Assembly: GCF_020165495.1 (NCBI RefSeq)
Contig: NZ_JAIUIE010000001.1
Span: 930,001 to 994,000, forward strand
DNA from: Mesorhizobium sp. BR1-1-16
GTDB lineage: Bacteria > Pseudomonadota > Alphaproteobacteria > Rhizobiales > Kaistiaceae
Direction of reading: 5' to 3'
DNA length: 64,000 bases
Shown here: positions 1 to 64,000 of the stretch, piece after piece
How the letters are laid out: the number at the start of each line of letters is the position of its first letter
How positions within the stretch are numbered: position 1 is the first letter of the stretch
Translations under genes and position numbers: made by a program
Notes under the pieces: model-generated
Seen by the model: only the letters and a program-made list of their open reading frames with translations
What the model was told of the DNA's origin: nothing
Databases searched by the model: none

Positions 1-2853
1 GACGATATCCGCAGCGAGACCAGCGCTGGCCGGACGACGCTCTTCGTCAACCTCAAGGACAAGATCACTTCAGCTGAGGTGCCGGACATCTGGTACGAGG
101 TCCGCAAGGGCATCGGTGATATCCGCGGGTCCCTGCCGCAAGGCGTCGTCGGACCGGTCTTCAACGATGATTTCGGCGACACGTTCGGGACGATCTACGC
201 CTTCACCTCCGATGGCTTCACGCATCGTGAGCTGCGCGATTATGTCGAGGGGGTGCGCTCGAAGCTGCTCTCGATGCCGGACGTCTCCAAGATCGACATC
301 CTCGGCGCGCAGGACGAGCGCATCTATGTCGAATTCTCGGCCGAGCAACTCGCCGGCCTCGGCATCGACCGCAATCAGCTCATCGCGGCTCTGAGGGCGC
401 AGAATGTCGTCAGCCCGGCGGGTGTGCTGGAAACGGGGGACGAACGCATCGCCGTCCGCGTGACCGGTGCGTTCGAATCCGAAAAAGACCTGCTCGACAT
501 CAATTTCGTGGCCAATGGCCGCCTCATCCGTCTGCGCGACATCGCTGAGGTTCATCGCGGCTTTGCCGATCCGCCGCAGCCGATGTTCCGCGTCAACGGC
601 AAGCCGGCGATCGGCCTGGCGATCTCGATGAAGGATGGCGGCGATATCCTCGCGCTCGGTGGCAATATCCGCACGGCGATGAACGAGATCACGGCCGAGC
701 TGCCGCTCGGCATCGAGCCGACGCTCGTCGCGGACCAGGCCGAGGTCGTCGACGACGCGATCGGCGAGTTCACGGCCTCCCTCTGGCAGGCGATTGCCAT
801 CATCGCGGTGGTCAGCTTCGTCAGCCTCGGCATCCGGGCCGGAACCGTTGTCGCGCTCGCGATCCCGCTGTCGCTCGCGATGGTCTTCGCGGTGATGGAC
901 ATTGCCGGCATCGACCTGCAGCGCATTTCGCTCGGCGCGCTGATCATCGCGCTCAGCCTGCTGGTCGACGACGCCATGACGACGGTCGATTCGATCTCCT
1001 CGCGGCTTGCCAATGGCGAGAGCAAGGAAGCGGCCGCCGCCAACACCTTCAAGACGCTGGCGCTCGCCATGCTGACCGGGACGCTGGTCACCGCCGCCGG
1101 ATTCGTGCCGATCGGCTTCGCCCAGAGTTCCGCCGGCGAATACACGTTCTCGATCTTCGCGGTGGTCGGCATCGCGCTGGTCGTCTCGTGGATCGGCGCG
1201 GTCACCTTCTCGCCGCTGATCGCCGTGCTCCTCCTGAAGAAGCCGGAACCGAAGACGGTCGACGCTCCTCCCGGCTTAGTTGCGCGGACGTTCCGCACGA
1301 TCCTGTTGACGGCGATGCGCATGCGCTGGTTGACGATCGGCGTCGCCGTGGCCTTCTTCGTATTGGCGCTGCTGACCCTTCCCCATGTGCCGCGCCAGTT
1401 CTTCCCGGCTTCGGATCGCGCCGAACTGCTGGTCGATCTTCGCCTGCCGCAGAACGCCTCGATCGAGGCGAGCGCCGATGCCTCGGCTAAGCTAGATGCC
1501 ATCCTCGGTGCCGATCCGGATGTCGCGCGCTGGAGCACCTATGTCGGCCGCGGTGCGGTCCGCTTCTATCTGCCGCTCAACGTCGAACTCGCCAATCCGT
1601 TCTTCTCGCAGGCTGTGGTGATCGCGAAGGACGTCTCCGCCCGCCTTCGTCTGCAGGAAAAGCTCGAAAAGGTCCTCGCCGAGGACTTCCCCGGCGCAGT
1701 GACGCGCGTCTCGCCGCTTGAGCTCGGCCCGCCGGTCGGTTGGCCCGTCCAGTATCGCGTCAGTGGGCCGGATATCGAAAAGGTACGCCAGATCGCGCAG
1801 CAGCTCGCCAGCGTGCTGTCGTCCAATCCGGATGCGCTGCGCGTCAACTACGACTGGATGGAGCCGGCGCGGATGGTCCGCGTTCAGATCGACCAGAACG
1901 AGGCGCGGCTGCTCGGCCTCTCCTCGCAGGCGCTGGCCTCGGCCCTGAACGCCGTCGTCTCCGGCTCGACGGTCACGCAGGTTCGCGACGATATCTACCT
2001 GATCGACGTGGTCGCGCGGGCGACGAGCGCGGAGCGTCTGTCGCTCGCCAATCTTCGTACGTTGCAAGTCCCGCTCGCCAATGGGCGCAGCGTGCCCCTG
2101 TCGCAGGTGGCGACATTCGATTTCGGACAGGAGTATCCGCAGATCTGGCGGCGCGACCGCGTCCCGACACTGACCGTGCAGGCCGACGTCAAGCCGGGCA
2201 GCTCGCCAGAGGCAGTGGTCGACGCCGTGACATCGGGCATCGACAAACTGTCGGCCACGCTGCCCGCCGGCTATCACATCGCGGTCGGCGGCACGGTGGA
2301 GGAGAGCGCCTCGTCGCAGGCTTCCGTCATGGTCGTCGTGCCGTTCATGCTGTTCCTGATGATCAGCTTCCTGATGGCGCAGCTGCAGAGTTTCAGCCGC
2401 CTGCTGCTCGTCATGAGCGTCGTGCCGCTCGGCCTGATCGGCGTCGTCGGCGCGCTGTTCATCTTCAACAGGCCGCTCGGCTTCGTGGCGATCCTCGGCA
2501 TCCTCTCGCTGATGGGGCTCATCGCCAAGAACGCCGTCATCCTGATCGAGCAGATAGAGGCGGAGCGGCGAACGGGCCAGCCGGTCTGGGATGCCGTGGT
2601 CAACGCCACGGTCTCCCGCTTCCGGCCGATCATGCTGACCGCCATCTCGACGATCCTCGGCATGATCCCGATTGCGCCGACCATCTTCTGGGGGCCGATG
2701 GCTTTTGCGATCATGGGTGGCCTGTCCGTGGCGACGGTCCTGACGCTGGTCTTCCTGCCGACGCTCTACGTCACCTTCTTCAATGTGAAGGAAGGCGAGG
2801 CAGCGCCGACCCCGCCCGCCGCTGCAACGCCCGGCGCTCCGGTTGCCGCCTGA
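1..2853 (+). CDS. RND-family efflux transporter permease, 5'-truncated by window
   Basis: Inner-membrane subunit of an AcrB/HAE1-type proton-driven efflux pump, which works with a periplasmic adaptor and an outer-membrane channel not seen here. The frame is open from base 1 without a start codon, so the gene begins upstream. The fragment (950 residues) shows the proton-relay Asp-Asp pair in LLVDDAMT near residues 321-328. In AcrB this pair is at 407-408, so roughly 85 residues are missing. A second periplasmic loop follows, then a C-terminal membrane bundle (LMGLIAKNAVILIEQ and following segments) and a Pro/Ala-rich tail. The substrate cannot be read from sequence. The AI-2E-family permease gene follows after 63 bases on the same strand. 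Confidence 0.93.
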   Translation, partial: DDIRSETSAGRTTLFVNLKDKITSAEVPDIWYEVRKGIGDIRGSLPQGVVGPVFNDDFGDTFGTIYAFTSDGFTHRELRDYVEGVRSKLLSMPDVSKIDILGAQDERIYVEFSAEQLAGLGIDRNQLIAALRAQNVVSPAGVLETGDERIAVRVTGAFESEKDLLDINFVANGRLIRLRDIAEVHRGFADPPQPMFRVNGKPAIGLAISMKDGGDILALGGNIRTAMNEITAELPLGIEPTLVADQAEVVDDAIGEFTASLWQAIAIIAVVSFVSLGIRAGTVVALAIPLSLAMVFAVMDIAGIDLQRISLGALIIALSLLVDDAMTTVDSISSRLANGESKEAAAANTFKTLALAMLTGTLVTAAGFVPIGFAQSSAGEYTFSIFAVVGIALVVSWIGAVTFSPLIAVLLLKKPEPKTVDAPPGLVARTFRTILLTAMRMRWLTIGVAVAFFVLALLTLPHVPRQFFPASDRAELLVDLRLPQNASIEASADASAKLDAILGADPDVARWSTYVGRGAVRFYLPLNVELANPFFSQAVVIAKDVSARLRLQEKLEKVLAEDFPGAVTRVSPLELGPPVGWPVQYRVSGPDIEKVRQIAQQLASVLSSNPDALRVNYDWMEPARMVRVQIDQNEARLLGLSSQALASALNAVVSGSTVTQVRDDIYLIDVVARATSAERLSLANLRTLQVPLANGRSVPLSQVATFDFGQEYPQIWRRDRVPTLTVQADVKPGSSPEAVVDAVTSGIDKLSATLPAGYHIAVGGTVEESASSQASVMVVVPFMLFLMISFLMAQLQSFSRLLLVMSVVPLGLIGVVGALFIFNRPLGFVAILGILSLMGLIAKNAVILIEQIEAERRTGQPVWDAVVNATVSRFRPIMLTAISTILGMIPIAPTIFWGPMAFAIMGGLSVATVLTLVFLPTLYVTFFNVKEGEAAPTPPAAATPGAPVAA

Positions 2854-2916
2854 AGCCAATGTGCGGGGTGGCTCGGGGCGGGCGCCTCGCGCGCCAGCTG
2901 AAGCCGAGGACCTGAC

Positions 2917-4029
2917 ATGACAGACCTGCCGCCGCCGCTTCCCGTTTCTGGCGACGCGACCCTGCGTGAGCCCGCGCGCTGGCGCAGCGGGCTTTCGACT
3001 GCGCTGATCGTTCTCGTTGTCCTGCTCGGTCTCGCCCTCGTCTGGTTCACGGCGTCGAGCCTCCTGGTCATCTTCGCCGGCATCTTGTTTGCGGCTTTTC
3101 TCGATGCCTGCGCGCGCTCGTTGCGGCCGGTCTTCCCGGTGAGCCACACGCTGCGCCTCGCCACGGTCATTGCCGTTCTGACGCTGATCGTCGGCTTCGG
3201 CGCGGTGCGTGGCGCGGCGCAACTGCCCGAGCAGGTGCGCAGCCTGATCACGATCATCGATAGCCAGATCGACGTGCTGCAGGAGAGGCTTCTCGCCTTC
3301 GGCATCGATTCGCTCGGCCCTGAAGGCGGCCGCAACTTCCAGGGCCTGCTGCCCGATATGGGCCAGCTGTTCGGCCATGCGCAGGTCGCGGTCGGGACGG
3401 CGACGAGCGTCCTGATGACGACGATCCTCATCATCTTCATCGGCCTCTCCTTTTCGTTCGATCCGGGTGTCTATCGCGACAGCATCGTTCGCTGCGTCCC
3501 GATCGGCCGCCGTGCCCGCGTACGCGCCGTGTTCGACGAGATGGGCGTTGCGCTGCGGGCCTGGCTGGTCGGTCAGGCGGTGCGCATGTTGCTGATGGGC
3601 GTCGTCGTCTGGGGATCTCTCTATTGGCTGGGCGTGCCGGGCGCCTTCGTCCTGGGTGTTCAGGCCGGTATCCTCAATTTCATCCCCTATCTCGGACCGA
3701 TCGTCGCCGCCGTGCCGATCGCGCTGGTGGCGATGCCGCTCGGCATCGGCCCGCTCGTCTGGGCGGTCGGCATCTACACGCTGATCCAGACGATCGAGGG
3801 CTATGTCATTGGCCCGCTGATCCAGAAGCGAACCGCCGATGTCCCGACCGCCTGGACGCTGGTCGGCATCGTCATCGCCGGCACGCTGTTCGGGACGCTC
3901 GGCGTCGCGCTCGCCATGCCGCTGATGGCGATCGGCCGCATCGCGCTGATCCGCTTCTATGTCGAGGATTGGCTCGGTGACCGCGCCGGCGCCAAGCCGC
4001 TTGGCGGCGATGCCATGCGGCCGACATGA
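2917..4029 (+). CDS. AI-2E family transporter (PerM/YdiK-like)
   Basis: Polytopic membrane protein of 370 residues, the usual size for the AI-2E exporter (TqsA/PerM/YdiK) family. An N-terminal hydrophobic pair (about residues 25-60) and a third helix near 75-95 precede a soluble stretch (about 100-145). Several helices follow, with the family-typical segment GILNFIPYLGPIVAAVPIA near 250 and a conserved GYVIGPLI segment near 295. Most family members are not proven autoinducer-2 transporters, and some act as ion antiporters, so the substrate is unknown. A GAGGA site lies about 9 bases before the ATG. It probably shares a transcript with the RND pump gene 63 bases upstream. Confidence 0.88.
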   Translation: MTDLPPPLPVSGDATLREPARWRSGLSTALIVLVVLLGLALVWFTASSLLVIFAGILFAAFLDACARSLRPVFPVSHTLRLATVIAVLTLIVGFGAVRGAAQLPEQVRSLITIIDSQIDVLQERLLAFGIDSLGPEGGRNFQGLLPDMGQLFGHAQVAVGTATSVLMTTILIIFIGLSFSFDPGVYRDSIVRCVPIGRRARVRAVFDEMGVALRAWLVGQAVRMLLMGVVVWGSLYWLGVPGAFVLGVQAGILNFIPYLGPIVAAVPIALVAMPLGIGPLVWAVGIYTLIQTIEGYVIGPLIQKRTADVPTAWTLVGIVIAGTLFGTLGVALAMPLMAIGRIALIRFYVEDWLGDRAGAKPLGGDAMRPT

Positions 4030-4146
4030 CGACAAAGCATCCTGATCACCGGATAGTCATTTCAAAGATCGAACAGTCATGCAGGTCCAACCGGCTCCGA
4101 TCATCAAGTCGTTGTTGGCGATGATCCTCGTCCCCGGAGTCGCGCG

Positions 4147-5028
4147 ATGACGGTTCAGCAGGTCACCGGACCGGGGCGTGCGGCGGCGCGCGCAGGATCG
4201 CTGATCCTCGCAATTGCCGCGGGATTGTCGTCTGCGCTCTGGGTGGCGATTTGTGCCGCAGCTCCGGAATTCATCTGGCGCGGGCTGAAGATCACGTTGG
4301 GGCATCTCGACGTCGGCGATGTGCTGTCAGCGCTCCTTATCGGCCTCGTTCTCGCCTTCTTCGTCGAACCGCTGATGCGGCGTTTGCAGGCGCGTGTTGA
4401 AGGTGAGCGCGGCACAAGCGGCGCCTCGCCGAGGCCTCGCAACGCCCTGTTCGCGGCGTCCATGGGTTTCGTGTTCGCCTTCGCTTCAGTCTGCGTACAT
4501 GACGCGATGATCGCCTTCGTCGCGGGTGGGGACGGCGGGCATGCGGGCGAGGCGTCCGGAGTTGCAGCCGGCATCGCGCTGACCGCAACCTGGGCCATCG
4601 TCCCGTTCGCCACGACACTCGCCTGGGTGAGCGCCCGAAGCCGCTGGCTGAGGCTGCCGATGGGCGCGATTGCTGCCGTGTCGGCTGCTCTGTCCGGTTG
4701 GCTGTTCGGCTGGACGCTGTTCGAGATCGTCAGCTCGGTCATTCCATGCCTGGCGATACTCGCCCTCGGCTATCGCGAGATCGGCAGAGATCCGCTGGAG
4801 GAGGCCTTTGTGCGGGCCGGGCGCCGCCTCGTCCTGGTGGCGGCGGTCTGGCTCGTGTCAGCCGCGATCGTCTGCGCCCTTCTTGGCCTGATCGGTGCGT
4901 CGCCCGCCATGCTTTACAGTCCGTCCAGCTTCTGGATGGATGCGCGGTTCTATCTCGGCTGGGCTATCGGCCTTCTGCTGGCGCCGTTTCCGGTTGCGGC
5001 GGCGGCAAGCGCGCGGGCGACGGCCTGA
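4147..5028 (+). CDS. membrane protein of unknown function
   Basis: A 293-residue protein I do not recognise. It has about seven to eight hydrophobic segments, for example near residues 17-40, 58-75, 100-120, 140-160, 170-200, 225-250 and 265-285. A short basic cytoplasmic stretch lies near 78-98. No catalytic or transport signature is visible. The start has a GGAG site 7 bases upstream. The gene is 117 bases downstream of the AI-2E-family gene and converges on the hydrolase gene at 5042, 13 bases away. Composition and codon use match the flanking core genes. Confidence 0.7.
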   Translation: MTVQQVTGPGRAAARAGSLILAIAAGLSSALWVAICAAAPEFIWRGLKITLGHLDVGDVLSALLIGLVLAFFVEPLMRRLQARVEGERGTSGASPRPRNALFAASMGFVFAFASVCVHDAMIAFVAGGDGGHAGEASGVAAGIALTATWAIVPFATTLAWVSARSRWLRLPMGAIAAVSAALSGWLFGWTLFEIVSSVIPCLAILALGYREIGRDPLEEAFVRAGRRLVLVAAVWLVSAAIVCALLGLIGASPAMLYSPSSFWMDARFYLGWAIGLLLAPFPVAAAASARATA

Positions 5029-5041
5029 GCCTTTGCCCGCC

Positions 5042-6220
5042 TCACTGTCGCGCTATTCCGCCGAAGATCATCACCGGAGCTGAAAGGACGACCCCGGCGA
5101 CCGAGCCGATCGTCTGGCCGGCGCCCTGCGCCGTGGCGCCGATCTGGGCGGCCGGCGCGTCGGCATCGGATATGAGCTGCCCGGCAGCCATGCGCCCGCC
5201 CAGCAATTGCACGATCTCCGGGCTGGTTGCAAATTTAGAATGGTTGAGGCGGTCGCCGTTGCTCAGCGCCGAAAGGTCGATGACCGTGACGTCGTTCGTC
5301 TTCTCGAACTGCGAGAGATAGGGCTCCCGCGTCAGGTCAACGGCGCCAACGCGCGTCACGCCGCCGGACAGCAGGCGGGAGACACGCAGGGCGCGGTCGT
5401 TTGATGAAACGAAGATCGTGATATGCGGCCGCTTCGGCCCGATTTCCTGCATCTGGCGACGGAAGACATCGACGTCGAGATCGGGCGAGGCGAGAATGAC
5501 ATTGCTGACCTTCGCGGGGATGCGGCCGTCCTGGAGTGCGATCTGACGGAGCGCTTCGACAGCCACCCAGCCGCCCATCGAATGCGCCATCACGGTCACG
5601 CTCGAGACATTGGGGCTGCGGGCCGCTGCGCGGATGACGAAAGCGAGATCACTGCGCGAGAAATTGGCGCTCTCGCGGTCGTAATTATAGTCGAGCACCC
5701 GTCCGCGCGATGGCCAGGAGAAGAGTACCGGCGCTGCCTGTTCGTTGCTATCGTGCACGATCTGCGCGAAGCGGAACACCGAGGCGTCGAACGGCGTATT
5801 GAAGCCGTGCACGAAGATGAGCACGGGGCGCGCCTTGCCATTGCGCTTCGTGAACCATTTCGAGATATCGGCGGTCTTGACCGGCGTTACCGAGGTGGCG
5901 ACGAAATCCCGCGCCGGATTGCCCGGAACCTGGCGCGGCCATTCAACCTGTCCGATCGGCCGATTGTTCGGGATCGAGATGACGATATTGGCCAGCGACA
6001 GCCCACTGCCGCGCTCGCCATTGAAGAAGACCCCCGGCGTCGGATCAGCGGCGCGCGTGGTGGCGACCAACATGTCGACGCTGCTGGCAGCCGCCGGATC
6101 GGCGGCGACCGGCGTCAGGGCACCTTCGGGCCGCGAGGCGCAGCCGGCGAGGAAGAGTGTCGTCAGTGCCAATCCCAGCAACCCGCGCCAGCGATTTCTC
6201 CTGTCGTTGCCGGCGCGCAT
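5042..6220 (-). CDS. alpha/beta hydrolase, DUF900-type lipoprotein
   Basis: A 392-residue predicted lipoprotein with an alpha/beta-hydrolase fold of the DUF900 (esterase/lipase-like) family. The N-terminus is basic, then hydrophobic, ending in the lipobox LAGC around residues 24-27, so the mature protein is expected to be membrane-anchored. The fold is indicated by VHGFNTPFD (oxyanion region, about residue 138), the nucleophile elbow AHSMGGW near residue 213 (Ser), and ASPDLDVDVF (probable acid). The C-terminal part becomes Gly/Ala-rich. An AGGAG site precedes the ATG. It is transcribed alone and towards the 4147 gene. The physiological substrate is unknown. Confidence 0.85.
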   Translation of the reverse strand: MRAGNDRRNRWRGLLGLALTTLFLAGCASRPEGALTPVAADPAAASSVDMLVATTRAADPTPGVFFNGERGSGLSLANIVISIPNNRPIGQVEWPRQVPGNPARDFVATSVTPVKTADISKWFTKRNGKARPVLIFVHGFNTPFDASVFRFAQIVHDSNEQAAPVLFSWPSRGRVLDYNYDRESANFSRSDLAFVIRAAARSPNVSSVTVMAHSMGGWVAVEALRQIALQDGRIPAKVSNVILASPDLDVDVFRRQMQEIGPKRPHITIFVSSNDRALRVSRLLSGGVTRVGAVDLTREPYLSQFEKTNDVTVIDLSALSNGDRLNHSKFATSPEIVQLLGGRMAAGQLISDADAPAAQIGATAQGAGQTIGSVAGVVLSAPVMIFGGIARQ

Positions 6221-6367
6221 TGTTGCTCCTGTTCTCGAACCTGACCGGCCCCCGATGCCGCGGTTGTGGTGCGAGACTATAGACGGCCGATGTCATGGTG
6301 AAGCCGGCGCGCTCAAACGGCCGGCGGATCGGCGATTTGCGATGGCGTTGCGCTGTTGCGGCAACGC

Positions 6368-8119
6368 TCAGACGGCGCCGACCGCGGCTGCATCCGCGCC
6401 AGGAGAGGCGGGCTTGTCTTCCGCCTGGCCATTCGAGACGGATCCCAGCATGCCAAGCGCGATTTCCCGCTCGCCCATGATGGCGAGATTGGCGCCATAG
6501 TCGACCAGATGCGTCACCTCCGCATCCGTGCGGCCGCGCGCGATGATCTGCATGGTGCGGTTGAGGGCCCGAGCCTTCGAGACGATCTGCCCGGCTTCGA
6601 AGGCATCGGGAACCGCGATCAGAAGGTGCCCGGCCCCCGCCACATTGGCCGCGGCCAGCACCTCGCTGTCGACTGCGTTTCCGACGATGACCTCGGCTCC
6701 GGTCGCAATGGCCTCCTTGGCCCGCTGATCCCCGTTCTCGACGACGAGATAGGGTCGTCCAGCCTTGCGAAGCCCTTCGGCGACGATCCGGCCGACGCGT
6801 CCGTAGCCGATCACCACCGCATGGCCGGAAAGCCGTGTCGGCGAGAGATCGCGCGCCTGTGCCGCGGCTTCGCTCGCTTCGGCGGCCCGAACGGCGGCGC
6901 GATGGCCTTCGCCGGTGCGCTGGTAGATGCGCTTTGCCAAGGCGAACATGACTGGATTGATCAGGATCGAGAGGATCGCGCCGGCGAGGATGAGGTCGCG
7001 CGCCGTCTCGTTGATGAGCCCGAGATCGGCGCCAAGCGCCGCCAGGATGAAAGAGAATTCGCCGATCTGGGCGAGGCTCGCCGAAATGGTCAGGGCTGTT
7101 GAGGTTGGATAGCGGAATGCCTTGACGATGACGAACGCCGCGATCGACTTGCCGATGAGAATGATCGCCAGCGTGCCGAGGAGAAGCAGCGGCTCTTTCA
7201 TGATGATGTGAGGGTCGAACAGCATGCCGACCGACACGAAGAACAGCACCGCAAAGGCGTCGCGTAGCGGCAGTGTTTCCTCAGCCGCACGCTGTGAGAG
7301 CGGTGATTCGCTGAGAATCATGCCGGCGAAGAACGCGCCGAGCGCAAAGGAGACCCCGAACAGCGAGGCCGCGCCGAAGGCGACGCCAAGCGCTATCGCC
7401 AGCACCGCGAGGCGGAACAGTTCGCGCGATCCGGTATGCGCCACGTAATGCAGCGCCCATGGGATCAGGCGGCGTCCGACGATCAGCATGAAGGCGACGA
7501 AGGCGGCCACCTTGCCCACAGTCAAAGCGAGGATGCCGGCAAGGCCGAAGCCGCTCGAACCGGCAAGGCCGGAACCGCTGGTCGCGCCGCCCGTGAGGAT
7601 TTCCGCGAGCGCCGGCAGCAGCACCAGCGTCAGCACCATTGCGAGGTCTTCGACGATCAGCCAGCCGACGGCGATCTTGCCGCGGTCGGTGTCCATCAGC
7701 CGCCGTTCCTGCAGCGCGCGCAGCAGGACCACGGTGCTGGCCACCGACAGCGCGAGACCGAAGACGAGGCCGCCGACGAGCGGCCATCCGACCGACCAGC
7801 CGAGCCCCATGCCAAGCAGCGTCGCCGCGCCGATCTGAACGATTGCGCCGGGGAGGGCGATCGCCTTCACCGACATCAGGTCCTTCATAGAGAAATGCAG
7901 CCCCACGCCGAACATGAGCAGGATGACGCCGATCTCGGCCAGTTCGTTGGCAAGTCCCTGGTCAGCGACGAAACCTGGCGTCGACGGCCCGACAAGGACG
8001 CCGGCGAGGAGGTAGCCGACGAGCGGCGAGATCTTCAGGCGGTGGGCAATGACGCCGAGGATGAAGGCCAGGACGAGGCCGATGACGATCGTCGCGATGA
8101 GCGGCGTGTAGTGAGGCAC
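6368..8119 (-). CDS. CPA2-family cation:proton antiporter with TrkA-N domain (YbaL/Kef-like)
   Basis: A 583-residue inner-membrane antiporter. Residues 1-380 form about twelve to thirteen hydrophobic segments of the Na+/H+ exchanger (CPA2) domain, including the family motif LLMFGVGLHFSMKDL and a conserved GWLIVEDLAMV with acidic transport residues. Residues about 425-560 form a cytoplasmic RCK/TrkA-N Rossmann domain (VVIGYGRVGRIVAEGL), which in this family binds a nucleotide and gates transport. The tail is Ala/Gly-rich. Length and order match YbaL rather than KefC, which carries an extra regulatory tail. K+ or Na+ export coupled to protons is the likely role. Confidence 0.9.
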   Translation of the reverse strand: MPHYTPLIATIVIGLVLAFILGVIAHRLKISPLVGYLLAGVLVGPSTPGFVADQGLANELAEIGVILLMFGVGLHFSMKDLMSVKAIALPGAIVQIGAATLLGMGLGWSVGWPLVGGLVFGLALSVASTVVLLRALQERRLMDTDRGKIAVGWLIVEDLAMVLTLVLLPALAEILTGGATSGSGLAGSSGFGLAGILALTVGKVAAFVAFMLIVGRRLIPWALHYVAHTGSRELFRLAVLAIALGVAFGAASLFGVSFALGAFFAGMILSESPLSQRAAEETLPLRDAFAVLFFVSVGMLFDPHIIMKEPLLLLGTLAIILIGKSIAAFVIVKAFRYPTSTALTISASLAQIGEFSFILAALGADLGLINETARDLILAGAILSILINPVMFALAKRIYQRTGEGHRAAVRAAEASEAAAQARDLSPTRLSGHAVVIGYGRVGRIVAEGLRKAGRPYLVVENGDQRAKEAIATGAEVIVGNAVDSEVLAAANVAGAGHLLIAVPDAFEAGQIVSKARALNRTMQIIARGRTDAEVTHLVDYGANLAIMGEREIALGMLGSVSNGQAEDKPASPGADAAAVGAV

Positions 8120-8225
8120 GGGTCACTTTCCGGTTCGGGGCAGGTGGTAAGGCCAAGGTGGAGGTAAGCGCCTGGAGGTTCAACCGGAAATGAAGTCGGC
8201 ACCGGTCTAGGCGGGCTCTTCACGC

Positions 8226-8254
8226 AAAAAAAGAGGCCCTCCGGAGAGGGCCTC
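8226..8254 (-). terminator. Rho-independent terminator of the L,D-transpeptidase gene
   Basis: Read on the minus strand, GAGGCCCTC, a 4-base loop, GAGGGCCTC and then seven T residues form a perfect 9-bp GC-rich stem with a U-tract. It lies 30 bases after the stop codon of the transpeptidase gene and insulates it from the antiporter gene downstream. This is the clearest intrinsic terminator in the window. Confidence 0.93.
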
Positions 8255-8284
8255 GATTTCAGGATCGAAGAAAGGCGAAAGACG

Positions 8285-9082
8285 TCAGCCGTTCGCGCCG
8301 CCGGTCGGCATCGTCGTGTTGGACGAGGTCCGCGGCGGGACCGGATCCGGCACGGCGCCGCCATGGCTCTGATAGACGGCAACGGGATCGGGCTCGACAT
8401 TACCGAGCACCTGCACCCTCGTGCCGATCGGCACGCGGCTATAGAGATCGATGATGTCCTGGTTGATCAGGCGGATACAGCCGGATGAAAGCGACTTGCC
8501 GATCGACCAGGGCTGCGTGGTGCCATGGATGCGATAAAGCGTGTCGACTTTGCCCTGATAGAGATACATCGCGCGGGCACCGAGCGGATTGCCGGGGCCA
8601 CCCGGCATGCCGTCCGGCCACTTAGCGGCTTCTGGATCGCGCGCCATCATCTCCTTCGGAGGATGCCACATCGGCCATTCACGCTTCGCCTGGATCCTGG
8701 CGTCGCCAGACCACGCAAAGCCCTCGCGACCGACGCCGACGCCGTAGCGTATTGCCGTACCGTTCTCGAACACGAGATAGAGGAAATGGTTCGGCGGATC
8801 GATGACGATGGTGCCGGGATCGGCCTGCATACCCACCGGGATCGTGACGACCTGGCGCAGGAACTGCGGATCCATCTTTCGCGTGTCGACGGCCGGAACC
8901 GGGAATGGCTCCGTGTCGATGGCTGCGTACATCTGGGCGAAACCCTGATCGATAACCGGTCCCGTCGCGGTCGGAGCCGTGACATCGACCGACTGGCAGC
9001 CGGCAAGTGCGATCGGCAAGCCGATCATGAAACTGCGACGGCTGAGCTTTCCAGTCGTCTCATTAGGCTTCGCTTGGTTCAA
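8285..9082 (-). CDS. L,D-transpeptidase (YkuD domain), Tat/lipoprotein signal
   Basis: Periplasmic peptidoglycan-remodelling enzyme that forms 3-3 crosslinks or attaches proteins to the wall. The YkuD catalytic block is present: HGTTQPWSIG followed by SSGCIRL with the nucleophile Cys, near residues 205-225. The N-terminus carries LSRRSFMIG, a twin-arginine-like motif, then a hydrophobic stretch and the lipobox LAGC. I chose the TTG at 9082 because AAAGGG lies 8 bases upstream and it leaves a normal signal-peptide length (265 residues in all). A TTG at 9142 would add 20 residues without a good ribosome site. Rhizobial genomes often carry many such paralogues. Confidence 0.88.
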   Translation of the reverse strand: MNQAKPNETTGKLSRRSFMIGLPIALAGCQSVDVTAPTATGPVIDQGFAQMYAAIDTEPFPVPAVDTRKMDPQFLRQVVTIPVGMQADPGTIVIDPPNHFLYLVFENGTAIRYGVGVGREGFAWSGDARIQAKREWPMWHPPKEMMARDPEAAKWPDGMPGGPGNPLGARAMYLYQGKVDTLYRIHGTTQPWSIGKSLSSGCIRLINQDIIDLYSRVPIGTRVQVLGNVEPDPVAVYQSHGGAVPDPVPPRTSSNTTMPTGGANG

Positions 9083-9469
9083 AGCCTGACCCTTTCGACT
9101 ACATATGGACGGGATAAGACAAAATGTTTCGACTTGGCCCAAGGCCGGCAGATGACCGTCGCTGAACCGTTGTCGCTATTTTCGTTCGCCTTAGCATAGG
9201 AATGGTAACCGTCTTGCCGGACCGCCGAGAAAATCCGCCCGGATGACAATTCGGCAACAACTCTGGGCAAGGCCGTCCGGGGTCGACCCCTTCATCGTTT
9301 TCATTCAGCGACAGTTCCGCCGAAACCAAGGCAAAGCGGCCTCAGTTGCGCCACGATGTCACCTAACGCCGTCAATGTTGCTGCAATGTCACATTCTCTC
9401 TGTCGTCCAGAGCCCTGAATCGGCTATCAGCCATCTCTCGGCCTCGTCCTCCGCTTCGAAGGAAATGCC
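9083..9469. other. 387-base divergent intergenic region
   Basis: Lies between the divergent L,D-transpeptidase and helicase genes and must hold both promoters. I see no convincing small gene, RNA or long inverted repeat. A clear AAGGAA ribosome site at about 9460 serves the helicase start. Confidence 0.5.
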
Positions 9470-10564
9470 ATGCGCTGGTCGCCCCAGCAGGAAGATGCGC
9501 TTTCAGGCGTCGCGGCCTGGCTGAAGCGCGCCGATTCTCCGGTCTTTCGCCTGTTCGGCTTTGCCGGAACGGGCAAGACGACGCTTGCCCGGCACATCGC
9601 GGAGGGCATCGACGGCAAGGTCGCCTTCGCGGCCTTTACGGGCAAGGCGGCGCATGTCCTGCGATCCAAGGGCTGCGAAGGTGCCGGCACGATCCACAGC
9701 CTCATCTATCGTCCGCGCTCTGGCGACGACGAGGAGCAGCCGGTCTTCGCCATCAATCACGACAGTGCCGCAGGCGAAGCGGAGCTGATCATCATCGACG
9801 AGTGCTCGATGGTCGACGAGGAGCTCGGCCGCGATCTCCTCTCCTTCGGCACGCCTGTGCTGGTGCTCGGCGATCCCGCTCAGCTTCCGCCGGTGAAGGG
9901 GGGCGGATTCTTCACCGACGCTGAGCCCGACCTGATGCTGACCGAGGTGCACCGACAGGCGCAGGACAATCCGATTATCCGCCTGTCCATGGCCGTTCGC
10001 GAGGGACGGACGCTCGACTATGGCGATTTCGGTGAGAGCCGCGTCATCGGGCGGCGCGACATCGACGCGACGCAGATTCTGGATGCCGACCAGGTCCTCG
10101 TCGGCACGAACAAGACGCGGCGGTCCTACAACCAGCGCATCCGCGAACTGAAGGGCCTGCTCTCACCGATGCCAGCCGTCGGCGACAAGCTCGTCTGCCT
10201 CAGGAACGACAAGCAGAAGGGGCTGCTCAATGGCGGCACCTGGACGGTCGCGAAACTCGGTGCGCCGCGCAAGAGCCTGATCCGGCTCGATGTCGTGCCG
10301 GAGGAGGATTCGTCGGGTAAGGCGGTCAAGGTCGCCGTGCACCCCGATTTCTTCGAGAATGGCGGGGAGGGGCTCTCCTATCCGCAGCGCCGCGCCTCGG
10401 ACGAGTTCGATTTCGGCTATGCGCTGACCGTTCACAAGGCGCAGGGTTCGCAATGGGATGATGTCGTCCTGTTCGACGAGAGCTGGGCCTTTCGCGAGCA
10501 TGGCGGCCGCTGGCTCTATACCGGCATCACGCGGGCCGCCGAGCGGCTGACGGTGGTGCGCTAA
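9470..10564 (+). CDS. small ATP-dependent DNA helicase (RecD2/UvrD-C-type)
   Basis: A 364-residue superfamily 1B-like helicase core. Walker A is GFAGTGKTTLA near residues 24-34. Walker B with the DExx-like motif is IIIDECSMVDEE near 105-116, followed by a GDPAQLPPV motif (III) near 125-133. The C-terminal UvrD_C_2 block is GYALTVHKAQGSQW (motif V/VI region) near 320-333, with the arginine finger region TGITRAAERL at the end. It lacks the long N-terminal regulatory domain of RecD/RecD2 and corresponds to the short stand-alone helicases common in rhizobia. A role in DNA repair or replication is inferred from the family. Confidence 0.88.
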   Translation: MRWSPQQEDALSGVAAWLKRADSPVFRLFGFAGTGKTTLARHIAEGIDGKVAFAAFTGKAAHVLRSKGCEGAGTIHSLIYRPRSGDDEEQPVFAINHDSAAGEAELIIIDECSMVDEELGRDLLSFGTPVLVLGDPAQLPPVKGGGFFTDAEPDLMLTEVHRQAQDNPIIRLSMAVREGRTLDYGDFGESRVIGRRDIDATQILDADQVLVGTNKTRRSYNQRIRELKGLLSPMPAVGDKLVCLRNDKQKGLLNGGTWTVAKLGAPRKSLIRLDVVPEEDSSGKAVKVAVHPDFFENGGEGLSYPQRRASDEFDFGYALTVHKAQGSQWDDVVLFDESWAFREHGGRWLYTGITRAAERLTVVR

Positions 10565-12223
<1,659 letters not shown>

Positions 12224-12228
12224 TCCAT

Positions 12229-12633
12229 ATGCTCAAAACCGTCATCCTCTGGCCCGCCATCGCGCAGGCCGTCCTCATCTTCCTCGCCTACGTCAATCTC
12301 GGCCGTGCCCGCTCCGCGGCGGTCAGGAATGGGCTGGCCAAGGATACTGACTTCCCGCCCGGCAACGAGCCGCCTCAATCGGCCGCCGGACGGCGTCTTG
12401 TCGCCAACCAGTTTGAACTGCCGGTGCTGTTCTTCGTCGTTATCGGCTTCCTGATGATGATTGACGGCGTCTCGATCATCGAACTCGCTCTGGCCTGGGT
12501 GTTCGTCATATTCAGGGCGCTGCAGATGATCGGCAGCCTCAAGGGGCCGCTGATGCTCCGCCATGCAAGCTTCTTTGCCGCCTTTCTGATAGTCGTGGCG
12601 CTCTGGGCGGATCTCGCGATCCGTCTCATCTGA
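12229..12633 (+). CDS. MAPEG-family membrane protein
   Basis: A 134-residue protein with four predicted transmembrane helices (about residues 5-22, 60-80, 83-102 and 113-132) and the MAPEG-like segment RRLVANQFELPVLFFVV. The family includes microsomal glutathione transferases; bacterial members of this short type have no established substrate. It starts 5 bases after the guaB stop and so is probably translationally coupled. The same neighbour is common in Hyphomicrobiales, which supports vertical inheritance. Confidence 0.85.
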   Translation: MLKTVILWPAIAQAVLIFLAYVNLGRARSAAVRNGLAKDTDFPPGNEPPQSAAGRRLVANQFELPVLFFVVIGFLMMIDGVSIIELALAWVFVIFRALQMIGSLKGPLMLRHASFFAAFLIVVALWADLAIRLI

Positions 12634-12649
12634 GACGGCGAGGGGGCCG

Positions 12650-13018
12650 ATGGATCTAACCAACGCTGCATTCGCGGGCCGCATTCTTGTCGGCGCCCTG
12701 TTTGTCGTCATCGGCGTCCGCCTCGTCATCGGGCGCCGCGCGGTCGCGATGCTGCTCGGCTCGAAGAAACTGCCACAGCCGCTCGCCATTGCCATCGCCG
12801 GCGGCTGTGTCGAGATCGTGCTTGGCCTGGCCGCGCTTGCTGGTCTGGCGCTTCCGGCCGTATTCGTCGCCATGGCCCTCTTCGTCATCGCCGCCACGGC
12901 GATGGTGCATGACTTCTGGAACAAGAAGGGCATGGCACGGACGCTGGACGTGAATGTCGTTCTGTCGCATGGCCTGATCGTCGGCGGCCTCATAGTCATG
13001 GCCGCCTATCCATGGTGA
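12650..13018 (+). CDS. DoxX-like small membrane protein
   Basis: A 122-residue protein with four hydrophobic helices and the DoxX-type pattern: GRILVGALFVVIG at the N-terminus, a central LPQPLAIAIAGG segment, and a terminal helix after MVHDFWNKKG. The last motif is typical of DoxX/YphA proteins. Family members are linked to thiosulfate:quinone oxidoreductase subunits or to redox stress, but many are uncharacterised. A GAGGGGG ribosome site lies just before the ATG. It sits 16 bases after the MAPEG gene and 25 bases before the methyltransferase gene, suggesting one transcript from guaB. Confidence 0.82.
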   Translation: MDLTNAAFAGRILVGALFVVIGVRLVIGRRAVAMLLGSKKLPQPLAIAIAGGCVEIVLGLAALAGLALPAVFVAMALFVIAATAMVHDFWNKKGMARTLDVNVVLSHGLIVGGLIVMAAYPW

Positions 13019-13043
13019 CGGCCGACAAGGGAAACGCTGCTTC

Positions 13044-14357
13044 ATGACGCCTGTCGCCCGCATTTCGGCTGCGATCGAGGTTCTCGACGACATCATCGAC
13101 CGCCGCCGCCCGGCTGCCGACGCGCTCAAGGACTGGGGGCTCGCGCATCGCTTCGCCGGATCAAAGGATCGGCGCGCGATCGGCGACCTCGTCTTCGACG
13201 CGCTGCGCCATCGCAGTTCCTCGGCCTTCGCGGCCGGCGGCGAGAATGGCCGCGCCATCATCCTCGGCCTCTTCCGCGTCCATCGCGGCCTCGATGTGGC
13301 TGCGATCGAACAGCTGATCTCCGGCGAGCGCTTCGCGCCGCCGCCGCTCACCGACGAGGAACGCACTGCGCTCGGCACGGACTGCCTCGCTGGTGCGCCC
13401 GATCATGTTCGCGGCGATTATCCGGAGTGGCTCGCCGATGAGCTCGGCCGCGTCTTCGGAGCCGATGTCGTCGCCGAGATGCAGGCCATGGCAGCGTCCG
13501 CGCCGCTCGATCTTCGCGTCAACACGCTGAAATCCGAGCCCGACAATGCCGCGCGCGAGCTGGCCGCCGAGCTTGGCCGGGCGCCCGAACGGCCGCCGCT
13601 CTCCCCGCTCTGCCTGCGCCTGCCGCTGGAGCCTGAGCGCGGCGAGCCGCACATCGCCTCGACGGAATGCTTCCTCAAGGGCCATATCGAGATCCAGGAT
13701 CTCGGCAGCCAGCTCGCGGCCGAATTCGCCGGCGCGCGGCCCGGCATGCAGGTCCTCGATTTCTGCGCCGGCGGCGGTGGCAAGACGCTCGCGATGGCCC
13801 CTGCGATGCAGAACCATGGACAGATATTCGCCTATGATTCCGATCGCCGCCGTCTGGCGCCGATCCATGACCGGCTGGCGCGCGCTGGCATCCGCAATGT
13901 CCAGGTCCGCACGCCGAAGCCGGGCTCCGACGTACTCGATGATCTCGAGAGGCGGATGGACCTCGTCCTCGTCGACGCGCCCTGCACGGGAACCGGCACC
14001 TGGCGGCGCAATCCGGACGCCAAATGGCGCATCCGCCCCGGCAGCCTCGCCGAGCGGCAGAAGGACCAGGCGGCGGTGATCGAGGCGGCATCGCGCTATG
14101 TGAAGACCGGCGGACGGCTGGCCTACATCACCTGCTCGCTGCTTGAATCGGAGAATTCGGACCGTGTCGCCGCCTTCCTGGCCGACCATCCGGGTTTTGA
14201 TGTGGTTGCTCCGGACACTCTTGTTTCGGCGTTCGAGGCTGAAGCGATGATCGAGACCGGCTCGGCCGTGCGCCGCCTGCCGCTCGGCCTGATGCTGACG
14301 CCCCGACAGAGCGGCACCGACGGCTTTTTCATCGCTGTGCTTGCACGGCGAAGCTGA
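13044..14357 (+). CDS. RsmB/NOP-family RNA (cytosine-C5) methyltransferase
   Basis: S-adenosylmethionine-dependent m5C methyltransferase of the RsmB/Nop2/Sun family, 437 residues. An N-terminal NusB-like helical domain (about 1-100) is followed by the Rossmann domain with the SAM loop LDFCAGGGGKTLAMA near 235-250. The two family cysteines are in DAPCTGTG near 312 (catalytic motif IV) and ITCSLLESEN near 360 (motif VI). In E. coli RsmB modifies C967 of 16S rRNA. Alphaproteobacterial members are divergent, so the target site is inferred. It sits between guaB and guaA, as in many rhizobia. Confidence 0.92.
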   Translation: MTPVARISAAIEVLDDIIDRRRPAADALKDWGLAHRFAGSKDRRAIGDLVFDALRHRSSSAFAAGGENGRAIILGLFRVHRGLDVAAIEQLISGERFAPPPLTDEERTALGTDCLAGAPDHVRGDYPEWLADELGRVFGADVVAEMQAMAASAPLDLRVNTLKSEPDNAARELAAELGRAPERPPLSPLCLRLPLEPERGEPHIASTECFLKGHIEIQDLGSQLAAEFAGARPGMQVLDFCAGGGGKTLAMAPAMQNHGQIFAYDSDRRRLAPIHDRLARAGIRNVQVRTPKPGSDVLDDLERRMDLVLVDAPCTGTGTWRRNPDAKWRIRPGSLAERQKDQAAVIEAASRYVKTGGRLAYITCSLLESENSDRVAAFLADHPGFDVVAPDTLVSAFEAEAMIETGSAVRRLPLGLMLTPRQSGTDGFFIAVLARRS

Positions 14358-14438
14358 GGACGGCGCTCGGCCGACCTCGACACCCAGCCAGCCCGCCACT
14401 AGAAGGGCAGGCTCAGGACTTAGGAACGGAGATCATCC

Positions 14439-14714
14439 ATGCGCGGGCTTGTCAGGCTCATCGTTCTCGCCATCGTCGTGATCGGCGGCTACTGGGCCTA
14501 TTACGTGTTCGCCGCTGCTGACCCCAACGATCGTTTCGGCGTCGAGATCAACAAGCACATGCCTGAGCAGGCGCGCCAATTCGCCTGCGACAAGCTGAAG
14601 GAACGCTTCGGCGCCATCACGGCCCCCGAGGGCTGCGCGGCCTATCCGAGCTGGGCCAGCACGCCCGTTGCCGCGCCGCCGGCCACGCCGAACCCCGCGA
14701 CGACATCGCCCTGA
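14439..14714 (+). CDS. small membrane-anchored or secreted hypothetical protein
   Basis: A 91-residue protein with one N-terminal hydrophobic helix (residues 3-22) and a short soluble domain with two Cys residues ([11 protein letters not shown] and EGCAAYPSW) that could form a disulfide outside the cytoplasm. It ends in a Pro/Ala/Thr-rich tail. A GGAG site lies about 8 bases before the ATG. No known domain is recognised. It lies between the methyltransferase gene and guaA and is followed by an inverted repeat at 14724. Confidence 0.7.
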
Positions 14715-14723
14715 TGAAAGTGG

Positions 14724-14745
14724 AGGCCGGCCCGAGCGCCGGCCT
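14724..14745 (+). terminator. GC-rich hairpin after the 91-residue protein gene
   Basis: AGGCCGGC and GCCGGCCT form a perfect 8-bp stem around a 6-base loop, starting 10 bases after the stop codon. The following TCTGCTTCCTG has only a weak T content. It could be an inefficient terminator or an RNA structure in the guaA leader. Confidence 0.5.
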
Positions 14746-14802
14746 TCTGCTTCCTGCAGCCTTGCCACCCGTCCGCTCAACCTCTCTTCGCCGGATCCGC
14801 CC

Positions 14803-16365
14803 ATGCCAGACAGCATTCTCATCATCGATTTCGGCTCCCAGGTCACGCAGCTCATCGCGCGGCGCCTTCGGGAAACCGGGGTTTATTGTGAGATCCATCC
14901 GTTCCAGAAGGCCGAGGAGGCCTTCGAGCGGCTGAAGCCGAAGGGCGTCATTCTCTCGGGCAGCCCCGCAAGCACGGTCGATATCGGTTCGCCCCGCGCG
15001 CCGGAGACGGTGTTCGAGGCCGGCGTGCCTGTTCTCGGCATCTGCTACGGCGAGCAGACAATGAGCGCGCAGCTCGGTGGCAGCGTCGAAGTCGGTCACC
15101 ACCGCGAATTCGGACGCGCCTTCATCGAGGTCAAGAAGCCGTCAGCGCTGTTTGAAGGCCTTTGGGAGCCCGGCAGCCGCCATCAGGTCTGGATGAGCCA
15201 TGGCGACAAGATCACCGCGATCCCCGAGGGCTTCGAGGTCATTGCGGTCTCGGAGGGCGCGCCCTATGCGGCAATCGCCAACGAACAGCGCCGTCTCTAC
15301 GGCGTGCAGTTCCATCCCGAAGTGCTGCATACGCCGGATGGCGGCAAGCTGCTGGCGAACTTCGTCCATCAGGTGGTCGGGCTGAAGTCGGACTGGACCA
15401 TGGCGGCCTATCGCGAGCAGATGATCGCCAAGATCCGCGCTCAGGTTGGCAGCAAGCGCGTGCTCTGCGCCCTGTCCGGCGGCGTCGACTCGGCGGTCGC
15501 GGCGGTGCTGATCCACGAGGCGATCGGCGAGCAGCTCACCTGCGTCTTCGTCGACCACGGGCTGATGCGGCTTGGTGAGAGCGATCAGGTCGTGTCGCTG
15601 TTCCGCGAGCATTTCAATATTCCGCTCGTCCATGTCGACGCGTCCGATCTTTTCATCGGCGAGCTCGAGGGCGTGTCGGACCCAGAGACCAAGCGCAAGA
15701 TCATCGGCAAGCTCTTCATCGATGTGTTCGAGGCCGAGGCGAAGAAGATCGCCAGCGATGGCAAGGGCGCGCCGGAATTCCTCGCGCAGGGCACGCTCTA
15801 TCCCGACGTGATTGAGAGCGTCTCCTTCTCCGGTGGCCCGTCGGTGACGATCAAGTCACATCACAATGTCGGCGGCCTGCCGGCGCGCATGAACATGAAG
15901 CTGGTCGAGCCGCTGCGCGAGCTCTTCAAGGACGAGGTGAGGGCGCTCGGCGGCGAGCTCGGCCTTCCCGACTTCTTCGTCGGCCGCCACCCATTCCCGG
16001 GCCCCGGCCTCGCGATCCGCTGCCCCGGCGGTATCACGCGCGAGAAGCTGGATATTCTCAGGAAGGCCGACGCCGTCTATCTCGACGAGATCCGCAAGGC
16101 CGGCCTTTACGACACGATCTGGCAGGCTTTCGCGGTGCTGTTGCCGGTGCAGACGGTGGGCGTCATGGGCGACGGCCGCACTTACGATTTCGTCTGCGCG
16201 CTGCGCGCCGTAACCTCGGTCGACGGCATGACCGCCGATTTCTACCACTACGACATGACCTTCCTCGCCGACGCCGCAACGCGCATCATCAACGAAGTAA
16301 AAGGCATCAACCGCGTCGTCTACGACGTAACGAGCAAGCCGCCGGGGACAATCGAGTGGGAGTAA
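14803..16365 (+). CDS. guaA: GMP synthase (glutamine-hydrolysing)
   Basis: Converts XMP, glutamine and ATP to GMP; 520 residues, the standard length. The N-terminal class I glutamine amidotransferase has its nucleophile in LGICYGEQ near residue 80 and the His/Glu pair in GVQFHPEV near 170. The ATP-pyrophosphatase P-loop LSGGVDSAV is near 224. The dimerisation domain with [13 protein letters not shown] occupies the C-terminal third, and the chain ends KPPGTIEWE as is usual. The ATG at 14803 matches the common start [13 protein letters not shown]. In other bacteria the 3' end of guaA is a known integration site for genomic islands, and accessory DNA begins right after it here. Confidence 0.98.
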
Positions 16366-16889
16366 AGGGTCGTAGTTTTGGATATGCGCGGATACCAAAT
16401 CGCGGAACCGGCGACGAAGATCGTCCAATAGAAGCCGGTGGACCGCAACGCTTGTAATGTCGCCTTTACCAGATGGGCTAAGGGCGTTCAGGCACGGTGC
16501 GTATGGCACAGAGCCTGATTGCAGCGCCCTTAGTGCCTGGGTCGACGTCAGTGTCCCATACATTTGCGGTGGTTTCGGATCGCTGAGCCGGCCGAACGTC
16601 TTGGCAGCCAGCCGGTGCGCGTGTGGCCGATACTTGTCTTGAGATGCTCCAGCAATGCCTCGACGCGGCGACCGAGCCGATCTACATCGGCCGACCCGCT
16701 GCACTGGTTGACGCCTGTGCAGACCGGCCTCTTGCAACCTCACCAACTCGAGATCAGAAGCGCCGGATCTCTCCTTCTGGCCGGAATTCAAATCGGGATC
16801 AGGGTCAGTCGGAACGATGCGGGACCCGATCGAGCGGCGCTGCCTGCGCAAGCGCCGCTCGACATATCAGGGCCGCGATCGGCGCGACG
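16366..16889. other. 524-base region without a supported gene, after guaA
   Basis: No complete gene is supported on either strand. A stop-free minus-strand stretch of about 57 codons near 16560-16740 reads like a protein fragment (LGRRVEALLEHLKTSIG), but it has no start and no family I recognise. I did not see an integrase, a tRNA, or a repeat of the guaA 3' end. It marks the change from conserved guaB-guaA DNA to the regulator/oxidoreductase region and may be decayed sequence. Confidence 0.45.
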
Positions 16890-17600
16890 TTATGCGCGCT
16901 CGGCAATCTGCTCCAGGATAGCCTTCGCCGTGCCGTGCGCTGACTGGGGGTTCTGCCCCGTCACGAGATTGCCGTCGACGACGACGTGGGAGCTCCATGC
17001 GCCACCCGACGAGAACTCCGCGCCACCGGCGCGCAGACGGTCTTCCAACAGCCAGGGAGCGTTTTGTGCGAGCCCGACCATCGTTTCTTCCTCGTCAGTG
17101 AAGGAGGTGAGCTTGCGACCCGCGAATGGCCAGGATTCCGCATCGCCCGCGGAAAGAAAACTGGCCTGACCGTGGCACAGCGCGCCGACCACCTTTGAGC
17201 TGTCGGCCAGCGCCGCGGTCAACACGCGCCCCACCGCCTCATTGACTGCGAGATCCTGCATGGGACCGTGCCCGCCCGGCACGACAACCGCATCGTAATC
17301 GGCGATGTCCACGTCTTCGATGCGCTTCGGAGACTTCAACAGATCCTGGTGCTGGTCGAGATACGCGGTCACCTCAGCGACCTTTGCAGTGTCCCCATTA
17401 TTGGCTTCGGGCGAAAGGCTGAGACCATCGACGATGGAGGGGCGGCCACCGGGCGTGGCTATCGTGATATCCGCTCCCGCTTCGGAGAAGATCTGGTGCG
17501 GGGTCACGAATTCCTCGCCCCAGAAGCCGGTCGATTTCTGGACGCCGTTCTTTTGGCTCCACTTTGTGGCGCTGGTGAGGATCATGAGGATGTTCGGCAT
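16890..17600 (-). CDS. DJ-1/PfpI-family protein (type 1 glutamine amidotransferase-like)
   Basis: A 236-residue DJ-1/PfpI superfamily protein. The nucleophile elbow is GALCHGQAS with Cys near residue 140. The N-terminal GEEFVTPHQIF segment provides the conserved Glu region, and VVPGGHGPMQDL precedes the elbow. Members act as chaperones, glyoxalases or deglycases; no choice can be made here. The ATG at 17600 has AGGAG 8 bases upstream, better than an in-frame start 18 codons earlier. It is divergent from a TetR gene across 186 bases holding inverted repeats, so TetR control is likely. Confidence 0.88.
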   Translation of the reverse strand: MPNILMILTSATKWSQKNGVQKSTGFWGEEFVTPHQIFSEAGADITIATPGGRPSIVDGLSLSPEANNGDTAKVAEVTAYLDQHQDLLKSPKRIEDVDIADYDAVVVPGGHGPMQDLAVNEAVGRVLTAALADSSKVVGALCHGQASFLSAGDAESWPFAGRKLTSFTDEEETMVGLAQNAPWLLEDRLRAGGAEFSSGGAWSSHVVVDGNLVTGQNPQSAHGTAKAILEQIAERA

Positions 17601-17648
17601 CGGGTAGCTCCTGGACGTGCGTTTGGCGCCGATCGTGGACCGGCAGTT

Positions 17649-17743
17649 CGCCAATCGAAGGTATAAGGTAAGTGGCTCGGCTTAGATGGGAGGCGCCACT
17701 TGCACATCAAGGTAAGCCGCTTATCTTTCTTTGATGATTGGCG
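17649..17743. promoter_or_regulatory. widely spaced inverted repeat CGCCAATC / GATTGGCG
   Basis: CGCCAATC at 17649-17656 and its exact complement GATTGGCG at 17736-17743 flank the centre of the divergent DJ-1/TetR promoter region. The two arms are 79 bases apart, too far for a single dimer site, so they may be two separate half-sites. Function is inferred from position only. Confidence 0.35.
17711..17725. promoter_or_regulatory. candidate TetR operator, imperfect palindrome
   Basis: GGTAAGC-C-GCTTATC is an inverted repeat with one mismatch in seven. It lies between the divergent DJ-1 and TetR starts, where a self-regulating TetR protein would bind. A related GGTAAG occurs at 17668-17673, with CTTA at 17681-17684. 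Confidence 0.45.
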
Positions 17744-17786
17744 GGTGTGTCCGCGCCCTGTAAAAGCCGGAAAACAGGAGCGGGGC

Positions 17787-18401
17787 ATGACGGCCGAGAC
17801 CTATCATCAGAGAATCAAACAGGAGAAGCGCTCGGCTGCGATCCACGCCGCAATGGAGCTGTTTCTCGAGCAGGGCTATGAGCGAACCTCGCTCCAGCAG
17901 ATTGCCAAACGTGCCGATCTCTCGACAGCCACATTGTTCAAGCGATTTCCCACGAAGGCAGCCTTGTTCGAGGCCATCGTCGAAGAGTTCTGGTCCGACA
18001 ATGAGGAATGTGGCGGGACACTTCCGGTTGGCAATCCGGTGGATGGCCTCCGCAAGATCGGGCTGGGCTATGCGTCACGGATGCGCCAACCGGACATGCA
18101 GGCCATCTATCGGTTGATCATTGCTGAAGCCTTGCGCTTCCCCGATCTCGGCCAGATGCTCTACGACAAGGGCAAGGGCCCCTATCAGGAACGCCTCAAT
18201 AGATATCTCATAGCCGAGGTGGAGGCTGGCAATCTGGCGGTCGATAACATTCGGGCAGCATCGGGCCAGTTCCTCGCGCTCATTGCCGGGCAGTCGTTCT
18301 GGCCCGAACTGATCGCGCCCGGTTGCGGCGGCACCGATGCGGAGATGCGCGCGGTCGTGGACAATGCGACCGCCCTGATGCTGGCGCGATACGGCCGCTG
18401 A
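17787..18401 (+). CDS. TetR/AcrR-family transcriptional regulator
   Basis: A 204-residue repressor. The N-terminal helix-turn-helix spans about residues 15-60 with the usual pattern: AAMELFLEQGYERTSLQQIA then STATLFKRFPTKAALFEA. The C-terminal ligand domain is all-helical and resembles the AcrR-type TetR_C fold. The ATG at 17787 has CAGGAG 8 bases upstream; the open frame continues upstream to 17700 without a ribosome site. It is head-to-head with the DJ-1/PfpI gene, its probable target, and convergent with the AraC gene 143 bases downstream. The inducer is unknown. Confidence 0.9.
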   Translation: MTAETYHQRIKQEKRSAAIHAAMELFLEQGYERTSLQQIAKRADLSTATLFKRFPTKAALFEAIVEEFWSDNEECGGTLPVGNPVDGLRKIGLGYASRMRQPDMQAIYRLIIAEALRFPDLGQMLYDKGKGPYQERLNRYLIAEVEAGNLAVDNIRAASGQFLALIAGQSFWPELIAPGCGGTDAEMRAVVDNATALMLARYGR

Positions 18402-18544
18402 TCAGGCTTGCGCCGGCGATCTAGTCTGGATGTCATCGAGACCTTACCAGGTCAAGCGCGCGCGTGCTGTTAGCGAGAAATCGCGGCGGAGTTGGGCAGG
18501 CGTCGGGTGAATTTCATTCGGTAAGGTCGCTTCGGGCGGCCGAT

Positions 18545-19504
18545 CTAGCGCTCGGCCACTGAATCGTTTGTCTGGGCTTCCTCCGGCAATATCTGGCAAG
18601 CCGTCCGAAAAGCTCGGGGCGAATGTCCGGTCACCCGCTTGAAAGCATTGCTGAAGGCGCTTTCGGATCCATAGCCGATCGATCGGGCAACCACCGTCAC
18701 CGGCGTCGCCTCATCGCGTAAGGCGCGTTCGGCGAGTCGCATGCGCCATTCGGTGAGATAGGTTAGCGGCGCGACGCCTGCAATCGCCCTGAAATGCGAC
18801 GCGAACGTGGTTCGCGACATGGCGCAAGCCCTGGCGAGTTCCTCAAGGTGCCAAGCTCGGGAGGGTGCGCCGTGCATCAGGTGAAGCGCGGGCGCGATAC
18901 GCGGATCGCCCAATGCGCGCAACCACCCGGCGGACATGAGGTCGGCCGTTTGCAGATGAACCCGCAATATCTGGATGAAGAGCAACTGGGCGAGTTGCGC
19001 CGAGGCAAGCTGCGCACCCGGTTGCCCGCTCGCTTGCTCCTCGACGAGTTGGTCGAGAAGGGCGCGGAAATTTCTCGCCCGGGGCGATGCCGCCCGCACA
19101 TGGATCCACGGCGGCAGAACATCGCGAAGCAGCCGACCGCTGACGGGATCCAGCAGGACGTGGCCGCCGATGTGAGCGAAGTCTTCCCCGTCACCAAGTT
19201 GTGCCGTCGATTTGCCTGCGCCGGAGAAAAGGCTCATCGCGTCGACAGGAACGACACCCGGCTCGCTGGCAAGAACAAACGACCGTGGCGCCGCGAGAAG
19301 GCCGACATCGCCAGCTTCGAATAGAACCGGCTCCGGCTCGCCATCGATGCTGACCCGGCAGGTGCCTTTCACGACGGCAAAGAACTTGATGGTCTTCGGC
19401 ACCGGGAAGCGGATGGCCCAAGGGCCGCCCGCCGTGAACCCGCCCGTCACCAGTGTCTCTGCGCGCGTGAATCTCAGGATTTCGGAAAAGGGATCAACGG
19501 TCAT
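18545..19504 (-). CDS. AraC-family regulator with cupin_6-type sensor domain
   Basis: A 319-residue regulator. The N-terminal cupin-like domain (DPFSEILRFTRAE at the start, then the effector pocket to about residue 185) is typical of AraC proteins that sit beside oxidoreductase genes. Two C-terminal helix-turn-helix units follow, with MSRTTFASHFRAIAGVAPL and the signature GYGSESAFSNAFKRVTG. I chose the second ATG (19504), which gives MTVDPFSEIL as in relatives; an ATG at 19543 would add 13 residues. It is divergent from the SDR gene at 19669 across 164 bases and probably controls that SDR/aldo-keto reductase/epimerase operon. Confidence 0.88.
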   Translation of the reverse strand: MTVDPFSEILRFTRAETLVTGGFTAGGPWAIRFPVPKTIKFFAVVKGTCRVSIDGEPEPVLFEAGDVGLLAAPRSFVLASEPGVVPVDAMSLFSGAGKSTAQLGDGEDFAHIGGHVLLDPVSGRLLRDVLPPWIHVRAASPRARNFRALLDQLVEEQASGQPGAQLASAQLAQLLFIQILRVHLQTADLMSAGWLRALGDPRIAPALHLMHGAPSRAWHLEELARACAMSRTTFASHFRAIAGVAPLTYLTEWRMRLAERALRDEATPVTVVARSIGYGSESAFSNAFKRVTGHSPRAFRTACQILPEEAQTNDSVAER

Positions 19505-19668
19505 TTCCGGACCATCGCGCAAGTAAAGCGGACTTTCAATCATTCATAATGCGGCGTGCGCGTCCCATCTCTCGCGATGACAACCGAGGCGCGCGTCGGC
19601 AGAGCATCGTCAAGGCGATTGAAGTGCCGCGGTGCCGGCAAGCACAACAGTTGAATGGGACCATCGTT

Positions 19669-20682
19669 TTGAACGCACAACAACATCCTCTCGAATCCGG
19701 CTACGGGGCCGCTTCGACGGCTGACGAGGTGATCCGCGGCGTTGATCTCTCCGGCAAGACGGCGATCGTCACGGGTGGGTATTCGGGCCTCGGTCGCGAA
19801 ACGGTTCGCGTCCTTCGGGGTGCCGGTGCGCGCGTGATAGTTCCGGCGCGCGATACGAATCGCGCCCGCGAGGCGTTGCGGCGGATCGAGGGCGTCGAGA
19901 TCTGGTCCACGGACCTTCTGGATTCCCGCTCGATCGCTGCGTTTGCGGCGCGCTTCCTTAACGAAAATGCGGCGCTCCATATCCTCGTGAACAGCGCCGG
20001 CATCATGGCGCTGCCTGAGCGCGAGCTGGATGCGCGCGGCTATGAACTCCAGTTTGCCACCAATCATCTTGGCCATTTCGAGCTGACAACCCGGTTACTC
20101 CCAGCGCTTCGGGCCGCGAAGGGCGCACGCGTGGTGTCGGTGTCCTCCCTCGGTCACCGCTATTCGCCGGTGCACTTCGACGATATCAACTTCGAGCATC
20201 GCGAATACGGACCGTGGCTGGCCTATGGCCAATCCAAGACCGCCAACATCCTTTTCGCGATCGAACTTGACGCGCGCGAGAAGGCAAATGGCATCCGCGC
20301 CTTTTCCCTGCATCCGGGATCGATCGCCGGGACGGGCCTTGAAAAGCATATTCCCACGAAGATGCTGATCGATGCGGGGGTGCTGGATGCCGAGGGCAAC
20401 CCGATCCGCGACCCGTCGCGCAATCTCAAGACAATCGAACAGGGCGCGGCGACCAGCGTCTGGTGCGCGACGAGTGCGCAGCTTGACGGGCTTGGCGGCC
20501 TTTATTGCGAAAACTGCGATGTCGCGGTCGCGATCGAGCCCGCTGGCGGCAAGAGCTCGATCGCCGAGGGTGTCCGGCCCACGGGCGGGGTCCGGTCGTT
20601 CGCTCTGGATCAGGTCGCGGCCAGTCGTCTCTGGGCGCTGAGCGAAACCATGATCAGCGCCGCAACCAACGCTCAGGAATAG
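19669..20682 (+). CDS. SDR-family oxidoreductase (retinol dehydrogenase/TIC32-like)
   Basis: Classical short-chain dehydrogenase of 337 residues, longer than the usual 250 and close to the WWOX/TIC32-like group. The cofactor motif is TGGYSGLG near residue 36, followed by NSAG near 110. The catalytic set is SVSSLGH (Ser), then YGQSK with Tyr and Lys near 183-187. The TTG start at 19669 (NAQQHPLESGYG) has GGGA 11 bases upstream; longer in-frame starts overlap the divergent promoter. It leads a three-gene operon with the aldo/keto reductase (10-base gap) and epimerase-like genes. The substrate is unknown. Confidence 0.87.
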   Translation: MNAQQHPLESGYGAASTADEVIRGVDLSGKTAIVTGGYSGLGRETVRVLRGAGARVIVPARDTNRAREALRRIEGVEIWSTDLLDSRSIAAFAARFLNENAALHILVNSAGIMALPERELDARGYELQFATNHLGHFELTTRLLPALRAAKGARVVSVSSLGHRYSPVHFDDINFEHREYGPWLAYGQSKTANILFAIELDAREKANGIRAFSLHPGSIAGTGLEKHIPTKMLIDAGVLDAEGNPIRDPSRNLKTIEQGAATSVWCATSAQLDGLGGLYCENCDVAVAIEPAGGKSSIAEGVRPTGGVRSFALDQVAASRLWALSETMISAATNAQE

Positions 20683-20692
20683 GAAAGTCATC

Positions 20693-21688
20693 ATGACATT
20701 GAACAAAAGGCGGCTTGGCAATCAGGGGCTCGAGGTCGGCGCGATCGGCCTGGGCTGCATGGGTATGAGCCAGTCCTATGGTCCGGCCGACGAGGCGGAA
20801 TCGATCGCGACCCTTCATCGAGCGCTGGAGCTGGGAGGCGATTTCTTCGACACGGCCGAGGGATACGGTCCCTTTACCAACGAGGAACTGCTCGGACGCG
20901 CCTTCCGGGATCGCCGCGATCAGGTGATCCTCGCCACCAAGATCGGTTTCCGCTTCGAAAATGGCCGACAGGTGGGTGCGGAAACGGATAGCCGCCCGGA
21001 AAGCATACGCAAGGCGGTCGAGGGCTCGCTCAAGCGGCTGCAGACCGACCATATCGACCTGCTCTACCAGCACCGGCTCGACCGGAAGGTGCCGATCGAG
21101 GACTTCGCCGGCACGGTCGGCGACCTGGTGCGCGAGGGCAAGGTCCGCTTCCTCGGCTTTTCCGAGATCGGCGCCGCCAATCTGCGCCGCGCCCACGCTG
21201 TCCACCCTGTTTCGGCGCTGCAGAGCGAATATTCCCTGTGGGAGCGCAATCTCGAACCGGACGTCCTGCCAGTGGTAGAGGAACTGGGCATCGGCCTGGT
21301 CCCATTCTGCCCGCTGGGGCGCGGATTTCTGGCCGGCGGTGTCAAGCGCGCGGAGGATTATCCGGAAGGGGATACGCGGCGTATCGACCCGCGCTATCAG
21401 GGCGCGAACTACGACGCCAACGTCAAGGCGGCGCAGATCGTTTTCGACATCGCCAAAGCAAAAGGTGCCAAGCCGGGGCAGATCGCGCTCGCATGGCTGC
21501 TGCACAAAGGCGATCACATCGTGCCGATCCCCGGCACCAAGCGCCGCACTCATCTGGAAGACAATATCGCCGCCGCCGCGATCCACCTTGATGCGGGCGA
21601 CATGAGCAAGCTCGACGATGCACTGGCGGCGGGGACCATTTCCGGCAACCGCTACCCCGACTTCGTCATGGCGACGATCGATCGCTGA
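20693..21688 (+). CDS. aldo/keto reductase (YajO/Tas-like subfamily)
   Basis: NAD(P)H-dependent aldo/keto reductase of 331 residues with a (beta/alpha)8 barrel. It begins with RRLGNQGLEVGAIGLGCMGM. The catalytic tetrad is visible: Asp and Tyr in FFDTAEGYGP near 54-63, Lys in ATKIGF near 84, and His in LLYQHRLD near 126. The C-terminal cofactor segment IPIPGTKRRTHLEDN is normal. AGGAAAG precedes the ATG. It is the second gene of the 19669 operon, 10 bases after the SDR gene. Reduction of a carbonyl compound is inferred from the family. Confidence 0.92.
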   Translation: MTLNKRRLGNQGLEVGAIGLGCMGMSQSYGPADEAESIATLHRALELGGDFFDTAEGYGPFTNEELLGRAFRDRRDQVILATKIGFRFENGRQVGAETDSRPESIRKAVEGSLKRLQTDHIDLLYQHRLDRKVPIEDFAGTVGDLVREGKVRFLGFSEIGAANLRRAHAVHPVSALQSEYSLWERNLEPDVLPVVEELGIGLVPFCPLGRGFLAGGVKRAEDYPEGDTRRIDPRYQGANYDANVKAAQIVFDIAKAKGAKPGQIALAWLLHKGDHIVPIPGTKRRTHLEDNIAAAAIHLDAGDMSKLDDALAAGTISGNRYPDFVMATIDR

Positions 21689-21716
21689 GCGGCAGCCTTT
21701 CCGGGAGTTTGGAAAA

Positions 21717-22754
21717 TTGGCGAATGACGAATTGGTGCTGGTCACGGGCGGGACCGGGTTCATCGCGCAGCACTGCATCCTGGTGCTGTTAGGCAGCGGC
21801 TATCGCGTGCGAGCCACAGTTCGTTCGCTGGCGCGCGAGGCGGAGGTGCGCGGCAACCTCAAGACGGGCGGCGTGGAGGCAGGCGACCGCCTGTCTTTTG
21901 TCGCGGCCGACCTGGGCGACGATCGTGGCTGGGCGGAGGCCGCCGCCGGCAGCGCGTATGTGCTGCACGGTGCGTCGCCCACGCCTTCGGGCGATCAGGT
22001 GGGGGAGGAAGACTGGATCAAGCCCGCTGTCGACGGCAATCTCCGCGTCCTGCGCGCCGCACGAGACGCTGGTGTCAGGCGGGTGGTCCTCACCTCGGCC
22101 TTCGGTGCGATCGGCGTCGGGCACAAGCCGATGCGCAGGCCGTTCGACGAAACCGACTGGAGCGATCTGACGGGGAGGGTCGCCCCCTATCAGAAATCGA
22201 AGACCCTTTCGGAACGTGCGGCATGGGATTTCATCGCGCGGGAAGGGGGCGCGCTTGAACTCGCCGCCATCAACCCGACCGCGGTTCTCGGTCCCGCGCT
22301 CGGACCCGATTTTTCCCATTCGATCCGCCTGATCAAAAGTCTGATGGACGGTCAGCCCGGTTGTCCAAAGATCAATTCCGGCTTTGTCGATGTGCGCGAC
22401 GTGGCCGACCTTCACCTGAGCGCCATGACCAATCCCGCCGCCAAAGGGGAGCGTTTTCTCGCGATTTCGGGCGAGAGCATGTGGATGATCGATGTCGCGA
22501 AGGTCTTGCGGGAGCGCATGGGAGCGGCGGCGCGCAGGGTGCCTTCGCGCGCGCTGCCCAATTGGCTGGTGCGCCTTGCGGCGCTTCGGGACCCCGCTGT
22601 GAAGGGCATCGTGCCGATGCTCGGTGTGAACTTGAACGCGACGAGCGAAAAGGCCCGGCGCATGCTGGGATGGGTTCCCCGGTCAAGAGAAGAGGGGATC
22701 ATCGCGACCGCACAGAGCCTTGTCCGGCTCGGCCTCGTCAAAGCGTCCGGGTGA
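21717..22754 (+). CDS. NAD(P)-dependent epimerase/dehydratase-type reductase (extended SDR)
   Basis: A 345-residue extended SDR of the dihydroflavonol-4-reductase-like group, which usually reduces carbonyls rather than epimerising sugars. The cofactor loop is VTGGTGFIAQHC near residue 8. The catalytic Tyr-Lys pair is in PYQKSK near 158-163. A substrate-side INPTAVLGPALG segment follows. The TTG at 21717 is preceded by CGGGAGTTT; the open frame extends back into the aldo/keto reductase gene without a ribosome site. It is last in the operon controlled from 19504-19669, 28 bases after the reductase. Confidence 0.87.
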   Translation: MANDELVLVTGGTGFIAQHCILVLLGSGYRVRATVRSLAREAEVRGNLKTGGVEAGDRLSFVAADLGDDRGWAEAAAGSAYVLHGASPTPSGDQVGEEDWIKPAVDGNLRVLRAARDAGVRRVVLTSAFGAIGVGHKPMRRPFDETDWSDLTGRVAPYQKSKTLSERAAWDFIAREGGALELAAINPTAVLGPALGPDFSHSIRLIKSLMDGQPGCPKINSGFVDVRDVADLHLSAMTNPAAKGERFLAISGESMWMIDVAKVLRERMGAAARRVPSRALPNWLVRLAALRDPAVKGIVPMLGVNLNATSEKARRMLGWVPRSREEGIIATAQSLVRLGLVKASG

Positions 22755-22814
22755 GCGAAGCGGCACAGGCGCATTGTGCGTTTGTGGCGCCGCCCCGGCG
22801 GCGCCAAGCACGCC

Positions 22815-23120
22815 TCATAGGACGTAGCCACCATCCATGGTGACGCTGGCGCCAGTCATGAAGGCCGCTTCGTCGCGCGCCAGGTAGGAGACAAGTCCGG
22901 CGACCTCTTCCGGCGTGCCAGTGCGCTTGAGAGCGGTGGCGCCAGCGGCGGCGGCATGGTCGAGGAGGCGATCCGTTCCGATGGGACCGGGCTGGACGTT
23001 ATTGAGGGTGATGCGGCGCGGGGCGAGGTCAAGTGCGACCCCCTTGACCAGCGCTGCCACGGCGCCCTTGCTCATCTGATAGGCGCTCACACCGGGAGAG
23101 CCGGCGCGGATTGCGGCGTT
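22815..23120 (-). pseudogene. C-terminal fragment of an SDR oxidoreductase
   Basis: The last 100 or so residues of a classical SDR are intact: SPGVSAYQMSKGAV with the catalytic YxxxK, NNVQPGPIGTD, and the C-terminal FMTGASVTMDGGYVL. The N-terminal half (Rossmann glycine motif, NNAG, catalytic Ser strand) is absent. The open frame continues upstream to 23270, but that part has no SDR similarity I can see, so the junction is placed near 23120. This is most simply a deletion remnant. It faces the end of the epimerase-like gene. Confidence 0.75.
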
Positions 23121-23427
23121 GCTTAACAGCAGGCTCAGCGCGGAATGCCTCAAAGCCCACTGGTTCATGGACCTTGCAGACGCAAGTGAAGAGCCGGAGG
23201 CTTGGAGAATAGACGATAGCGAGGTCGGATCCCCAGCGCGATCGATTACGACGTCCCTATCGACCTGCATAATCCCGAGGGCGCACGCGGCGCGTCATCG
23301 TGATCAGAGCCGGAAAACTCCACCACCGACAATCCAAAACTGGGGGCAGGGCGTGGGCTGTGATCTTCGTCGCGCAGCATCCAGACAGCCATCCGAAGCT
23401 ACGACATAGTCGAGGGTGATTGTTGGC
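23121..23427. other. 307-base region between SDR remnant and MarR gene
   Basis: No gene is supported. Short open frames on both strands have no recognisable domain or ribosome site. It probably contains the DNA that replaced the N-terminal half of the truncated SDR. Confidence 0.4.
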
Positions 23428-23850
23428 TCAGGGCGAGGCCGTATTTCTTGCCAATTTTGACAAAATCTCAAAGAGGATGTCACGCTCCACCTCTGAGATC
23501 GCCGCAAAAGAATGTTGCAGAACCTCGTGGTGAAGGCTCGCGCCTTTCTTGACCATTGCACCGCCGTGCGGGGTAAGGACATGGACGAGCACACGACCTC
23601 GGCCCTGCTGCCGTTCGACGAGTCCGGCCTGAAGCAGTCGGTTGACCAGCGTGCCGAATGCCTGGTCGGAGTTGAAGGTTAGTTCGGCGAGCCGGTGCAT
23701 CGAGGCCCCAGGATTGCGATCGATCTCGCGAAGCGCATTCCATTGAACCAGCGTGATCCCGATCGCGCTCAGCGCCGTATCGAGCGCGCGATGATGGCGG
23801 TGTTGAACAGCCTTGATCAGCAGGCCCAGCGTTTCAGCATCTGTTGACAT
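23428..23850 (-). CDS. MarR-family transcriptional regulator
   Basis: A 140-residue winged-helix repressor. N-terminal dimerisation helices (about 1-35) precede the DNA-binding core: ITLVQWNALREI, then HRLAELTFNSDQAFGTLVNRLLQ as helix-turn-helix, and the wing RGRVLVHVLTPHG. The C-terminal helix is ERDILFEILSKLA. The ATG at 23850 lies inside one arm of a long inverted repeat and has no clear ribosome site, so the start may be leaderless. It is divergent from an alpha/beta-hydrolase gene 57 bases away, its probable target, and likely represses both. Confidence 0.9.
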   Translation of the reverse strand: MSTDAETLGLLIKAVQHRHHRALDTALSAIGITLVQWNALREIDRNPGASMHRLAELTFNSDQAFGTLVNRLLQAGLVERQQGRGRVLVHVLTPHGGAMVKKGASLHHEVLQHSFAAISEVERDILFEILSKLARNTASP

Positions 23851-23885
23851 ATAAACATGTTTGTATAAACAAACGTATATGTCAA
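23844..23885. promoter_or_regulatory. 42-base inverted repeat, probable MarR operator
   Basis: TTGACATATA at 23844-23853 and its exact complement TATATGTCAA at 23876-23885 flank an inner repeat TGTTTGTATAAACA. The tract is strongly AT-rich against a GC-rich background and fills most of the 57 bases between the divergent MarR and hydrolase genes. The left arm overlaps the MarR start codon, as expected for autorepression. Confidence 0.8.
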
Positions 23886-23907
23886 TCGATCAATCGGGCC
23901 AGCCGCT

Positions 23908-24693
23908 ATGAAGAAGATGCAGGTTCTCGCCGGCTCTGCGGAGCTCGCATTCACGGATTTGGGCAACGGTGCAGCCATCCTCCTTCTCCACGGCGGAGCC
24001 GGGCCCGCATCGATGGTAGGGCTCGCAGAGGCGTTGTCGGCATCGCATCGGCTGATTCTCCCTGTCCATCCCGGCTTTGATGAGAGACCTCGGCCTGAAT
24101 GGCTCCACACCATCCATGATCTGGCCACGATCTATCTGGCTCTGATCGAGCGGCTGGATCTTCCACGCGTTACCCTTGTCGGAAACTCGGCGGGCGGCTG
24201 GATCGCGGCGGAAATGGCGCTTCGCCGGTCGCCGCGCATTGCCGGGATTGTTCTTCTCAATGCGGTCGGCATCGATCCGAAGCCGACAGGCAAGCCAATC
24301 GTCGATCCGCTGGGTGTGCCACCCGCCGAGCGAGCCACGCTGGCGTTTCATGATCCGGCGACCTTCGCAGCAGCCCCGCAGACCCCTGAAGCGTTGGAAA
24401 GGCTCAGGCGAAATCAGCAAGCTCTCATGGTTTATGCCGGCGATCCATTCATGCACGACCCGACGTTGCGTGACCGCCTAGCGCGTCTTGATGTGCCCGC
24501 AATGGTGCTGTGGGGCGCCAGCGATAGGATTGTGGAGATCGAATATGGCTTATCCTTCGCTGCCAGCATGCCGGGCGCCCGTTTTGAAACAGTCGCGGAA
24601 GCGGGTCACTTTCCGCAGATTGAGAAGCTCGATCTGACAAGCCGGCTGGTGGCTGAATTTGCGGACGGGCAGTCGCAATCAAAGCCCTTCTGA
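23908..24693 (+). CDS. alpha/beta hydrolase
   Basis: Soluble alpha/beta-fold hydrolase of 261 residues. The oxyanion loop is LLHGGAGPAS near residue 30. The nucleophile elbow is VGNSAGGW with Ser near 94. The acid is in LWGASDRIVEIEYG near 205, and the His is in EAGHFPQIEK near 233. The overall plan resembles MhpC/haloperoxidase-type C-C or ester hydrolases, but the substrate is not evident. The ribosome site is weak. It is divergent from the MarR gene and shares the 42-base inverted repeat, so induction by a small aromatic or phenolic ligand is plausible but unproven. Confidence 0.88.
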   Translation: MKKMQVLAGSAELAFTDLGNGAAILLLHGGAGPASMVGLAEALSASHRLILPVHPGFDERPRPEWLHTIHDLATIYLALIERLDLPRVTLVGNSAGGWIAAEMALRRSPRIAGIVLLNAVGIDPKPTGKPIVDPLGVPPAERATLAFHDPATFAAAPQTPEALERLRRNQQALMVYAGDPFMHDPTLRDRLARLDVPAMVLWGASDRIVEIEYGLSFAASMPGARFETVAEAGHFPQIEKLDLTSRLVAEFADGQSQSKPF

Positions 24694-25120
24694 CAGAGCC
24701 TTGCAAATAGCCTCCTGAGTATCGCGCGGTGATCAGGACGAGCCCCTTGAGCCGTGAACGTGTCCAGATCGTCTCGGCGCGCCAGGTGATGCCAGACGGG
24801 TTTTGGTGGATCGCCGCTCCACGCCAGAAATTGTCTCAGGTTATTTGTCGCTGGAAAGCGGCGCTGCGTCGGTAGCGCCCGAAAGGCGCCCAACATCCTT
24901 ACAAAAGCGGTCGTTTCACTGGGCGAGCAGATGGGCGAGCAGCCTTTTCTGCTTGGTCACGCGATTTCTATCGCGACCCGTATCTCTACCGGTGCCTGTT
25001 CGCCTCCTCGCAGTTCAAGATCGCGGTGCCTGCACCTTCGTCTGCTTTCATGAACCGGAGGGATCGCAGACCCTCGGTCGAGCGGACACGGGCAGAGGAA
25101 GGATTGCCGCCGGCCAGATG
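24694..25120. other. 427-base region between convergent genes, no supported gene
   Basis: Lies between the ends of the hydrolase and decarboxylase genes. A plus-strand stretch near 24940-25010 reads DFYRDPYLYRCLFASSQFK, which looks protein-like but has no start and no family I recognise. It may be decayed coding DNA. No repeat, RNA gene or terminator is evident. Confidence 0.4.
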
Positions 25121-26491
25121 TCAGCTCATTGTCTTGGCGGCCGTCATGACAGACTGTCTGGCGTCGATCAGCGCCTCGATCAGCATCTCGATGTCTGCCA
25201 TTTCGGTTCGCCACGACGATATGCTCAGCCGGAAAGCAGGGCGGCCTTGCCAACTGGTGGGGCTGAACCAGGTGCGGCCGCTGTCCAGCACCGCCTCACG
25301 CACCGCCAGGGTTTCGACATCGTCGGCGCAGCGGACAAGAACCTGATTGATGCAAACAGAGTTGACTACATCGAAGCCTTCTTCGAGCAGGCGACGGCCA
25401 AGATAAGCCGCATAGTCGCAATGGCGCTCGATGAGCGCAGCAACGCCGTCCCGCCCCAAGCTTCTCAACGCAGCCCAGATGGAAACGCCTCGCGGACGGC
25501 GCGAAAACTCCATCGTCATGTTTTTCTGCGAATCTGCGGCTGCGGAGAAATAGGCCGCGTCGCTGTTCATGGCCTGCGCCATCGCGTCACGATCACGGCA
25601 GATGGCGACGGCACAGTCATAAGGCGTATTGAGCCATTTATGGCCGTCGGTCGTCCAGCTGTCGGCTGCGTCTATGCCGGCCGTCAGGGCGCGTCGGTTG
25701 GAAGCGCGCGCCCACAAACCGAAGGCGCCATCGACATGGACCCACGCCCCCGCCGCTTTGGCGACGGGAATGACGGCTTCAAAAGGATCGAAAGCCCCCG
25801 TATTTACCTCGCCTGCCTGCAGACAGACGATCGTGCGATCGTCCAGCGCCGGCAGTCTTGCAGGATCGACGCGCCCCCCGTCGTCAGTGGGAATTTCGAT
25901 CACGCGGGCGTTCCCAAAGCCCAGCAGACGGACCGCTTTCCTGACGGAGATATGCGCGGTGGCGGAGAGCGCGATCCTGATCCCGGGCGAACCCGCCAAA
26001 CCGTCGCGATCGAAGTCCCAACCGGCCCGCGCTAGCAGCGTCCGGCGCGCAGCGGAGAGGCACGTGATCGTTCCGGTTGTCGCGCTGGTTCCGAAGCCGA
26101 CGCCACTCTCGCGGGGAAGATCCAGGATTTCGAGGATCCAGTGAGCCGCGACCTTTTCCACGGCTGCAGAGACCGGGGAAGTATCGTGCGACGACGCGCA
26201 CTGATCCCACGCCAAAACCATCCGGTCTATTGCCGAAGCCGCCGGAAGCGAGGCCCCGAGCACAAAGCCGAAATAACGCGGCCCATTGGAGGCGACCGTC
26301 GCAGGCGAGCCCGCTCCGTCGAACAGCGCCAGCGTGTCCGCGCCACCTCTACCCTTCGAGGGCAGCGGCTCGTCGAACAGCGCAAGGCCCGCGAGCGCCC
26401 GCGCGTCGGGAAATGGCCGACGCCGTGCCGCATCTCGAAGATAGGACGCGGCTCGTCGATCCGCTTCCGCCAGCAGGTCTTCTTCTGTCAT
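25121..26491 (-). CDS. PLP-dependent group II amino acid decarboxylase-like protein
   Basis: A 456-residue fold-type I enzyme of the pyridoxal-dependent decarboxylase family (glutamate, diaminobutyrate and aromatic amino acid decarboxylases). The PLP-binding Lys is in TTDGHKWLNTPYD near residue 290. The His stacking on the cofactor is probably that in SATAHISVRKA near 185. The Asp contacting the pyridine nitrogen is in WVHVDGAFGLW near 255. AAGGGGGG precedes the ATG. It lies 48 bases downstream of the AraC gene on the same strand, so the two may be cotranscribed. The substrate is unknown; some relatives are aldehyde synthases or lyases. Confidence 0.87.
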   Translation of the reverse strand: MTEEDLLAEADRRAASYLRDAARRRPFPDARALAGLALFDEPLPSKGRGGADTLALFDGAGSPATVASNGPRYFGFVLGASLPAASAIDRMVLAWDQCASSHDTSPVSAAVEKVAAHWILEILDLPRESGVGFGTSATTGTITCLSAARRTLLARAGWDFDRDGLAGSPGIRIALSATAHISVRKAVRLLGFGNARVIEIPTDDGGRVDPARLPALDDRTIVCLQAGEVNTGAFDPFEAVIPVAKAAGAWVHVDGAFGLWARASNRRALTAGIDAADSWTTDGHKWLNTPYDCAVAICRDRDAMAQAMNSDAAYFSAAADSQKNMTMEFSRRPRGVSIWAALRSLGRDGVAALIERHCDYAAYLGRRLLEEGFDVVNSVCINQVLVRCADDVETLAVREAVLDSGRTWFSPTSWQGRPAFRLSISSWRTEMADIEMLIEALIDARQSVMTAAKTMS

Positions 26492-26539
26492 TTGGCGCTG
26501 CCCCCCTTCCGCTATAATCTCGCTAGTTAGCTGCTCGTA

Positions 26540-27484
26540 TCAGGCGATAGCGCCGTCAAATTCCGTTCCGTCCAGGCCGGGCAATGCCTTCGTGTCGCGC
26601 GCATAACGAGCCGGCGAGACGCCGATTTCTCGCGTGAACGCAACACTGAAAGCGCTTGTCGAGCGGTATCCAATTTTACGGGCGATCTCCCCGACGCTCG
26701 CTTCCCTCTTGCGCAACAGGTTCCTTGCAACCGCCAACCGCCACGTCTTCAGATATTCGATCGGCGCCATGCCCACAGCCGTCTGAAACCGCTCATGGAA
26801 ACCTGATCGCGACATGCCAGCCTCCCGCGAGAGTTCGGCGACTGTCCAGCCACGTTCGGGCCGTGCGTGCATCACCCTGATCGCCATGGCCAGACGCTCG
26901 TCCGACAGACCCCGCACCAATCCCGGCAAATCCCCCAGTTCAGCGGCCGATCGCAACGCCTCGATCAGCAATACCTCCAGCAGGTGTCGCAGCATCACTT
27001 CTCGCGCCGGCTTGCCGCCCGCAGCCTCTTCCCCCAACAGTTGCATCAGCATGGGGAGCCGATGCTCGCCCCGCACCACAACCAGTTCCGGCAGCAGCGA
27101 GGCCAGCAACGTGGCGTCGTCGGACTGGAAAACGCAATAGCCGACAAGCGCCCGCATATCGACCAGTCCATTGACGCTGCCGACCCGATAATCACCATCC
27201 GGCAGGATGACCGGATCGATCACCATGTCCGCTTCCGCACTCGGCGCATCGCTCAGCATCATGAAGTTTTGCGCCGAGGGAATGAGGATGAAGTCGCCTG
27301 CACCCAAGATGACCTCTTCACCATTCTGACCCCTGTAGCGCAGTCTCCCTTGGAGCACGGCCGCATAATAGGGGTTGGGCGATTGGGTCCGCCTCACGCG
27401 CCAAGGCCCTGAGCCGGTGACGCATTTGGAAAATGGCGCGCCGGGTTGGAGCAGGCCGACAATCTCAGCCAAGGGATCAGACAT
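26540..27484 (-). CDS. AraC-family regulator with cupin_6-type sensor domain
   Basis: A 314-residue regulator of the same subfamily as the 18545 protein. It starts MSDPLAEIVGLLQPGAPF, has a cupin-like sensor to about residue 180, then two helix-turn-helix units (MSRSGFHERFQTAVGMAPI and GYRSTSAFSVAFTREIG). The ATG at 27484 gives the family-typical start; in-frame codons further upstream overlap the divergent promoter. It is head-to-head with the SDR gene at 27580 across 95 bases that contain a perfect 8-bp-arm palindrome, and 48 bases upstream of the decarboxylase gene. Confidence 0.9.
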   Translation of the reverse strand: MSDPLAEIVGLLQPGAPFSKCVTGSGPWRVRRTQSPNPYYAAVLQGRLRYRGQNGEEVILGAGDFILIPSAQNFMMLSDAPSAEADMVIDPVILPDGDYRVGSVNGLVDMRALVGYCVFQSDDATLLASLLPELVVVRGEHRLPMLMQLLGEEAAGGKPAREVMLRHLLEVLLIEALRSAAELGDLPGLVRGLSDERLAMAIRVMHARPERGWTVAELSREAGMSRSGFHERFQTAVGMAPIEYLKTWRLAVARNLLRKREASVGEIARKIGYRSTSAFSVAFTREIGVSPARYARDTKALPGLDGTEFDGAIA

Positions 27485-27552
27485 TTTGGACTCAGTCGAA
27501 AAAACTCTGGACGTCGCGATATAGAACGTCCAGCAGCCCGTGACCATCTTGG

Positions 27553-27572
27553 TCCTGTCAATCATGACAGGA
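27553..27572. promoter_or_regulatory. perfect palindrome TCCTGTCA-atca-TGACAGGA
   Basis: Two exact 8-base arms with a 4-base spacer, ending 7 bases before the SDR start at 27580 and overlapping its ribosome site. In this divergent AraC/SDR region it could be an operator blocking SDR expression, or a hairpin in the SDR leader. AraC proteins normally bind direct repeats, so a different repressor may use it. Confidence 0.6.
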
Positions 27573-27579
27573 TCATTCC

Positions 27580-28338
27580 ATGACTGAAGAAACACGCATC
27601 GCACTTGTTACCGGCGCCAATCAGGGCATCGGACTCCAAATCGCCAAGGACCTCGCCGCTCGCGGGCTCACCGTGCTCCTTGGCTCACGCGATCTCGGCC
27701 GTGGCAAGACTGCCGCCCAGTCGGTTACCGGCAATGTGCATGCCATCCAACTGGACGTTACCGATGATGCTTCGATCCGCGCCGCCGTTGCGCAGGTAGA
27801 GGAGACGTTCGGCCGTCTCGACATCCTGATCAACAACGCCGCGATCTCACGGGCAAATAGCTTGGAGAGCGAGTCTATGCAGGACTACACGAAGCGCTCG
27901 CGTGCCACGCTGATATCCGTGGACGAAGTGCGCACTATCTGGGAAACGAATGTGTTCGGGGTTCTGGCCGTCACCCAGGCCTTCGTCCCACTGCTGCGAA
28001 AATCACGGGCGGCCCGTATCGTCAATGTGTCGAGCGGTCTCGGCTCCCTCACCACGATGTCGACGGCCAATCCCTACCGCGCGATCTTCAACCCGGGCTA
28101 TGCTGCTTCAAAGACCGCGCTCAACGCCATTACGATCGCCTTCGCAATCGATCTCGAAGACGGGGGGATCAAGGTCAACGCGGTAACACCCGGTTTCACC
28201 AGTACGGCTCTCAACAATTACGAGGGGACCGAGACCGTCGAACAGGGTGCCGCCGAAGCCGTTCGCGTCGCACTTCTCGGTAGCGAAGGTCCAACGGGCA
28301 CGTTCACGGCGTCGATCAGCGAAGAGCTGCCCTGGTAA
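27580..28338 (+). CDS. SDR-family NAD(P)-dependent oxidoreductase
   Basis: Classical SDR of 252 residues. The cofactor motif is TGANQGIG near residue 12, with INNAAIS near 85. The catalytic Ser is in NVSSGLG near 148 and the YAASK pair is near 170-174. An insertion between residues about 95 and 120 resembles carbonyl reductases of the CBR1 type. It is divergent from the AraC gene at 26540, its likely regulator, and followed by a hairpin at 28348. Reduction of a small ketone or aldehyde is the family-level expectation. Confidence 0.92.
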   Translation: MTEETRIALVTGANQGIGLQIAKDLAARGLTVLLGSRDLGRGKTAAQSVTGNVHAIQLDVTDDASIRAAVAQVEETFGRLDILINNAAISRANSLESESMQDYTKRSRATLISVDEVRTIWETNVFGVLAVTQAFVPLLRKSRAARIVNVSSGLGSLTTMSTANPYRAIFNPGYAASKTALNAITIAFAIDLEDGGIKVNAVTPGFTSTALNNYEGTETVEQGAAEAVRVALLGSEGPTGTFTASISEELPW

Positions 28339-28664
28339 CGAAACAAAGATCCGTCGGAGGTGCTCCGGCGGATCGAACCTGCCTGCGCAATGCGGGACCA
28401 CCAGCCCGGTTCGCGATTAGGCGGCTACGTCATCAGTCGATTCTCCAGGCTTGTCGGATCGGGCTGTGCCAGGGCTGGCGCATTCGTTGCGATCGGCGCG
28501 AATGATAACTTCTGCTTCGCGAGATGTTGCGCGAATTTGCGCGTCGGCCTCTGTGGTTCACCCGCACTGATATGGCGATAGTGGTTTTCCCGATCTGGTC
28601 GCTAAGCGCTAGCCGCCCCGGCTCGCAGGTGCGGCAAACAGCGCAGTAAAGCTATCAGCTCGTC
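28339..28664. other. 326-base region between convergent SDR and LysR genes
   Basis: Apart from the hairpin at 28348-28374, I see no supported gene or repeat. Short open frames present have no recognisable domain. Confidence 0.45.
28348..28374 (+). terminator. hairpin after SDR gene
   Basis: GATCCG-T-CGGAG and CTCCG-G-CGGATC pair over 12 positions (one G-U pair) around a 3-base loop, starting 10 bases after the SDR stop. There is no T-tract, so it is a terminator-like hairpin or an RNA-stabilising end rather than a classical intrinsic terminator. Confidence 0.55.
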
Positions 28665-29573
28665 CTAGGAGCTGACGTTCAGCGCCTCGATCTTGGCGAA
28701 GGCATTCGTGATGAAGTCCATGAACACCACTGCTCGCCGGGGCAGAAGGCGGTTTGCGACGTAGAGCATGTGGATGGGAACGGGCGACGCTTCGTAACCG
28801 GTAAGGACGCGTTTGAGTTTGCCGGTTTCAATGCCCTTGTCGAACAACCAGGAGGGACCGAGGGCAATGCCGAGACCAGCCTGAACCGCTTCGCGCACCG
28901 CTTGCGGTGAGTTCACCCGGATACGGCCGGACACCGGCACCTCCATCTCGGCGAACTGCCAGACAGTGCCCGTCGAAAGCAGGGAATAAACGATGCAGTC
29001 GTGTCCGCTCAGATCCTCAGGCGTTTGCGGCGTGCCCCGCTCGGCGAGGTAGCCGGTTTCTGCTACGCAGATGCGCTCAAACAGGCCGACGCGCCGGGCT
29101 CGCAACGCGCTGTCGTTCAGGTGGCCTACCCGCAGGGCGAGTTCGGCGCCTTCGTCGATCAGGTTCACGAAGCGATCCGAGATTTGCAGGTCGAGTTCGA
29201 GGTCAGGATAGGCATTCAGAAAGGCTGAAACCTGAGGCATGACGAATTCATGGGCCAGCGCAGTGGGACAAGCCACTCGTAACAGGCCGGAGGGTGCGAC
29301 CTCGCTTTTCAGCGCGGATTCAGCTTCCGCCAAGGCGTCAAGAATTCTCCGAGCCTCAGCATAGTATCGTTCGCCCTCTGGCGTCAGGTGAAGCTTTCGG
29401 GTCGAGCGCTGCAAAAGCCGGCGTTGGAGATGGCTCTCCAGCGCAGCCACATACCGGCTGACATTGGGTTGGCTGAGGCCCAGGTCCCGTGCTGCAGCGG
29501 AGAAGCTTCCGGTTTCAACAGTCCGCGCAAAGCATTGCATGAGCACGAAGCGATCCACGTTTTTTCCATTCAT
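28665..29573 (-). CDS. LysR-family transcriptional regulator
   Basis: A 302-residue LysR protein. The winged helix-turn-helix is near residues 10-70 (FSAAARDLGLSQPNVSRYVAALE). The effector domain from about 95 to 300 is of the periplasmic-binding type, with the CrgA/AaeR-like start LRVACPTALAHEFVMP. It is divergent from the SDR gene at 29692 across 118 bases with a GCAT-N7-ATGC element, so it probably controls that gene and itself. The ligand is unknown. Confidence 0.92.
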   Translation of the reverse strand: MNGKNVDRFVLMQCFARTVETGSFSAAARDLGLSQPNVSRYVAALESHLQRRLLQRSTRKLHLTPEGERYYAEARRILDALAEAESALKSEVAPSGLLRVACPTALAHEFVMPQVSAFLNAYPDLELDLQISDRFVNLIDEGAELALRVGHLNDSALRARRVGLFERICVAETGYLAERGTPQTPEDLSGHDCIVYSLLSTGTVWQFAEMEVPVSGRIRVNSPQAVREAVQAGLGIALGPSWLFDKGIETGKLKRVLTGYEASPVPIHMLYVANRLLPRRAVVFMDFITNAFAKIEALNVSS

Positions 29574-29582
29574 ACCGAAAAC

Positions 29583-29597
29583 GCATGAATATTATGC
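29583..29597. promoter_or_regulatory. candidate LysR box GCAT-N7-ATGC
   Basis: A 15-base interrupted palindrome in an AT-rich patch, 10 bases upstream of the LysR start codon and about 95 bases upstream of the divergent SDR gene. Size and position fit a LysR autoregulatory site. The arms are only 4 bases, so chance occurrence is possible. Confidence 0.35.
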
Positions 29598-29691
29598 ATT
29601 CTCCAAGGCTTAAGGCAATTGCTGCATAGGTCTATCCAGGAGGTCATGGAAGGCGGCAATCGTCGGCCTTCACACCCTCAAGGAGAATTCC

Positions 29692-30444
29692 ATGGCCCGT
29701 CTTTCCGGCAAACGTACTCTGATCACCGGCGGCACGAGCGGTATCGGCCTTGCCACCGCCAAACTATTTCTCGAAGAAGGCGCGCGCGTCATCGTCACCG
29801 GCGTCAACCCCGACAGCTTGGCCAAAGCCCAGACCGAGCTCGGCTCTAACGTCACCGTGCTCAGCGCGGACTCCGCCAGCGTCGATGCGCAGCGCGATCT
29901 CGCTCGGAAAATCGCCGCAGAATATGGTCAACTCGATATAGCGTTTCTCAACGCGGGCGTTTCTGTCTGGCAGTCGATTGAGGAGTGGACCGAGGAGGCG
30001 TTTGATCGCTCTTTCGCAATCAACGTCAAGGGTCCCTATTTCCTTATCCAGGCTCTCCTGCCGGTGTTCGCCAACCCAGCCTCCGTGGTACTCAACACCT
30101 CGATCAACGCCCATGTCGGGGCGGCGCGCTCGTCGGTCTATGCGGCGACCAAGGCGGCGTTTCTTAACATGGCAAAGACGCTATCGACCGAGATGCTCGA
30201 CCGTGGCGTTCGCTTCAATGCCGTCAGCCCGGGTCCCATCGAAACGCCGCTCTACGACAAGCTCGGTATCCCTGACGCCTACCGCGCGCAGGTGGACAGC
30301 GACATTCGCTCGACCATCCCTGCGGGCCGCTTCGGCACGCCCGAGGAAGTCGCAAATGCCGTCCTCTACCTCGCATCCGAGGAGTCTCGTTGGACGCTCG
30401 GGGCCGAGATTGTGGTCGACGGCGGCCGAACGCTGAACGGCTGA
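29692..30444 (+). CDS. SDR-family oxidoreductase
   Basis: Classical SDR of 250 residues. The cofactor motif is TGGTSGIG near residue 12, with FLNAG near 88. The catalytic Ser is in LNTSINAH near 140 and YAATK is near 152-156. The C-terminal WTLGAEIVVDGGRTLNG is typical. An AAGGAGA site lies 8 bases before the ATG. It is divergent from the LysR gene and convergent with the DUF1349 gene 95 bases away. Similar LysR/SDR pairs are common in soil bacteria; the substrate is not known. Confidence 0.92.
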   Translation: MARLSGKRTLITGGTSGIGLATAKLFLEEGARVIVTGVNPDSLAKAQTELGSNVTVLSADSASVDAQRDLARKIAAEYGQLDIAFLNAGVSVWQSIEEWTEEAFDRSFAINVKGPYFLIQALLPVFANPASVVLNTSINAHVGAARSSVYAATKAAFLNMAKTLSTEMLDRGVRFNAVSPGPIETPLYDKLGIPDAYRAQVDSDIRSTIPAGRFGTPEEVANAVLYLASEESRWTLGAEIVVDGGRTLNG

Positions 30445-30539
30445 GCCGAAAAAATCGCTCGCACTTCAAGAGAAAAGCGATCGTTCCGGATATGAAGCAA
30501 TCCTCACGGGAGGAAGAGACGCTGGCGAAGCGATCGGCC

Positions 30540-31118
30540 TCATTCGTGCAGGTCGCGGGCGATGGCCGGGCCGAGCTTGAAGTCGTGGAACGTGACCTCG
30601 AAGCCGGGGCGTTGCGGCGAGCAGCACATCATGCCGACGTCGATTGACGATGAGCGAGGCAGATAGGCGAGGCGTGCCATCTTCCAATGGCCGTCCTCGG
30701 CATCGAGGTACTGCACGCGAATGGCCTCGCCGTGGCGGGTCATGCGCAGCCGCAACCCATGTGTCGGCGGCACGATCTTGAGCATCGACCAGTCGGATTG
30801 GTCATTGGTCACGACCACGGAGAAGTGCAGGGCCCCATCGGTGAATTCGATCCCGGCCTTGATCCAATGTGTCTCGCTCAGGCGCACCATCAGCCCAGCC
30901 TGGTCGTACAGCGTGTCGTAGCGTCCGTCGATCGTGACCTTGGCCGTGAAATCGCCTTCGACCGAGCGATGGAAGAAATGGCCGTTATCATGCCAAAAGC
31001 CATAGAATGTCCCGCGCCAGAAATCCGTCCGGTCGGCGGTTCGAACAAAGAGATCGCCATCGCGAAATTCGCAGTATTGGGGCGGATTGAGCCATCGATA
31101 TGCGTCTGCGTCTTGCAC
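30540..31118 (-). CDS. DUF1349 domain protein (concanavalin-like beta-sandwich)
   Basis: A 192-residue protein of the DUF1349/YesU-like family, built almost wholly from beta strands and resembling laminarinase/concanavalin-like carbohydrate-binding folds. Recognisable segments are DFWRGTFYGFWHDNGHFF near residue 32, LYDQAGLMVRL near 70, and the C-terminal PGFEVTFHDFKLG. The GTG at 31118 has GGAGG 6 bases upstream, so upstream in-frame codons are not needed. It is the last gene of the eight-gene leftward operon, 43 bases after the SDR gene. A role in sugar or sugar-derivative binding is inferred from family and context. Confidence 0.85.
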   Translation of the reverse strand: MQDADAYRWLNPPQYCEFRDGDLFVRTADRTDFWRGTFYGFWHDNGHFFHRSVEGDFTAKVTIDGRYDTLYDQAGLMVRLSETHWIKAGIEFTDGALHFSVVVTNDQSDWSMLKIVPPTHGLRLRMTRHGEAIRVQYLDAEDGHWKMARLAYLPRSSSIDVGMMCCSPQRPGFEVTFHDFKLGPAIARDLHE

Positions 31119-31161
31119 GTTTTCCTCCAAGGGAACGTTGGGTGGGTGGCAATTCGAGCGA

Positions 31162-31926
31162 TCAGGCTTGTGCTGAATAGCCACCATCGACAGGGATTGC
31201 AGCGCCGGTGATGAAGTCCGAGGCGGCGCTGGCGAGAAACACCGCCGCGCCCACGAGATCCTCGGGCTTGCCCCAGCGTCCGGCCGGCGTTCTGGCGACC
31301 ACCTTTTCCTGGAGTTCGGGCGTTGCCGTCCTGCCGCGGATCGTCAGATCTGTCTCAATCCAGCCGGGGAGAAGCGCATTCACCTGAATGTCGTAGCGGG
31401 CCCAGGCGGACGCGAGCGCCTTGGTCAATTGCACGACGCCCCCTTTGCTGGCGCCATAAGGGGCCGAGAAGGAAGCCCCGAAGATCGACGTCATGGAGCC
31501 GATATTGATGATCTTGCCGCCGCTTTTGCGCAGGCTCGGCAGAACGGCCATCGACGAAAGGAATACGCTGGTCAGGTTGATGTCGATCAGCGTCCGCCAC
31601 TCGTCCAGCGTATAATCTTCCGGCTGTTTGCGGATGTTGGTGCCGGCATTGTTGACCAGAATATCGATCCGGCCGTAACTCGCGAGCGCATGATTTCTAT
31701 AGCGAGCGCAATCGCCCTCGATGGTGACGTCGGCGCGGACGGCGGTCGCCGGGATGCCCTGGCTCACAAGGGCGTCGAGCGCGCGGGCATTCTTTTCGCC
31801 ATCCCGGCCGACCACGACGACGGAGGCCCCGGCCGCGCCGAGCCCCTCCGACATCGCATAGCCGATGCCGCCATTGCCGCCGGTGACAATGGCGACCTTT
31901 CCCGTGAGATCGAACGAAGCAGCCAA
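31162..31926 (-). CDS. SDR-family oxidoreductase (gluconate 5-dehydrogenase-like)
   Basis: Classical SDR of 254 residues. The cofactor motif is TGGNGGIG near residue 15, with VNNAGTN near 90. The catalytic Ser is in NIGSMTS near 143 and YGASK is near 155-159. The C-terminal FITGAAIPVDGGYSAQA is standard. Overall it resembles gluconate 5-dehydrogenase and 2-deoxygluconate dehydrogenase (KduD), which oxidise or reduce sugar acids. The start is a TTG at 31926 with AAGG about 10 bases upstream. It lies between the XRE/cupin regulator (49 bases) and the DUF1349 gene (43 bases). Confidence 0.9.
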   Translation of the reverse strand: MAASFDLTGKVAIVTGGNGGIGYAMSEGLGAAGASVVVVGRDGEKNARALDALVSQGIPATAVRADVTIEGDCARYRNHALASYGRIDILVNNAGTNIRKQPEDYTLDEWRTLIDINLTSVFLSSMAVLPSLRKSGGKIINIGSMTSIFGASFSAPYGASKGGVVQLTKALASAWARYDIQVNALLPGWIETDLTIRGRTATPELQEKVVARTPAGRWGKPEDLVGAAVFLASAASDFITGAAIPVDGGYSAQA

Positions 31927-31975
31927 GTTCCAACCTTTTGCTTACGTGAGCGCTTGAGCGGCCGTCTTGTCCGGA

Positions 31976-32653
31976 TCAGGCTGATTCAGGCCGACGCTTA
32001 CGATTAGGAGCAGCCTGGTTCTCTTCGGCGATCTTGTTCTTGATGATTTCGCGCAGAGTCTGGGCAAGGTTGGGTGTCGCGCTGGAGCAATTGACGAGGA
32101 TCTTGCTGCCGCCGGGCTCCAGCGAGAGATAGCCATGCTTCATCGTACTGTCCAAATACATAGAGTCACCGGCGGAGAGATCGATTGGCTCATAATATTC
32201 GCTGAAGACGCGAATCTTGCCGTGCAGGACAACGAGAAATTCCTCGCCGACATGCGATGTGAGCTCGCCCATTTCGGCTTCCGATGTCGCCCGCACATCG
32301 ATGTGGATCGGCACGATCCGCTTGTGAGCAACGTCCGAACAAAGATAGGTATAGGTATAATATTCGGTCTGCAGCGGATGGCCTTCGAATTGAAGGCTCA
32401 CGCTTTTGCGAGCGAGAATGCGCTCGCGATTGTCGACCGGCTCGGGCGGCTCCAGAAGATCGGCGATTTCGACGTTCAGCCCACGGCTCAACTGCAGGAT
32501 CTTGTCATAGGTCGGCGACAACAGGCCGTTCTCGATCTTCGACAGGGTCGAGACCGATATCCCAGTCATCGAGGCCACGTCGGCGAGCGTCCAGCCATGA
32601 TGGGCCCTGCGCTCGCGCAGCAACAGGCCGAGAGGCGGATTTTCTTCTGTCAT
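31976..32653 (-). CDS. XRE-family regulator with C-terminal cupin domain (PuuR-like)
   Basis: A 225-residue regulator. The N-terminal Cro/CI helix-turn-helix is near residues 8-62 (RERRAHHGWTLADVASMTGISVSTLSKIE, cited as overlapping parts). A linker follows, then a cupin_2 sensor near 110-190 (VGEEFLVVLHGKIRVF, LSAGDSMYLDS). PuuR, which senses putrescine, and other regulators of amine and amino acid use have this plan. It lies inside the importer operon, 11 bases after the second permease gene. It probably senses the imported compound and binds the palindrome at 37571. Confidence 0.9.
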   Translation of the reverse strand: MTEENPPLGLLLRERRAHHGWTLADVASMTGISVSTLSKIENGLLSPTYDKILQLSRGLNVEIADLLEPPEPVDNRERILARKSVSLQFEGHPLQTEYYTYTYLCSDVAHKRIVPIHIDVRATSEAEMGELTSHVGEEFLVVLHGKIRVFSEYYEPIDLSAGDSMYLDSTMKHGYLSLEPGGSKILVNCSSATPNLAQTLREIIKNKIAEENQAAPNRKRRPESA

Positions 32654-32664
32654 GGATCCCGATC

Positions 32665-33465
32665 CTAAGCCCGTTCTTTTGCTATGCCGCGCCGGAGCGA
32701 CAAGGCTCCAAGCGTCGCCAGCACCATGGTTCCGAGCAACACGATCGTCACGAGCGCATTGATCTCGGGCGAGAAGCCGACCCGCATCATAGCCCAGAGC
32801 CGCAAGGGCAGTGTCGGATCACTCCCGGCGAGAAAGAATGTCACAAGGGTTTCGTCAAAGCTGATCGTGAAGGCCAGCAGAGCCCCAGTCACCATGGCCG
32901 AGGCGAGCTGCGGCACGACGACGAGCCGGAATGTCTGGAATTGCGTTGCGCCGAGATCCGCGGAGGCTTCGAGTTGCGATGTCTCAAGCGCTTCCAGGCG
33001 CACCATGACCATGCGGTAGATGATCGCGATCACCACGACGATATGGCCGATGGCGATGGTGGTCAGGCCTCGGTCGACGCCGACTTCCCGAAACGCCACA
33101 AGCAGCGAAATGCCTGTGATGATGGCCGGCAGGACGAAGGGCAGGAAGATGATGAATTCGACATAGGCGCGACCGCGTCGCTCACCGGTTCGCATGTAGT
33201 AGGCGAGGCCGAGCGCGAGGATCGTGGCAATTGCCACGGACGTGAACGCTACCATCAAGGTGTTGCCGAGCGCTGCGAGAATGGACTTGTTCTCAAGCAG
33301 GCTCGCATAATGGGCCAGCGAGAAGCTGCCCCATGCGATCTGGCCTCGGTCCATGTCGAAGAAGGAGAGTGTCGCGACCAGGACCGCCGGCCCATAGAGC
33401 AGGACGAAGACGAAGCTGGCGAAAACCCAAAGAACGGCAATCGTGATGCGCTCGCTCCTCGTCAT
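32665..33465 (-). CDS. ABC importer permease, PotC-like
   Basis: Inner-membrane permease of 266 residues with six predicted helices and the binding-protein-dependent transport signature EASADLGATQFQTFRLVVVP near 160-180 (EAA loop contacting the ATPase). The family is the spermidine/putrescine-type importers, which also includes opine and 2-aminoethylphosphonate systems. The ATG at 33465 overlaps the stop of the first permease gene by ATGA, showing translational coupling. Confidence 0.92.
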   Translation of the reverse strand: MTRSERITIAVLWVFASFVFVLLYGPAVLVATLSFFDMDRGQIAWGSFSLAHYASLLENKSILAALGNTLMVAFTSVAIATILALGLAYYMRTGERRGRAYVEFIIFLPFVLPAIITGISLLVAFREVGVDRGLTTIAIGHIVVVIAIIYRMVMVRLEALETSQLEASADLGATQFQTFRLVVVPQLASAMVTGALLAFTISFDETLVTFFLAGSDPTLPLRLWAMMRVGFSPEINALVTIVLLGTMVLATLGALSLRRGIAKERA

Positions 33466-34382
33466 GACGTCCTCCGATACCGGGTGAGAAGCCGCGCTGC
33501 GATCAGGATGATGGCGATGGCCAGAAGCAGCATGACAGCAAGCGCAGCGCCAAACGGCCAGTTGAATGCCATCCCGAACTGGCTCCATATGGCCCGGCCA
33601 AAGGTGAAGCCCTGGCTGCCGCCAACCATTTGCGGTGTGAGGAAGTCGCCGAGCGACAGCACCATCACGAACAGACCGCCGACGACCGATCCGGGCAGGC
33701 TGAGCGGGAGCACGACCCGGCGGAACGTCTGTCCGGGCGGCGCACCGAGGTCTGCTGAAGCCTCGACAAGCGAATGGGGGATCCGCTCAAGCGACAGGAA
33801 AATCGGCAGGATCGCAAATGGCAGATAGATGACGGCCATGGCGATCAGCACCGCCGTCTGATTGAACACGAACATCGTGCTGGGCTTGGCAAGAAGGCCA
33901 CTCCAGACAAGCGCGGAATTGAGCACACCGTTGAAGCCCAATATACCGCGCATCGCGTAGATCTTGACGATGTAGTTCATGGCGAGCGGGATGACGCTGA
34001 AGAGCAACAGCATATAGCGGAGCGGCCCGCGTTGCCGCCAGATCAGATAGGCGACGATATAACCGCTGACCAGGCCGAATAGGGCAACGATGCCGGCAAG
34101 CTTGATCGTCTGGAGGTAGATGCCCCAATAGCTGGCATTGGCGAAGAAGGCGCGGTAGTTCGCCAGCGTCCAGCTGTGGCTCATCTTGTTGCCCGACATG
34201 GACCAAAAGCTCGAGAGCAGAAACAGCCCCATCGGACAAAGGATCAGCAAGGTCGGAATGCCATAGACAGCGAGCCGGACGAGCGACCAGCGGATCATCG
34301 CGCCCGGATGACGGCGACGCGGTCGAGCCCCCGGCATTGCCAGTCGGTCGATCTCTGTCGGAACTGATGGAAGGACTGTCAT
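33462..34382 (-). CDS. ABC importer permease, PotB-like
   Basis: Permease of 306 residues with about six helices and a periplasmic loop after the first helix. The EAA loop is EASADLGAPPGQTFRRVVLP near 205-225. The N-terminal basic segment RPRRRHPGAM before the first helix is cytoplasmic. I chose the ATG at 34382, 4 bases after the ATPase stop; in-frame codons upstream lie inside the ATPase gene. It pairs with the PotC-like subunit to form the channel. Confidence 0.9.
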   Translation of the reverse strand: MTVLPSVPTEIDRLAMPGARPRRRHPGAMIRWSLVRLAVYGIPTLLILCPMGLFLLSSFWSMSGNKMSHSWTLANYRAFFANASYWGIYLQTIKLAGIVALFGLVSGYIVAYLIWRQRGPLRYMLLLFSVIPLAMNYIVKIYAMRGILGFNGVLNSALVWSGLLAKPSTMFVFNQTAVLIAMAVIYLPFAILPIFLSLERIPHSLVEASADLGAPPGQTFRRVVLPLSLPGSVVGGLFVMVLSLGDFLTPQMVGGSQGFTFGRAIWSQFGMAFNWPFGAALAVMLLLAIAIILIAARLLTRYRRTS

Positions 34383-34386
34383 GAGC

Positions 34387-35466
34387 TCAGTGCAATATCG
34401 TGAGGTCGTCGGGGGCCCAGGCGGCAACGACCTGATCGCCAACGGACAGAGACGGAAAATCGTTGGTCGGTAGGCTGACTCTTATGGCGAAATTACCCTG
34501 CGGCGCGATTGTCAGCGCGATCTGCGACGTCGCGCCCAGAAAGGTCACGGAGCGAACCTCCGCCGCAACCGACTGAGAAACGGTCGATCCTGCCGGAACC
34601 AGCTTGATATGCTCGGGCCGGACCGCCATGACCACCTTGCTTCCCACGGCCAGGGAAGCATCGCGCGGAACGATAACCCGCCCGAGCGCGCTGTCGATGC
34701 AGGCCTCTCCAGCAGCGTTTTGCTCGACGATGCCGGGTATCAGGTTGTTCTCGCCGAAGAAGCGGGCGACGAACTCGCTGCCGGGCCGGCGATAGATTTC
34801 GCGTGGCGAGCCGATCTGTTCGATCTTGCCATGGTTCATCACCACTATGCGGTCCGCCATCGAAATGGCTTCCTGCTGGTCGTGCGTGATGAAGATGAAG
34901 GTCGTCTTGATGCGACGCTGCAGGTCCTTCAGGAAGTCCTGCATCGAGCGCCGCAGTTCGGCATCGAGTGCGGCAAGTGGCTCGTCCAGGAGCACGATCT
35001 TCGGCTCGCAGATGATCGCTCGGGCCAGCGCAACGCGCTGGCGCTGGCCGCCGCTCAACGCATTTGGAAAGCGATCAGCCTTGTCGCCGAGATCGACGAT
35101 CTGCAGGACCTCCGCAACCTTGCGTGCGATTTCCGCCTTTGCAACGCCGCGCACGCGTAGCCCGTAGCCGACATTGTCGACGACGCGCATGTGCGGAAAC
35201 AGGGCATAGTCCTGGAACACGGTGTTGAACGGCCGCTGGAACGTCGGGACATCGACAATATCCCGGCCCTGAAACAGGATTTGACCGCTTGTCGGCGCTG
35301 TGAAACCACCGATCATTCGAAGGATCGTGGTCTTGCCGGAACCCGAGGGGCCGAGAACGGTGATGAATTCACCATCCTCGATCGCCAGGTCGGTCGGCTG
35401 CAAAACCTCGACATCCCGATAGGATTTGCTCACTCCCACCAGGTTCAATATCGCGTGTTGCGGCAT
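34387..35466 (-). CDS. ABC importer ATPase, PotA-like with TOBE domain
   Basis: ATP-binding subunit of 359 residues. Walker A is GPSGSGKTT near residue 38, the signature LSGGQRQRVALARA near 137-150, Walker B IVLLDEPLAALD near 157-168, and the switch His is in ITHDQQEA near 196-203. A C-terminal TOBE-type regulatory domain covers about 275-355 (PEHIKLVPAG). This architecture is the polyamine/opine-type (PotA) rather than the amino acid (GlnQ) type. AAGGAG precedes the ATG. The gene is 21 bases from the binding-protein gene. Confidence 0.95.
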   Translation of the reverse strand: MPQHAILNLVGVSKSYRDVEVLQPTDLAIEDGEFITVLGPSGSGKTTILRMIGGFTAPTSGQILFQGRDIVDVPTFQRPFNTVFQDYALFPHMRVVDNVGYGLRVRGVAKAEIARKVAEVLQIVDLGDKADRFPNALSGGQRQRVALARAIICEPKIVLLDEPLAALDAELRRSMQDFLKDLQRRIKTTFIFITHDQQEAISMADRIVVMNHGKIEQIGSPREIYRRPGSEFVARFFGENNLIPGIVEQNAAGEACIDSALGRVIVPRDASLAVGSKVVMAVRPEHIKLVPAGSTVSQSVAAEVRSVTFLGATSQIALTIAPQGNFAIRVSLPTNDFPSLSVGDQVVAAWAPDDLTILH

Positions 35467-35487
35467 GCGCGGCTCCTTGTGATGCGA

Positions 35488-36537
35488 TCAGGGGGCGGGC
35501 GTTGCTTTGACTTCGTTCCAGAGATCAATGCGCTTGCCCTGGTCTTCCGGAGCCTGCAGGAATACGAGCCGGTCGGCATAATTCAGGCCGATCTTCTCGT
35601 TTGCCGCGAGATCGGTGGTATTGCCGTAGCCTGTCTTCTCGCTGATGTAGTTGCCGATGCGCTTGTCGAGCATGAAGTCCACCCACTTATGGGCGAGGGG
35701 GACATCGCGCGCACCGGCGCTGATCGTCCAGCAGTCGATCCAACCGATCGCGCCTTCCTTCGGAATCGTCAGGGCCGCGTCAATGCCCTTCTTCTGCAGC
35801 ATCTGGACCTGTGGCTCGCCCATCGACATCATCACATCGACGCCGCCCTGCGCCATGATCGAGACACCATCGTCAAAGCCGGCATAATAGGTCAGGACAT
35901 ATTTCTTCTGGTCGATAAGTTTGGCCTTCACCGCGGCGAAATCATCTGCGGACATGTTGAAGGGGTCTTTGATGCCGAGCAGAAGCGCGGTGGTGACAAT
36001 GGCGTTGGTCGCATCATCCATGGCGATCACGCGACCGCTATAGTTCTCGTCCCAGAACACTGACCAGCTCGTAGGCGCCTCCGAAAACACCTTTCGGTCG
36101 TAGATGAGCGGAATCGACCCCCATGCGAAGGGAACTGCATAGGTCTTTCCGTCAAAGACGATCGAGCTGACATTGGCGAAGGTTGGTCCGAGATTGGCGC
36201 GATTTGGCAGCAAAGTAAGATCGAGCGCCTGCAGCAACTTCTGTTCGACGAGGCGTTTGTAGGATGACGTCTCGATTGCAATCACATCGAAGTCGTCGCC
36301 ATTGGTCGCGAGCAATTTGGCAAAGATCTCGTCGACGCTGCCGGTGTAACTGATCTTGACGGTCGCGTCGTTCGCCTGCTCGAACTCCTTGACCCATTGT
36401 TCGTCGGCATAGCCTTCCCAGGTCAGGACGCGCAGCTCCTTGGTCGCGGCACGGGCGACGCTGGCTGCGATCGAAAGTCCGCCCGTGGCGGCGACAAGGG
36501 CCATGCCTGTCGAAGTCAGGAACTCACGTCTGTTCAT
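35488..36537 (-). CDS. ABC importer substrate-binding protein, PotD-like, Tat signal
   Basis: Periplasmic binding protein of 349 residues, cluster D type (PotD/PotF and opine-binding relatives). The N-terminus NRREFLTS followed by a hydrophobic stretch and ARA-ATKE is a twin-arginine signal peptide with probable cleavage near residue 31. The mature part starts LRVLTWEGYADEQW, close to PotD-type proteins. Polyamine-binding acidic and aromatic residues cannot be assigned reliably. The start overlaps the last 14 bases of the aminotransferase gene. Context suggests an amine- or amino-acid-containing ligand. Confidence 0.92.
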   Translation of the reverse strand: MNRREFLTSTGMALVAATGGLSIAASVARAATKELRVLTWEGYADEQWVKEFEQANDATVKISYTGSVDEIFAKLLATNGDDFDVIAIETSSYKRLVEQKLLQALDLTLLPNRANLGPTFANVSSIVFDGKTYAVPFAWGSIPLIYDRKVFSEAPTSWSVFWDENYSGRVIAMDDATNAIVTTALLLGIKDPFNMSADDFAAVKAKLIDQKKYVLTYYAGFDDGVSIMAQGGVDVMMSMGEPQVQMLQKKGIDAALTIPKEGAIGWIDCWTISAGARDVPLAHKWVDFMLDKRIGNYISEKTGYGNTTDLAANEKIGLNYADRLVFLQAPEDQGKRIDLWNEVKATPAP

Positions 36538-37507
36538 TGCGATATCCCTCTGGTTCTGGAGTGGCTTTGCGCCAGTCGTTTTTGAAAGGCTGTTCAGGAT
36601 CGTCGAAGTTCAGCGGCGTCAGATGCCGCTCCGCCTGATGCAATTTCCAATAGAGTTCGCGCAGCTGCATGGTGATCGGGCCGGGTCGATCGTTCGACAG
36701 GATGCGGCCGTTGATGCGCGATGCCGGCATGACGCCGCCGGCCGTCGTGGCACAGAACGCCTCGTCGGCTTCCAGGAAATCTTCCGCGCGCAGCGGTGCG
36801 ACGCGTGCCGGGATGCCGGCAGCCGCGCAGACATCGAGAACGGACTGTCGGGTAATTCCCTCCAGCGCGCCGCGGTCCGGGGTCAGGACTTCTCCGTCGC
36901 GGATCATGAAGACGTTGAAGCCGGGTCCTTCCGTGACGAAGCCATCGGCGTCCAGCAGGATTGCCGTATCGGCGCCCGCATCATGCGCCTCGAAGAGGCC
37001 CTGGGTCAGATCGCCCCAATGGTAGTTCTTGGCCGTTGGATCGATCGATTGCGGCGGAATGCGCTGCGTGCTGGCGATCCAGATATGCGCGCCTCTCGCC
37101 TGGACATCGAGCGGGATCACGTCGATCCACGGGATGGCGTAGGCCAGGAACGTATTGTCACAGTCTGCCGGCCTGCGTGAACCGGCGATCCTCGGCCGTC
37201 CGCGGGTGCAGACCATCGCCACGTAAGCGTTGCGCAATCCGCTGAGCACCACGCATTGCGCCGCAATCCGAGCTATTTCGTCACGGCCATAGGGCGGGGC
37301 GAGGCGAAAGACCCTCAAGGAACGCTCGAACCGATCGAGATGGTCGGCCAGTCGGAAAAACGCGCCGTCTCGAACATGAACGACGTCATAGGTCACGTCG
37401 GAGCGCGTGAAACCCCAGTCCAGCACCGAGATCTTCGCGTCGGATATCGGCACAAAGTGGCCGTCGCAAAAGGCGGCGCCACGGGAAAAGTCGGGAGTTT
37501 CGGACAT
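36524..37507 (-). CDS. class IV PLP aminotransferase (BCAT / D-amino acid / (R)-amine transaminase type)
   Basis: Fold-type IV aminotransferase of 327 residues. The Schiff-base Lys is in DPTAKNYHWGDL near residue 175. The N-terminal segment GFTRSDVTYDVVHV near 29-42 and FFRLADHLDRFERSL resemble (R)-selective amine transaminases more than branched-chain enzymes. The phosphate-cup segment ADGFVTEGPGFNVF is near 205. The ATG at 37507 has GGAGCAGTG upstream. It is the first gene of the leftward operon, so transamination of the imported compound, or of a product, is the likely step. The exact substrate class is inference. Confidence 0.88.
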   Translation of the reverse strand: MSETPDFSRGAAFCDGHFVPISDAKISVLDWGFTRSDVTYDVVHVRDGAFFRLADHLDRFERSLRVFRLAPPYGRDEIARIAAQCVVLSGLRNAYVAMVCTRGRPRIAGSRRPADCDNTFLAYAIPWIDVIPLDVQARGAHIWIASTQRIPPQSIDPTAKNYHWGDLTQGLFEAHDAGADTAILLDADGFVTEGPGFNVFMIRDGEVLTPDRGALEGITRQSVLDVCAAAGIPARVAPLRAEDFLEADEAFCATTAGGVMPASRINGRILSNDRPGPITMQLRELYWKLHQAERHLTPLNFDDPEQPFKNDWRKATPEPEGYRNEQT

Positions 37508-37570
37508 CACTGCTCCAGATCGGTCGAGACCCCAAGCTGGCGCATCAATTTGCCAAATGCAATAGTGATT

Positions 37571-37582
37571 TTCGTATACGAA
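37571..37582. promoter_or_regulatory. perfect 12-bp palindrome TTCGTATACGAA, candidate operator
   Basis: Lies in the 135-base gap between the divergent aminotransferase/importer operon and the aldo/keto reductase operon, inside an AT-rich stretch. PuuR-like XRE/cupin regulators bind short palindromes in such gaps, and the regulator gene is in the leftward operon. It is close to but distinct from the TGGTATACCA motif found from 40.5 kb onward. Confidence 0.6.
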
Positions 37583-37642
37583 TATTTTCGTTGACGCGAT
37601 TTTCGCGATCGGCCAAGGTCGGCGCAATCTCAGGAGTGACAG

Positions 37643-38641
37643 ATGATCTTCGAAAAGCACCGGCTCGGCAGTTCGTCATGCGTTGTCGCGGAATTGGGAA
37701 TGGGCACCGCGCCCCTGGGCGGGCTCTACACACCCGTTCCCGATGACGTCGCCCTTCAGACCCTTGAAGCGGCCTGGGCGTCCGGCGTGCGTTTTTTCGA
37801 CACCGCGCCACAATATGGCAATGGACTATCCGAGCGACGGCTCGGCGCATTCCTGAAGACCAAGGCGCGCGAGGACTATGTCCTGGCGACCAAGGTCGGT
37901 CGTCTTCTGCGCGTTCCTTCCGAGCCGACCGGCGAGGACGCCTACTACAAGGGGACGCCGCCCGAGCGGCCTGTCTTTGACTTCAGCTATGACGGCGTCA
38001 TGCGCGCCTTCGAGGAAAGCCTGGTCCGCCTTGATGCTGACCGCATCGACATTCTCCACATTCACGACCCCGACGATCACTACGAAGCCGCTCTGAACGG
38101 CGCCTACCGGGCGCTCGACAGCTTGCGGACGCAGGGGCTGATCCGGGCGGTCGGCGCCGGCATGAACCAGAGCGAGATGCTGGCCCGATTTGCGCGGGAC
38201 GGCGTGTTCGACTGTTTCCTGCTCGCGGGCCGATACACGCTGCTGGATCAGGGCGCGCTCGCCGAATTCCTGCCGCTCTGCGAGGAGCGCGGCATCTCGG
38301 TCATCGCCGCGGGGGTCTATAACAGCGGCATCCTGGCCGATCCGCGCGCCAACGCGAAGTTCAACTATGTCGATGCCGACCCGTCGCTGGTTGAACGGGC
38401 CCTTCGCATCGAAGAGGTCTGCCAGCGACACGGCGTTCCTCTCAAGGCCGCAGCCATGCAGTTTGCGGCCGCCCATCCGGCCGTCGCCGCGACACTGACC
38501 GGCGCCCGCACGCCGGAAGAGATCCGGGAGAATGTCGCCCTCTATTCCGTCGTCATTCCGCCGGACCTCTGGGGGGATCTGCTGGCCGATGGCCTCATCG
38601 CCGCGTCCGCGCCGATCCCCGCAGCCGCGGCGCTCGGCTGA
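37643..38641 (+). CDS. aldo/keto reductase (D-threo-aldose/L-fucose dehydrogenase-like)
   Basis: A 332-residue aldo/keto reductase. The catalytic residues are in RFFDTAPQYGNGLSE (Asp, Tyr) near 50-64, LATKVGRLL (Lys) near 80, and ILHIHDPDD (His) near 137. The GLSERRLG and PVFDFSYDGV segments are typical of the fucose/D-threo-aldose 1-dehydrogenase subfamily, which oxidises a sugar C1 to a lactone. CAGGAG precedes the ATG. The neighbouring FucU-type mutarotase gene 81 bases downstream supports a sugar-related role. Confidence 0.9.
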   Translation: MIFEKHRLGSSSCVVAELGMGTAPLGGLYTPVPDDVALQTLEAAWASGVRFFDTAPQYGNGLSERRLGAFLKTKAREDYVLATKVGRLLRVPSEPTGEDAYYKGTPPERPVFDFSYDGVMRAFEESLVRLDADRIDILHIHDPDDHYEAALNGAYRALDSLRTQGLIRAVGAGMNQSEMLARFARDGVFDCFLLAGRYTLLDQGALAEFLPLCEERGISVIAAGVYNSGILADPRANAKFNYVDADPSLVERALRIEEVCQRHGVPLKAAAMQFAAAHPAVAATLTGARTPEEIRENVALYSVVIPPDLWGDLLADGLIAASAPIPAAAALG

Positions 38642-38722
38642 GTTCGACGCGCGCTCGACCCTTTCATTGCCAACTGGGCCGAAGACGCCCAGTCCCTTCA
38701 TTCCATCCGATGGAGCTTCCCG

Positions 38723-39166
38723 ATGTTGATCGGCCTCGATCCTGTCCTGACGCCCGAATTGCTGTCGCATCTGCGTGCCATGGGGCATGGCGATGAAATC
38801 GTCATCGCCGATGGCAGCTTCCCGGCGACCACCGTGGCCAAGCGCCTCGTTCGGCTCGATGGCGTCGGCCTCCGCCGGGTGCTGCGCGCCATCCTGGCGG
38901 TTTTGCCGATCGACGAGTCCGAGCCGGACCCGGTCCTTGGCATGGAAGTCATCGGCAACCCCGACGAACGCGTTCCCATGCATGCCGAGATCAGCGCCGC
39001 AGCAGCGCTTGCGGATGATCGCGTCAAACTACAACTGCTGGAGCGCCACGCTTTCTATCGCCGCGCCAGCGAAGCATTTGCCGTTGTGGCAACCGGCGAA
39101 ACGGCATTCTATGGCAATGTCATCGTTCGCAAGGGCACGATCGATCGCCCCGTCATTCATGGCTGA
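38723..39166 (+). CDS. RbsD/FucU-family sugar mutarotase
   Basis: A 147-residue FucU-type protein. These enzymes interconvert alpha and beta anomers of fucose or ribose. The family start LIGLDPVLTPELLSHLRAMG, the early active-site segment GDEIVIADGSFPA with conserved His/Asp residues, and the C-terminal FAVVATGETAFYGNVIVRKG (Tyr-Gly-Asn) are all present. A GGAGC site precedes the ATG. Placement between a sugar-type aldo/keto reductase and a D-amino-acid-dehydrogenase-like gene suggests that the pathway substrate carries a sugar moiety; this is inference. Confidence 0.93.
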   Translation: MLIGLDPVLTPELLSHLRAMGHGDEIVIADGSFPATTVAKRLVRLDGVGLRRVLRAILAVLPIDESEPDPVLGMEVIGNPDERVPMHAEISAAAALADDRVKLQLLERHAFYRRASEAFAVVATGETAFYGNVIVRKGTIDRPVIHG

Positions 39167-39250
39167 CGCTTCCAACTGCATGGCAAGCGATACAGGCTGC
39201 GTCGCGCCTGTTTCATTTGCACATGGCCTTCATGCGCAATCGAGGCGGCA

Positions 39251-40504
39251 ATGCGAGTATTGATCCTTGGCGGGGGGGTGATCGGCGTAACGTCCGCCTA
39301 TTATCTCGCGGAAGCCGGACACGAGGTGACCGTGCTCGACCGCCAGGCGGGCCCTGGCCTCGAAACCAGCTTCGCCAACGCCGGCGAAATCTCGCCAGGC
39401 TATTCATCGCCCTGGGCGGCACCCGGCATTCCGCAGAAGGCGGTCCGCTGGCTGCTCATGAAGCACGCTCCGCTGGTGCTGCGGCCGAAGCTTGATCCGG
39501 CGATGGCGGCCTGGCTGGTGCAGATGTTGCGCAACTGTACGGCGGGCCGCTACGCGGTGAACAAGAGCCGCATGGTCCGCCTCGCCGAATATAGCCGTGA
39601 CAAGTTGATCGAGCTTCGTGCGGCGACGGGCATCCAATATGACGAGCGGATGCAGGGAACGCTGCAGCTCTTCCGCACGCAGAAGCAACTCGACGGCATC
39701 GGCAAGGATGTCGCCGTTCTGCGCGAGGATGGCGTTCCGTTCGAGGTGCTGGATGCCGATGGCTGCATCGCCGCAGAACCGGCGCTCGCCGGCGTCCGGG
39801 GCATGATCGCAGGAGGCCTGCGCCTGCCGAATGACGAGACGGGCGATTGCTACAAGTTCACGGTGGCGCTTGCCGCGCTGGCAGAACATCGCGGCGTCCG
39901 CTTTCGGTATGGCAGCGATATCCGATCCCTGCGCCAGCAGAACGGCGCCATCCTGGGCGTCGAGACTGACCAAGGGCTAGAGAGCGCAGACGTCTATGTC
40001 GCGGCGCTCGGCAGCTATTCATCGCCGCTGCTGAAGCCGCTCGGCCTGTCGGTCCCGGTCTATCCAGTCAAGGGCTACTCGATCACCATTCCGATCATCG
40101 ATGCCGGCCGGGCGCCGATCTCGACCGTGATGGACGAGACCTACAAGGTCGCAATCACGAGGCTCGGCAACCGGATCCGGGTCGGCGGCATGGCCGAGAT
40201 ATCAGGCTTCAGCAAGGACCTGCCACCAGCCCGGCGCACGACGCTGGAGAAGTCGGTGAGCGACCTCTTCCCCGGCAGCGGCGACCTGCAGGCCGCGACG
40301 TTCTGGACGGGCCTTCGCCCGATGACCCCGGACGGCACGCCGGTCATCGGCGCGACCCGCTACCCCAATCTCTATCTGAACACCGGCCACGGTACGCTCG
40401 GCTGGACGATGGCCTGCGGATCCGGTCAGGTCCTGGCAGACCTCGTCAGCGGCAAGCCAGCGGCCATCGACACAAGCGATCTGAGCCTCGACCGCTACGC
40501 TTGA
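39251..40504 (+). CDS. FAD-dependent D-amino acid dehydrogenase-like oxidoreductase (DadA family)
   Basis: A 417-residue DAO/DadA-family flavoprotein. The FAD-binding loop is [15 protein letters not shown] near residues 4-18. A conserved [17 protein letters not shown] segment near 48-64 is typical of DadA, and [18 protein letters not shown] near the end completes the FAD site. DadA oxidatively deaminates D-amino acids; relatives oxidise opines, sarcosine and Amadori products. GAGGCGG precedes the ATG. It closes the rightward arm of the divergent locus. With the importer and aminotransferase, it indicates use of an N-containing compound. Confidence 0.9.
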
Positions 40505-40570
40505 CGAACCAGACAGGTGAGGAACTCGGAGCGGTCCCCCGGCCATTCCGCATTGCCAAAGTCGGCCACG

Positions 40571-40580
40571 TGGAATACCA
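40571..40580. promoter_or_regulatory. GntR-type operator candidate upstream of xdhA (TGGAATACCA)
   Basis: Matches the TGGTATACCA-like element found before other genes of the 44-61 kb locus; the same 10-mer recurs at 57820, and on the other strand at 46544. It lies 67 bases after the dadA-like stop and 35 bases before the chosen xdhA start, so xdhAB probably has its own promoter. Confidence 0.6.
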
Positions 40581-40614
40581 AGGAAGTACCATAGGCATTC
40601 CGCGGGATATTCCC

Positions 40615-42078
40615 TTGCCGCCCATTCGTTCCCACATCCGTTTCTACCTCAACGATCGCCTCGTCACGCTGTCCGAAGTTGCACCGGATCGGACCTTGCT
40701 CGACTTCCTGCGCCTCGACAGGGTCATGCGGGGAACGAAGGAAGGGTGCGCAGAGGGTGATTGCGGCGCCTGCACCGTGCTGGTCGGGCGGCTCGATGCG
40801 TCCGGATTGATCTATGAGAGCATCAATGCGTGCATCCGTCTGGTCGGCTCGCTGGATGGCTGTCATGTCGTGACCGTCGAGCATCTGGGGCGCACCGACG
40901 GGACGCTGCATCCGGTGCAGCAGGCCATGGTCGACTATCATGGGAGCCAGTGCGGCTTTTGCACGCCCGGGTTCGTGATGTCGCTCTATGGGCTCTGGCT
41001 GACCAATCCAGAACCTTCATTGCCGGAAATCGAAAAGGCGCTGCAAGGCAATCTCTGCCGCTGCACGGGCTATGCGCCCATCGTGCGGGCAGCTGGCGCG
41101 ATTTCCAACTATGGCGAAGCCGCTGCCGATGCGCTCGAGGTCGAACGCAAGACCATGCGCGACAGGCTGCAGGCCCTGCGGGACGGGCATCGGGTCACCG
41201 TGTCTTCCCCGAGGGGGCCGTTCATCATTCCGGCCGATGTCGATGATCTCGCGACTATCCGGCAGGAAATGCCGGATGCCACGCTCATCGCCGGATCGAC
41301 GGATGTCGGCTTGTGGGTGACCAAGTTCATGCGCGACATCGCGCCGGTCATTTTCATACAAGGGCTGATGGACGAAATCACGGTCGATGACGGCGTCATC
41401 CGCATTGGCGCCGGCGTCAGCTACAGCCGCTCGTTCGCCACGATCGCGGAGCACATCCCGCAACTCGTTCCACTCTGGGATCGCATTGGCGGCGGGCAAG
41501 TGCGCAATATGGGCACGATCGGCGGCAATATAGCCAATGGCTCGCCGATCGGCGACACGCCGCCGCCTCTCATCGCGCTCGGCGCAGAACTCACGCTGCG
41601 TAGGGGCAGTACGCGGCGAACGATAAGGCTCGAGGACTTCTTCATCGCCTATGGCCGGCAAGATCTGGTGAAAGGCGAGTTCATCGAGAGCATCGCCGTT
41701 CCCATTCCGCCGCCCGACGTTTTCTTCGCGGCCTACAAGATCAGCAAACGGCGTGACGAGGACATCACAGCCGTGCTCGGCGCCTTCCAGGTGCATGTCG
41801 AGGGCGGTATCGTCCGCGATGCTGTCATCGCTTATGGCGGCATGGCAGCAACGCCCAAACGGGCTCGGGCCGTCGAAGCCGCGCTGATCGGTGCGCCCTG
41901 GACAATCACGGCGATCGAGGCTGCCTTGCCTGCCTTTGAAGAGGACTTCCAGCCTCTGTCGGATTGGCGCGCATCGGCTGAATACCGAATGCTGGTCGCG
42001 AAGAACCTCCTGTCGCGCTTCTTTCTCGAAATGCACGGTGAGCCCGAAGTCAGCATCCAGCGCCACGAGGTCGCCTGA
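40615..42078 (+). CDS. xdhA: xanthine dehydrogenase-type small subunit (2Fe-2S and FAD domains)
   Basis: Electron-transfer subunit of a molybdenum hydroxylase, 487 residues. The plant-ferredoxin-type cluster uses Cys 45, 50, 53 and 73 (GCAEGDCGACTV). The second cluster uses Cys 113, 116, 148 and 150 (QCGFCTPG, NLCRCTGYAPIV). The FAD domain begins near 205 with LIAGSTDVGLWVTK and has GGQVRNMGTIGGNIANGSP. The fused 2Fe-2S/FAD layout is that of bacterial XdhA. I prefer the TTG at 40615 (GGGA 7 bases upstream, downstream of the operator-like site); a TTG at 40501 would overlap the previous gene. Confidence 0.92.
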   Translation: MPPIRSHIRFYLNDRLVTLSEVAPDRTLLDFLRLDRVMRGTKEGCAEGDCGACTVLVGRLDASGLIYESINACIRLVGSLDGCHVVTVEHLGRTDGTLHPVQQAMVDYHGSQCGFCTPGFVMSLYGLWLTNPEPSLPEIEKALQGNLCRCTGYAPIVRAAGAISNYGEAAADALEVERKTMRDRLQALRDGHRVTVSSPRGPFIIPADVDDLATIRQEMPDATLIAGSTDVGLWVTKFMRDIAPVIFIQGLMDEITVDDGVIRIGAGVSYSRSFATIAEHIPQLVPLWDRIGGGQVRNMGTIGGNIANGSPIGDTPPPLIALGAELTLRRGSTRRTIRLEDFFIAYGRQDLVKGEFIESIAVPIPPPDVFFAAYKISKRRDEDITAVLGAFQVHVEGGIVRDAVIAYGGMAATPKRARAVEAALIGAPWTITAIEAALPAFEEDFQPLSDWRASAEYRMLVAKNLLSRFFLEMHGEPEVSIQRHEVA

Positions 42079-44414
42079 TGGACACGCTCGTCGAACGCAA
42101 GTCGATCGTCGGTGGCATGAGCGCGCCTCACCGGCATGATTCCGGCCACAAGCACGTCGCCGGAAGTGCCGACTACATCGACGACATGGTCGAGCCTGCC
42201 GGCACGCTGCACGCCTATCTCGGGCTCTCGACCATTGCCCATGGCGATATCGTCGCAATGGATCTCGATGCCGTCCGTAGCGCGCCTGACGTCGTGGGCG
42301 TGCTGACCTCCGATGATATTCCGGGCGAGGGGGACATCAGCCCATCGCACAAGGATGACGAGCCGGTCTTTGCCGCGCACAAGGTCACCTTCTCGGGTCA
42401 GCCTCTCTTTGTCGTCATCGGTGAGACCCGTGATGCCGCCCGTCGCGCTGCCCGGCTCGCCAAGGTCACCTATCGCGAATTGCCTCCAGCGCTCGACGTC
42501 GCTGCGGCCCGCAATGCTGGCGGTAAACTGGTCACGCCCGGCCTGACGCTGGAGCGAGGCGATGTCGCCTCATCCTTGGCCGATTCGCCGCGCCGCGTCT
42601 CCGGTTCGATCACGATCGGCGGACAGGAGCATTTCTACCTCGAAGGCCAGATCGCGCTCGCCATTCCCGGCGAGGACCACGACATGATCGTGCATTCGAG
42701 CGCGCAGCATCCCGATGAAGTTCAGCGCATGGTGGCGCGCGTGCTCGGCGTGCCGGCCCATGCTGTCACTGTCATGGTGCGGCGCATGGGCGGCGGCTTT
42801 GGCGGCAAGGAATCGCAGAGCAATCTCTTCGCCTGCGTCGTCGCCATCGCGGCACGGACGTTCAAGCGCGCGGTGAAGCTGCGTCCCGATCGCGATGACG
42901 ACATCAAGATGACGGGCAAGCGACATGATTTCGTCGTCGATTATGATGTCGGCTTCGACGAAGCGGGCCGGATCGAAGCTGTCGACGCCGTCTTTGCGGC
43001 GCGCTGCGGCCACTCGGCCGATCTCTCGCGCGGCGTCACCGATCGTGCGCTCACGCATTCCGACAACGCCTATTTCTATCCGGCCGTGCGCGTCCGCTCG
43101 CTGCCGCTTCGCACCAACACTGTCTCGAATACAGCGTTTCGTGGCTATGGCGGACCGCAGGGCATGCTGGCCTGCGAACGCTGGATCGAGGACATCGCCT
43201 ACACGCTTGGCAAGGATCCGCTCGAAATCCGCAAGGCGAATTTCTACGGCGAGACCGAGCGCAACGTCACGCCCTATCACCAGACGATCTCCGACAATAT
43301 CCTTGGGCGGCTGGTGGGCGAACTCGAGGCGAGCGCGGACTATGCGCGCCGCCGCGCCGAAATCCTCGCCTTTAACGAGAAATCACCGATCCTGAAGCGC
43401 GGCATTGCGCTGATACCGCTCAAGTTCGGCATCAGCTTCACCATGCTGGCGCTCAACCAGGCCGGAGCGCTTGTCCATGTCTATCGCGACGGTTCGGTCT
43501 ATCTGAACCATGGCGGGACGGAGATGGGGCAGGGGCTTCACACTAAGATTGCGCAGGTCGTGGCCGACGTCTTCCAGATCGACCTCGATCATGTGAAGGT
43601 TTCGGCGACGTCGACGGACAAGGTCCCGAATGCCTCCTCGACAGCCGCATCCAGCGGCTCTGACCTCAACGGCATGGCGGCCGAAAACGCGGCGCAGCAG
43701 ATCCGCGACCGGCTCATCGCATTCGCCGCGGAGAAATACGGCGTTGCTCCCGGAACCGTCCTGTTCGAGCCGAATGCAGTGGTCGTTGGCGACAAGCGCT
43801 TTTCATGGGCCCAGTTTGCAGAGCAGGCCTATCTCGGCCGTGTCCAGCTCTCGGCCGCCGGCTTCTACAAGACGCCCGGCATCTCCTGGAACCGCGACGC
43901 CGGCAAGGGCCATCCGTTCCTCTATTTCGCCTATGGCGCATCGTGCTCGGAAGTCACCGTCGATACGCTGACCGGCGAATACATGGTCGACCGCGTCGAT
44001 ATCCTCCACGACGTCGGCCGCTCGCTCAATCCCGCGATCGATATCGGTCAGATCGAGGGCGGCTTCATCCAGGGCATGGGCTGGCTCACGACCGAGGAAC
44101 TGTGGTGGGACGCCAAGGGCCAACTGCGCACCCATGCACCGTCGACCTACAAGATCCCCGTCGTTTCCGATGTGCCGAAGGTTTTCAATGTCAGCCTCGC
44201 GGAGTGGTCGGAGAACCACGCGCCAACGATCGGGCGCTCGAAGGCCGTCGGCGAACCGCCCTTCATGCTGGCGCTCTCGGTGTTCGAGGCGCTGGGCATG
44301 GCAGCCGCGAGCGTCGCCGGCTATCGGATTGCGCCGCGCATGGACGCCCCGGCGACGCCCGAGCGTGTCCTGATGACAATCGAACGCCTGAAGCGGGCTG
44401 ATCTCGGCGCCTGA
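42078..44414 (+). CDS. xdhB: xanthine dehydrogenase-type molybdopterin-binding large subunit
   Basis: Catalytic molybdenum subunit of 778 residues, standard for XdhB. The N-terminal DSGHKHVAGSADYIDD is normal. The molybdopterin site shows GGGFGGKESQSN (active-site Glu), NTAFRGYGGPQGM near 355, and GEPPFMLALSVFEAL with the general-base Glu near 730. These match purine-hydroxylating xanthine dehydrogenases better than CO or aldehyde dehydrogenases. The ATG shares a base with the xdhA TGA (TGATG). No XdhC insertion chaperone gene is in the window. The true substrate may be a related N-heterocycle. Confidence 0.93.
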   Translation: MDTLVERKSIVGGMSAPHRHDSGHKHVAGSADYIDDMVEPAGTLHAYLGLSTIAHGDIVAMDLDAVRSAPDVVGVLTSDDIPGEGDISPSHKDDEPVFAAHKVTFSGQPLFVVIGETRDAARRAARLAKVTYRELPPALDVAAARNAGGKLVTPGLTLERGDVASSLADSPRRVSGSITIGGQEHFYLEGQIALAIPGEDHDMIVHSSAQHPDEVQRMVARVLGVPAHAVTVMVRRMGGGFGGKESQSNLFACVVAIAARTFKRAVKLRPDRDDDIKMTGKRHDFVVDYDVGFDEAGRIEAVDAVFAARCGHSADLSRGVTDRALTHSDNAYFYPAVRVRSLPLRTNTVSNTAFRGYGGPQGMLACERWIEDIAYTLGKDPLEIRKANFYGETERNVTPYHQTISDNILGRLVGELEASADYARRRAEILAFNEKSPILKRGIALIPLKFGISFTMLALNQAGALVHVYRDGSVYLNHGGTEMGQGLHTKIAQVVADVFQIDLDHVKVSATSTDKVPNASSTAASSGSDLNGMAAENAAQQIRDRLIAFAAEKYGVAPGTVLFEPNAVVVGDKRFSWAQFAEQAYLGRVQLSAAGFYKTPGISWNRDAGKGHPFLYFAYGASCSEVTVDTLTGEYMVDRVDILHDVGRSLNPAIDIGQIEGGFIQGMGWLTTEELWWDAKGQLRTHAPSTYKIPVVSDVPKVFNVSLAEWSENHAPTIGRSKAVGEPPFMLALSVFEALGMAAASVAGYRIAPRMDAPATPERVLMTIERLKRADLGA

Positions 44415-44420
44415 AGGCGA

Positions 44421-45008
44421 TTACCAGCCGAGCGGCCGGCCGGCCTCGTCCTGGAGCACGCAGCCCGCCGGCGGCACGTTGGTGTCGCTGATTGTCGCGA
44501 GCAGTGCGTTATCAACTGCCGTGGCGTCGTCGATGGCCACGACGAGGCAGTCGATGCCGAGCGGCTGCCATTCGACCGACATCGACTTCCAAAGCGCATG
44601 GGCGGCCGCGCGGAACGGCCGCTCCAGATAGCTGCCCGCCGGATCGGGAGCCGTCATCGTTGCGGCGCTGCGGGTCATGAGAACCAGCTTGCCGCGCCCG
44701 TCGGAGCCGGCGAGGGCGGATTTGTGCCGATTGGCAAGCCAGAACGGCTTGAAAGCCAGCATGGACAATCCGGCCTCGAACGCGCTCCGCTTGAGCTTAG
44801 CCGCGCTGCCGCCAGGAGCGGTGAACGCATCGGCGAAAATCAGGATATCGATGGGTTCCTTGGCAAGGCGTGTGGCCTCCACCTCAAGCTCGCTGTCGAT
44901 GTTCGAACCGGTCACCCTTGCGCCGGCGTTCCGATAGAGGCCGGCCAGCGCCGCGCCGATCGGCGTCGCGATACCGACGATCACGACATGCAGCGGCGCT
45001 CTCACCAC
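44421..45008 (-). CDS. degenerate short SDR-like protein
   Basis: A 195-residue protein with a Rossmann-like start (VVIVGIATPIGAALAGLY), but the normal TGxxxGxG motif reads GIATPIGAA. The DILIFADAFTAPGG segment replaces the NNAG motif, and no YxxxK pair is present in the expected place (SYLERPFRAAA). It therefore looks like a divergent or non-catalytic SDR, perhaps a partner of the SDR encoded just upstream. Start is one of two adjacent GTG codons (45008 or 45005) overlapping the stop of that gene. It belongs to the leftward GntR operon. Confidence 0.72.
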   Translation of the reverse strand: MVRAPLHVVIVGIATPIGAALAGLYRNAGARVTGSNIDSELEVEATRLAKEPIDILIFADAFTAPGGSAAKLKRSAFEAGLSMLAFKPFWLANRHKSALAGSDGRGKLVLMTRSAATMTAPDPAGSYLERPFRAAAHALWKSMSVEWQPLGIDCLVVAIDDATAVDNALLATISDTNVPPAGCVLQDEAGRPLGW

Positions 45009-45682
45009 GGTACGTCCTTCCCGTCAAAGCCGATGCAACGGCCGGTATCAGCCAGGGCAAGCTGTTCGATGACGCGAACCATGCCGGCGACGCTGACATC
45101 GACATCCAGGCCGCGATCATTGTGATCGGTCATGTCAGTCTTCACGAAGCCCGGACGCAGCAGCGCGCAGGTGATCGCGTCGACACGCCATTCATCGGCC
45201 AGCGAACGCCACATGGCATTGAGGGCGGTCTTTGAGGCGCGATAGCAATATTGCGTGCCCCAATTGTTGGATGAGATCGAACTCATCAGGCTGGACATGC
45301 CGAGTGCGAGCCGCCGCTCGCCCGCGAGGAGGTTAGGCTTCAGCGCCGCGACCAGCAGCACGGCGCCCAGCGTATTGGTGTCCATCACGCGAACCATCTC
45401 GGCCCATGTCACGGCCTCCATTGGCATGGACTGATCGCCGGAAATTCCGGCGTTGGCGAGCACCGCATCGAGCGGGGTGCTTCCAAGCTTCGCTGCCAGC
45501 GCCGCGATGGAGCGGTCGTCCGTGATGTCGAGGATGAAGGGCTCGGCGCCAAGCTCGGCGAGGGCCGCGCAGCCCGCCTGATCCCTCGCTGTCGCCAGCA
45601 CGCGCCAGCCTTTTTCAAGCAGTTGCCGAACGAATTCGCGACCAATGCCGCGGCTGGCGCCGGCGATGAGAATGGAACTCAA
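45002..45682 (-). CDS. SDR-family oxidoreductase
   Basis: Compact classical SDR of 226 residues. The cofactor motif is AGASRGIG near residue 6, with LANAGIS near 75. The catalytic Ser is in MSSLMSS near 130 and YRASK is near 145. It resembles the CsgA-type/C-factor-like SDR group. The TTG at 45682 follows AAAGG; upstream in-frame codons would overlap the GntR gene. It lies 37 bases after the GntR gene and overlaps the start of the degenerate SDR gene, so the three form one operon under the operator-like sites at 46439-46460. Confidence 0.85.
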   Translation of the reverse strand: MSSILIAGASRGIGREFVRQLLEKGWRVLATARDQAGCAALAELGAEPFILDITDDRSIAALAAKLGSTPLDAVLANAGISGDQSMPMEAVTWAEMVRVMDTNTLGAVLLVAALKPNLLAGERRLALGMSSLMSSISSNNWGTQYCYRASKTALNAMWRSLADEWRVDAITCALLRPGFVKTDMTDHNDRGLDVDVSVAGMVRVIEQLALADTGRCIGFDGKDVPW

Positions 45683-45719
45683 TACGGATTGCCTTTCGCC
45701 GTGTTCCAGGGCCGGCCGG

Positions 45720-46415
45720 TCACGACCGCCGTCTTCCCAGAATGAAATCGATGATCGCATCGCGCACATTGTCGAGATGCTGCCCCATCAATTGGCGCGA
45801 CACTTCAGGATCATTGCCGGTGACGGCGTGCAGCAGGTCCAGATGCTCCGAGGCGCCTGGAAGGAGGCGATGGGGAATGCGCGAGGTGTTGAAGATGTGG
45901 GTTCGTCGCCGCAGATCGCGGATTGCGGAGACGACCATAGGGTTGCCGGTGGCCTCGGCAATGGTTCCATGAACCATCTCGTCGACAGCCCAGTGATGGG
46001 CGGGCGTGATGACCGTCACGCGGCGCAATTCGTCTATGGCGACCTCGATGGCCTTGCACTGTTCGACAGTAATTCGTCCGGTCGCACGAGCGGCTGCCTC
46101 TACTTCGATGATGCGCCTTAAGTCAAGCAAGCTCACATAGCTTTCGACGCTCACATCCGACACGACGAGAACGCGTCCGTGACGCCGCGAGACGAGCGAT
46201 TCAGCTTCCAGGCGGCCAAGCGCTTCACGGATGGGGGTGCGTGAGATCGCCAGCATTTCGGCCAGCCGTCGCTCCTGAAGGACGGCGCCTGCCTGGAGTT
46301 TGCCGGAGAGCATCAATTCAAGGATCTGCGTATAGGCGAACTCGCTGAGGCTGACCTCTGCGCTGCCCGCAGTCGAACGCTCGCGCGCCTCCTGAACGGG
46401 TATGACCAGATCCAT
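45720..46415 (-). CDS. GntR-family regulator, FadR subfamily with FCD domain (copy 1)
   Basis: A 231-residue regulator. The winged helix-turn-helix is near residues 25-90 (LQERRLAEMLAISRTPIREAL). The C-terminal FCD domain has the metal/ligand His-Asp pattern (DEMVHGTIAEATGN, EHLDLLHAV, MGQHLDNVRD). The ATG at 46415 follows GCGAGGGGC; a TTG at 46460 would place the coding sequence over the operator-like site. It is divergent from the nitrilase-family gene at 46602, exactly as the second GntR gene is from its nitrilase at 57635. Autoregulation is likely. Confidence 0.92.
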   Translation of the reverse strand: MDLVIPVQEARERSTAGSAEVSLSEFAYTQILELMLSGKLQAGAVLQERRLAEMLAISRTPIREALGRLEAESLVSRRHGRVLVVSDVSVESYVSLLDLRRIIEVEAAARATGRITVEQCKAIEVAIDELRRVTVITPAHHWAVDEMVHGTIAEATGNPMVVSAIRDLRRRTHIFNTSRIPHRLLPGASEHLDLLHAVTGNDPEVSRQLMGQHLDNVRDAIIDFILGRRRS

Positions 46416-46438
46416 CGCATGCCCCTCGCTTTCTTGCG

Positions 46439-46460
46439 TGGTAGACCATTGATATACCAA
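46439..46460. promoter_or_regulatory. two adjacent GntR-type operator candidates upstream of GntR copy 1
   Basis: TGGTAGACCA (46439-46448) is directly followed by TTGATATACCAA (46449-46460), the latter one base from a perfect TTGGTATACCAA palindrome. They lie 24-45 bases upstream of the GntR start, fitting an autoregulatory site. Confidence 0.65.
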
Positions 46461-46539
46461 CTGTCAATGATCCCGCTCTGGGGCATCTAACCGGAAATCG
46501 TTCGCCCGCATCGGCGTCGCGCTTGACGGCGCGAGTGTG

Positions 46540-46557
46540 CCATTGGTATTCCAATGG
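46540..46557. promoter_or_regulatory. GntR-type operator candidate CCATTGGTATTCCAATGG
   Basis: An 18-base palindrome with exact 7-base arms (CCATTGG and CCAATGG) around TATT. It lies 44 bases before the nitrilase-family gene and would control the rightward catabolic operon. Confidence 0.72.
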
Positions 46558-46601
46558 AACACCTAAAACAAACCCGTGAACGGGCACTGGCGGAGAACAG
46601 A

Positions 46602-47633
46602 ATGGCCATTCAACCTTGGCGGGCGACCTGCATTCAGATGGGGAGCGTCGTCGCGAGCAATGCGACCAGCCGTCGGGAGGCGTGGGCCATCATCGATGGC
46701 AACCTCGCCAACGCGATCGCCATGATCGAAGCCGCCTGTGCTGGTCCGACTCCGCCACGCCTCGTTGTGCTGCCGGAATTCGCATTCCAGGGGCCGCCGC
46801 GCGCGACGCCAGTGCGTGACTGGATCGAACGGGCCTGCGCCACGATCCCGGGTCCGATCACGGATCGTTTAGCCGACGTCGCCCGACGGTTGGACATCTA
46901 CATCGCCGGCAATCATTTCGAAGTCGATCCGCTGTGGCCCGACCGCTATTTCAATTCTTCGTTTCTGCTCGACCCGAAGGGCGAGGTGATCCTGCGCTAC
47001 CGGCGCATCAACACGGCGAGCTGGACGTCGCCGCATGACATCCTCGATCAGTATCGCGCGGCCTATGGCGAGGACGGCATTTTTCCGGTGGCCGATACGG
47101 AACTCGGACGCCTCGCGATCTTCCCTTGTGGCGAGATCAGCGTCCCCGAGCTTTCGCGCGTGCTGATGCTGCGCGGCGCCGAAGTGCTGCTGCATCCGTC
47201 GAACGAGCCGATCGGGCCCAAGGCCGAGGCGGCCAAGATCTGCCGGGCGGCCGAGAACATGTGCTACCTCATCAGCACCAACGTCGCGGGCGGCATCGGC
47301 TTCTCGCTCTCCGGTGACGAAAAAGGTGGTCACTCACAGATCATCGATTTCAACGGCAACTATCTGGCCTTCGATGGCGAGGCGGCCGAGAGCGTCTCGG
47401 TCACGGCGATGATCGATATCGAAGCGCTTCAGACCGCGCGCCGCGATACTGGCATGGGCAACGGACTGCTCCGCCAGCGTCTCGAAATATACAAGTCGCA
47501 TTATGCGTCGGCCGAACTCTATCCCGCCAACGCGCTGGCCGAAGCGCCGATCGAGACGGTCGCAGACCTCGTGCCGGTGCATGAACGCGCGATCGCCAAT
47601 GCCGTAGCCGCCGGCGTCCTGCGCGCCGACTGA
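46602..47633 (+). CDS. nitrilase/carbon-nitrogen hydrolase superfamily protein (copy 1)
   Basis: A 343-residue member of the nitrilase superfamily, whose members hydrolyse amides, carbamoyl groups or nitriles. Glu 59 (LPEFAFQG) and the nucleophile Cys 176 (IFPCGEISVPE) are in place. The catalytic Lys, normally in a YRKxH segment, is replaced by Arg 135 (LRYRRINT). The paralogue at 56595 has the same three residues at the same positions. GGAGAAC precedes the ATG. It is divergent from GntR copy 1 and begins the operon containing the amidohydrolase (36 bases on). Activity on an amide released in the pathway is inferred. Confidence 0.88.
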   Translation: MAIQPWRATCIQMGSVVASNATSRREAWAIIDGNLANAIAMIEAACAGPTPPRLVVLPEFAFQGPPRATPVRDWIERACATIPGPITDRLADVARRLDIYIAGNHFEVDPLWPDRYFNSSFLLDPKGEVILRYRRINTASWTSPHDILDQYRAAYGEDGIFPVADTELGRLAIFPCGEISVPELSRVLMLRGAEVLLHPSNEPIGPKAEAAKICRAAENMCYLISTNVAGGIGFSLSGDEKGGHSQIIDFNGNYLAFDGEAAESVSVTAMIDIEALQTARRDTGMGNGLLRQRLEIYKSHYASAELYPANALAEAPIETVADLVPVHERAIANAVAAGVLRAD

Positions 47634-47669
47634 CATTTTCTCGATGTCGGCCGGATGGGAGCCCGCCAC

Positions 47670-49244
47670 ATGATCAAGGACAAGGGCGCGAGCGTCCATC
47701 TTGCCGGGACATCGATCGTCCGCGGTCGGCATATCCTGACGCGGACAATCGACGACGACACAGTCGAGACGTTGAATGATGCCGCGATACTCCAGGTGGC
47801 CGGCCGGATCGCGGCCATCGGGTCGTTCGCCGACATCTCCGCAGCGCATTCCGGCGTCGAAATCATCGGCAATGCCGACAGCCTCGTCATTCCGGGGCTC
47901 GTCGACAGTCATCACCATGTCGGGATGACGCCTGTGCAACTCGGCAGTCCCGATCTGCCGCTCGAACTCTGGCTCACGCACCAGATCCGGCATCGCGGCC
48001 CCGATCCCTATCTCGACACGCTCTATTCGGCCTTTGAACTGATCGCCTCCGGCGTGACCGCGGTGCAGCATCTCGGCCGCATGATGCCGGCGCCCGTCGC
48101 GGGCTGGCCGGATCCTGCGAGCGCCGTGATCTCGGCCTATCGCGATATCGGCATGCGCGTCAGCTACGCCTGCTGCAATCGGGACCAGCATCGCCTGGTC
48201 TATGCAGACGACGATGTCTTCATCGCTTCGCTACCCACCGATCTCCGCGAGGACGCATCCGCATTTCTGAAGCGCACGCATTTTCGGCTTGAGGACTTCG
48301 AGACTGATTATCTTCAGCCGATGATCGAGCGTTTCGGTGCGCGGGACGATCCCTTGGTCCGTCTCTGGCTGGCGCCGATCAATCTCGAGCGCGCTTCCGA
48401 TCGCCTGCTGACCCTGACGTCCGAATGGGCGCGGAAATACGGGATCGGCATCCATCTGCATCTTTCCGAAACGCCGTATCAGAAAGAGTTCTCGCGCCGC
48501 CGGTTCGGGAAGTCCTCCGTAGCGCATCTGGCCGATATCGGCTTTCTCGGCCCACATCTGACACTCGGGCATGGCACATGGATCGACGAGAACGACCTCG
48601 ACCTGATCCACGGCCATGGCGTCTGCATCTGCCACAATGCCAGTTCCAACCTGCGACTGCGCAGTGGCATCGCGCCGGTCAAGGAGTTCCTGAAGCGTGG
48701 CATCCCGGTCGCGCTGGGCATAGACGAGGCGGGGCTGAACGATGATCGCGACATGCTGCAGGAAATGCGGCTGGTCAAGCACCTGCATTGCGTTCCAGGC
48801 CTCTATGAAACACCGCTGACGCCGGCCCAGATTTTCCAGATGGCGACCGAGAACGGCGCCAACGCCACGGGCTTCGGGGCCGAGATCGGATCGATCGAAA
48901 TTGGCAAGCGCGCCGATCTGGTCGTTCTCGACTATGCCCGGATGACGCGCCCCTTCACGTCCGATTCGGTGAGCCCGGTCATGGCGCTGATCCACCGCGC
49001 AAAGACCGAGCACGTCACTGCCACGATGATCGAGGGCCGCGTCGTCTATCGCGATGGCCGCTTCACGTTTATCGACCGGGAGGCTGTCTTCGCGGCGCTA
49101 GCGGCGGATCTTGATCGCCCCGATCGCCCGGACGAGCTGGCGCGTGCCAGCTTCTCGCGGCGGATCTTGCCCTATATCGAAGACTTCTACCGCGATTGGA
49201 CCTTGCCCGAACCGAGGCCGTGGTACCGGCTCAATGGGCGCTGA
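47670..49244 (+). CDS. amidohydrolase-superfamily deaminase (ATZ/TRZ/8-oxoguanine deaminase type)
   Basis: Metal-dependent hydrolase of 524 residues, longer than the usual 440-480. The first metal motif is HxH at residues 81-83 (GLVDSHHHVG). Later ligands are in GIHLHLSE and HGTWID, and the acid is in LGIDEAGLND. The C-terminal beta-sandwich has IGKRADLVVLDY. This group deaminates or dechlorinates N-heterocycles (guanine, 8-oxoguanine, s-triazines). The ATG at 47670 has GGGAG 9 bases upstream; an ATG at 47655 is also possible. It is placed between the nitrilase-family and importer genes, consistent with heterocycle degradation. Confidence 0.88.
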   Translation: MIKDKGASVHLAGTSIVRGRHILTRTIDDDTVETLNDAAILQVAGRIAAIGSFADISAAHSGVEIIGNADSLVIPGLVDSHHHVGMTPVQLGSPDLPLELWLTHQIRHRGPDPYLDTLYSAFELIASGVTAVQHLGRMMPAPVAGWPDPASAVISAYRDIGMRVSYACCNRDQHRLVYADDDVFIASLPTDLREDASAFLKRTHFRLEDFETDYLQPMIERFGARDDPLVRLWLAPINLERASDRLLTLTSEWARKYGIGIHLHLSETPYQKEFSRRRFGKSSVAHLADIGFLGPHLTLGHGTWIDENDLDLIHGHGVCICHNASSNLRLRSGIAPVKEFLKRGIPVALGIDEAGLNDDRDMLQEMRLVKHLHCVPGLYETPLTPAQIFQMATENGANATGFGAEIGSIEIGKRADLVVLDYARMTRPFTSDSVSPVMALIHRAKTEHVTATMIEGRVVYRDGRFTFIDREAVFAALAADLDRPDRPDELARASFSRRILPYIEDFYRDWTLPEPRPWYRLNGR

Positions 49245-49546
49245 CGCGACGCGTGACCTGCTGCGTTTGGTAGTTCGCCCCTGATCCGAACGCACCGCGA
49301 CGGTGGCCACCGCTCAATATGAAGGCGGACCAGCTCGTAATCCGGGCCCATTGCCGTGGCCGAAAATCAAAATGTATCAATCACTTGCCGGCATGTATTC
49401 AGGTCTTGGCATCTGCCAACGATCCGAGCGTTATGATCAAAAAATAGTCACATAATGTTCTTGCTCAATATAGCGACAAAGCAGATTGACTCAAGATATT
49501 CCCGTGGCATACCATCTGAATGCCAACACTGAGCGGTAGGACGGGA
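49245..49546. other. 302-base leader of the importer operon
   Basis: An unusually AT-rich stretch (about 49360-49515) in a GC-rich locus. TTGACT at 49486-49491 is a possible -35 element, and the GntR-type site at 49505 would overlap the -10 region. No small gene is supported. Confidence 0.5.
49505..49514. promoter_or_regulatory. GntR-type operator candidate TGGCATACCA before importer genes
   Basis: One base from TGGTATACCA. It lies 33 bases upstream of the binding-protein start and 13 bases downstream of a possible TTGACT -35 element, where bound repressor would block RNA polymerase. Confidence 0.6.
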
Positions 49547-50551
49547 ATGCAGATGATGAACAAATTCATGCGGGCGGCCGCGCCGTTCGCGGCGCTGGCG
49601 ATGATGGGCGCTGTGACCCTGTCGCCGGCCATGGCGCAGGATCTCAAGAAGGTCCACCTGCGCCTGGCCTATATCACCGGTGGCGTCGATGCCCCGACAT
49701 TCGTGGCGGCTGCCAAGGGCTATTTCAAAGAGCAGGGGCTGGACGTCGAGATCGTCGACGGCAATGGCAGCACCGGGACGATCCAGGCGGTCGGCAGCGG
49801 CGACTTCGATATCGGCATCGCCGGTCTCGGCGCGACGGCGCAGGCCCAGCAGGCCTCGGGCGCCAATGACATCATCGCCGTGGCCGGTCTTCTGCAGAAG
49901 GACCCGTCATCGATCGTCTCCCTGAAAGGTTCGGGCATCGTCAAGCCGAAGGACATCGAGGGCAAGCGTTTCGGTACTGACGCCGGTAACCTCCAGGACG
50001 GCATGATCACGGCTTTCGCGGAAGCGAACGGCATCGACATGTCGAAGGTCGAGACGATCATCATCAATAGCGGCGAGCAGGTCGCGCTGCTCAAGGGCGA
50101 TATCGATTTCGTCAACGTCTGGGCGAACCCCGATGGTGACAAGATCGCCAAGGTCAAGCCGATCGAAAAGCCGATCCTCTTCGCTGACTACGGCGTCAAC
50201 ATCCTCGGAAGCAGCGTGATCGTCCGCAAGGATTACCTCGCCAAGAATCCCGAAATCGTCCGCGGCTTCCTCGCCGGGCTGGCCAAGGGCAAAGCCGATG
50301 TCGACAAGGATCCCGAAGGTGCCGCGGACATCATCATGGCCGCGCGTCCTGACTCCGATCGCGACATCATCCTCGGCGAAATCAAGGTGATGCCGAATTA
50401 CCGCCAGACCGCAGCCAGCAAGGGCAAGCCCTTCGGCTGGATCGCCCCCGAGGACATCAAGCAGACCATCAGCCTGCTGGAAAAATACAGTGGCATGAAG
50501 CCGGGCCTCACGCCCGAGCTGATCTATGACGGCAGCTACCTTCCTCAGTAA
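49547..50551 (+). CDS. ABC importer substrate-binding protein (NMT1/SsuA/TauA type)
   Basis: Periplasmic binding protein of 334 residues in the NMT1/NrtA/SsuA family, which bind thiamine precursors, sulfonates, nitrate, pyrimidines and similar compounds. A Sec signal peptide (hydrophobic core to about residue 28, cleavage after AMA) precedes LKKVHLRLAYITGGVDAP. The AAKGYFKEQGLDVEIVDGNGST segment, read as two short parts, is typical. The ATG at 49547 follows AGGACGGGA; another ATG lies two codons on. The ATPase and permease genes follow after an intervening SDR gene and hairpin. The ligand is probably the pathway's N-heterocycle. Confidence 0.92.
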   Translation: MQMMNKFMRAAAPFAALAMMGAVTLSPAMAQDLKKVHLRLAYITGGVDAPTFVAAAKGYFKEQGLDVEIVDGNGSTGTIQAVGSGDFDIGIAGLGATAQAQQASGANDIIAVAGLLQKDPSSIVSLKGSGIVKPKDIEGKRFGTDAGNLQDGMITAFAEANGIDMSKVETIIINSGEQVALLKGDIDFVNVWANPDGDKIAKVKPIEKPILFADYGVNILGSSVIVRKDYLAKNPEIVRGFLAGLAKGKADVDKDPEGAADIIMAARPDSDRDIILGEIKVMPNYRQTAASKGKPFGWIAPEDIKQTISLLEKYSGMKPGLTPELIYDGSYLPQ

Positions 50552-50558
50552 TGGCTGA

Positions 50559-50604
50559 AATTTGGGCACCGCCGGCTCCTCTGGTGGTGCCCAAATTGCT
50601 TTTC
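50559..50604 (+). terminator. strong hairpin with T-tract between importer and SDR genes
   Basis: AATTTGGGCACC (50559-50570) and GGTGCCCAAATT (50586-50597) form an exact 12-bp stem around 15 bases, followed by GCTTTTC. It begins 7 bases after the binding-protein stop. It may terminate part of the transcripts so that the binding protein is made in excess over the membrane subunits, a common arrangement in importer operons. Confidence 0.75.
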
Positions 50605-50640
50605 TATCGCCCTTGCGGCGACGATCAGGAATTCGACGAC

Positions 50641-51429
50641 ATGGATTTGGGATTGAGGACCAGGCACGCGATCGTGCTCGGGGCCAGCCAGGGCCTCGGC
50701 CTCGGCGTAGCCCGCTCCCTGCTTGGGGAGGGTGCCAGTGTAACGCTTGTTGCCCGATCCATGGAGCGGCTGGCGACCGCGCGAGCCAGCCTTGCCGAGG
50801 ATGAGCAGGCGCGCTGCGACCTCGTCGCGGCTGACCTTGGCGAGCCCGATGCGGTTGAGGACATCCTTCGGGCAGCGCAGCGCGAAGGCCGCGTGGTCGA
50901 TATCCTGGTCAATAATTCCGGCGGCCCGCCGACCGGATTGCCGAGCGGCGTTTCGATCGACGAAATGCGCGGACAGTTTGACAAGATGGTTCAGCCGATC
51001 ATGACGCTGACCCTCGCGCTCCTGCCGGGCATGCGCGCGCGCAGATGGGGGCGCATCATCACGATCACGTCCAGTGGCGTGATCCAGCCCATCCCGCACC
51101 TGCCCATCTCGAATGCACTGCGCTCCTCGCTCGTCGCCTTCATGAAGACCCTGGCCGGTGAGGTTGCGGCCGACGGCGTCACCGTCAACGTCATGGCGCC
51201 CGGCCGCATCGGCACCGCCCGAACCCAATCGATCGACAGCGCCCAGGCGAAGCGGACCGGACGCAGCGAAGATGAGATCGCCAGGGAATCCGCGTCATCC
51301 ATTCCGGCCGGCCGCTACGGCACGATCGAGGAATTCGGCGCCGTCGCCGCGTTCCTCGCCAGCGTGCCTGCGAGCTACGTGACCGGAAGTGTCATCCGCG
51401 TCGATGGCGGCGCCATCCGCTCGATCTAG
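50641..51429 (+). CDS. SDR-family protein with atypical catalytic motif
   Basis: A 262-residue SDR of the FabG-like group. The cofactor motif GASQGLG is near residue 14 and VNNSGG near 90. The Ser strand ITITSSG is at 140-146. The Tyr-x3-Lys pair is replaced by Ser 157 to Arg 161 (LPISNALRSSL). This SNxxR pattern defines a known divergent SDR group whose chemistry is not settled. The ATG at 50641 follows CAGGAA. It sits between the binding-protein gene and the ATPase gene, so it is part of the importer operon. Confidence 0.85.
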   Translation: MDLGLRTRHAIVLGASQGLGLGVARSLLGEGASVTLVARSMERLATARASLAEDEQARCDLVAADLGEPDAVEDILRAAQREGRVVDILVNNSGGPPTGLPSGVSIDEMRGQFDKMVQPIMTLTLALLPGMRARRWGRIITITSSGVIQPIPHLPISNALRSSLVAFMKTLAGEVAADGVTVNVMAPGRIGTARTQSIDSAQAKRTGRSEDEIARESASSIPAGRYGTIEEFGAVAAFLASVPASYVTGSVIRVDGGAIRSI

Positions 51430-51503
51430 GCCGCATCACGGACGGAAGAGATCAGGCCCTCGGGGCAACAGAGGAGACCGGCCGAAAAGGTCGTCCGCAC
51501 CAC

Positions 51504-52322
51504 ATGAACGTCATGCCAGCACCACGCACCATGATCAGTGCCGCCGAGTCCTACATCTCCATTTCGGGCGTCTCCAAGACGTTCAATGGCCGCCAGGGCG
51601 AAGTCCATGCGCTGAAGGACATCAACCTCAATATCAAGCCGGGCGAATTTGTCTCCGTGCTGGGCCCGAGTGGCTGCGGCAAGAGCACGCTCATGATGCT
51701 CGTCTCCGGCTTGCTGTCCGTCAGCGCCGGCCGCATCACGGTCGGCAAGAAGCATATCGACAGTCCGAACGCCGATGCGGGGATCGTGTTTCAACAGGAT
51801 GTCCTGCTTGAATGGCGCAGCGCGCTTCAAAACGTAATGATCCAGGCCGAGATCAGGAAGGGCGATCTGAAGCAGGCGAAAGAACGCGCGCTGCAACTGC
51901 TCAAGATGGTCTCGCTGAACGGGTTCGAGAACTCCTATCCGAAGGAGCTCTCGGGCGGCATGCGCCAGCGCGTCTCGATATGCCGCGCCTTGCTGCATCG
52001 TCCGCCCCTGATGCTGATGGACGAGCCCTTCGGCGCGCTGGACGCGATGACGCGCGACCAGTTGCAGATCGATCTGCTGCGCCTCTGCGCCGACAACGAC
52101 ATGACCGTTCTTTTCATCACGCACTCGATCTCGGAGGCGATCTTCCTCAGTGACCGCGTGGTGGTGATGTCGCCCCGTCCCGGTCGCATCGAAAGCATCA
52201 TCGATATCGACCTGCCGCGCCCGCGCCGTCTCGCCATGCGCGAGGACACGAGGTTCATCGAATACACACGCGAGCTCACCCAGATCTTCAAGGGTCTCGG
52301 CGTCTTCAGGGAGGAGTATTGA
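51504..52322 (+). CDS. ABC importer ATPase (NitT/TauT family)
   Basis: ATP-binding subunit of 272 residues. Walker A is GPSGCGKST near residue 57, the signature LSGGMRQRVSICRA near 150, Walker B LMLMDEPFGALD near 170, and the switch His is in FITHSISEA near 210. The SsuB/TauB-type length lacks a C-terminal regulatory domain. Several in-frame ATG codons (51504, 51513, 51531) are possible starts. The permease gene begins 3 bases after the stop, and both belong with the binding protein at 49547. Confidence 0.94.
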   Translation: MNVMPAPRTMISAAESYISISGVSKTFNGRQGEVHALKDINLNIKPGEFVSVLGPSGCGKSTLMMLVSGLLSVSAGRITVGKKHIDSPNADAGIVFQQDVLLEWRSALQNVMIQAEIRKGDLKQAKERALQLLKMVSLNGFENSYPKELSGGMRQRVSICRALLHRPPLMLMDEPFGALDAMTRDQLQIDLLRLCADNDMTVLFITHSISEAIFLSDRVVVMSPRPGRIESIIDIDLPRPRRLAMREDTRFIEYTRELTQIFKGLGVFREEY

Positions 52323-52325
52323 GCC

Positions 52326-53144
52326 ATGTCGATCGCCGCCGAAACGCCAGTTGTGCCTAAGGTCAACGTGCTCAATCGCCTGCTCGCCATGGTGCCGCCG
52401 GCGTTGTGGTCCGTGATCGTCTTGATCATCGTATGGGAGCTGTCGGTCAAGATCGGCGAGATTCCCAACTATATCCTTCCAGCACCCTCCGCCATTCTGG
52501 CGGAATTCGGCGCCTATTGGCATCGGCTGTTGCCCAACGCGATGGTGACGGGTGGAGAGGTCGTGTTCGGCTTCCTCTGCGCGGTCCTGATCGGCGTGCC
52601 GCTTTCGGTCTTCATCGCCTATTCGCGCTTCATGGAGCGATCCGTCTATCCGCTGATCGTGGCCTCGCAGACCGTGCCGAAAGTGGCGATTGCGCCTCTG
52701 TTGCTCACCTGGTTCGGCTACGGTCTCGCGCCGAAGATCGTGATCGTCGTGCTGCTCTCGTTTTTTCCGATCGTCATCAATTCCGTGATGGGGCTGAAGT
52801 CCGCACCGCGCGAAATGGTCTATCTCGCGCGCTCCATGGGCGCCTCGGGCTGGCAGCAGTTCTGGAAGTTCCGCCTGCCGCAGGCACTCCCGAGCATGTT
52901 TGCCGGCTTCAAGCTCGCGACCGTGTTGTCGGTGATCGGCGCAATCGTCGCCGAGTTCATCGGCGCCGATAAAGGCCTCGGCTATCTGATCCTGGTCGCG
53001 GGCTCGAGCTTCAACATCACGCGCCAGTTCGCCGCCATCATCCTCATCACCATCATCGGCGTCGTCTTCTTCATGGTGATCGAGCGCCTCGAGCGCGTCG
53101 TCATTCCGTGGCGCCACCGCGGCCTGTCCGAAACGGACGCCTGA
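52326..53144 (+). CDS. ABC importer permease (NitT/TauT family)
   Basis: Permease of 272 residues with six predicted helices and the SsuC/TauC-type plan: an N-terminal helix near 28-45, and the EAA-like loop ARSMGASGWQQFWKFRLP near 175-192. The AEFIGADKGLGYLILVAG segment near 210 is characteristic. GGGAGGAG precedes the ATG. It completes the importer with the ATPase (3-base gap) and the binding protein. Confidence 0.94.
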   Translation: MSIAAETPVVPKVNVLNRLLAMVPPALWSVIVLIIVWELSVKIGEIPNYILPAPSAILAEFGAYWHRLLPNAMVTGGEVVFGFLCAVLIGVPLSVFIAYSRFMERSVYPLIVASQTVPKVAIAPLLLTWFGYGLAPKIVIVVLLSFFPIVINSVMGLKSAPREMVYLARSMGASGWQQFWKFRLPQALPSMFAGFKLATVLSVIGAIVAEFIGADKGLGYLILVAGSSFNITRQFAAIILITIIGVVFFMVIERLERVVIPWRHRGLSETDA

Positions 53145-53189
53145 TCAGGGCATCGCTTCGTCCGCATATCGAAATTCTGGGAGAACACA

Positions 53190-54134
53190 GTGAATAACAA
53201 GCTCGACGAGAGCGCGAGCGGCGTCTTCGTCATCGCGGTTACGCCCTTCACCGACAATGGTCGGATCGACGAGGCGAGCATCGACCGCGTGGTGGAGTTC
53301 TATCTCGAAAAAGGCGTCGCGGGCATCACGGTCCTCGGCATGATGGGGGAAGCGCACAAGCTGACCTCCGACGAAAGCCGCCTGGTCCTCGACCGTTACA
53401 TGAAGCGCGTGAATGGCAGGGTGCCGGTGGTGGTCGGTGTTTCGGCCGCTGGCACCGATCCGCTGGTGCAGTTCGCGGATGAGGCGATGGGGCAGGGCGC
53501 GGCCGGCGTCATGCTCGCTCCAGTGCCGACGGTTCGCACCGAAGAGCAGATCTACGGTTATTTCAGCGACGTGCTCGATCGCCTCGGCGATGCGCCGGTC
53601 GTGTTGCAGGATTTTCCGCTCGTCACCAATGTCAACATCTCGGTTGGGACGATCCGGCGCATCGTCGATCGCTATCCCAATGTCGTGATGTTCAAGCACG
53701 AGGATTGGCCGGGCCATAACAAGCTCAGCCGTCTCATCGGCGCCGAGGGGCGGAAGATCAGCATTCTCGTTGGCAATGGCGGTCTCTACCTGCCGCAGGA
53801 GCTGCGGCGCGGCGCGCACGGCGCCATGACGGGCTTCGCCTATCCGGAGATGCTGGTTGATGTCTGCGCCCATTTCGCGCGTGGCGAGGTTGAGCAGGGC
53901 GAGGATCTCTACGACATCTATCTGCCGCTGCTGCGGCACGAGGCCATGCCGGTCATCGGCATCGCGCTGCGCAAGGAAATGCTGCGCCGGCGCGGCGCCA
54001 TCGCCTCGGCCCATGTGCGTTCGCCCGGCCCCCGCCTGAACGCGGAAGACCATCGCGAACTCGACTGGCTGAACGGACGCCTGCTGCGGCGGCTGGCCCA
54101 GAGCGGCGCATCGCTGGCGCTGGCGGCTCCGTAA
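53190..54134 (+). CDS. dihydrodipicolinate synthase/N-acetylneuraminate lyase-family protein
   Basis: A 314-residue class I aldolase-type (beta/alpha)8 protein. The Schiff-base Lys is Lys 169 (VVMFKHEDW). The pyruvate-carboxylate loop is MMGEAHKLT near 51-59, differing from the usual GTTGE. The proton-relay Tyr of the YNxP motif is replaced: LQDFPLV has Gln 140-Asp 141. So it is unlikely to be DapA; a catabolic 2-oxo acid aldolase or hydratase-lyase is more plausible. The start is a GTG with GGGAGA upstream. It is the last gene of the rightward operon, 45 bases after the permease. Confidence 0.87.
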   Translation: MNNKLDESASGVFVIAVTPFTDNGRIDEASIDRVVEFYLEKGVAGITVLGMMGEAHKLTSDESRLVLDRYMKRVNGRVPVVVGVSAAGTDPLVQFADEAMGQGAAGVMLAPVPTVRTEEQIYGYFSDVLDRLGDAPVVLQDFPLVTNVNISVGTIRRIVDRYPNVVMFKHEDWPGHNKLSRLIGAEGRKISILVGNGGLYLPQELRRGAHGAMTGFAYPEMLVDVCAHFARGEVEQGEDLYDIYLPLLRHEAMPVIGIALRKEMLRRRGAIASAHVRSPGPRLNAEDHRELDWLNGRLLRRLAQSGASLALAAP

Positions 54135-54222
54135 CGGCGAATGCCATGCGACGTCATTGCCGGGACTTGTCTCGGCAATGACACGTTCGCCAGGAGGCTT
54201 CCGCCTGTCAGGTATCCGGGGG

Positions 54223-55251
54223 CTAGAGGTCGAGGATCAAACGATCCGACTTGGCGCCCGAACAGCAGATCATGATCAGCTTGTTCGAGGCGCGCTCGCG
54301 CGCCGACAACACGTTATCCTTGTGGTCGGGGACGCCTTCGATCACACGGGTCTCGCAGGTGCCGCAGACGCCTTCGCGGCAGGAATGCGCGACCCGCACG
54401 CCGGCTTCCATCAGGACATCCATGATCGTCTTGCCGGCCGGAACGGTGAATTCCTTCTGGCTGCGTTTGAGCACGATCTTGAATTCGCCCGTCGGCTTGG
54501 CGGCCGTGCCGACGAAATGCTCGATATGAACCTGATCATCCGGACGCCCGGCCGCGGCGGCCTTGAACGCGGCAATCATCGGGGTCGGGCCGCAGCAATA
54601 GAGATGCGCATCGGCCGGTAGCTCGGCGACGCGGGCCACCACATCCATGACGCTGCCGGCCTCGGTGTCGGCATGCAGATGCACGCGACCGGGTTCGATT
54701 GTCTCGAGGGCTGCCAGTTGCGCCAGGAAGGCCGCATTGGCGCGATCGCGCACGGCGTAGAAGAGACGCCAGCGTCTGCCGATGGCTTCAAGACGACGGA
54801 TCATGGCGAGGATCGGCGTGATGCCGATGCCGCCGGCGAAGAACACGCTCTCTTGCGCTGTCTCGACCAGAGGGAAGCTGTTGCGTGGTGGCATGACCGG
54901 GAGAATCTCGCCAACCCGGAGTGTCTCGCAGAGATAGGCGGAGCCGCCTCGGCTTGCCGCGTCGCGGTTGACGGCCACGACGTAGCGGTCGCCGTCTTCG
55001 TCCGCATTGATCAGCGAATAGCTGCGCGAGAGCTCGCCCGGCAAGGCGAGATCGATATGCGCGCCGGCGCTGAAGGGCGGCAGGGTGGAGCCGTCAGGCG
55101 CGCGCAGTTCGATAGAGCGGATCGTCTCGGCTTCGAAGCGGATCGCTTCGACGCGGAGGCGGAGCGGGCCAGGCTCCGCCGCGCTCGACGGCCTTTGAAC
55201 GGGATCCGACGCGAGTCCCGCGTCGGATCGATCTCGAAGAACGGTCGTCAT
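54223..55251 (-). CDS. phthalate dioxygenase reductase-type flavoprotein (FMN/NAD/2Fe-2S)
   Basis: Electron-transfer partner of a Rieske oxygenase, 342 residues. The FMN domain covers about 30-130 (RSYSLINA for flavin binding, then APPISA-type hydrophobic contacts). The NAD domain follows (FAGGIGITPILAMI near 140). The C-terminal plant-type ferredoxin has CREGVCGTCETRV and a last Cys in ICCSGAKS. This FMN-NAD-2Fe-2S order matches phthalate dioxygenase reductase and VanB. The ATG overlaps the oxygenase stop by ATGA. Confidence 0.94.
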   Translation of the reverse strand: MTTVLRDRSDAGLASDPVQRPSSAAEPGPLRLRVEAIRFEAETIRSIELRAPDGSTLPPFSAGAHIDLALPGELSRSYSLINADEDGDRYVVAVNRDAASRGGSAYLCETLRVGEILPVMPPRNSFPLVETAQESVFFAGGIGITPILAMIRRLEAIGRRWRLFYAVRDRANAAFLAQLAALETIEPGRVHLHADTEAGSVMDVVARVAELPADAHLYCCGPTPMIAAFKAAAAGRPDDQVHIEHFVGTAAKPTGEFKIVLKRSQKEFTVPAGKTIMDVLMEAGVRVAHSCREGVCGTCETRVIEGVPDHKDNVLSARERASNKLIMICCSGAKSDRLILDL

Positions 55252-56576
55252 TCGGCGGCAAAGAGCTTCGGCCGGTGGCCCTTGATGGCGGCCATCTTCT
55301 CTTCATAGCCATCAAGCCAATCCGTACCATAAGGCACGACGATGTCACCGCCGCGGGCGTCACGGCAGAGTTCTGGCCGATCAACGACGTCAGGCAGCTT
55401 GCCGGTCTCGGCATATTCCTTGGCGGCGTCGAGCATGACGCGACGCGTCAGGATGACCATGCGGTCGCTGGCGGCCAGATGCTCCATGGTGCGATCGACG
55501 ATCGGACCCATGCTTTCCTGGATCGCCTGGTCCTGCAGAGGAACTCCGACGATGCCGGTGTAGCTATCGCCATTGCGCTGCCATTCCCGATCGATGCCGT
55601 AGTCGTTGGAGGCATCCTTGACGGGACGCCAGCGGCCCTTCCAGTCGGTGGTCGTCGGCAGGTATTCGAGCGGGCGGGCAAGGCCGCCGACCAGTGTGCC
55701 GTCCTTGTATTTGAGGTTCTTCCTGCGTCCATTGATGCGGCCGAGATCGATGTTGAAGATCATCGTGCTCTCGTCGTCGATCGGGACCCAGGCGTTGACG
55801 GTGACGTTGTCGTCCATGAGCCCCGACGGATAGGTCACCCAGATCGGGAAGATATAGCTCGCGAAACGATGATGCTCCGTGCCCTCATAGGCATTGCGCT
55901 GGGCGGAATACATCGTGCCGAACGGCATGACGGAAACGTTGATCTTCGGCGCCTTTTCCGTGACCGTGAAGGCTTCCGGATCGCTCAGGTCGAGCTTTTC
56001 GCCATCGATGCCGCCGACATGCAGGAAGCCGAGATGCGAGGTGTCGACGTCGCCCTCGAGCGCCTGCATGTAGTTGCAGTCGCGATGCGTGAGGGCGATG
56101 TTTGCGTCATGACCCTCGCCCATGATCGCCTCGATCTCGGGCAGCGGCGGCGGGTTCTCCTGGCGCTCGCCCATATAGGCGAAGACGAGCCCGCCCGATT
56201 CCTGCACGCGGTAGGCAATGGCCGGCGTGCCGGCTGGATATTTGGACTTGTCCTCGAGATTGGGCTGGTCGAGGCACTTGCCCGTCACGTCGAATTTCCA
56301 GCCATGATAGGCGCAGCGTATGCCGCCCAGTTCGTTGCGGCCAAAAAAGAGCGATGCGCAGCGATGCGGGCAGCGGTGATCGAACACGCCGACACGTCCC
56401 TCGCTATCGCGGAAGGCAACAAGCTTTTCGCCGAGGATCATCAGGCGAACCGGGTCGCCATCGGCCTTGAGTTCGGACGAGAGACAGACGGGCATCCAGA
56501 ACTGACGGAAGAAGTTGCCCATCAGAGTGCCTTTGCCGACGCGGCAAAGCTGTTCGTTTTCTTCGGCTGTGATCAT
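55248..56576 (-). CDS. Rieske non-heme iron oxygenase, phthalate-4,5-dioxygenase-like
   Basis: Oxygenase component of 442 residues. The Rieske cluster ligands are Cys 69, His 71, Cys 88 and His 91 (CPHRCASLF and CAYHGWKF). The mononuclear iron site has Asp 178 with His 181 and His 186 (GDVDTSHLGFLHVG). The C-terminal part to about 430 is of the phthalate-dioxygenase (alpha-only) type, which works with the FMN-type reductase encoded next to it. AGGAGC precedes the ATG. Such enzymes hydroxylate or demethylate aromatic and N-heterocyclic rings; the substrate is unknown. Confidence 0.94.
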   Translation of the reverse strand: MITAEENEQLCRVGKGTLMGNFFRQFWMPVCLSSELKADGDPVRLMILGEKLVAFRDSEGRVGVFDHRCPHRCASLFFGRNELGGIRCAYHGWKFDVTGKCLDQPNLEDKSKYPAGTPAIAYRVQESGGLVFAYMGERQENPPPLPEIEAIMGEGHDANIALTHRDCNYMQALEGDVDTSHLGFLHVGGIDGEKLDLSDPEAFTVTEKAPKINVSVMPFGTMYSAQRNAYEGTEHHRFASYIFPIWVTYPSGLMDDNVTVNAWVPIDDESTMIFNIDLGRINGRRKNLKYKDGTLVGGLARPLEYLPTTTDWKGRWRPVKDASNDYGIDREWQRNGDSYTGIVGVPLQDQAIQESMGPIVDRTMEHLAASDRMVILTRRVMLDAAKEYAETGKLPDVVDRPELCRDARGGDIVVPYGTDWLDGYEEKMAAIKGHRPKLFAAE

Positions 56577-56594
56577 CGTGGTGGGCTCCTGGGA

Positions 56595-57635
56595 TCAGTT
56601 CGTCAGCGGCTGCAGCACGCGCAGCTTTTCGAGATTGGCGCGGGCGATCTCGACGCTTTCGCGCGTCTGTACGGTGTCGGTCATCGGTGACGCCAGAAAA
56701 TGGTTGGCCGGGTAGAATTCGGCGCTGGCGTAGTAGGGGCGGTACATCTCGAACCGCGCCCGCAGCAGGGGGTTGTGCATGCCGGTATCGGCGCGACGGT
56801 CGGTGCGCAGCGCTTCGATATCAATCATGCCGGTGACGCCCACACCCTCGGACGCATCTTCCTGGAATGCGATCGTATTGCCGTGATGGTCGAGAATGTG
56901 CGAGCGGCCGCCCATGATCGTGTTGTCGGGCGAGAAGCCGATCGGGCCGGCGACGTTGGCGCTGACCAGGTAGCACATGTTCTCGGCTGTGCGCGCGACC
57001 TTGGCGGCCTCCTGGCCGACCGTATATTTCGAGTTGGTCGGATGCAGGATCACCTCGGCGCCCTGCATCATGAAAACGCGCGAGACCTCCGGAATATTGA
57101 TCTCGCCGCAGGGGATGACGGCGAGCCGGCCGAGCTCGGTTTCCACGACGGGGAATACTTGTTCCTGCTGCGTCGCGGCCATGTAGTCCGACATGAAATC
57201 ATGCGGCGAGGGGAAGGCGGCCGTATTGATCCGGCGATAGTTGAGGATCACCTCGCCGTTGCGGTCAATTAGGAAAGACGAGTTGAAATAGCGTCCCGGC
57301 CATTCGGCCGGCGCCTCGAACATGTTGCCGGCAATGTAGATCTTCTCGCGCCGCGCCAGTTCCTGCAGCGGCTCGGTCAGCGGTCCGGGAATGGTCGAGC
57401 AGGCGCGATCAATCCATTCGCGCACATGCATCTGCAGCGGAGGCCCCTGCAGGGCAAACTCGGGAAATACAACGAGATCGGGCTTCAACGACGAGGCGCA
57501 GGCCTCTGTGATCAGGCTGATCAGGCGATCGAGGTTCCGGAGGATGAGCGCCTTCGCGGCAGCGTCATCGGGGGCCTGCGTGGCGCGCTCGCTGCGCATC
57601 TGAATGCTGGTTGCGCGCCAGGGTTTTATCGGCAT
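56595..57635 (-). CDS. nitrilase/carbon-nitrogen hydrolase superfamily protein (copy 2)
   Basis: A 346-residue paralogue of the protein at 46602, collinear along its whole length. Glu 59 (FPEFALQG), Arg 135 in place of the catalytic Lys (LNYRRINT) and Cys 176 (VIPCGEINIPE) are at the same positions. GAGG precedes the ATG. It is divergent from GntR copy 2 across 267 bases and leads the Rieske oxygenase/reductase operon (18-base gap). It probably hydrolyses an amide in the same or a parallel branch as copy 1. Confidence 0.88.
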   Translation of the reverse strand: MPIKPWRATSIQMRSERATQAPDDAAAKALILRNLDRLISLITEACASSLKPDLVVFPEFALQGPPLQMHVREWIDRACSTIPGPLTEPLQELARREKIYIAGNMFEAPAEWPGRYFNSSFLIDRNGEVILNYRRINTAAFPSPHDFMSDYMAATQQEQVFPVVETELGRLAVIPCGEINIPEVSRVFMMQGAEVILHPTNSKYTVGQEAAKVARTAENMCYLVSANVAGPIGFSPDNTIMGGRSHILDHHGNTIAFQEDASEGVGVTGMIDIEALRTDRRADTGMHNPLLRARFEMYRPYYASAEFYPANHFLASPMTDTVQTRESVEIARANLEKLRVLQPLTN

Positions 57636-57674
57636 GGGACGGCCTCTATGCAAGTGGCGGATTGGTTGCACGCC

Positions 57675-57688
57675 AGTGGTATACCACT
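57675..57688. promoter_or_regulatory. perfect 14-bp palindrome AGTGGTATACCACT, GntR-type operator candidate
   Basis: Exact palindrome containing TGGTATACCA, 40 bases upstream of the nitrilase copy 2 start. It is the best match to the motif shared across the locus. A partial second copy AGGTATCGACCA follows at 57689-57700. Confidence 0.78.
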
Positions 57689-57819
57689 AGGTATCGACCA
57701 AGCCGTTTCGAATTGCAAGCCCCGCTGCATGAGGTTTCGCTGAAATCGCGGGCAGGGGTGTGCTGTGCCCGAATTGTCGGCATGATGGCTCAACTCGGCT
57801 CTAAATCCGAGGCAGTCGC

Positions 57820-57829
57820 TGGAATACCA
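57820..57829. promoter_or_regulatory. GntR-type operator candidate TGGAATACCA before GntR copy 2
   Basis: Same sequence as the xdhA-upstream site at 40571. It lies 74 bases upstream of the TTG start of GntR copy 2, fitting autoregulation. Confidence 0.6.
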
Positions 57830-57902
57830 AAGCAATTCCCAGTGTCTTCCATTGGCAGACAGTGGGATATATGACTGCCTCGCAAAGCTGGGAGTTGGGC
57901 GC

Positions 57903-58583
57903 TTGAGTGAAATCGATGTACTGGATCTGGACGTGGGGTCCGCGGACCGGCCCAACCTCACGGAACAGGTGTATGAGCAACTGATCGATCTTTTGATCCG
58001 TGGCGACTTAAGGCCAGGCGACGTGATTACAGAGCGGCGCATGGCCGAAAAGCTCAACGCCTCGCGCACGCCGATCCGTGAAGCGTTGGGCCGACTCGAG
58101 GCGGAAGGGCTGGTCTACAAGCAGCCCAATCGCGGCGTCACCGTCAGCCCGTTCTCGACCGAAGTCTTTGTCGAGATCCTGAACGTGCGGCAGTTGCTCG
58201 AGGCGGAAGCGGCGAGGCTCGCCGCTGGTCGCATCCCGCCGGAACGTATGGCGATCATGCGCGCCGCGCTCGAAAAGATCGCCGGGAATCCCAAGCCGAC
58301 CCTGAGCGACATCTGGGAGGTCGACGACCTGCTGCATGGCGAGATCGCCGATACGGCCGGCAATGTGCTGATGGCCTCGATGATACGCGACCTTCGCCGC
58401 CGGACTCACGTCTTCAATGCCTCGCGCAAATCCGTGACACCGAGCTTCGGCGTCGAGGACAATACGCTGCTGCTCGATGCGATCGAGAGCGGCGATGGCG
58501 AGCGCGCACGGGCCGCCATGGCCAGGCACATCGAAACCGTGAAGCTGGCGCTGATCGACCGTTTGTCCGGCGCTATTCGCTGA
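57903..58583 (+). CDS. GntR-family regulator, FadR subfamily with FCD domain (copy 2)
   Basis: A 226-residue paralogue of the protein at 45720. The helix-turn-helix is near residues 20-85 (ITERRMAEKLNASRTPIREAL, then GLVYKQPNRGVTV). The FCD domain has DDLLHGEIADTAGN and a conserved DLRRRTHVFNASR shared with copy 1. The TTG at 57903 follows GGGAGTTG; upstream in-frame codons lack a ribosome site. It is divergent from nitrilase copy 2 and convergent with the hydantoinase-like gene (4-base gap). It probably regulates itself, the Rieske operon and the hydantoinase region. Confidence 0.92.
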   Translation: MSEIDVLDLDVGSADRPNLTEQVYEQLIDLLIRGDLRPGDVITERRMAEKLNASRTPIREALGRLEAEGLVYKQPNRGVTVSPFSTEVFVEILNVRQLLEAEAARLAAGRIPPERMAIMRAALEKIAGNPKPTLSDIWEVDDLLHGEIADTAGNVLMASMIRDLRRRTHVFNASRKSVTPSFGVEDNTLLLDAIESGDGERARAAMARHIETVKLALIDRLSGAIR

Positions 58584-58587
58584 AGCG

Positions 58588-59940
58588 TCAGCGCTCCGGA
58601 CGGGCCACGAACCGGCCATGTCCGGCCGGCGCCGTGATGGCGGCGCCATCCCAGACCTGCCGGCCGCGCACGAAGGTCGCGGCTGGCGTCGCCGCGAACT
58701 CCACGCCGTCATAGGCGCTCCAGCCGGGGCCGTCGGCGTTGCGCTTTGAATCGTAGACGCCAGGCGTCGGATCGAGCACGGCGATGTCGGCATCGAAGCC
58801 CGGCGCGAGCTTGCCCTTGCGGGGCAGGCCGAAGAACGTCGCCACCTTGTCGCTGAGGAGATCCGCCGTCATCCGCGCCGCTGCGTCGCCGCCGCTGCGG
58901 GCTGATGCGCCGGTGAAGAAGGCCGGCAGTAGCGTTTCGAGCCCCGGCATGCCGGCCGCGACGTCGAAGATCGAGGCATTCTGCTTGCGATCGAGCGGCC
59001 AGGCGCTGTGGTCTGACGACACGAACGTACAACCGCCTGCTTCCAACACCTGCCAGAGCGCGTCCTTCTGGCCCGAGCGAATGGGTGGATTGACCTTGAG
59101 CAGCCCGCCGAGGCGCGGCGTGTCATGCGCCGCGTCGAAGAGCAGATAGTGCACGCACATCTCGGCGGACGCGTTCACGCCGCGATCGCGATAGGCGCGC
59201 ACGAGGTCGAAGCCCTCGGCGATCGAGATGTGCACGATGTGGAGATGCGAGCCAGTCGCGGCGCCGAGTTCGAGGAAATTCGCAGTCGCGGTCAGTTCAG
59301 CGACTTCGGGCCGGCTTGGGCTGTGGTCAGACGGGCTCGTCCGACCTTCGGCGCGGAACGTCGCGGCGAGGCTTCGAACGATCTCCTGGTCTTCATTATG
59401 CAATCCCACTGGCAGGCCGGTGCCTCCGAGCGTCTCCAGAAGCCAATGCGTTGCGGCATTGCCGATGCGAGGAAAGCGGTGGGGGTGCGCTTCGAAGGAG
59501 GAGATCTTGAACGCGCAGACCCCGCCTGCGATCAGCTCGGCGATGTGCTCCCGATTGGGGCTCGTCGGTACCGTGCCGTAAAGAGCGACGTCGCAGACGG
59601 CGAGCCGTTCGACCGCATCGATCTTTTCGGACAGAAGCGCGCCGGTCGTGACGGGATCGGGATCGTCATACGGCATATCGACAATGGTCGTGACGCCGCC
59701 CATTGCCGCCGCCCGGCTGGTCGGCCCCATTCCGGCGAACCCGATCTGGCTGCCGGCATGGGTCTGCCCGTCGATGACGCCGGGGAGCAGATAGGCCGAG
59801 CCATAGTCCCGGCTTGTTGACGCCGTCGGCGCGGCACCCGTCCCGATCGCGGCGATCAGACCGTCGGAAACGGCGATCCAGCCGCCCTCGACGATGCCGG
59901 CGGGAGCCACCACACGCCCCTTCACTACGAGATCGTACAT
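58588..59940 (-). CDS. hydantoinase/allantoinase-like cyclic amidohydrolase, first metal His replaced
   Basis: A 450-residue amidohydrolase of the dihydropyrimidinase/allantoinase/dihydroorotase group, which open cyclic amide rings. The carbamylated Lys is Lys 145 (AFKISSFE). His 181 (LHNEDQE), His 237 (HIVHISI) and Asp 310 (SSDHSAW) are in place. The first HxH motif reads Gln 59-Thr-His 61 (IDGQTHAGS), so the first metal ligand is changed. The ATG at 59940 gives the usual start MYDLVVKGRVV. It is divergent from the NIPSNAP/RidA genes across 133 bases with an operator-like site. Confidence 0.88.
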   Translation of the reverse strand: MYDLVVKGRVVAPAGIVEGGWIAVSDGLIAAIGTGAAPTASTSRDYGSAYLLPGVIDGQTHAGSQIGFAGMGPTSRAAAMGGVTTIVDMPYDDPDPVTTGALLSEKIDAVERLAVCDVALYGTVPTSPNREHIAELIAGGVCAFKISSFEAHPHRFPRIGNAATHWLLETLGGTGLPVGLHNEDQEIVRSLAATFRAEGRTSPSDHSPSRPEVAELTATANFLELGAATGSHLHIVHISIAEGFDLVRAYRDRGVNASAEMCVHYLLFDAAHDTPRLGGLLKVNPPIRSGQKDALWQVLEAGGCTFVSSDHSAWPLDRKQNASIFDVAAGMPGLETLLPAFFTGASARSGGDAAARMTADLLSDKVATFFGLPRKGKLAPGFDADIAVLDPTPGVYDSKRNADGPGWSAYDGVEFAATPAATFVRGRQVWDGAAITAPAGHGRFVARPER

Positions 59941-60007
59941 CCTGTCTGCCCTCCGCATGCGTGGCGCCAGATGCAGAACGAAATTCGGCGTGCACTTGGC
60001 ATTCCCA

Positions 60008-60017
60008 TGGTGTACCA
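60008..60017. promoter_or_regulatory. GntR-type operator candidate TGGTGTACCA
   Basis: One base from TGGTATACCA, between the divergent hydantoinase-like (68 bases away) and NIPSNAP (57 bases away) genes. It is placed to control both directions. Confidence 0.58.
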
Positions 60018-60073
60018 ATGCTGGACGAGTTTGGAAAGCCTTGCCATGAATGGCTCAATTCCGGGACGATCGA

Positions 60074-60688
60074 ATGCTGTATGACCTGACAATCCTGTCG
60101 CTGCTGCCCAACACGCTGGGTGCGGTGCTGCCGCTTCTGCCGCAGACCTACAAGGAATTCTCGAGCACGGGCCGGCCGCTCGGCTGCTTTTCCTGCGAAT
60201 TTGGCGTGCTCAACCGCTTCGCTTTCCTGACAGCCTACGAGAATGCTGAGGCGCTGACCGCCGAGCGGGCGCGCTTGATGCAGGCGGAGAATCCCTACGG
60301 GATCGCGCCTTATCTCGGCGGCATCAGCAGCACCGCCTTCGAGCCCCTGTCCTTCATGGGCCCGATCGAGCCGGGCGAATACGGACCCTTCTACGAAATC
60401 CGCACCTACACGCTGCAGCCGGGCGGCCTGCCCGAGACGTCGGAGGCCTGGAGCAAGGTCGTCGACCGGCGCAATTCGATGTCGAAGCTGCTGATGGTCA
60501 TGGGTTCGGTCGAAAGTGCGCCGCAGAAAATGGTGCATATCTGGCCCTACAAGACGATCGAGGACCGCGTGAAGGCGCGCGCTCAGGCGAGCAAGGAAGG
60601 CATCTGGCCGCCGCCCGGCAGCTCGGCCAGGCTCACATCGCTGCAGTCGGAACTCTTCGTCGCGACCGGGTTCTCGGATCTCAAATAG
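60074..60688 (+). CDS. NIPSNAP-family protein
   Basis: A 204-residue protein with two ferredoxin-like (dimeric alpha/beta barrel) NIPSNAP repeats. The first is about residues 1-100, starting MLYDLTILSLLPN. The second starts FYEIRTYTLQPGGLP near 112 and ends with HIWPYKTIEDRVKARAQA. The second-repeat signature YEIRTYTLxPG is clear. Bacterial NIPSNAP proteins commonly sit in catabolic gene clusters, but their activity is not defined. It is followed by the RidA gene after 62 bases and is divergent from the hydantoinase-like gene. Confidence 0.87.
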   Translation: MLYDLTILSLLPNTLGAVLPLLPQTYKEFSSTGRPLGCFSCEFGVLNRFAFLTAYENAEALTAERARLMQAENPYGIAPYLGGISSTAFEPLSFMGPIEPGEYGPFYEIRTYTLQPGGLPETSEAWSKVVDRRNSMSKLLMVMGSVESAPQKMVHIWPYKTIEDRVKARAQASKEGIWPPPGSSARLTSLQSELFVATGFSDLK

Positions 60689-60750
60689 CGATCGCCAAGC
60701 CCCCGCCGTGGCCTGCCTGGCCGCGGCGCCATTCTCCGCCAGGTCCAGAA

Positions 60751-61212
60751 ATGTCGATATCCGAGCGGCTCGCCAGCCTAGCCATCGTCCTGCCACGGCC
60801 GCCGTCACCGGTGGGCAATTTCACACCGGCCGTCCGGACGGGCAATCTGCTGTTCATCTCGGGGCTGGCCCCGGCTGATGCCGAGGGCCGGCCGATCGTA
60901 GGAAAGGTCGGGGCCGATTTCACAGCCGAGGAGGCGCAGGGCTTTGCCCGTCTCGTCGGGATCAACCTGCTCTCCGTCATCGACGCCGAGCTCGGTGGCC
61001 TTGATCGCGTGAGTCGGGTGGTCAAGCTACTCGGAATGGTCAACGCGACGCCGGATTTCACGCGCCATCCCTTTGTCATCGATGGATGCTCGAACCTCTT
61101 TGGCGAGGTCTTTCCCCACCTTGGCCGCCATGCGCGATCGGCGGTGGGTGTTGCTTCCCTGCCTTTCGGAATTCCCGTTGAGATCGAAGCCGTGATCGAA
61201 TTTCGCGACTGA
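60751..61212 (+). CDS. RidA/YjgF/YER057c/UK114-family protein
   Basis: A 153-residue Rid-family protein. The central FTPAVRTGNLLFISG segment and the C-terminal GRHARSAVGVASLPFGIPVEIEAV, read in parts, are the YjgF_endoribonc-like signature; the conserved Arg is in GRHARSAVG near 130. RidA proper hydrolyses reactive enamine/imine intermediates; related subfamilies are found in pyrimidine (RutC) and aromatic amine pathways. In this cluster a role in clearing enamines from N-heterocycle breakdown is plausible. It ends the rightward operon, 161 bases from the convergent LysR gene. Confidence 0.92.
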   Translation: MSISERLASLAIVLPRPPSPVGNFTPAVRTGNLLFISGLAPADAEGRPIVGKVGADFTAEEAQGFARLVGINLLSVIDAELGGLDRVSRVVKLLGMVNATPDFTRHPFVIDGCSNLFGEVFPHLGRHARSAVGVASLPFGIPVEIEAVIEFRD

Positions 61213-61373
61213 TCGGGGCGACGTCCAGCATCAAAGAGAATGAGCGATGTCGCGGATGAAGCCTCGGCCGGTCCTGTTGAAGGGGCCATATTCGGCGCCG
61301 CGCTCGTCCGGGACGCGGCGAACTGGCGCGGTCCTGCGTCTCTCTGCCGTCGCCCGCGCGGCGGTCTGATCGC

Positions 61374-62279
61374 TCACGAAACCCTGCCGTTCTCGGCAAG
61401 GAAATCGAGCAGCGCCCGTACGCGCGATGGCAGCGGACCGCCCTGGCCGACATAGACGGCGTGAAAGGCTTCCATCTCGCCCGTATCCAGATCGTCGAGC
61501 ACCGAGATGAGCCGCCCGGCCGCGATGTCCGCACGCACGGTGAAACCGGCGAGCCGAGCAATGCCAACACCGGAAAGCGCCAGCTGGCGCAGACCTTCGC
61601 CGTCGCTCGCCTGCACGCGGCCCGTGGCGGGCACGGTGACGACTTCCCCGTTTTCCCGCAGCGGCCAGCCGTCGACGGCTCGCGTGTAGCCGAAACCGAG
61701 GCGATTGTGCCGTTCGAGATCGGCGATGGAACGCGGCTCGCCGTATCGTTCGAGATAGGACGGAGCGGCGACGATCATCAGCGCGGTCTCGCCAAGCTTG
61801 CGCGCGACGAGGCTGGAACTTTTCAGCGGCCCCGCCCGGATCGCGAGATCGGTGCGCTCCGCGAGCAGATCAACCACGGCGTCGGTCTGTACGACGTCGA
61901 GTGTCACGCCCGGATGCAGCGCCAGAAACGCCGGCAGCGCGGGGGCGAGGATGTGGCTGAAATAGGAAGCGCTGGTGTTGACCCGCACGCGGCCGATCGC
62001 TTGCTCGCCGACGCCCGCCACGCGCTCGGCATCCTCCAGATCAGCGAGGATGCGCGTAGCCCGCTCGTAGAAGGTGCAGCCCTCCGAGGTGAGTTGAAGC
62101 TGCCGTGTCGAACGGTTGAGCAGCCTTGCGCCAAGCCGCGCCTCCAGCCGCGCTATCAGCTTGCTGACCGCCGAAGGAGTCATGCGCGCGGCGCGAGCGG
62201 CGGGGGAAAAGCCTCCGAGTTCGACGACGCGAACGAAGACCTCCATCTCGCCCGATCGGTTTACCTCAAGTCGCGCCAT
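61374..62279 (-). CDS. LysR-family transcriptional regulator
   Basis: A 301-residue LysR protein. The helix-turn-helix region is near residues 17-60 (FSPAARAARMTPSAVSKLIARLE). The effector domain from about 90 is of the CrgA/DmlR-like type (VRVNTSASYFSHILAPALP). It is divergent from the MFS gene across 104 bases and probably controls it. A short TCAC-AA-GTGA element lies in that gap, but it is too small to call a site. The ribosome site is weak. Confidence 0.92.
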   Translation of the reverse strand: MARLEVNRSGEMEVFVRVVELGGFSPAARAARMTPSAVSKLIARLEARLGARLLNRSTRQLQLTSEGCTFYERATRILADLEDAERVAGVGEQAIGRVRVNTSASYFSHILAPALPAFLALHPGVTLDVVQTDAVVDLLAERTDLAIRAGPLKSSSLVARKLGETALMIVAAPSYLERYGEPRSIADLERHNRLGFGYTRAVDGWPLRENGEVVTVPATGRVQASDGEGLRQLALSGVGIARLAGFTVRADIAAGRLISVLDDLDTGEMEAFHAVYVGQGGPLPSRVRALLDFLAENGRVS

Positions 62280-62383
62280 GATGAGTTGATCTCACAAGTG
62301 ATGTTCCGCTCCGCATTCTATTTCATCCAGCATCGAGCGTCTATCTGTCGGCCACCGTTCAGAATGTGGATCGAGATTGGATC

Positions 62384-63571
62384 ATGCCGCTCGCGCTCTA
62401 TGCCCTGACAGCCGGAGCTTTCGGCATCGGCGTCACCGAATTTGTCATCATGGGCCTCTTGCTGGAGGTCAGTCGTGCCCTCAACGTCACCATCGCCGCT
62501 GCCGGGCTGCTGATTTCCGGTTACGCGCTCGGCGTCACCATCGGCGCGCCCGTCCTGACCGTGCTGACTGCCCGTTGGCCGCGCAAGCATGTGCTCGTCG
62601 GGCTGATGGTCATCTTCGTCATCGGCAATGCCGCCTGCGCGCTTGCGCCGACCTATGGATGGCTGATGGCGGCGCGCGTTCTGACCGCTTTGACGCATGG
62701 TACCTTCTTCGGCGTCGGAGCGGTGGTCGCGACCAGCCTTGTGCCTGAAGACAAGCGCGCCTCGGCCATTTCCATCATGTTCACCGGCCTGACCGTCGCG
62801 ACCGTGCTTGGCGTGCCCTTCGGGACCTGGCTCGGCCAGCATTATGGCTGGCGCGCCACCTTCTGGGCGGTAACGCTGGTGGGGCTGGTCGCACTTGGCG
62901 TTCTCGCCGCGCTGGTGCCTCAGGATAGGACGCCGCCCGAAGCCTCCGATTGGCGGACCGATCTGCACGCCATCGCCCGCCGTCCCGTGCTGCTCGGGCT
63001 GCTGACCACAGTGCTCGGATATGCCGGGGTCTTCGCCGTCTTCACCTATATCGCGCCGCTGCTGACCGAGATCAGCGGCTTTGGGGTCAGTGCGGTCTCG
63101 CCGATCCTGCTGGTCTTCGGCGGCGGTCTGGTCGCGGGAAACCTGCTGGGCGGAAAGCTCGGCGACCGTAATCTGATCCGCGCCATCCTCGGCACTCTGG
63201 CGGCGCTTGCCGTCATCCTCGGCCTGATGACCTTCGCGTTCCACAGCGCGATTGCGGCTGTCATCTTCACCGGCCTGCTTGGCGCGGCGGGCTTCGCCAC
63301 CGTGGCCCCCCTGCAAATGTGGGTTCTCTCGAAAGCTGAAGGTGCAGGCCAGAGCCTCGCCTCCAGCGTCAACATCGGCGCTTTCAACCTTGGCAACGCC
63401 ATCGGCGCATGGGCGGGCGGCATGGTCATCGACCACGGGCCGGGCCTCGCCGTGCTTCCGCTGGCGGCTGCGCTGTTCCCGGCCGCAGCTATCGCCGTCG
63501 CGCTTCTCGCGGCCGATGCGGGCAGCCGACGCCGCGATGCTCGGCAATCGCGGCCGATCCCTCGAAGCTGA
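62384..63571 (+). CDS. MFS transporter (AraJ/NepI-type, drug/sugar efflux family)
   Basis: Major facilitator of 395 residues with twelve predicted helices. The N-terminus MPLALYALTAGAFGIGVTE (the chosen start at 62384) is the usual beginning of this DHA1-like group. A conserved loop-2/3 RWPRKHVLVG motif is near 65, and GTWLGQHYGWRATFW is near 145. Homologues export arabinose, purine ribonucleosides (NepI) or drugs. A GTG at 62366 is an alternative start. It is followed after 96 bases by an aldo/keto reductase gene, a pairing often seen with LysR/MFS genes. Confidence 0.9.
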   Translation: MPLALYALTAGAFGIGVTEFVIMGLLLEVSRALNVTIAAAGLLISGYALGVTIGAPVLTVLTARWPRKHVLVGLMVIFVIGNAACALAPTYGWLMAARVLTALTHGTFFGVGAVVATSLVPEDKRASAISIMFTGLTVATVLGVPFGTWLGQHYGWRATFWAVTLVGLVALGVLAALVPQDRTPPEASDWRTDLHAIARRPVLLGLLTTVLGYAGVFAVFTYIAPLLTEISGFGVSAVSPILLVFGGGLVAGNLLGGKLGDRNLIRAILGTLAALAVILGLMTFAFHSAIAAVIFTGLLGAAGFATVAPLQMWVLSKAEGAGQSLASSVNIGAFNLGNAIGAWAGGMVIDHGPGLAVLPLAAALFPAAAIAVALLAADAGSRRRDARQSRPIPRS

Positions 63572-63667
63572 GCTATGCAACACCAGGCGATGCCCGGCGC
63601 GCCATCGTGGACCTCCACGCGCGCCTCGGCCGCCGACTTCCTTCCTGCGGAATGAAAGGACGATCCC

Positions 63668-64000
63668 ATGGACTATAGATCCCTCGGCCGATCCGGCCTC
63701 AAGGTGCCGGTTCTCAGCTTCGGCGCTGGCACATTCGGTGGCTCCGGCCCGCTTTTCAGCAATTGGGGCCAATCCGACGCCACGGAAGCCCGCCGCCTCG
63801 TGGACATCTGCCTGGAGGCGGGCGTCAATCTGTTCGACACGGCCGATGTCTATTCCGGCGGTGCGTCGGAGGAAGTGCTCGGCGAGGCCGTCAAAGGCCG
63901 GCGCGACGCGGTGCTGATCTCGACCAAGACCAGCCTGCCCATGGGCGATGGTCCCAACGATGCCGGTTCCTCGCGCTTCCGGCTGATCCGGGCGGTCGAG
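63668..64000 (+). CDS. aldo/keto reductase, 3'-truncated by window
   Basis: The first 111 residues of an aldo/keto reductase continue to the end of the window. It starts MDYRSLGRSGLKVPVLSFG with AAAGGACG upstream. The catalytic Asp and Tyr are in LFDTADVYSGGASEE near 55-69, and the Lys is in ISTKTSLPM near 88. The rest of the gene, including the catalytic His, lies beyond 64000. It follows the MFS gene in the same direction and may share the LysR control. Confidence 0.9.
   Translation, partial: MDYRSLGRSGLKVPVLSFGAGTFGGSGPLFSNWGQSDATEARRLVDICLEAGVNLFDTADVYSGGASEEVLGEAVKGRRDAVLISTKTSLPMGDGPNDAGSSRFRLIRAVE

Follow-up and report, generated by a model that had tools for sequence, protein, structure and literature searches.

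Known operators of FCD-GntR regulators

Among the closest described counterparts of the system analyzed here is Atu1419 of Agrobacterium fabrum, a VanR-group FCD-GntR protein with a six-helix effector domain that represses catabolic genes and recognizes a 10-bp palindrome, ATGTATACAT, with the same GTATAC center as the sites described below; its DNA contacts Ser44-Arg45-Thr46-Arg49 match S-R-T-x-x-R of the GntR proteins of our cluster (PMC7797058). In contrast to the present case, the Atu1419 palindromes are separated by 190 bp, or by 109 bp when a degenerate one is considered, looping was proposed, and the accessible text describes no 11-bp tandem (PMC7797058). Escherichia coli NanR, also an FCD-GntR repressor, binds the closely spaced repeats of a (GGTATA)3 operator as cooperative dimers, but these are direct half-site repeats rather than tandem palindromes, and the cooperativity depends on a 32-residue N-terminal extension (PMC8012715). 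Operators of the UxuR/GntR/PrpR type share the GT-N2-AC core with its 2-nt spacing, with no tandem layout in the accessible part of the report, and Suvorova et al. (2015) found that 13 FadR-subfamily orthologous groups have weaker boxes at a distance of 7-12 nt from the center of the site (PMC4494728); in the cluster, unlike in those half-sites, a constant 11-bp register is kept, and partners may come close to full palindromes. Two paralogous regulators of one regulon are represented by GntR1 and GntR2 of Corynebacterium glutamicum, which, as far as the accessible text goes, are called functionally equivalent, whereas the pair in our cluster differs at a putative metal-ligand position in the effector pocket. 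We also take the 10-mer of the cluster to resemble UxuR sites. Since extra boxes near GntR sites are already known, we classify the present case as a new and well-supported regulon using a type of switch already described, in an unusually regular layout. Literature searches returned no paper combining four of GntR, hydantoinase, Rieske, nitrilase, and xanthine dehydrogenase. Among the matches listed for ergothioneine/hydantoin-5-propionate/GntR, NIPSNAP/Rieske/hydantoinase, and 11-bp tandem palindromes, the cluster was absent, and TGGTATACCA appeared in no paper among the matches listed.

Seven candidate operators and their putative transcription units

The window is the whole 64,000-nucleotide stretch of DNA that was analyzed. 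In it, the first-pass annotation had reported eight separate near-identical 10-mers and interpreted them as classic GntR operators. All eight were located where it had placed them (one perfect, seven with one mismatch), but those at 46439 and 46450 are the two halves of a single operator, so that there are seven operators, not eight. The assignment to the GntR type held at the level of the FadR subfamily, given the GT/AC palindrome with a GT-N2-AC consensus core (the subfamily is recognized by 2- or 3-nt spacing); the classic 11-bp operator TNGTNNNACNA, with 3-nt GT/AC spacing, was rejected, the cores being even 10-bp palindromes with 2-nt spacing. What had been missed is that the 10-mers are arranged in tandem, spaced by 11 bp or one helical turn, and that this tandem is the actual unit. 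Operator coordinates are given without strand.

Operator 1 (40571..40591; TGGAATACCA-a-GGAAGTACCA, with a weaker third copy at 40593-40602, 6/10) precedes xdhA and xdhB, encoding a molybdenum hydroxylase (40615..44414, plus strand; the xdhA start is uncertain, TTG at 40615 being suggested). The operator ahead of xdhA in genome G008 comprises three copies scoring 9/10, 7/10, and 7/10. XdhA and XdhB scored 653.9 and 1292.6 bits, above the TIGR02963 and TIGR02965 equivalog cut-offs of 467 and 849.5, respectively; the substrate may differ, because the genome encodes a second XdhB that is 59% identical. Operator 2 (46439..46459; TGGTAGACCA-t-TGATATACCA) precedes gntR1 and two downstream SDR-type genes (44421..46415, minus strand; likely gntR1 start at 46415), the last of which (44421-45008) barely reached the Pfam cut-off (27.1 versus 27 bits). 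Operator 3 (46533..46564; GAGTGTGCCA-t-TGGTATTCCA-a-TGGAACACCT) lies ahead of the genes for nitrilase-family amidase 1 and a TRZ/ATZ-type amidohydrolase (46602..49244, plus strand), and operator 4 (49494..49525; AGATATTCCC-g-TGGCATACCA-t-CTGAATGCCA) ahead of the importer unit, which encodes an NMT1-type binding protein, an SDR, an ABC ATPase, a permease, and a DHDPS-family protein (49547..54134, plus strand). Operator 5 (57666..57686; TTGCACGCCA-g-TGGTATACCA), containing the sole perfect 10-mer of the whole genome, precedes the genes for nitrilase-family amidase 2, a Rieske oxygenase, and a ferredoxin-type reductase (54223..57635, minus strand). Operator 6 (57820..57840; TGGAATACCA-a-AGCAATTCCC) precedes gntR2 (57852..58583, plus strand; the TTG start is uncertain, 57903 being also possible); its 11-bp partner (5/10) is weaker than that of any other operator, and copies scoring 6/10 lie at +22 and +33. 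Operator 7 (59997..60017; TGGCATTCCC-a-TGGTGTACCA) separates the genes for a hydantoinase resembling ErtD (58588..59940, minus strand) and a NIPSNAP-family protein identified by Pfam search (60050..60688, plus strand). Identity with ErtD, the hydantoin-5-propionate amidohydrolase, was rejected because the NF058538 score of 498 bits is below the 600-bit cut-off.

The intergenic placement noted at first pass, 24-75 bases from start codons, was confirmed with slightly different values: the cluster sites lie about 23-73 bases ahead of likely start codons, judged by upstream purine-rich runs and orthologs; for xdhA and gntR2, the TTG start is uncertain. The ORF-caller starts at 46460, 46554, 49520, and 60018, which fall in or against operator sequence, are probably not real.

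At some units the operator overlaps the predicted promoter. At operator 4, a promoter-like TTGACT-N18-TACCAT has its -10 element inside the core, and a -35-like hexamer (at least 5/6) begins 18-21 bases ahead of the core in 15 of 46 gene-oriented operators, compared with 11 for all other offsets together. This pattern is confined to the xdhA, gntR1, nit1, and SBP units and one NIPSNAP unit, counted over orthologs that are not independent, and is missing at the nit2, gntR2, and ertD units and at some orthologs of the positive units; over the entire region, promoter-like matches showed no clear excess (7 versus 4.5, sd 2.0). The location of the core at the expected -10 position of some promoters suggests repression by occlusion.

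Rarity and tandem phasing of the palindromes

Allowing one mismatch, TGGTATACCA occurs at 23 places in the 5.2-Mb genome, 8 of which are concentrated in the 19.4 kb between 40571 and 60017 (0.4% of the genome); the pattern read backwards occurs at 61. From the off-cluster rate, 0.056 sites would be expected in this stretch (Poisson P about 2e-15), and 1,000 first-order Markov simulations yielded a mean of 0.059 sites and a maximum of 2; they were preferred to a smaller run (n = 100; mean 0.01). The remaining 44 kb of the window contained no site with at most one mismatch. The first-pass annotation would have been undermined by a motif equally frequent in coding sequence genome-wide, and the density, with 15 sites in the other 5.18 Mb, speaks against this. 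Ten of these 15 are inside an ORF bearing a Pfam domain, and the other five have no assignment, whereas the cluster sites precede likely start codons; this is the better evidence for intergenic placement. ORFs of at least 100 aa overlap 14 of the 15, yet also 6 of the 8 cluster sites; because they do not separate the two groups, such mechanical ORFs were dropped as a coding/intergenic test. We also tried a 21-base degenerate tandem pattern (29 forward matches versus 4 and 14 for the reversed control). The five best matches, with one mismatch, are all cluster operators, but from two mismatches on the matches are mixed, for example TGGAACACCAT...GATGCC, so the single 10-mer combined with an 11-bp check was adopted.

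Within 60 bases, -11 and +11 are the sole offsets that average more than 4/10 matches. The presence of partners was assessed on 31 sites from the cluster blocks of six genomes, selected on the single 10-mer alone (46439 and 46450, mutual partners, are counted twice). A partner of at least 6/10 accompanies 25 of the 31 sites, and 13 of 18 when the studied genome and G008 are excluded, compared with 0/15 and 1/42 control sites; it is absent at the other 6. In three genomes found later (G652, G705, and G645), 13 of 14 sites have a partner and one has none, and 53.7 kb outside the blocks contained no site. We relied on this partner-blind set and the later genomes because some sites of another set had been scored with the partner included. 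At least 590 relatives were searched and 80 loci kept, of which L051, L052, L111, and L053 were followed up and the other 76 served as phasing controls; 10-mer sites were counted in all 80 and itemized for ten. Four loci of other bacteria (L057, L068, L081, and L100), where the 10-mer lies near other FCD-GntR genes, supply 27 of the 42 controls; none of these 27 has a partner, so the phasing is not a general property of the 10-mer.

Conservation of the operators in other genomes

All nine genomes found to carry the Rieske-marked cluster, including the studied one, contain the operators. In the eight others, they are kept ahead of matching genes, whether the cluster is whole or partial, and they persist in G015, where it is divided between two contigs, and in G645, where it is rearranged; no operator was seen at the importer unit of G652. 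The Stella locus has a single GntR1-like gene, with an amidohydrolase gene facing it across an operator of the same kind. The Rieske marker was found in 1 of 385 genomes of the class (the studied one), in 6 of 397 of the order, and in no plasmid record at 1e-150.

The claim that xdhAB and the 44-61 kb gene set form one regulon is supported by the rarity of the sites, their occurrence in the eight other genomes, and their persistence in split and rearranged clusters; the membership of xdhAB is confined to the studied genome, G008, and G015, where these genes follow an operator. The XDH homologs retrieved from other carriers (G045, G047, and G044) were rejected as regulon members for lack of a preceding operator, which holds for Rhizobium, Pseudooceanicola, and Tropicimonas (G047; one of its two copies). 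Neither G008 nor G015 has an operator ahead of its second XDH copy, and the genome-wide 10-mer scan placed no site on contig C27, which carries the second XDH of the studied genome. Isolated matches were observed near some XDH loci: within the xdhB match at L142 (7+7), several kb off at L143 (9/10), and about 1.3 kb behind the second XDH gene of G008 at L144 (9/10).

Two GntR paralogs

The products of both regulator genes are FCD-GntR proteins, scoring 72.7 (FCD) and 58.2 (GntR) bits for GntR1 and 82.4 and 69.1 bits for GntR2 against Pfam cut-offs of 24.3 and 27, respectively. The predicted structure of GntR2 (six-sequence alignment, pLDDT 74.9) consists of six long helices and a 4-residue helix, in agreement with the six-helix VanR group, and its best Foldseek matches include PmiR, McbR, Atu1419, and TM0439, at TM-scores of about 0.5-0.6. 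In the ortholog alignments, SRTP[IV]REAL is present in all readable rows of both proteins. The metal-binding FCD subgroup is defined by three pocket His residues together with Asp (or Asn). All 6 GntR1 orthologs retain D-X3-H, a second His, and X21-H (histidines assigned by spacing to TM0439 His134/174/196); by the same spacing, all 6 GntR2 orthologs carry Asn in place of the second His, and the one from Pseudooceanicola is missing the Asp as well. The likely regulators are two VanR-group FCD-GntR paralogs with a common recognition helix, GntR2 being without one predicted metal-ligand histidine.

A regulon model and its alternatives

We are confident, though short of certain, that the seven candidate operators define a single catabolic regulon, comprising 18 genes arranged in eight putative transcription units, and that they are bound by either or both of the VanR-group FCD-GntR proteins encoded in the cluster. 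Palindromic sequences ahead of the units and their recurrence before matching genes elsewhere indicate that one or two related repressors very probably control the cluster as a whole. Each operator combines a strong 10-bp palindrome with one or two weaker copies; because these share the 11-bp register, a single face of the helix could accommodate neighboring dimers or one tetramer. Without inducer, the GntR proteins would cover the -10 region and block transcription, and a pathway compound, the presumed inducer, would be bound in the FCD pocket and release them. Both gntR genes, each preceded by its own operator, would be autoregulated.

It is quite possible, if not our expectation, that one GntR protein alone is the operator-binding repressor, its paralog recognizing other DNA or playing only a minor part: gntR2 is present in 9 of 9 fetched sets, no gntR1 was seen in the fetched stretches of G652 and G645, and the Stella stretch has a single regulator. 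However, both genes carry an operator, both proteins keep an identical recognition-helix sequence, and both occur in 7 of 9 carriers from several genera. The 11-bp partners are weak and may be half-sites, and somewhat more doubtful is the reading that they are accessory half-sites widening the footprint of a single dimer rather than second-dimer sites; it accords with the partner positions mostly kept (3 and 8-9, not the full 10-mer) and with the weaker boxes of Suvorova et al. (PMC4494728), whereas some partners come close to a full match (9/10 at gntR1 in the studied genome and 8/10 at nit1 in G705) and the ±22 registers are slightly raised too, among sites partly chosen by partner.

That another regulator owns the palindromes, such as the LysR protein encoded next to the cluster (61374-62279), is highly improbable, given that no operator precedes its gene and that tblastn (1e-15) detected no close ortholog in the fetched blocks, the one match (29%) lying outside the Rhizobium block. 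A chance cluster of motifs can practically be dismissed: in the window alone, the 11 sites with at most two mismatches are only mildly unusual (reached by 4 of 100 shuffles), but the genome-wide counts, the phasing controls, and the recurrence in eight other genomes contradict it. Within the preferred reading of one GntR-controlled regulon, an elaboration we hold to be unlikely is that the paralogs, with the same recognition helix and different effector pockets, bind one family of 11-bp-phased tandem palindromes, either as neighboring dimers or in mixed assemblies; every promoter would then combine two chemical inputs, such as the substrate and a late intermediate.

Because the operator marks which genes of an uncharacterized pathway belong together, across several families and unlinked loci, it offers a handle on the substrate of that pathway. 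The cluster is also a natural system for testing how two sensors read one operator and whether the helical phasing of palindromes gives cooperative repression.

Predicted phased operators of the catabolic cluster

The eight near-identical palindromic 10-mers of the first-pass annotation were all found as described, and a whole-genome scan shows them to be concentrated in the cluster. Allowing for one mismatch, TGGTATACCA matches 23 places in the BR1-1-16 genome, eight of them within the 19.4-kb cluster stretch, where 0.056 sites are expected from the genome rate and 0.059 from 1,000 simulations; the copy at 57677 is the only perfect one in the genome. The cluster sites precede likely start codons. 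The 15 off-cluster sites were taken with about 2 kb on either side. Mechanically called open reading frames (ORFs) of at least 100 aa overlap 14 of these, a comparison that says little because such frames also overlap 6 of the 8 cluster sites; ORFs with a Pfam domain contain 10 of the 15, and the other 5 have no assignment.

In an alignment around the sites, mean identity within 60 bases exceeds 4/10 matches at offsets −11 and +11 only (the pair 46439/46450 counted toward both means). This makes each operator an array of 10-mers, 21 to 32 bp long, with one spacer base between copies. The eight reported positions stand, but 46439 and 46450 belong to one operator, giving seven. The partner, a second, weaker 10-mer copy 11 bp from the first, is poorest in the gntR2 operator (5/10). 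Partners may act partly as half-sites, given that their positions 3 and 8–9 are best kept.

To keep the partner out of site choice, phasing was assessed at all individual 10-mers that differ from the motif at no more than one position in the conserved gene blocks of six genomes (n = 31). A partner of at least 6/10 is present at 11 bp for 25 of the 31 sites, compared to a mean of 0.96 and a maximum of 8 at other offsets from 10 to 60; excluding BR1-1-16 and its relative G008, the count is 13/18. Three genomes found later through the Rieske protein have a partner at 13 of 14 sites and no sites in the 53.7 kb outside their blocks. None of the 15 off-cluster BR1-1-16 sites has such a partner at 11 bp, and neither do 41 of 42 control sites in 76 other loci. 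Four of these loci, from Niallia (L057), Neobacillus (L068), Bisbaumannia (L081), and Bacillus (L100), contribute 27 control sites, with the 10-mer repeated 6–8 times per 20 kb near another FCD-GntR gene. Of these 27 sites, 20 lie in no ORF of 150 aa, and none is partnered at 11 bp. These Bacillaceae-type and Bisbaumannia loci probably represent other GntR regulons. The 10-mer itself thus probably serves other GntR regulators too, and the mark of the regulon of the catabolic cluster is the 11-bp array.

Conservation in other genomes

G008 retains all seven operators (86–89% nucleotide identity across the aligned cluster). In G015, the cluster is divided over two contigs (L050 and L049), both with operators: one stretch encodes the reductase, Rieske oxygenase, nitrilase 2, GntR2, hydantoinase, and NIPSNAP protein, and the other GntR1, two SDR proteins, and XdhAB, with a weaker xdhA operator (8/10 and 7/10). 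The cluster is also present in Rhizobium sp. S152, Pseudooceanicola sp. HF7, and Tropicimonas marinistellae, where operators are found at the units for gntR2, nit1, nit2, the importer, and NIPSNAP; the Pseudooceanicola block gave no match to the hydantoinase. Extra SDR, DHDPS, or transporter units, likewise with operators, occur in Rhizobium and Tropicimonas. At Tropicimonas L159:8900–12300, additional importer and SDR units lie under the same phased operators, meaning that its regulon has grown in a different way. Among other carriers, the layout is similar in G705 and shuffled in G645, and G652 retains operators at nit2, gntR2, and hydantoinase/NIPSNAP, with none at its importer. The cluster holds 5 of 23 whole-genome sites in G008, 2 of 13 in G015, and 6 of 32 in Rhizobium. 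In Stella vacuolata, a TGGGATGCCG-t-TGGTATACCA operator separates a GntR1-like gene from an amidohydrolase gene facing it; no further cluster genes adjoin this pair in the stretch fetched.

Site rarity, the 11-bp phasing controls, and operators in other genomes make the single regulon proposed in the first-pass annotation a well-supported prediction from sequence. We found no published description of it in the open-access literature searched. Extra boxes 7–12 nt from GntR site centers are on record (PMC4494728), as is cooperative binding of NanR to repeats (PMC8012715). Overall, this is a well-supported, very probably real regulon whose kind is known and whose operator is unusually regular.

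Candidate regulators and proposed mode of control

GntR1 and GntR2 are both FCD-GntR proteins. The GntR2 model has a predicted six-helix effector domain, as in the VanR group (the criterion being six versus seven helices), and PmiR, McbR, Atu1419, and TM0439 are among its top structural matches. Every readable GntR1 and GntR2 row contains SRTP[IV]REAL, with the same spacing as the DNA-contacting Ser44, Arg45, Thr46, and Arg49 of Atu1419. The predicted GntR1 pocket retains Asp and three His; in GntR2, Asn replaces the second His in 6/6 orthologs (a set without G652, G705, and G645).

At the importer, a promoter-like TTGACT-N18-TACCAT places its −10 element inside the operator core; promoter-like matches overall show no clear excess. 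A TTGACA-like hexamer begins 18–21 bases upstream of the core, in gene orientation, at 15 of 46 operators, versus 11 matches at all remaining offsets combined; these operators belong mainly to xdhA, gntR1, nit1, and importer units, and not every ortholog of these units has the hexamer. From this spacing, the core is predicted to cover the expected −10 element at hexamer-bearing units. Repression via occlusion would be the simplest reading, with activation a possible alternative.

Regulon content and putative pathway

We infer eight transcription units (18 genes, 40.6–60.7 kb) headed by seven predicted operators, with two units sharing one. Phased sites are absent from the remainder of the window, and the regulon therefore does not appear to include the D-amino-acid dehydrogenase gene at 39251 or the LysR/MFS pair at 61–63.6 kb. 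The MFS protein (62366–63571) is near the Cmx/CmrA chloramphenicol-efflux model, under its cut-off (320.5 versus 400 bits). A possible attenuator or terminator within the importer operon, at the SDR frame start after the binding-protein gene (50559–50597), consists of a 17-pair stem, a 5-base loop, and a T-containing tail.

Most carriers share the Rieske oxygenase and reductase, nitrilase-family amidases, ErtD-like hydantoinase, and NIPSNAP protein; the importer is usually shared as well. XdhAB seems to be a lineage-specific addition; a second xdhB in the genome is 59% identical to that of the cluster. The hydantoinase (58588–59940) is closest to ErtD of ergothioneine utilization (498 bits, under the ErtD cut-off) and is probably a related ring-opening enzyme with a different substrate. 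High conservation of the Rieske oxygenase (55248–56576; 99% to G008 and 76–90% to other carriers), whose solved relatives include 7fhr, a putative phthalate 4,5-dioxygenase, suggests that it determines the substrate. In the putative pathway, a compound with a nitrogen-containing ring would be imported and attacked oxidatively, the hydantoinase would open the ring, and an amide or carbamoyl group would be hydrolyzed.
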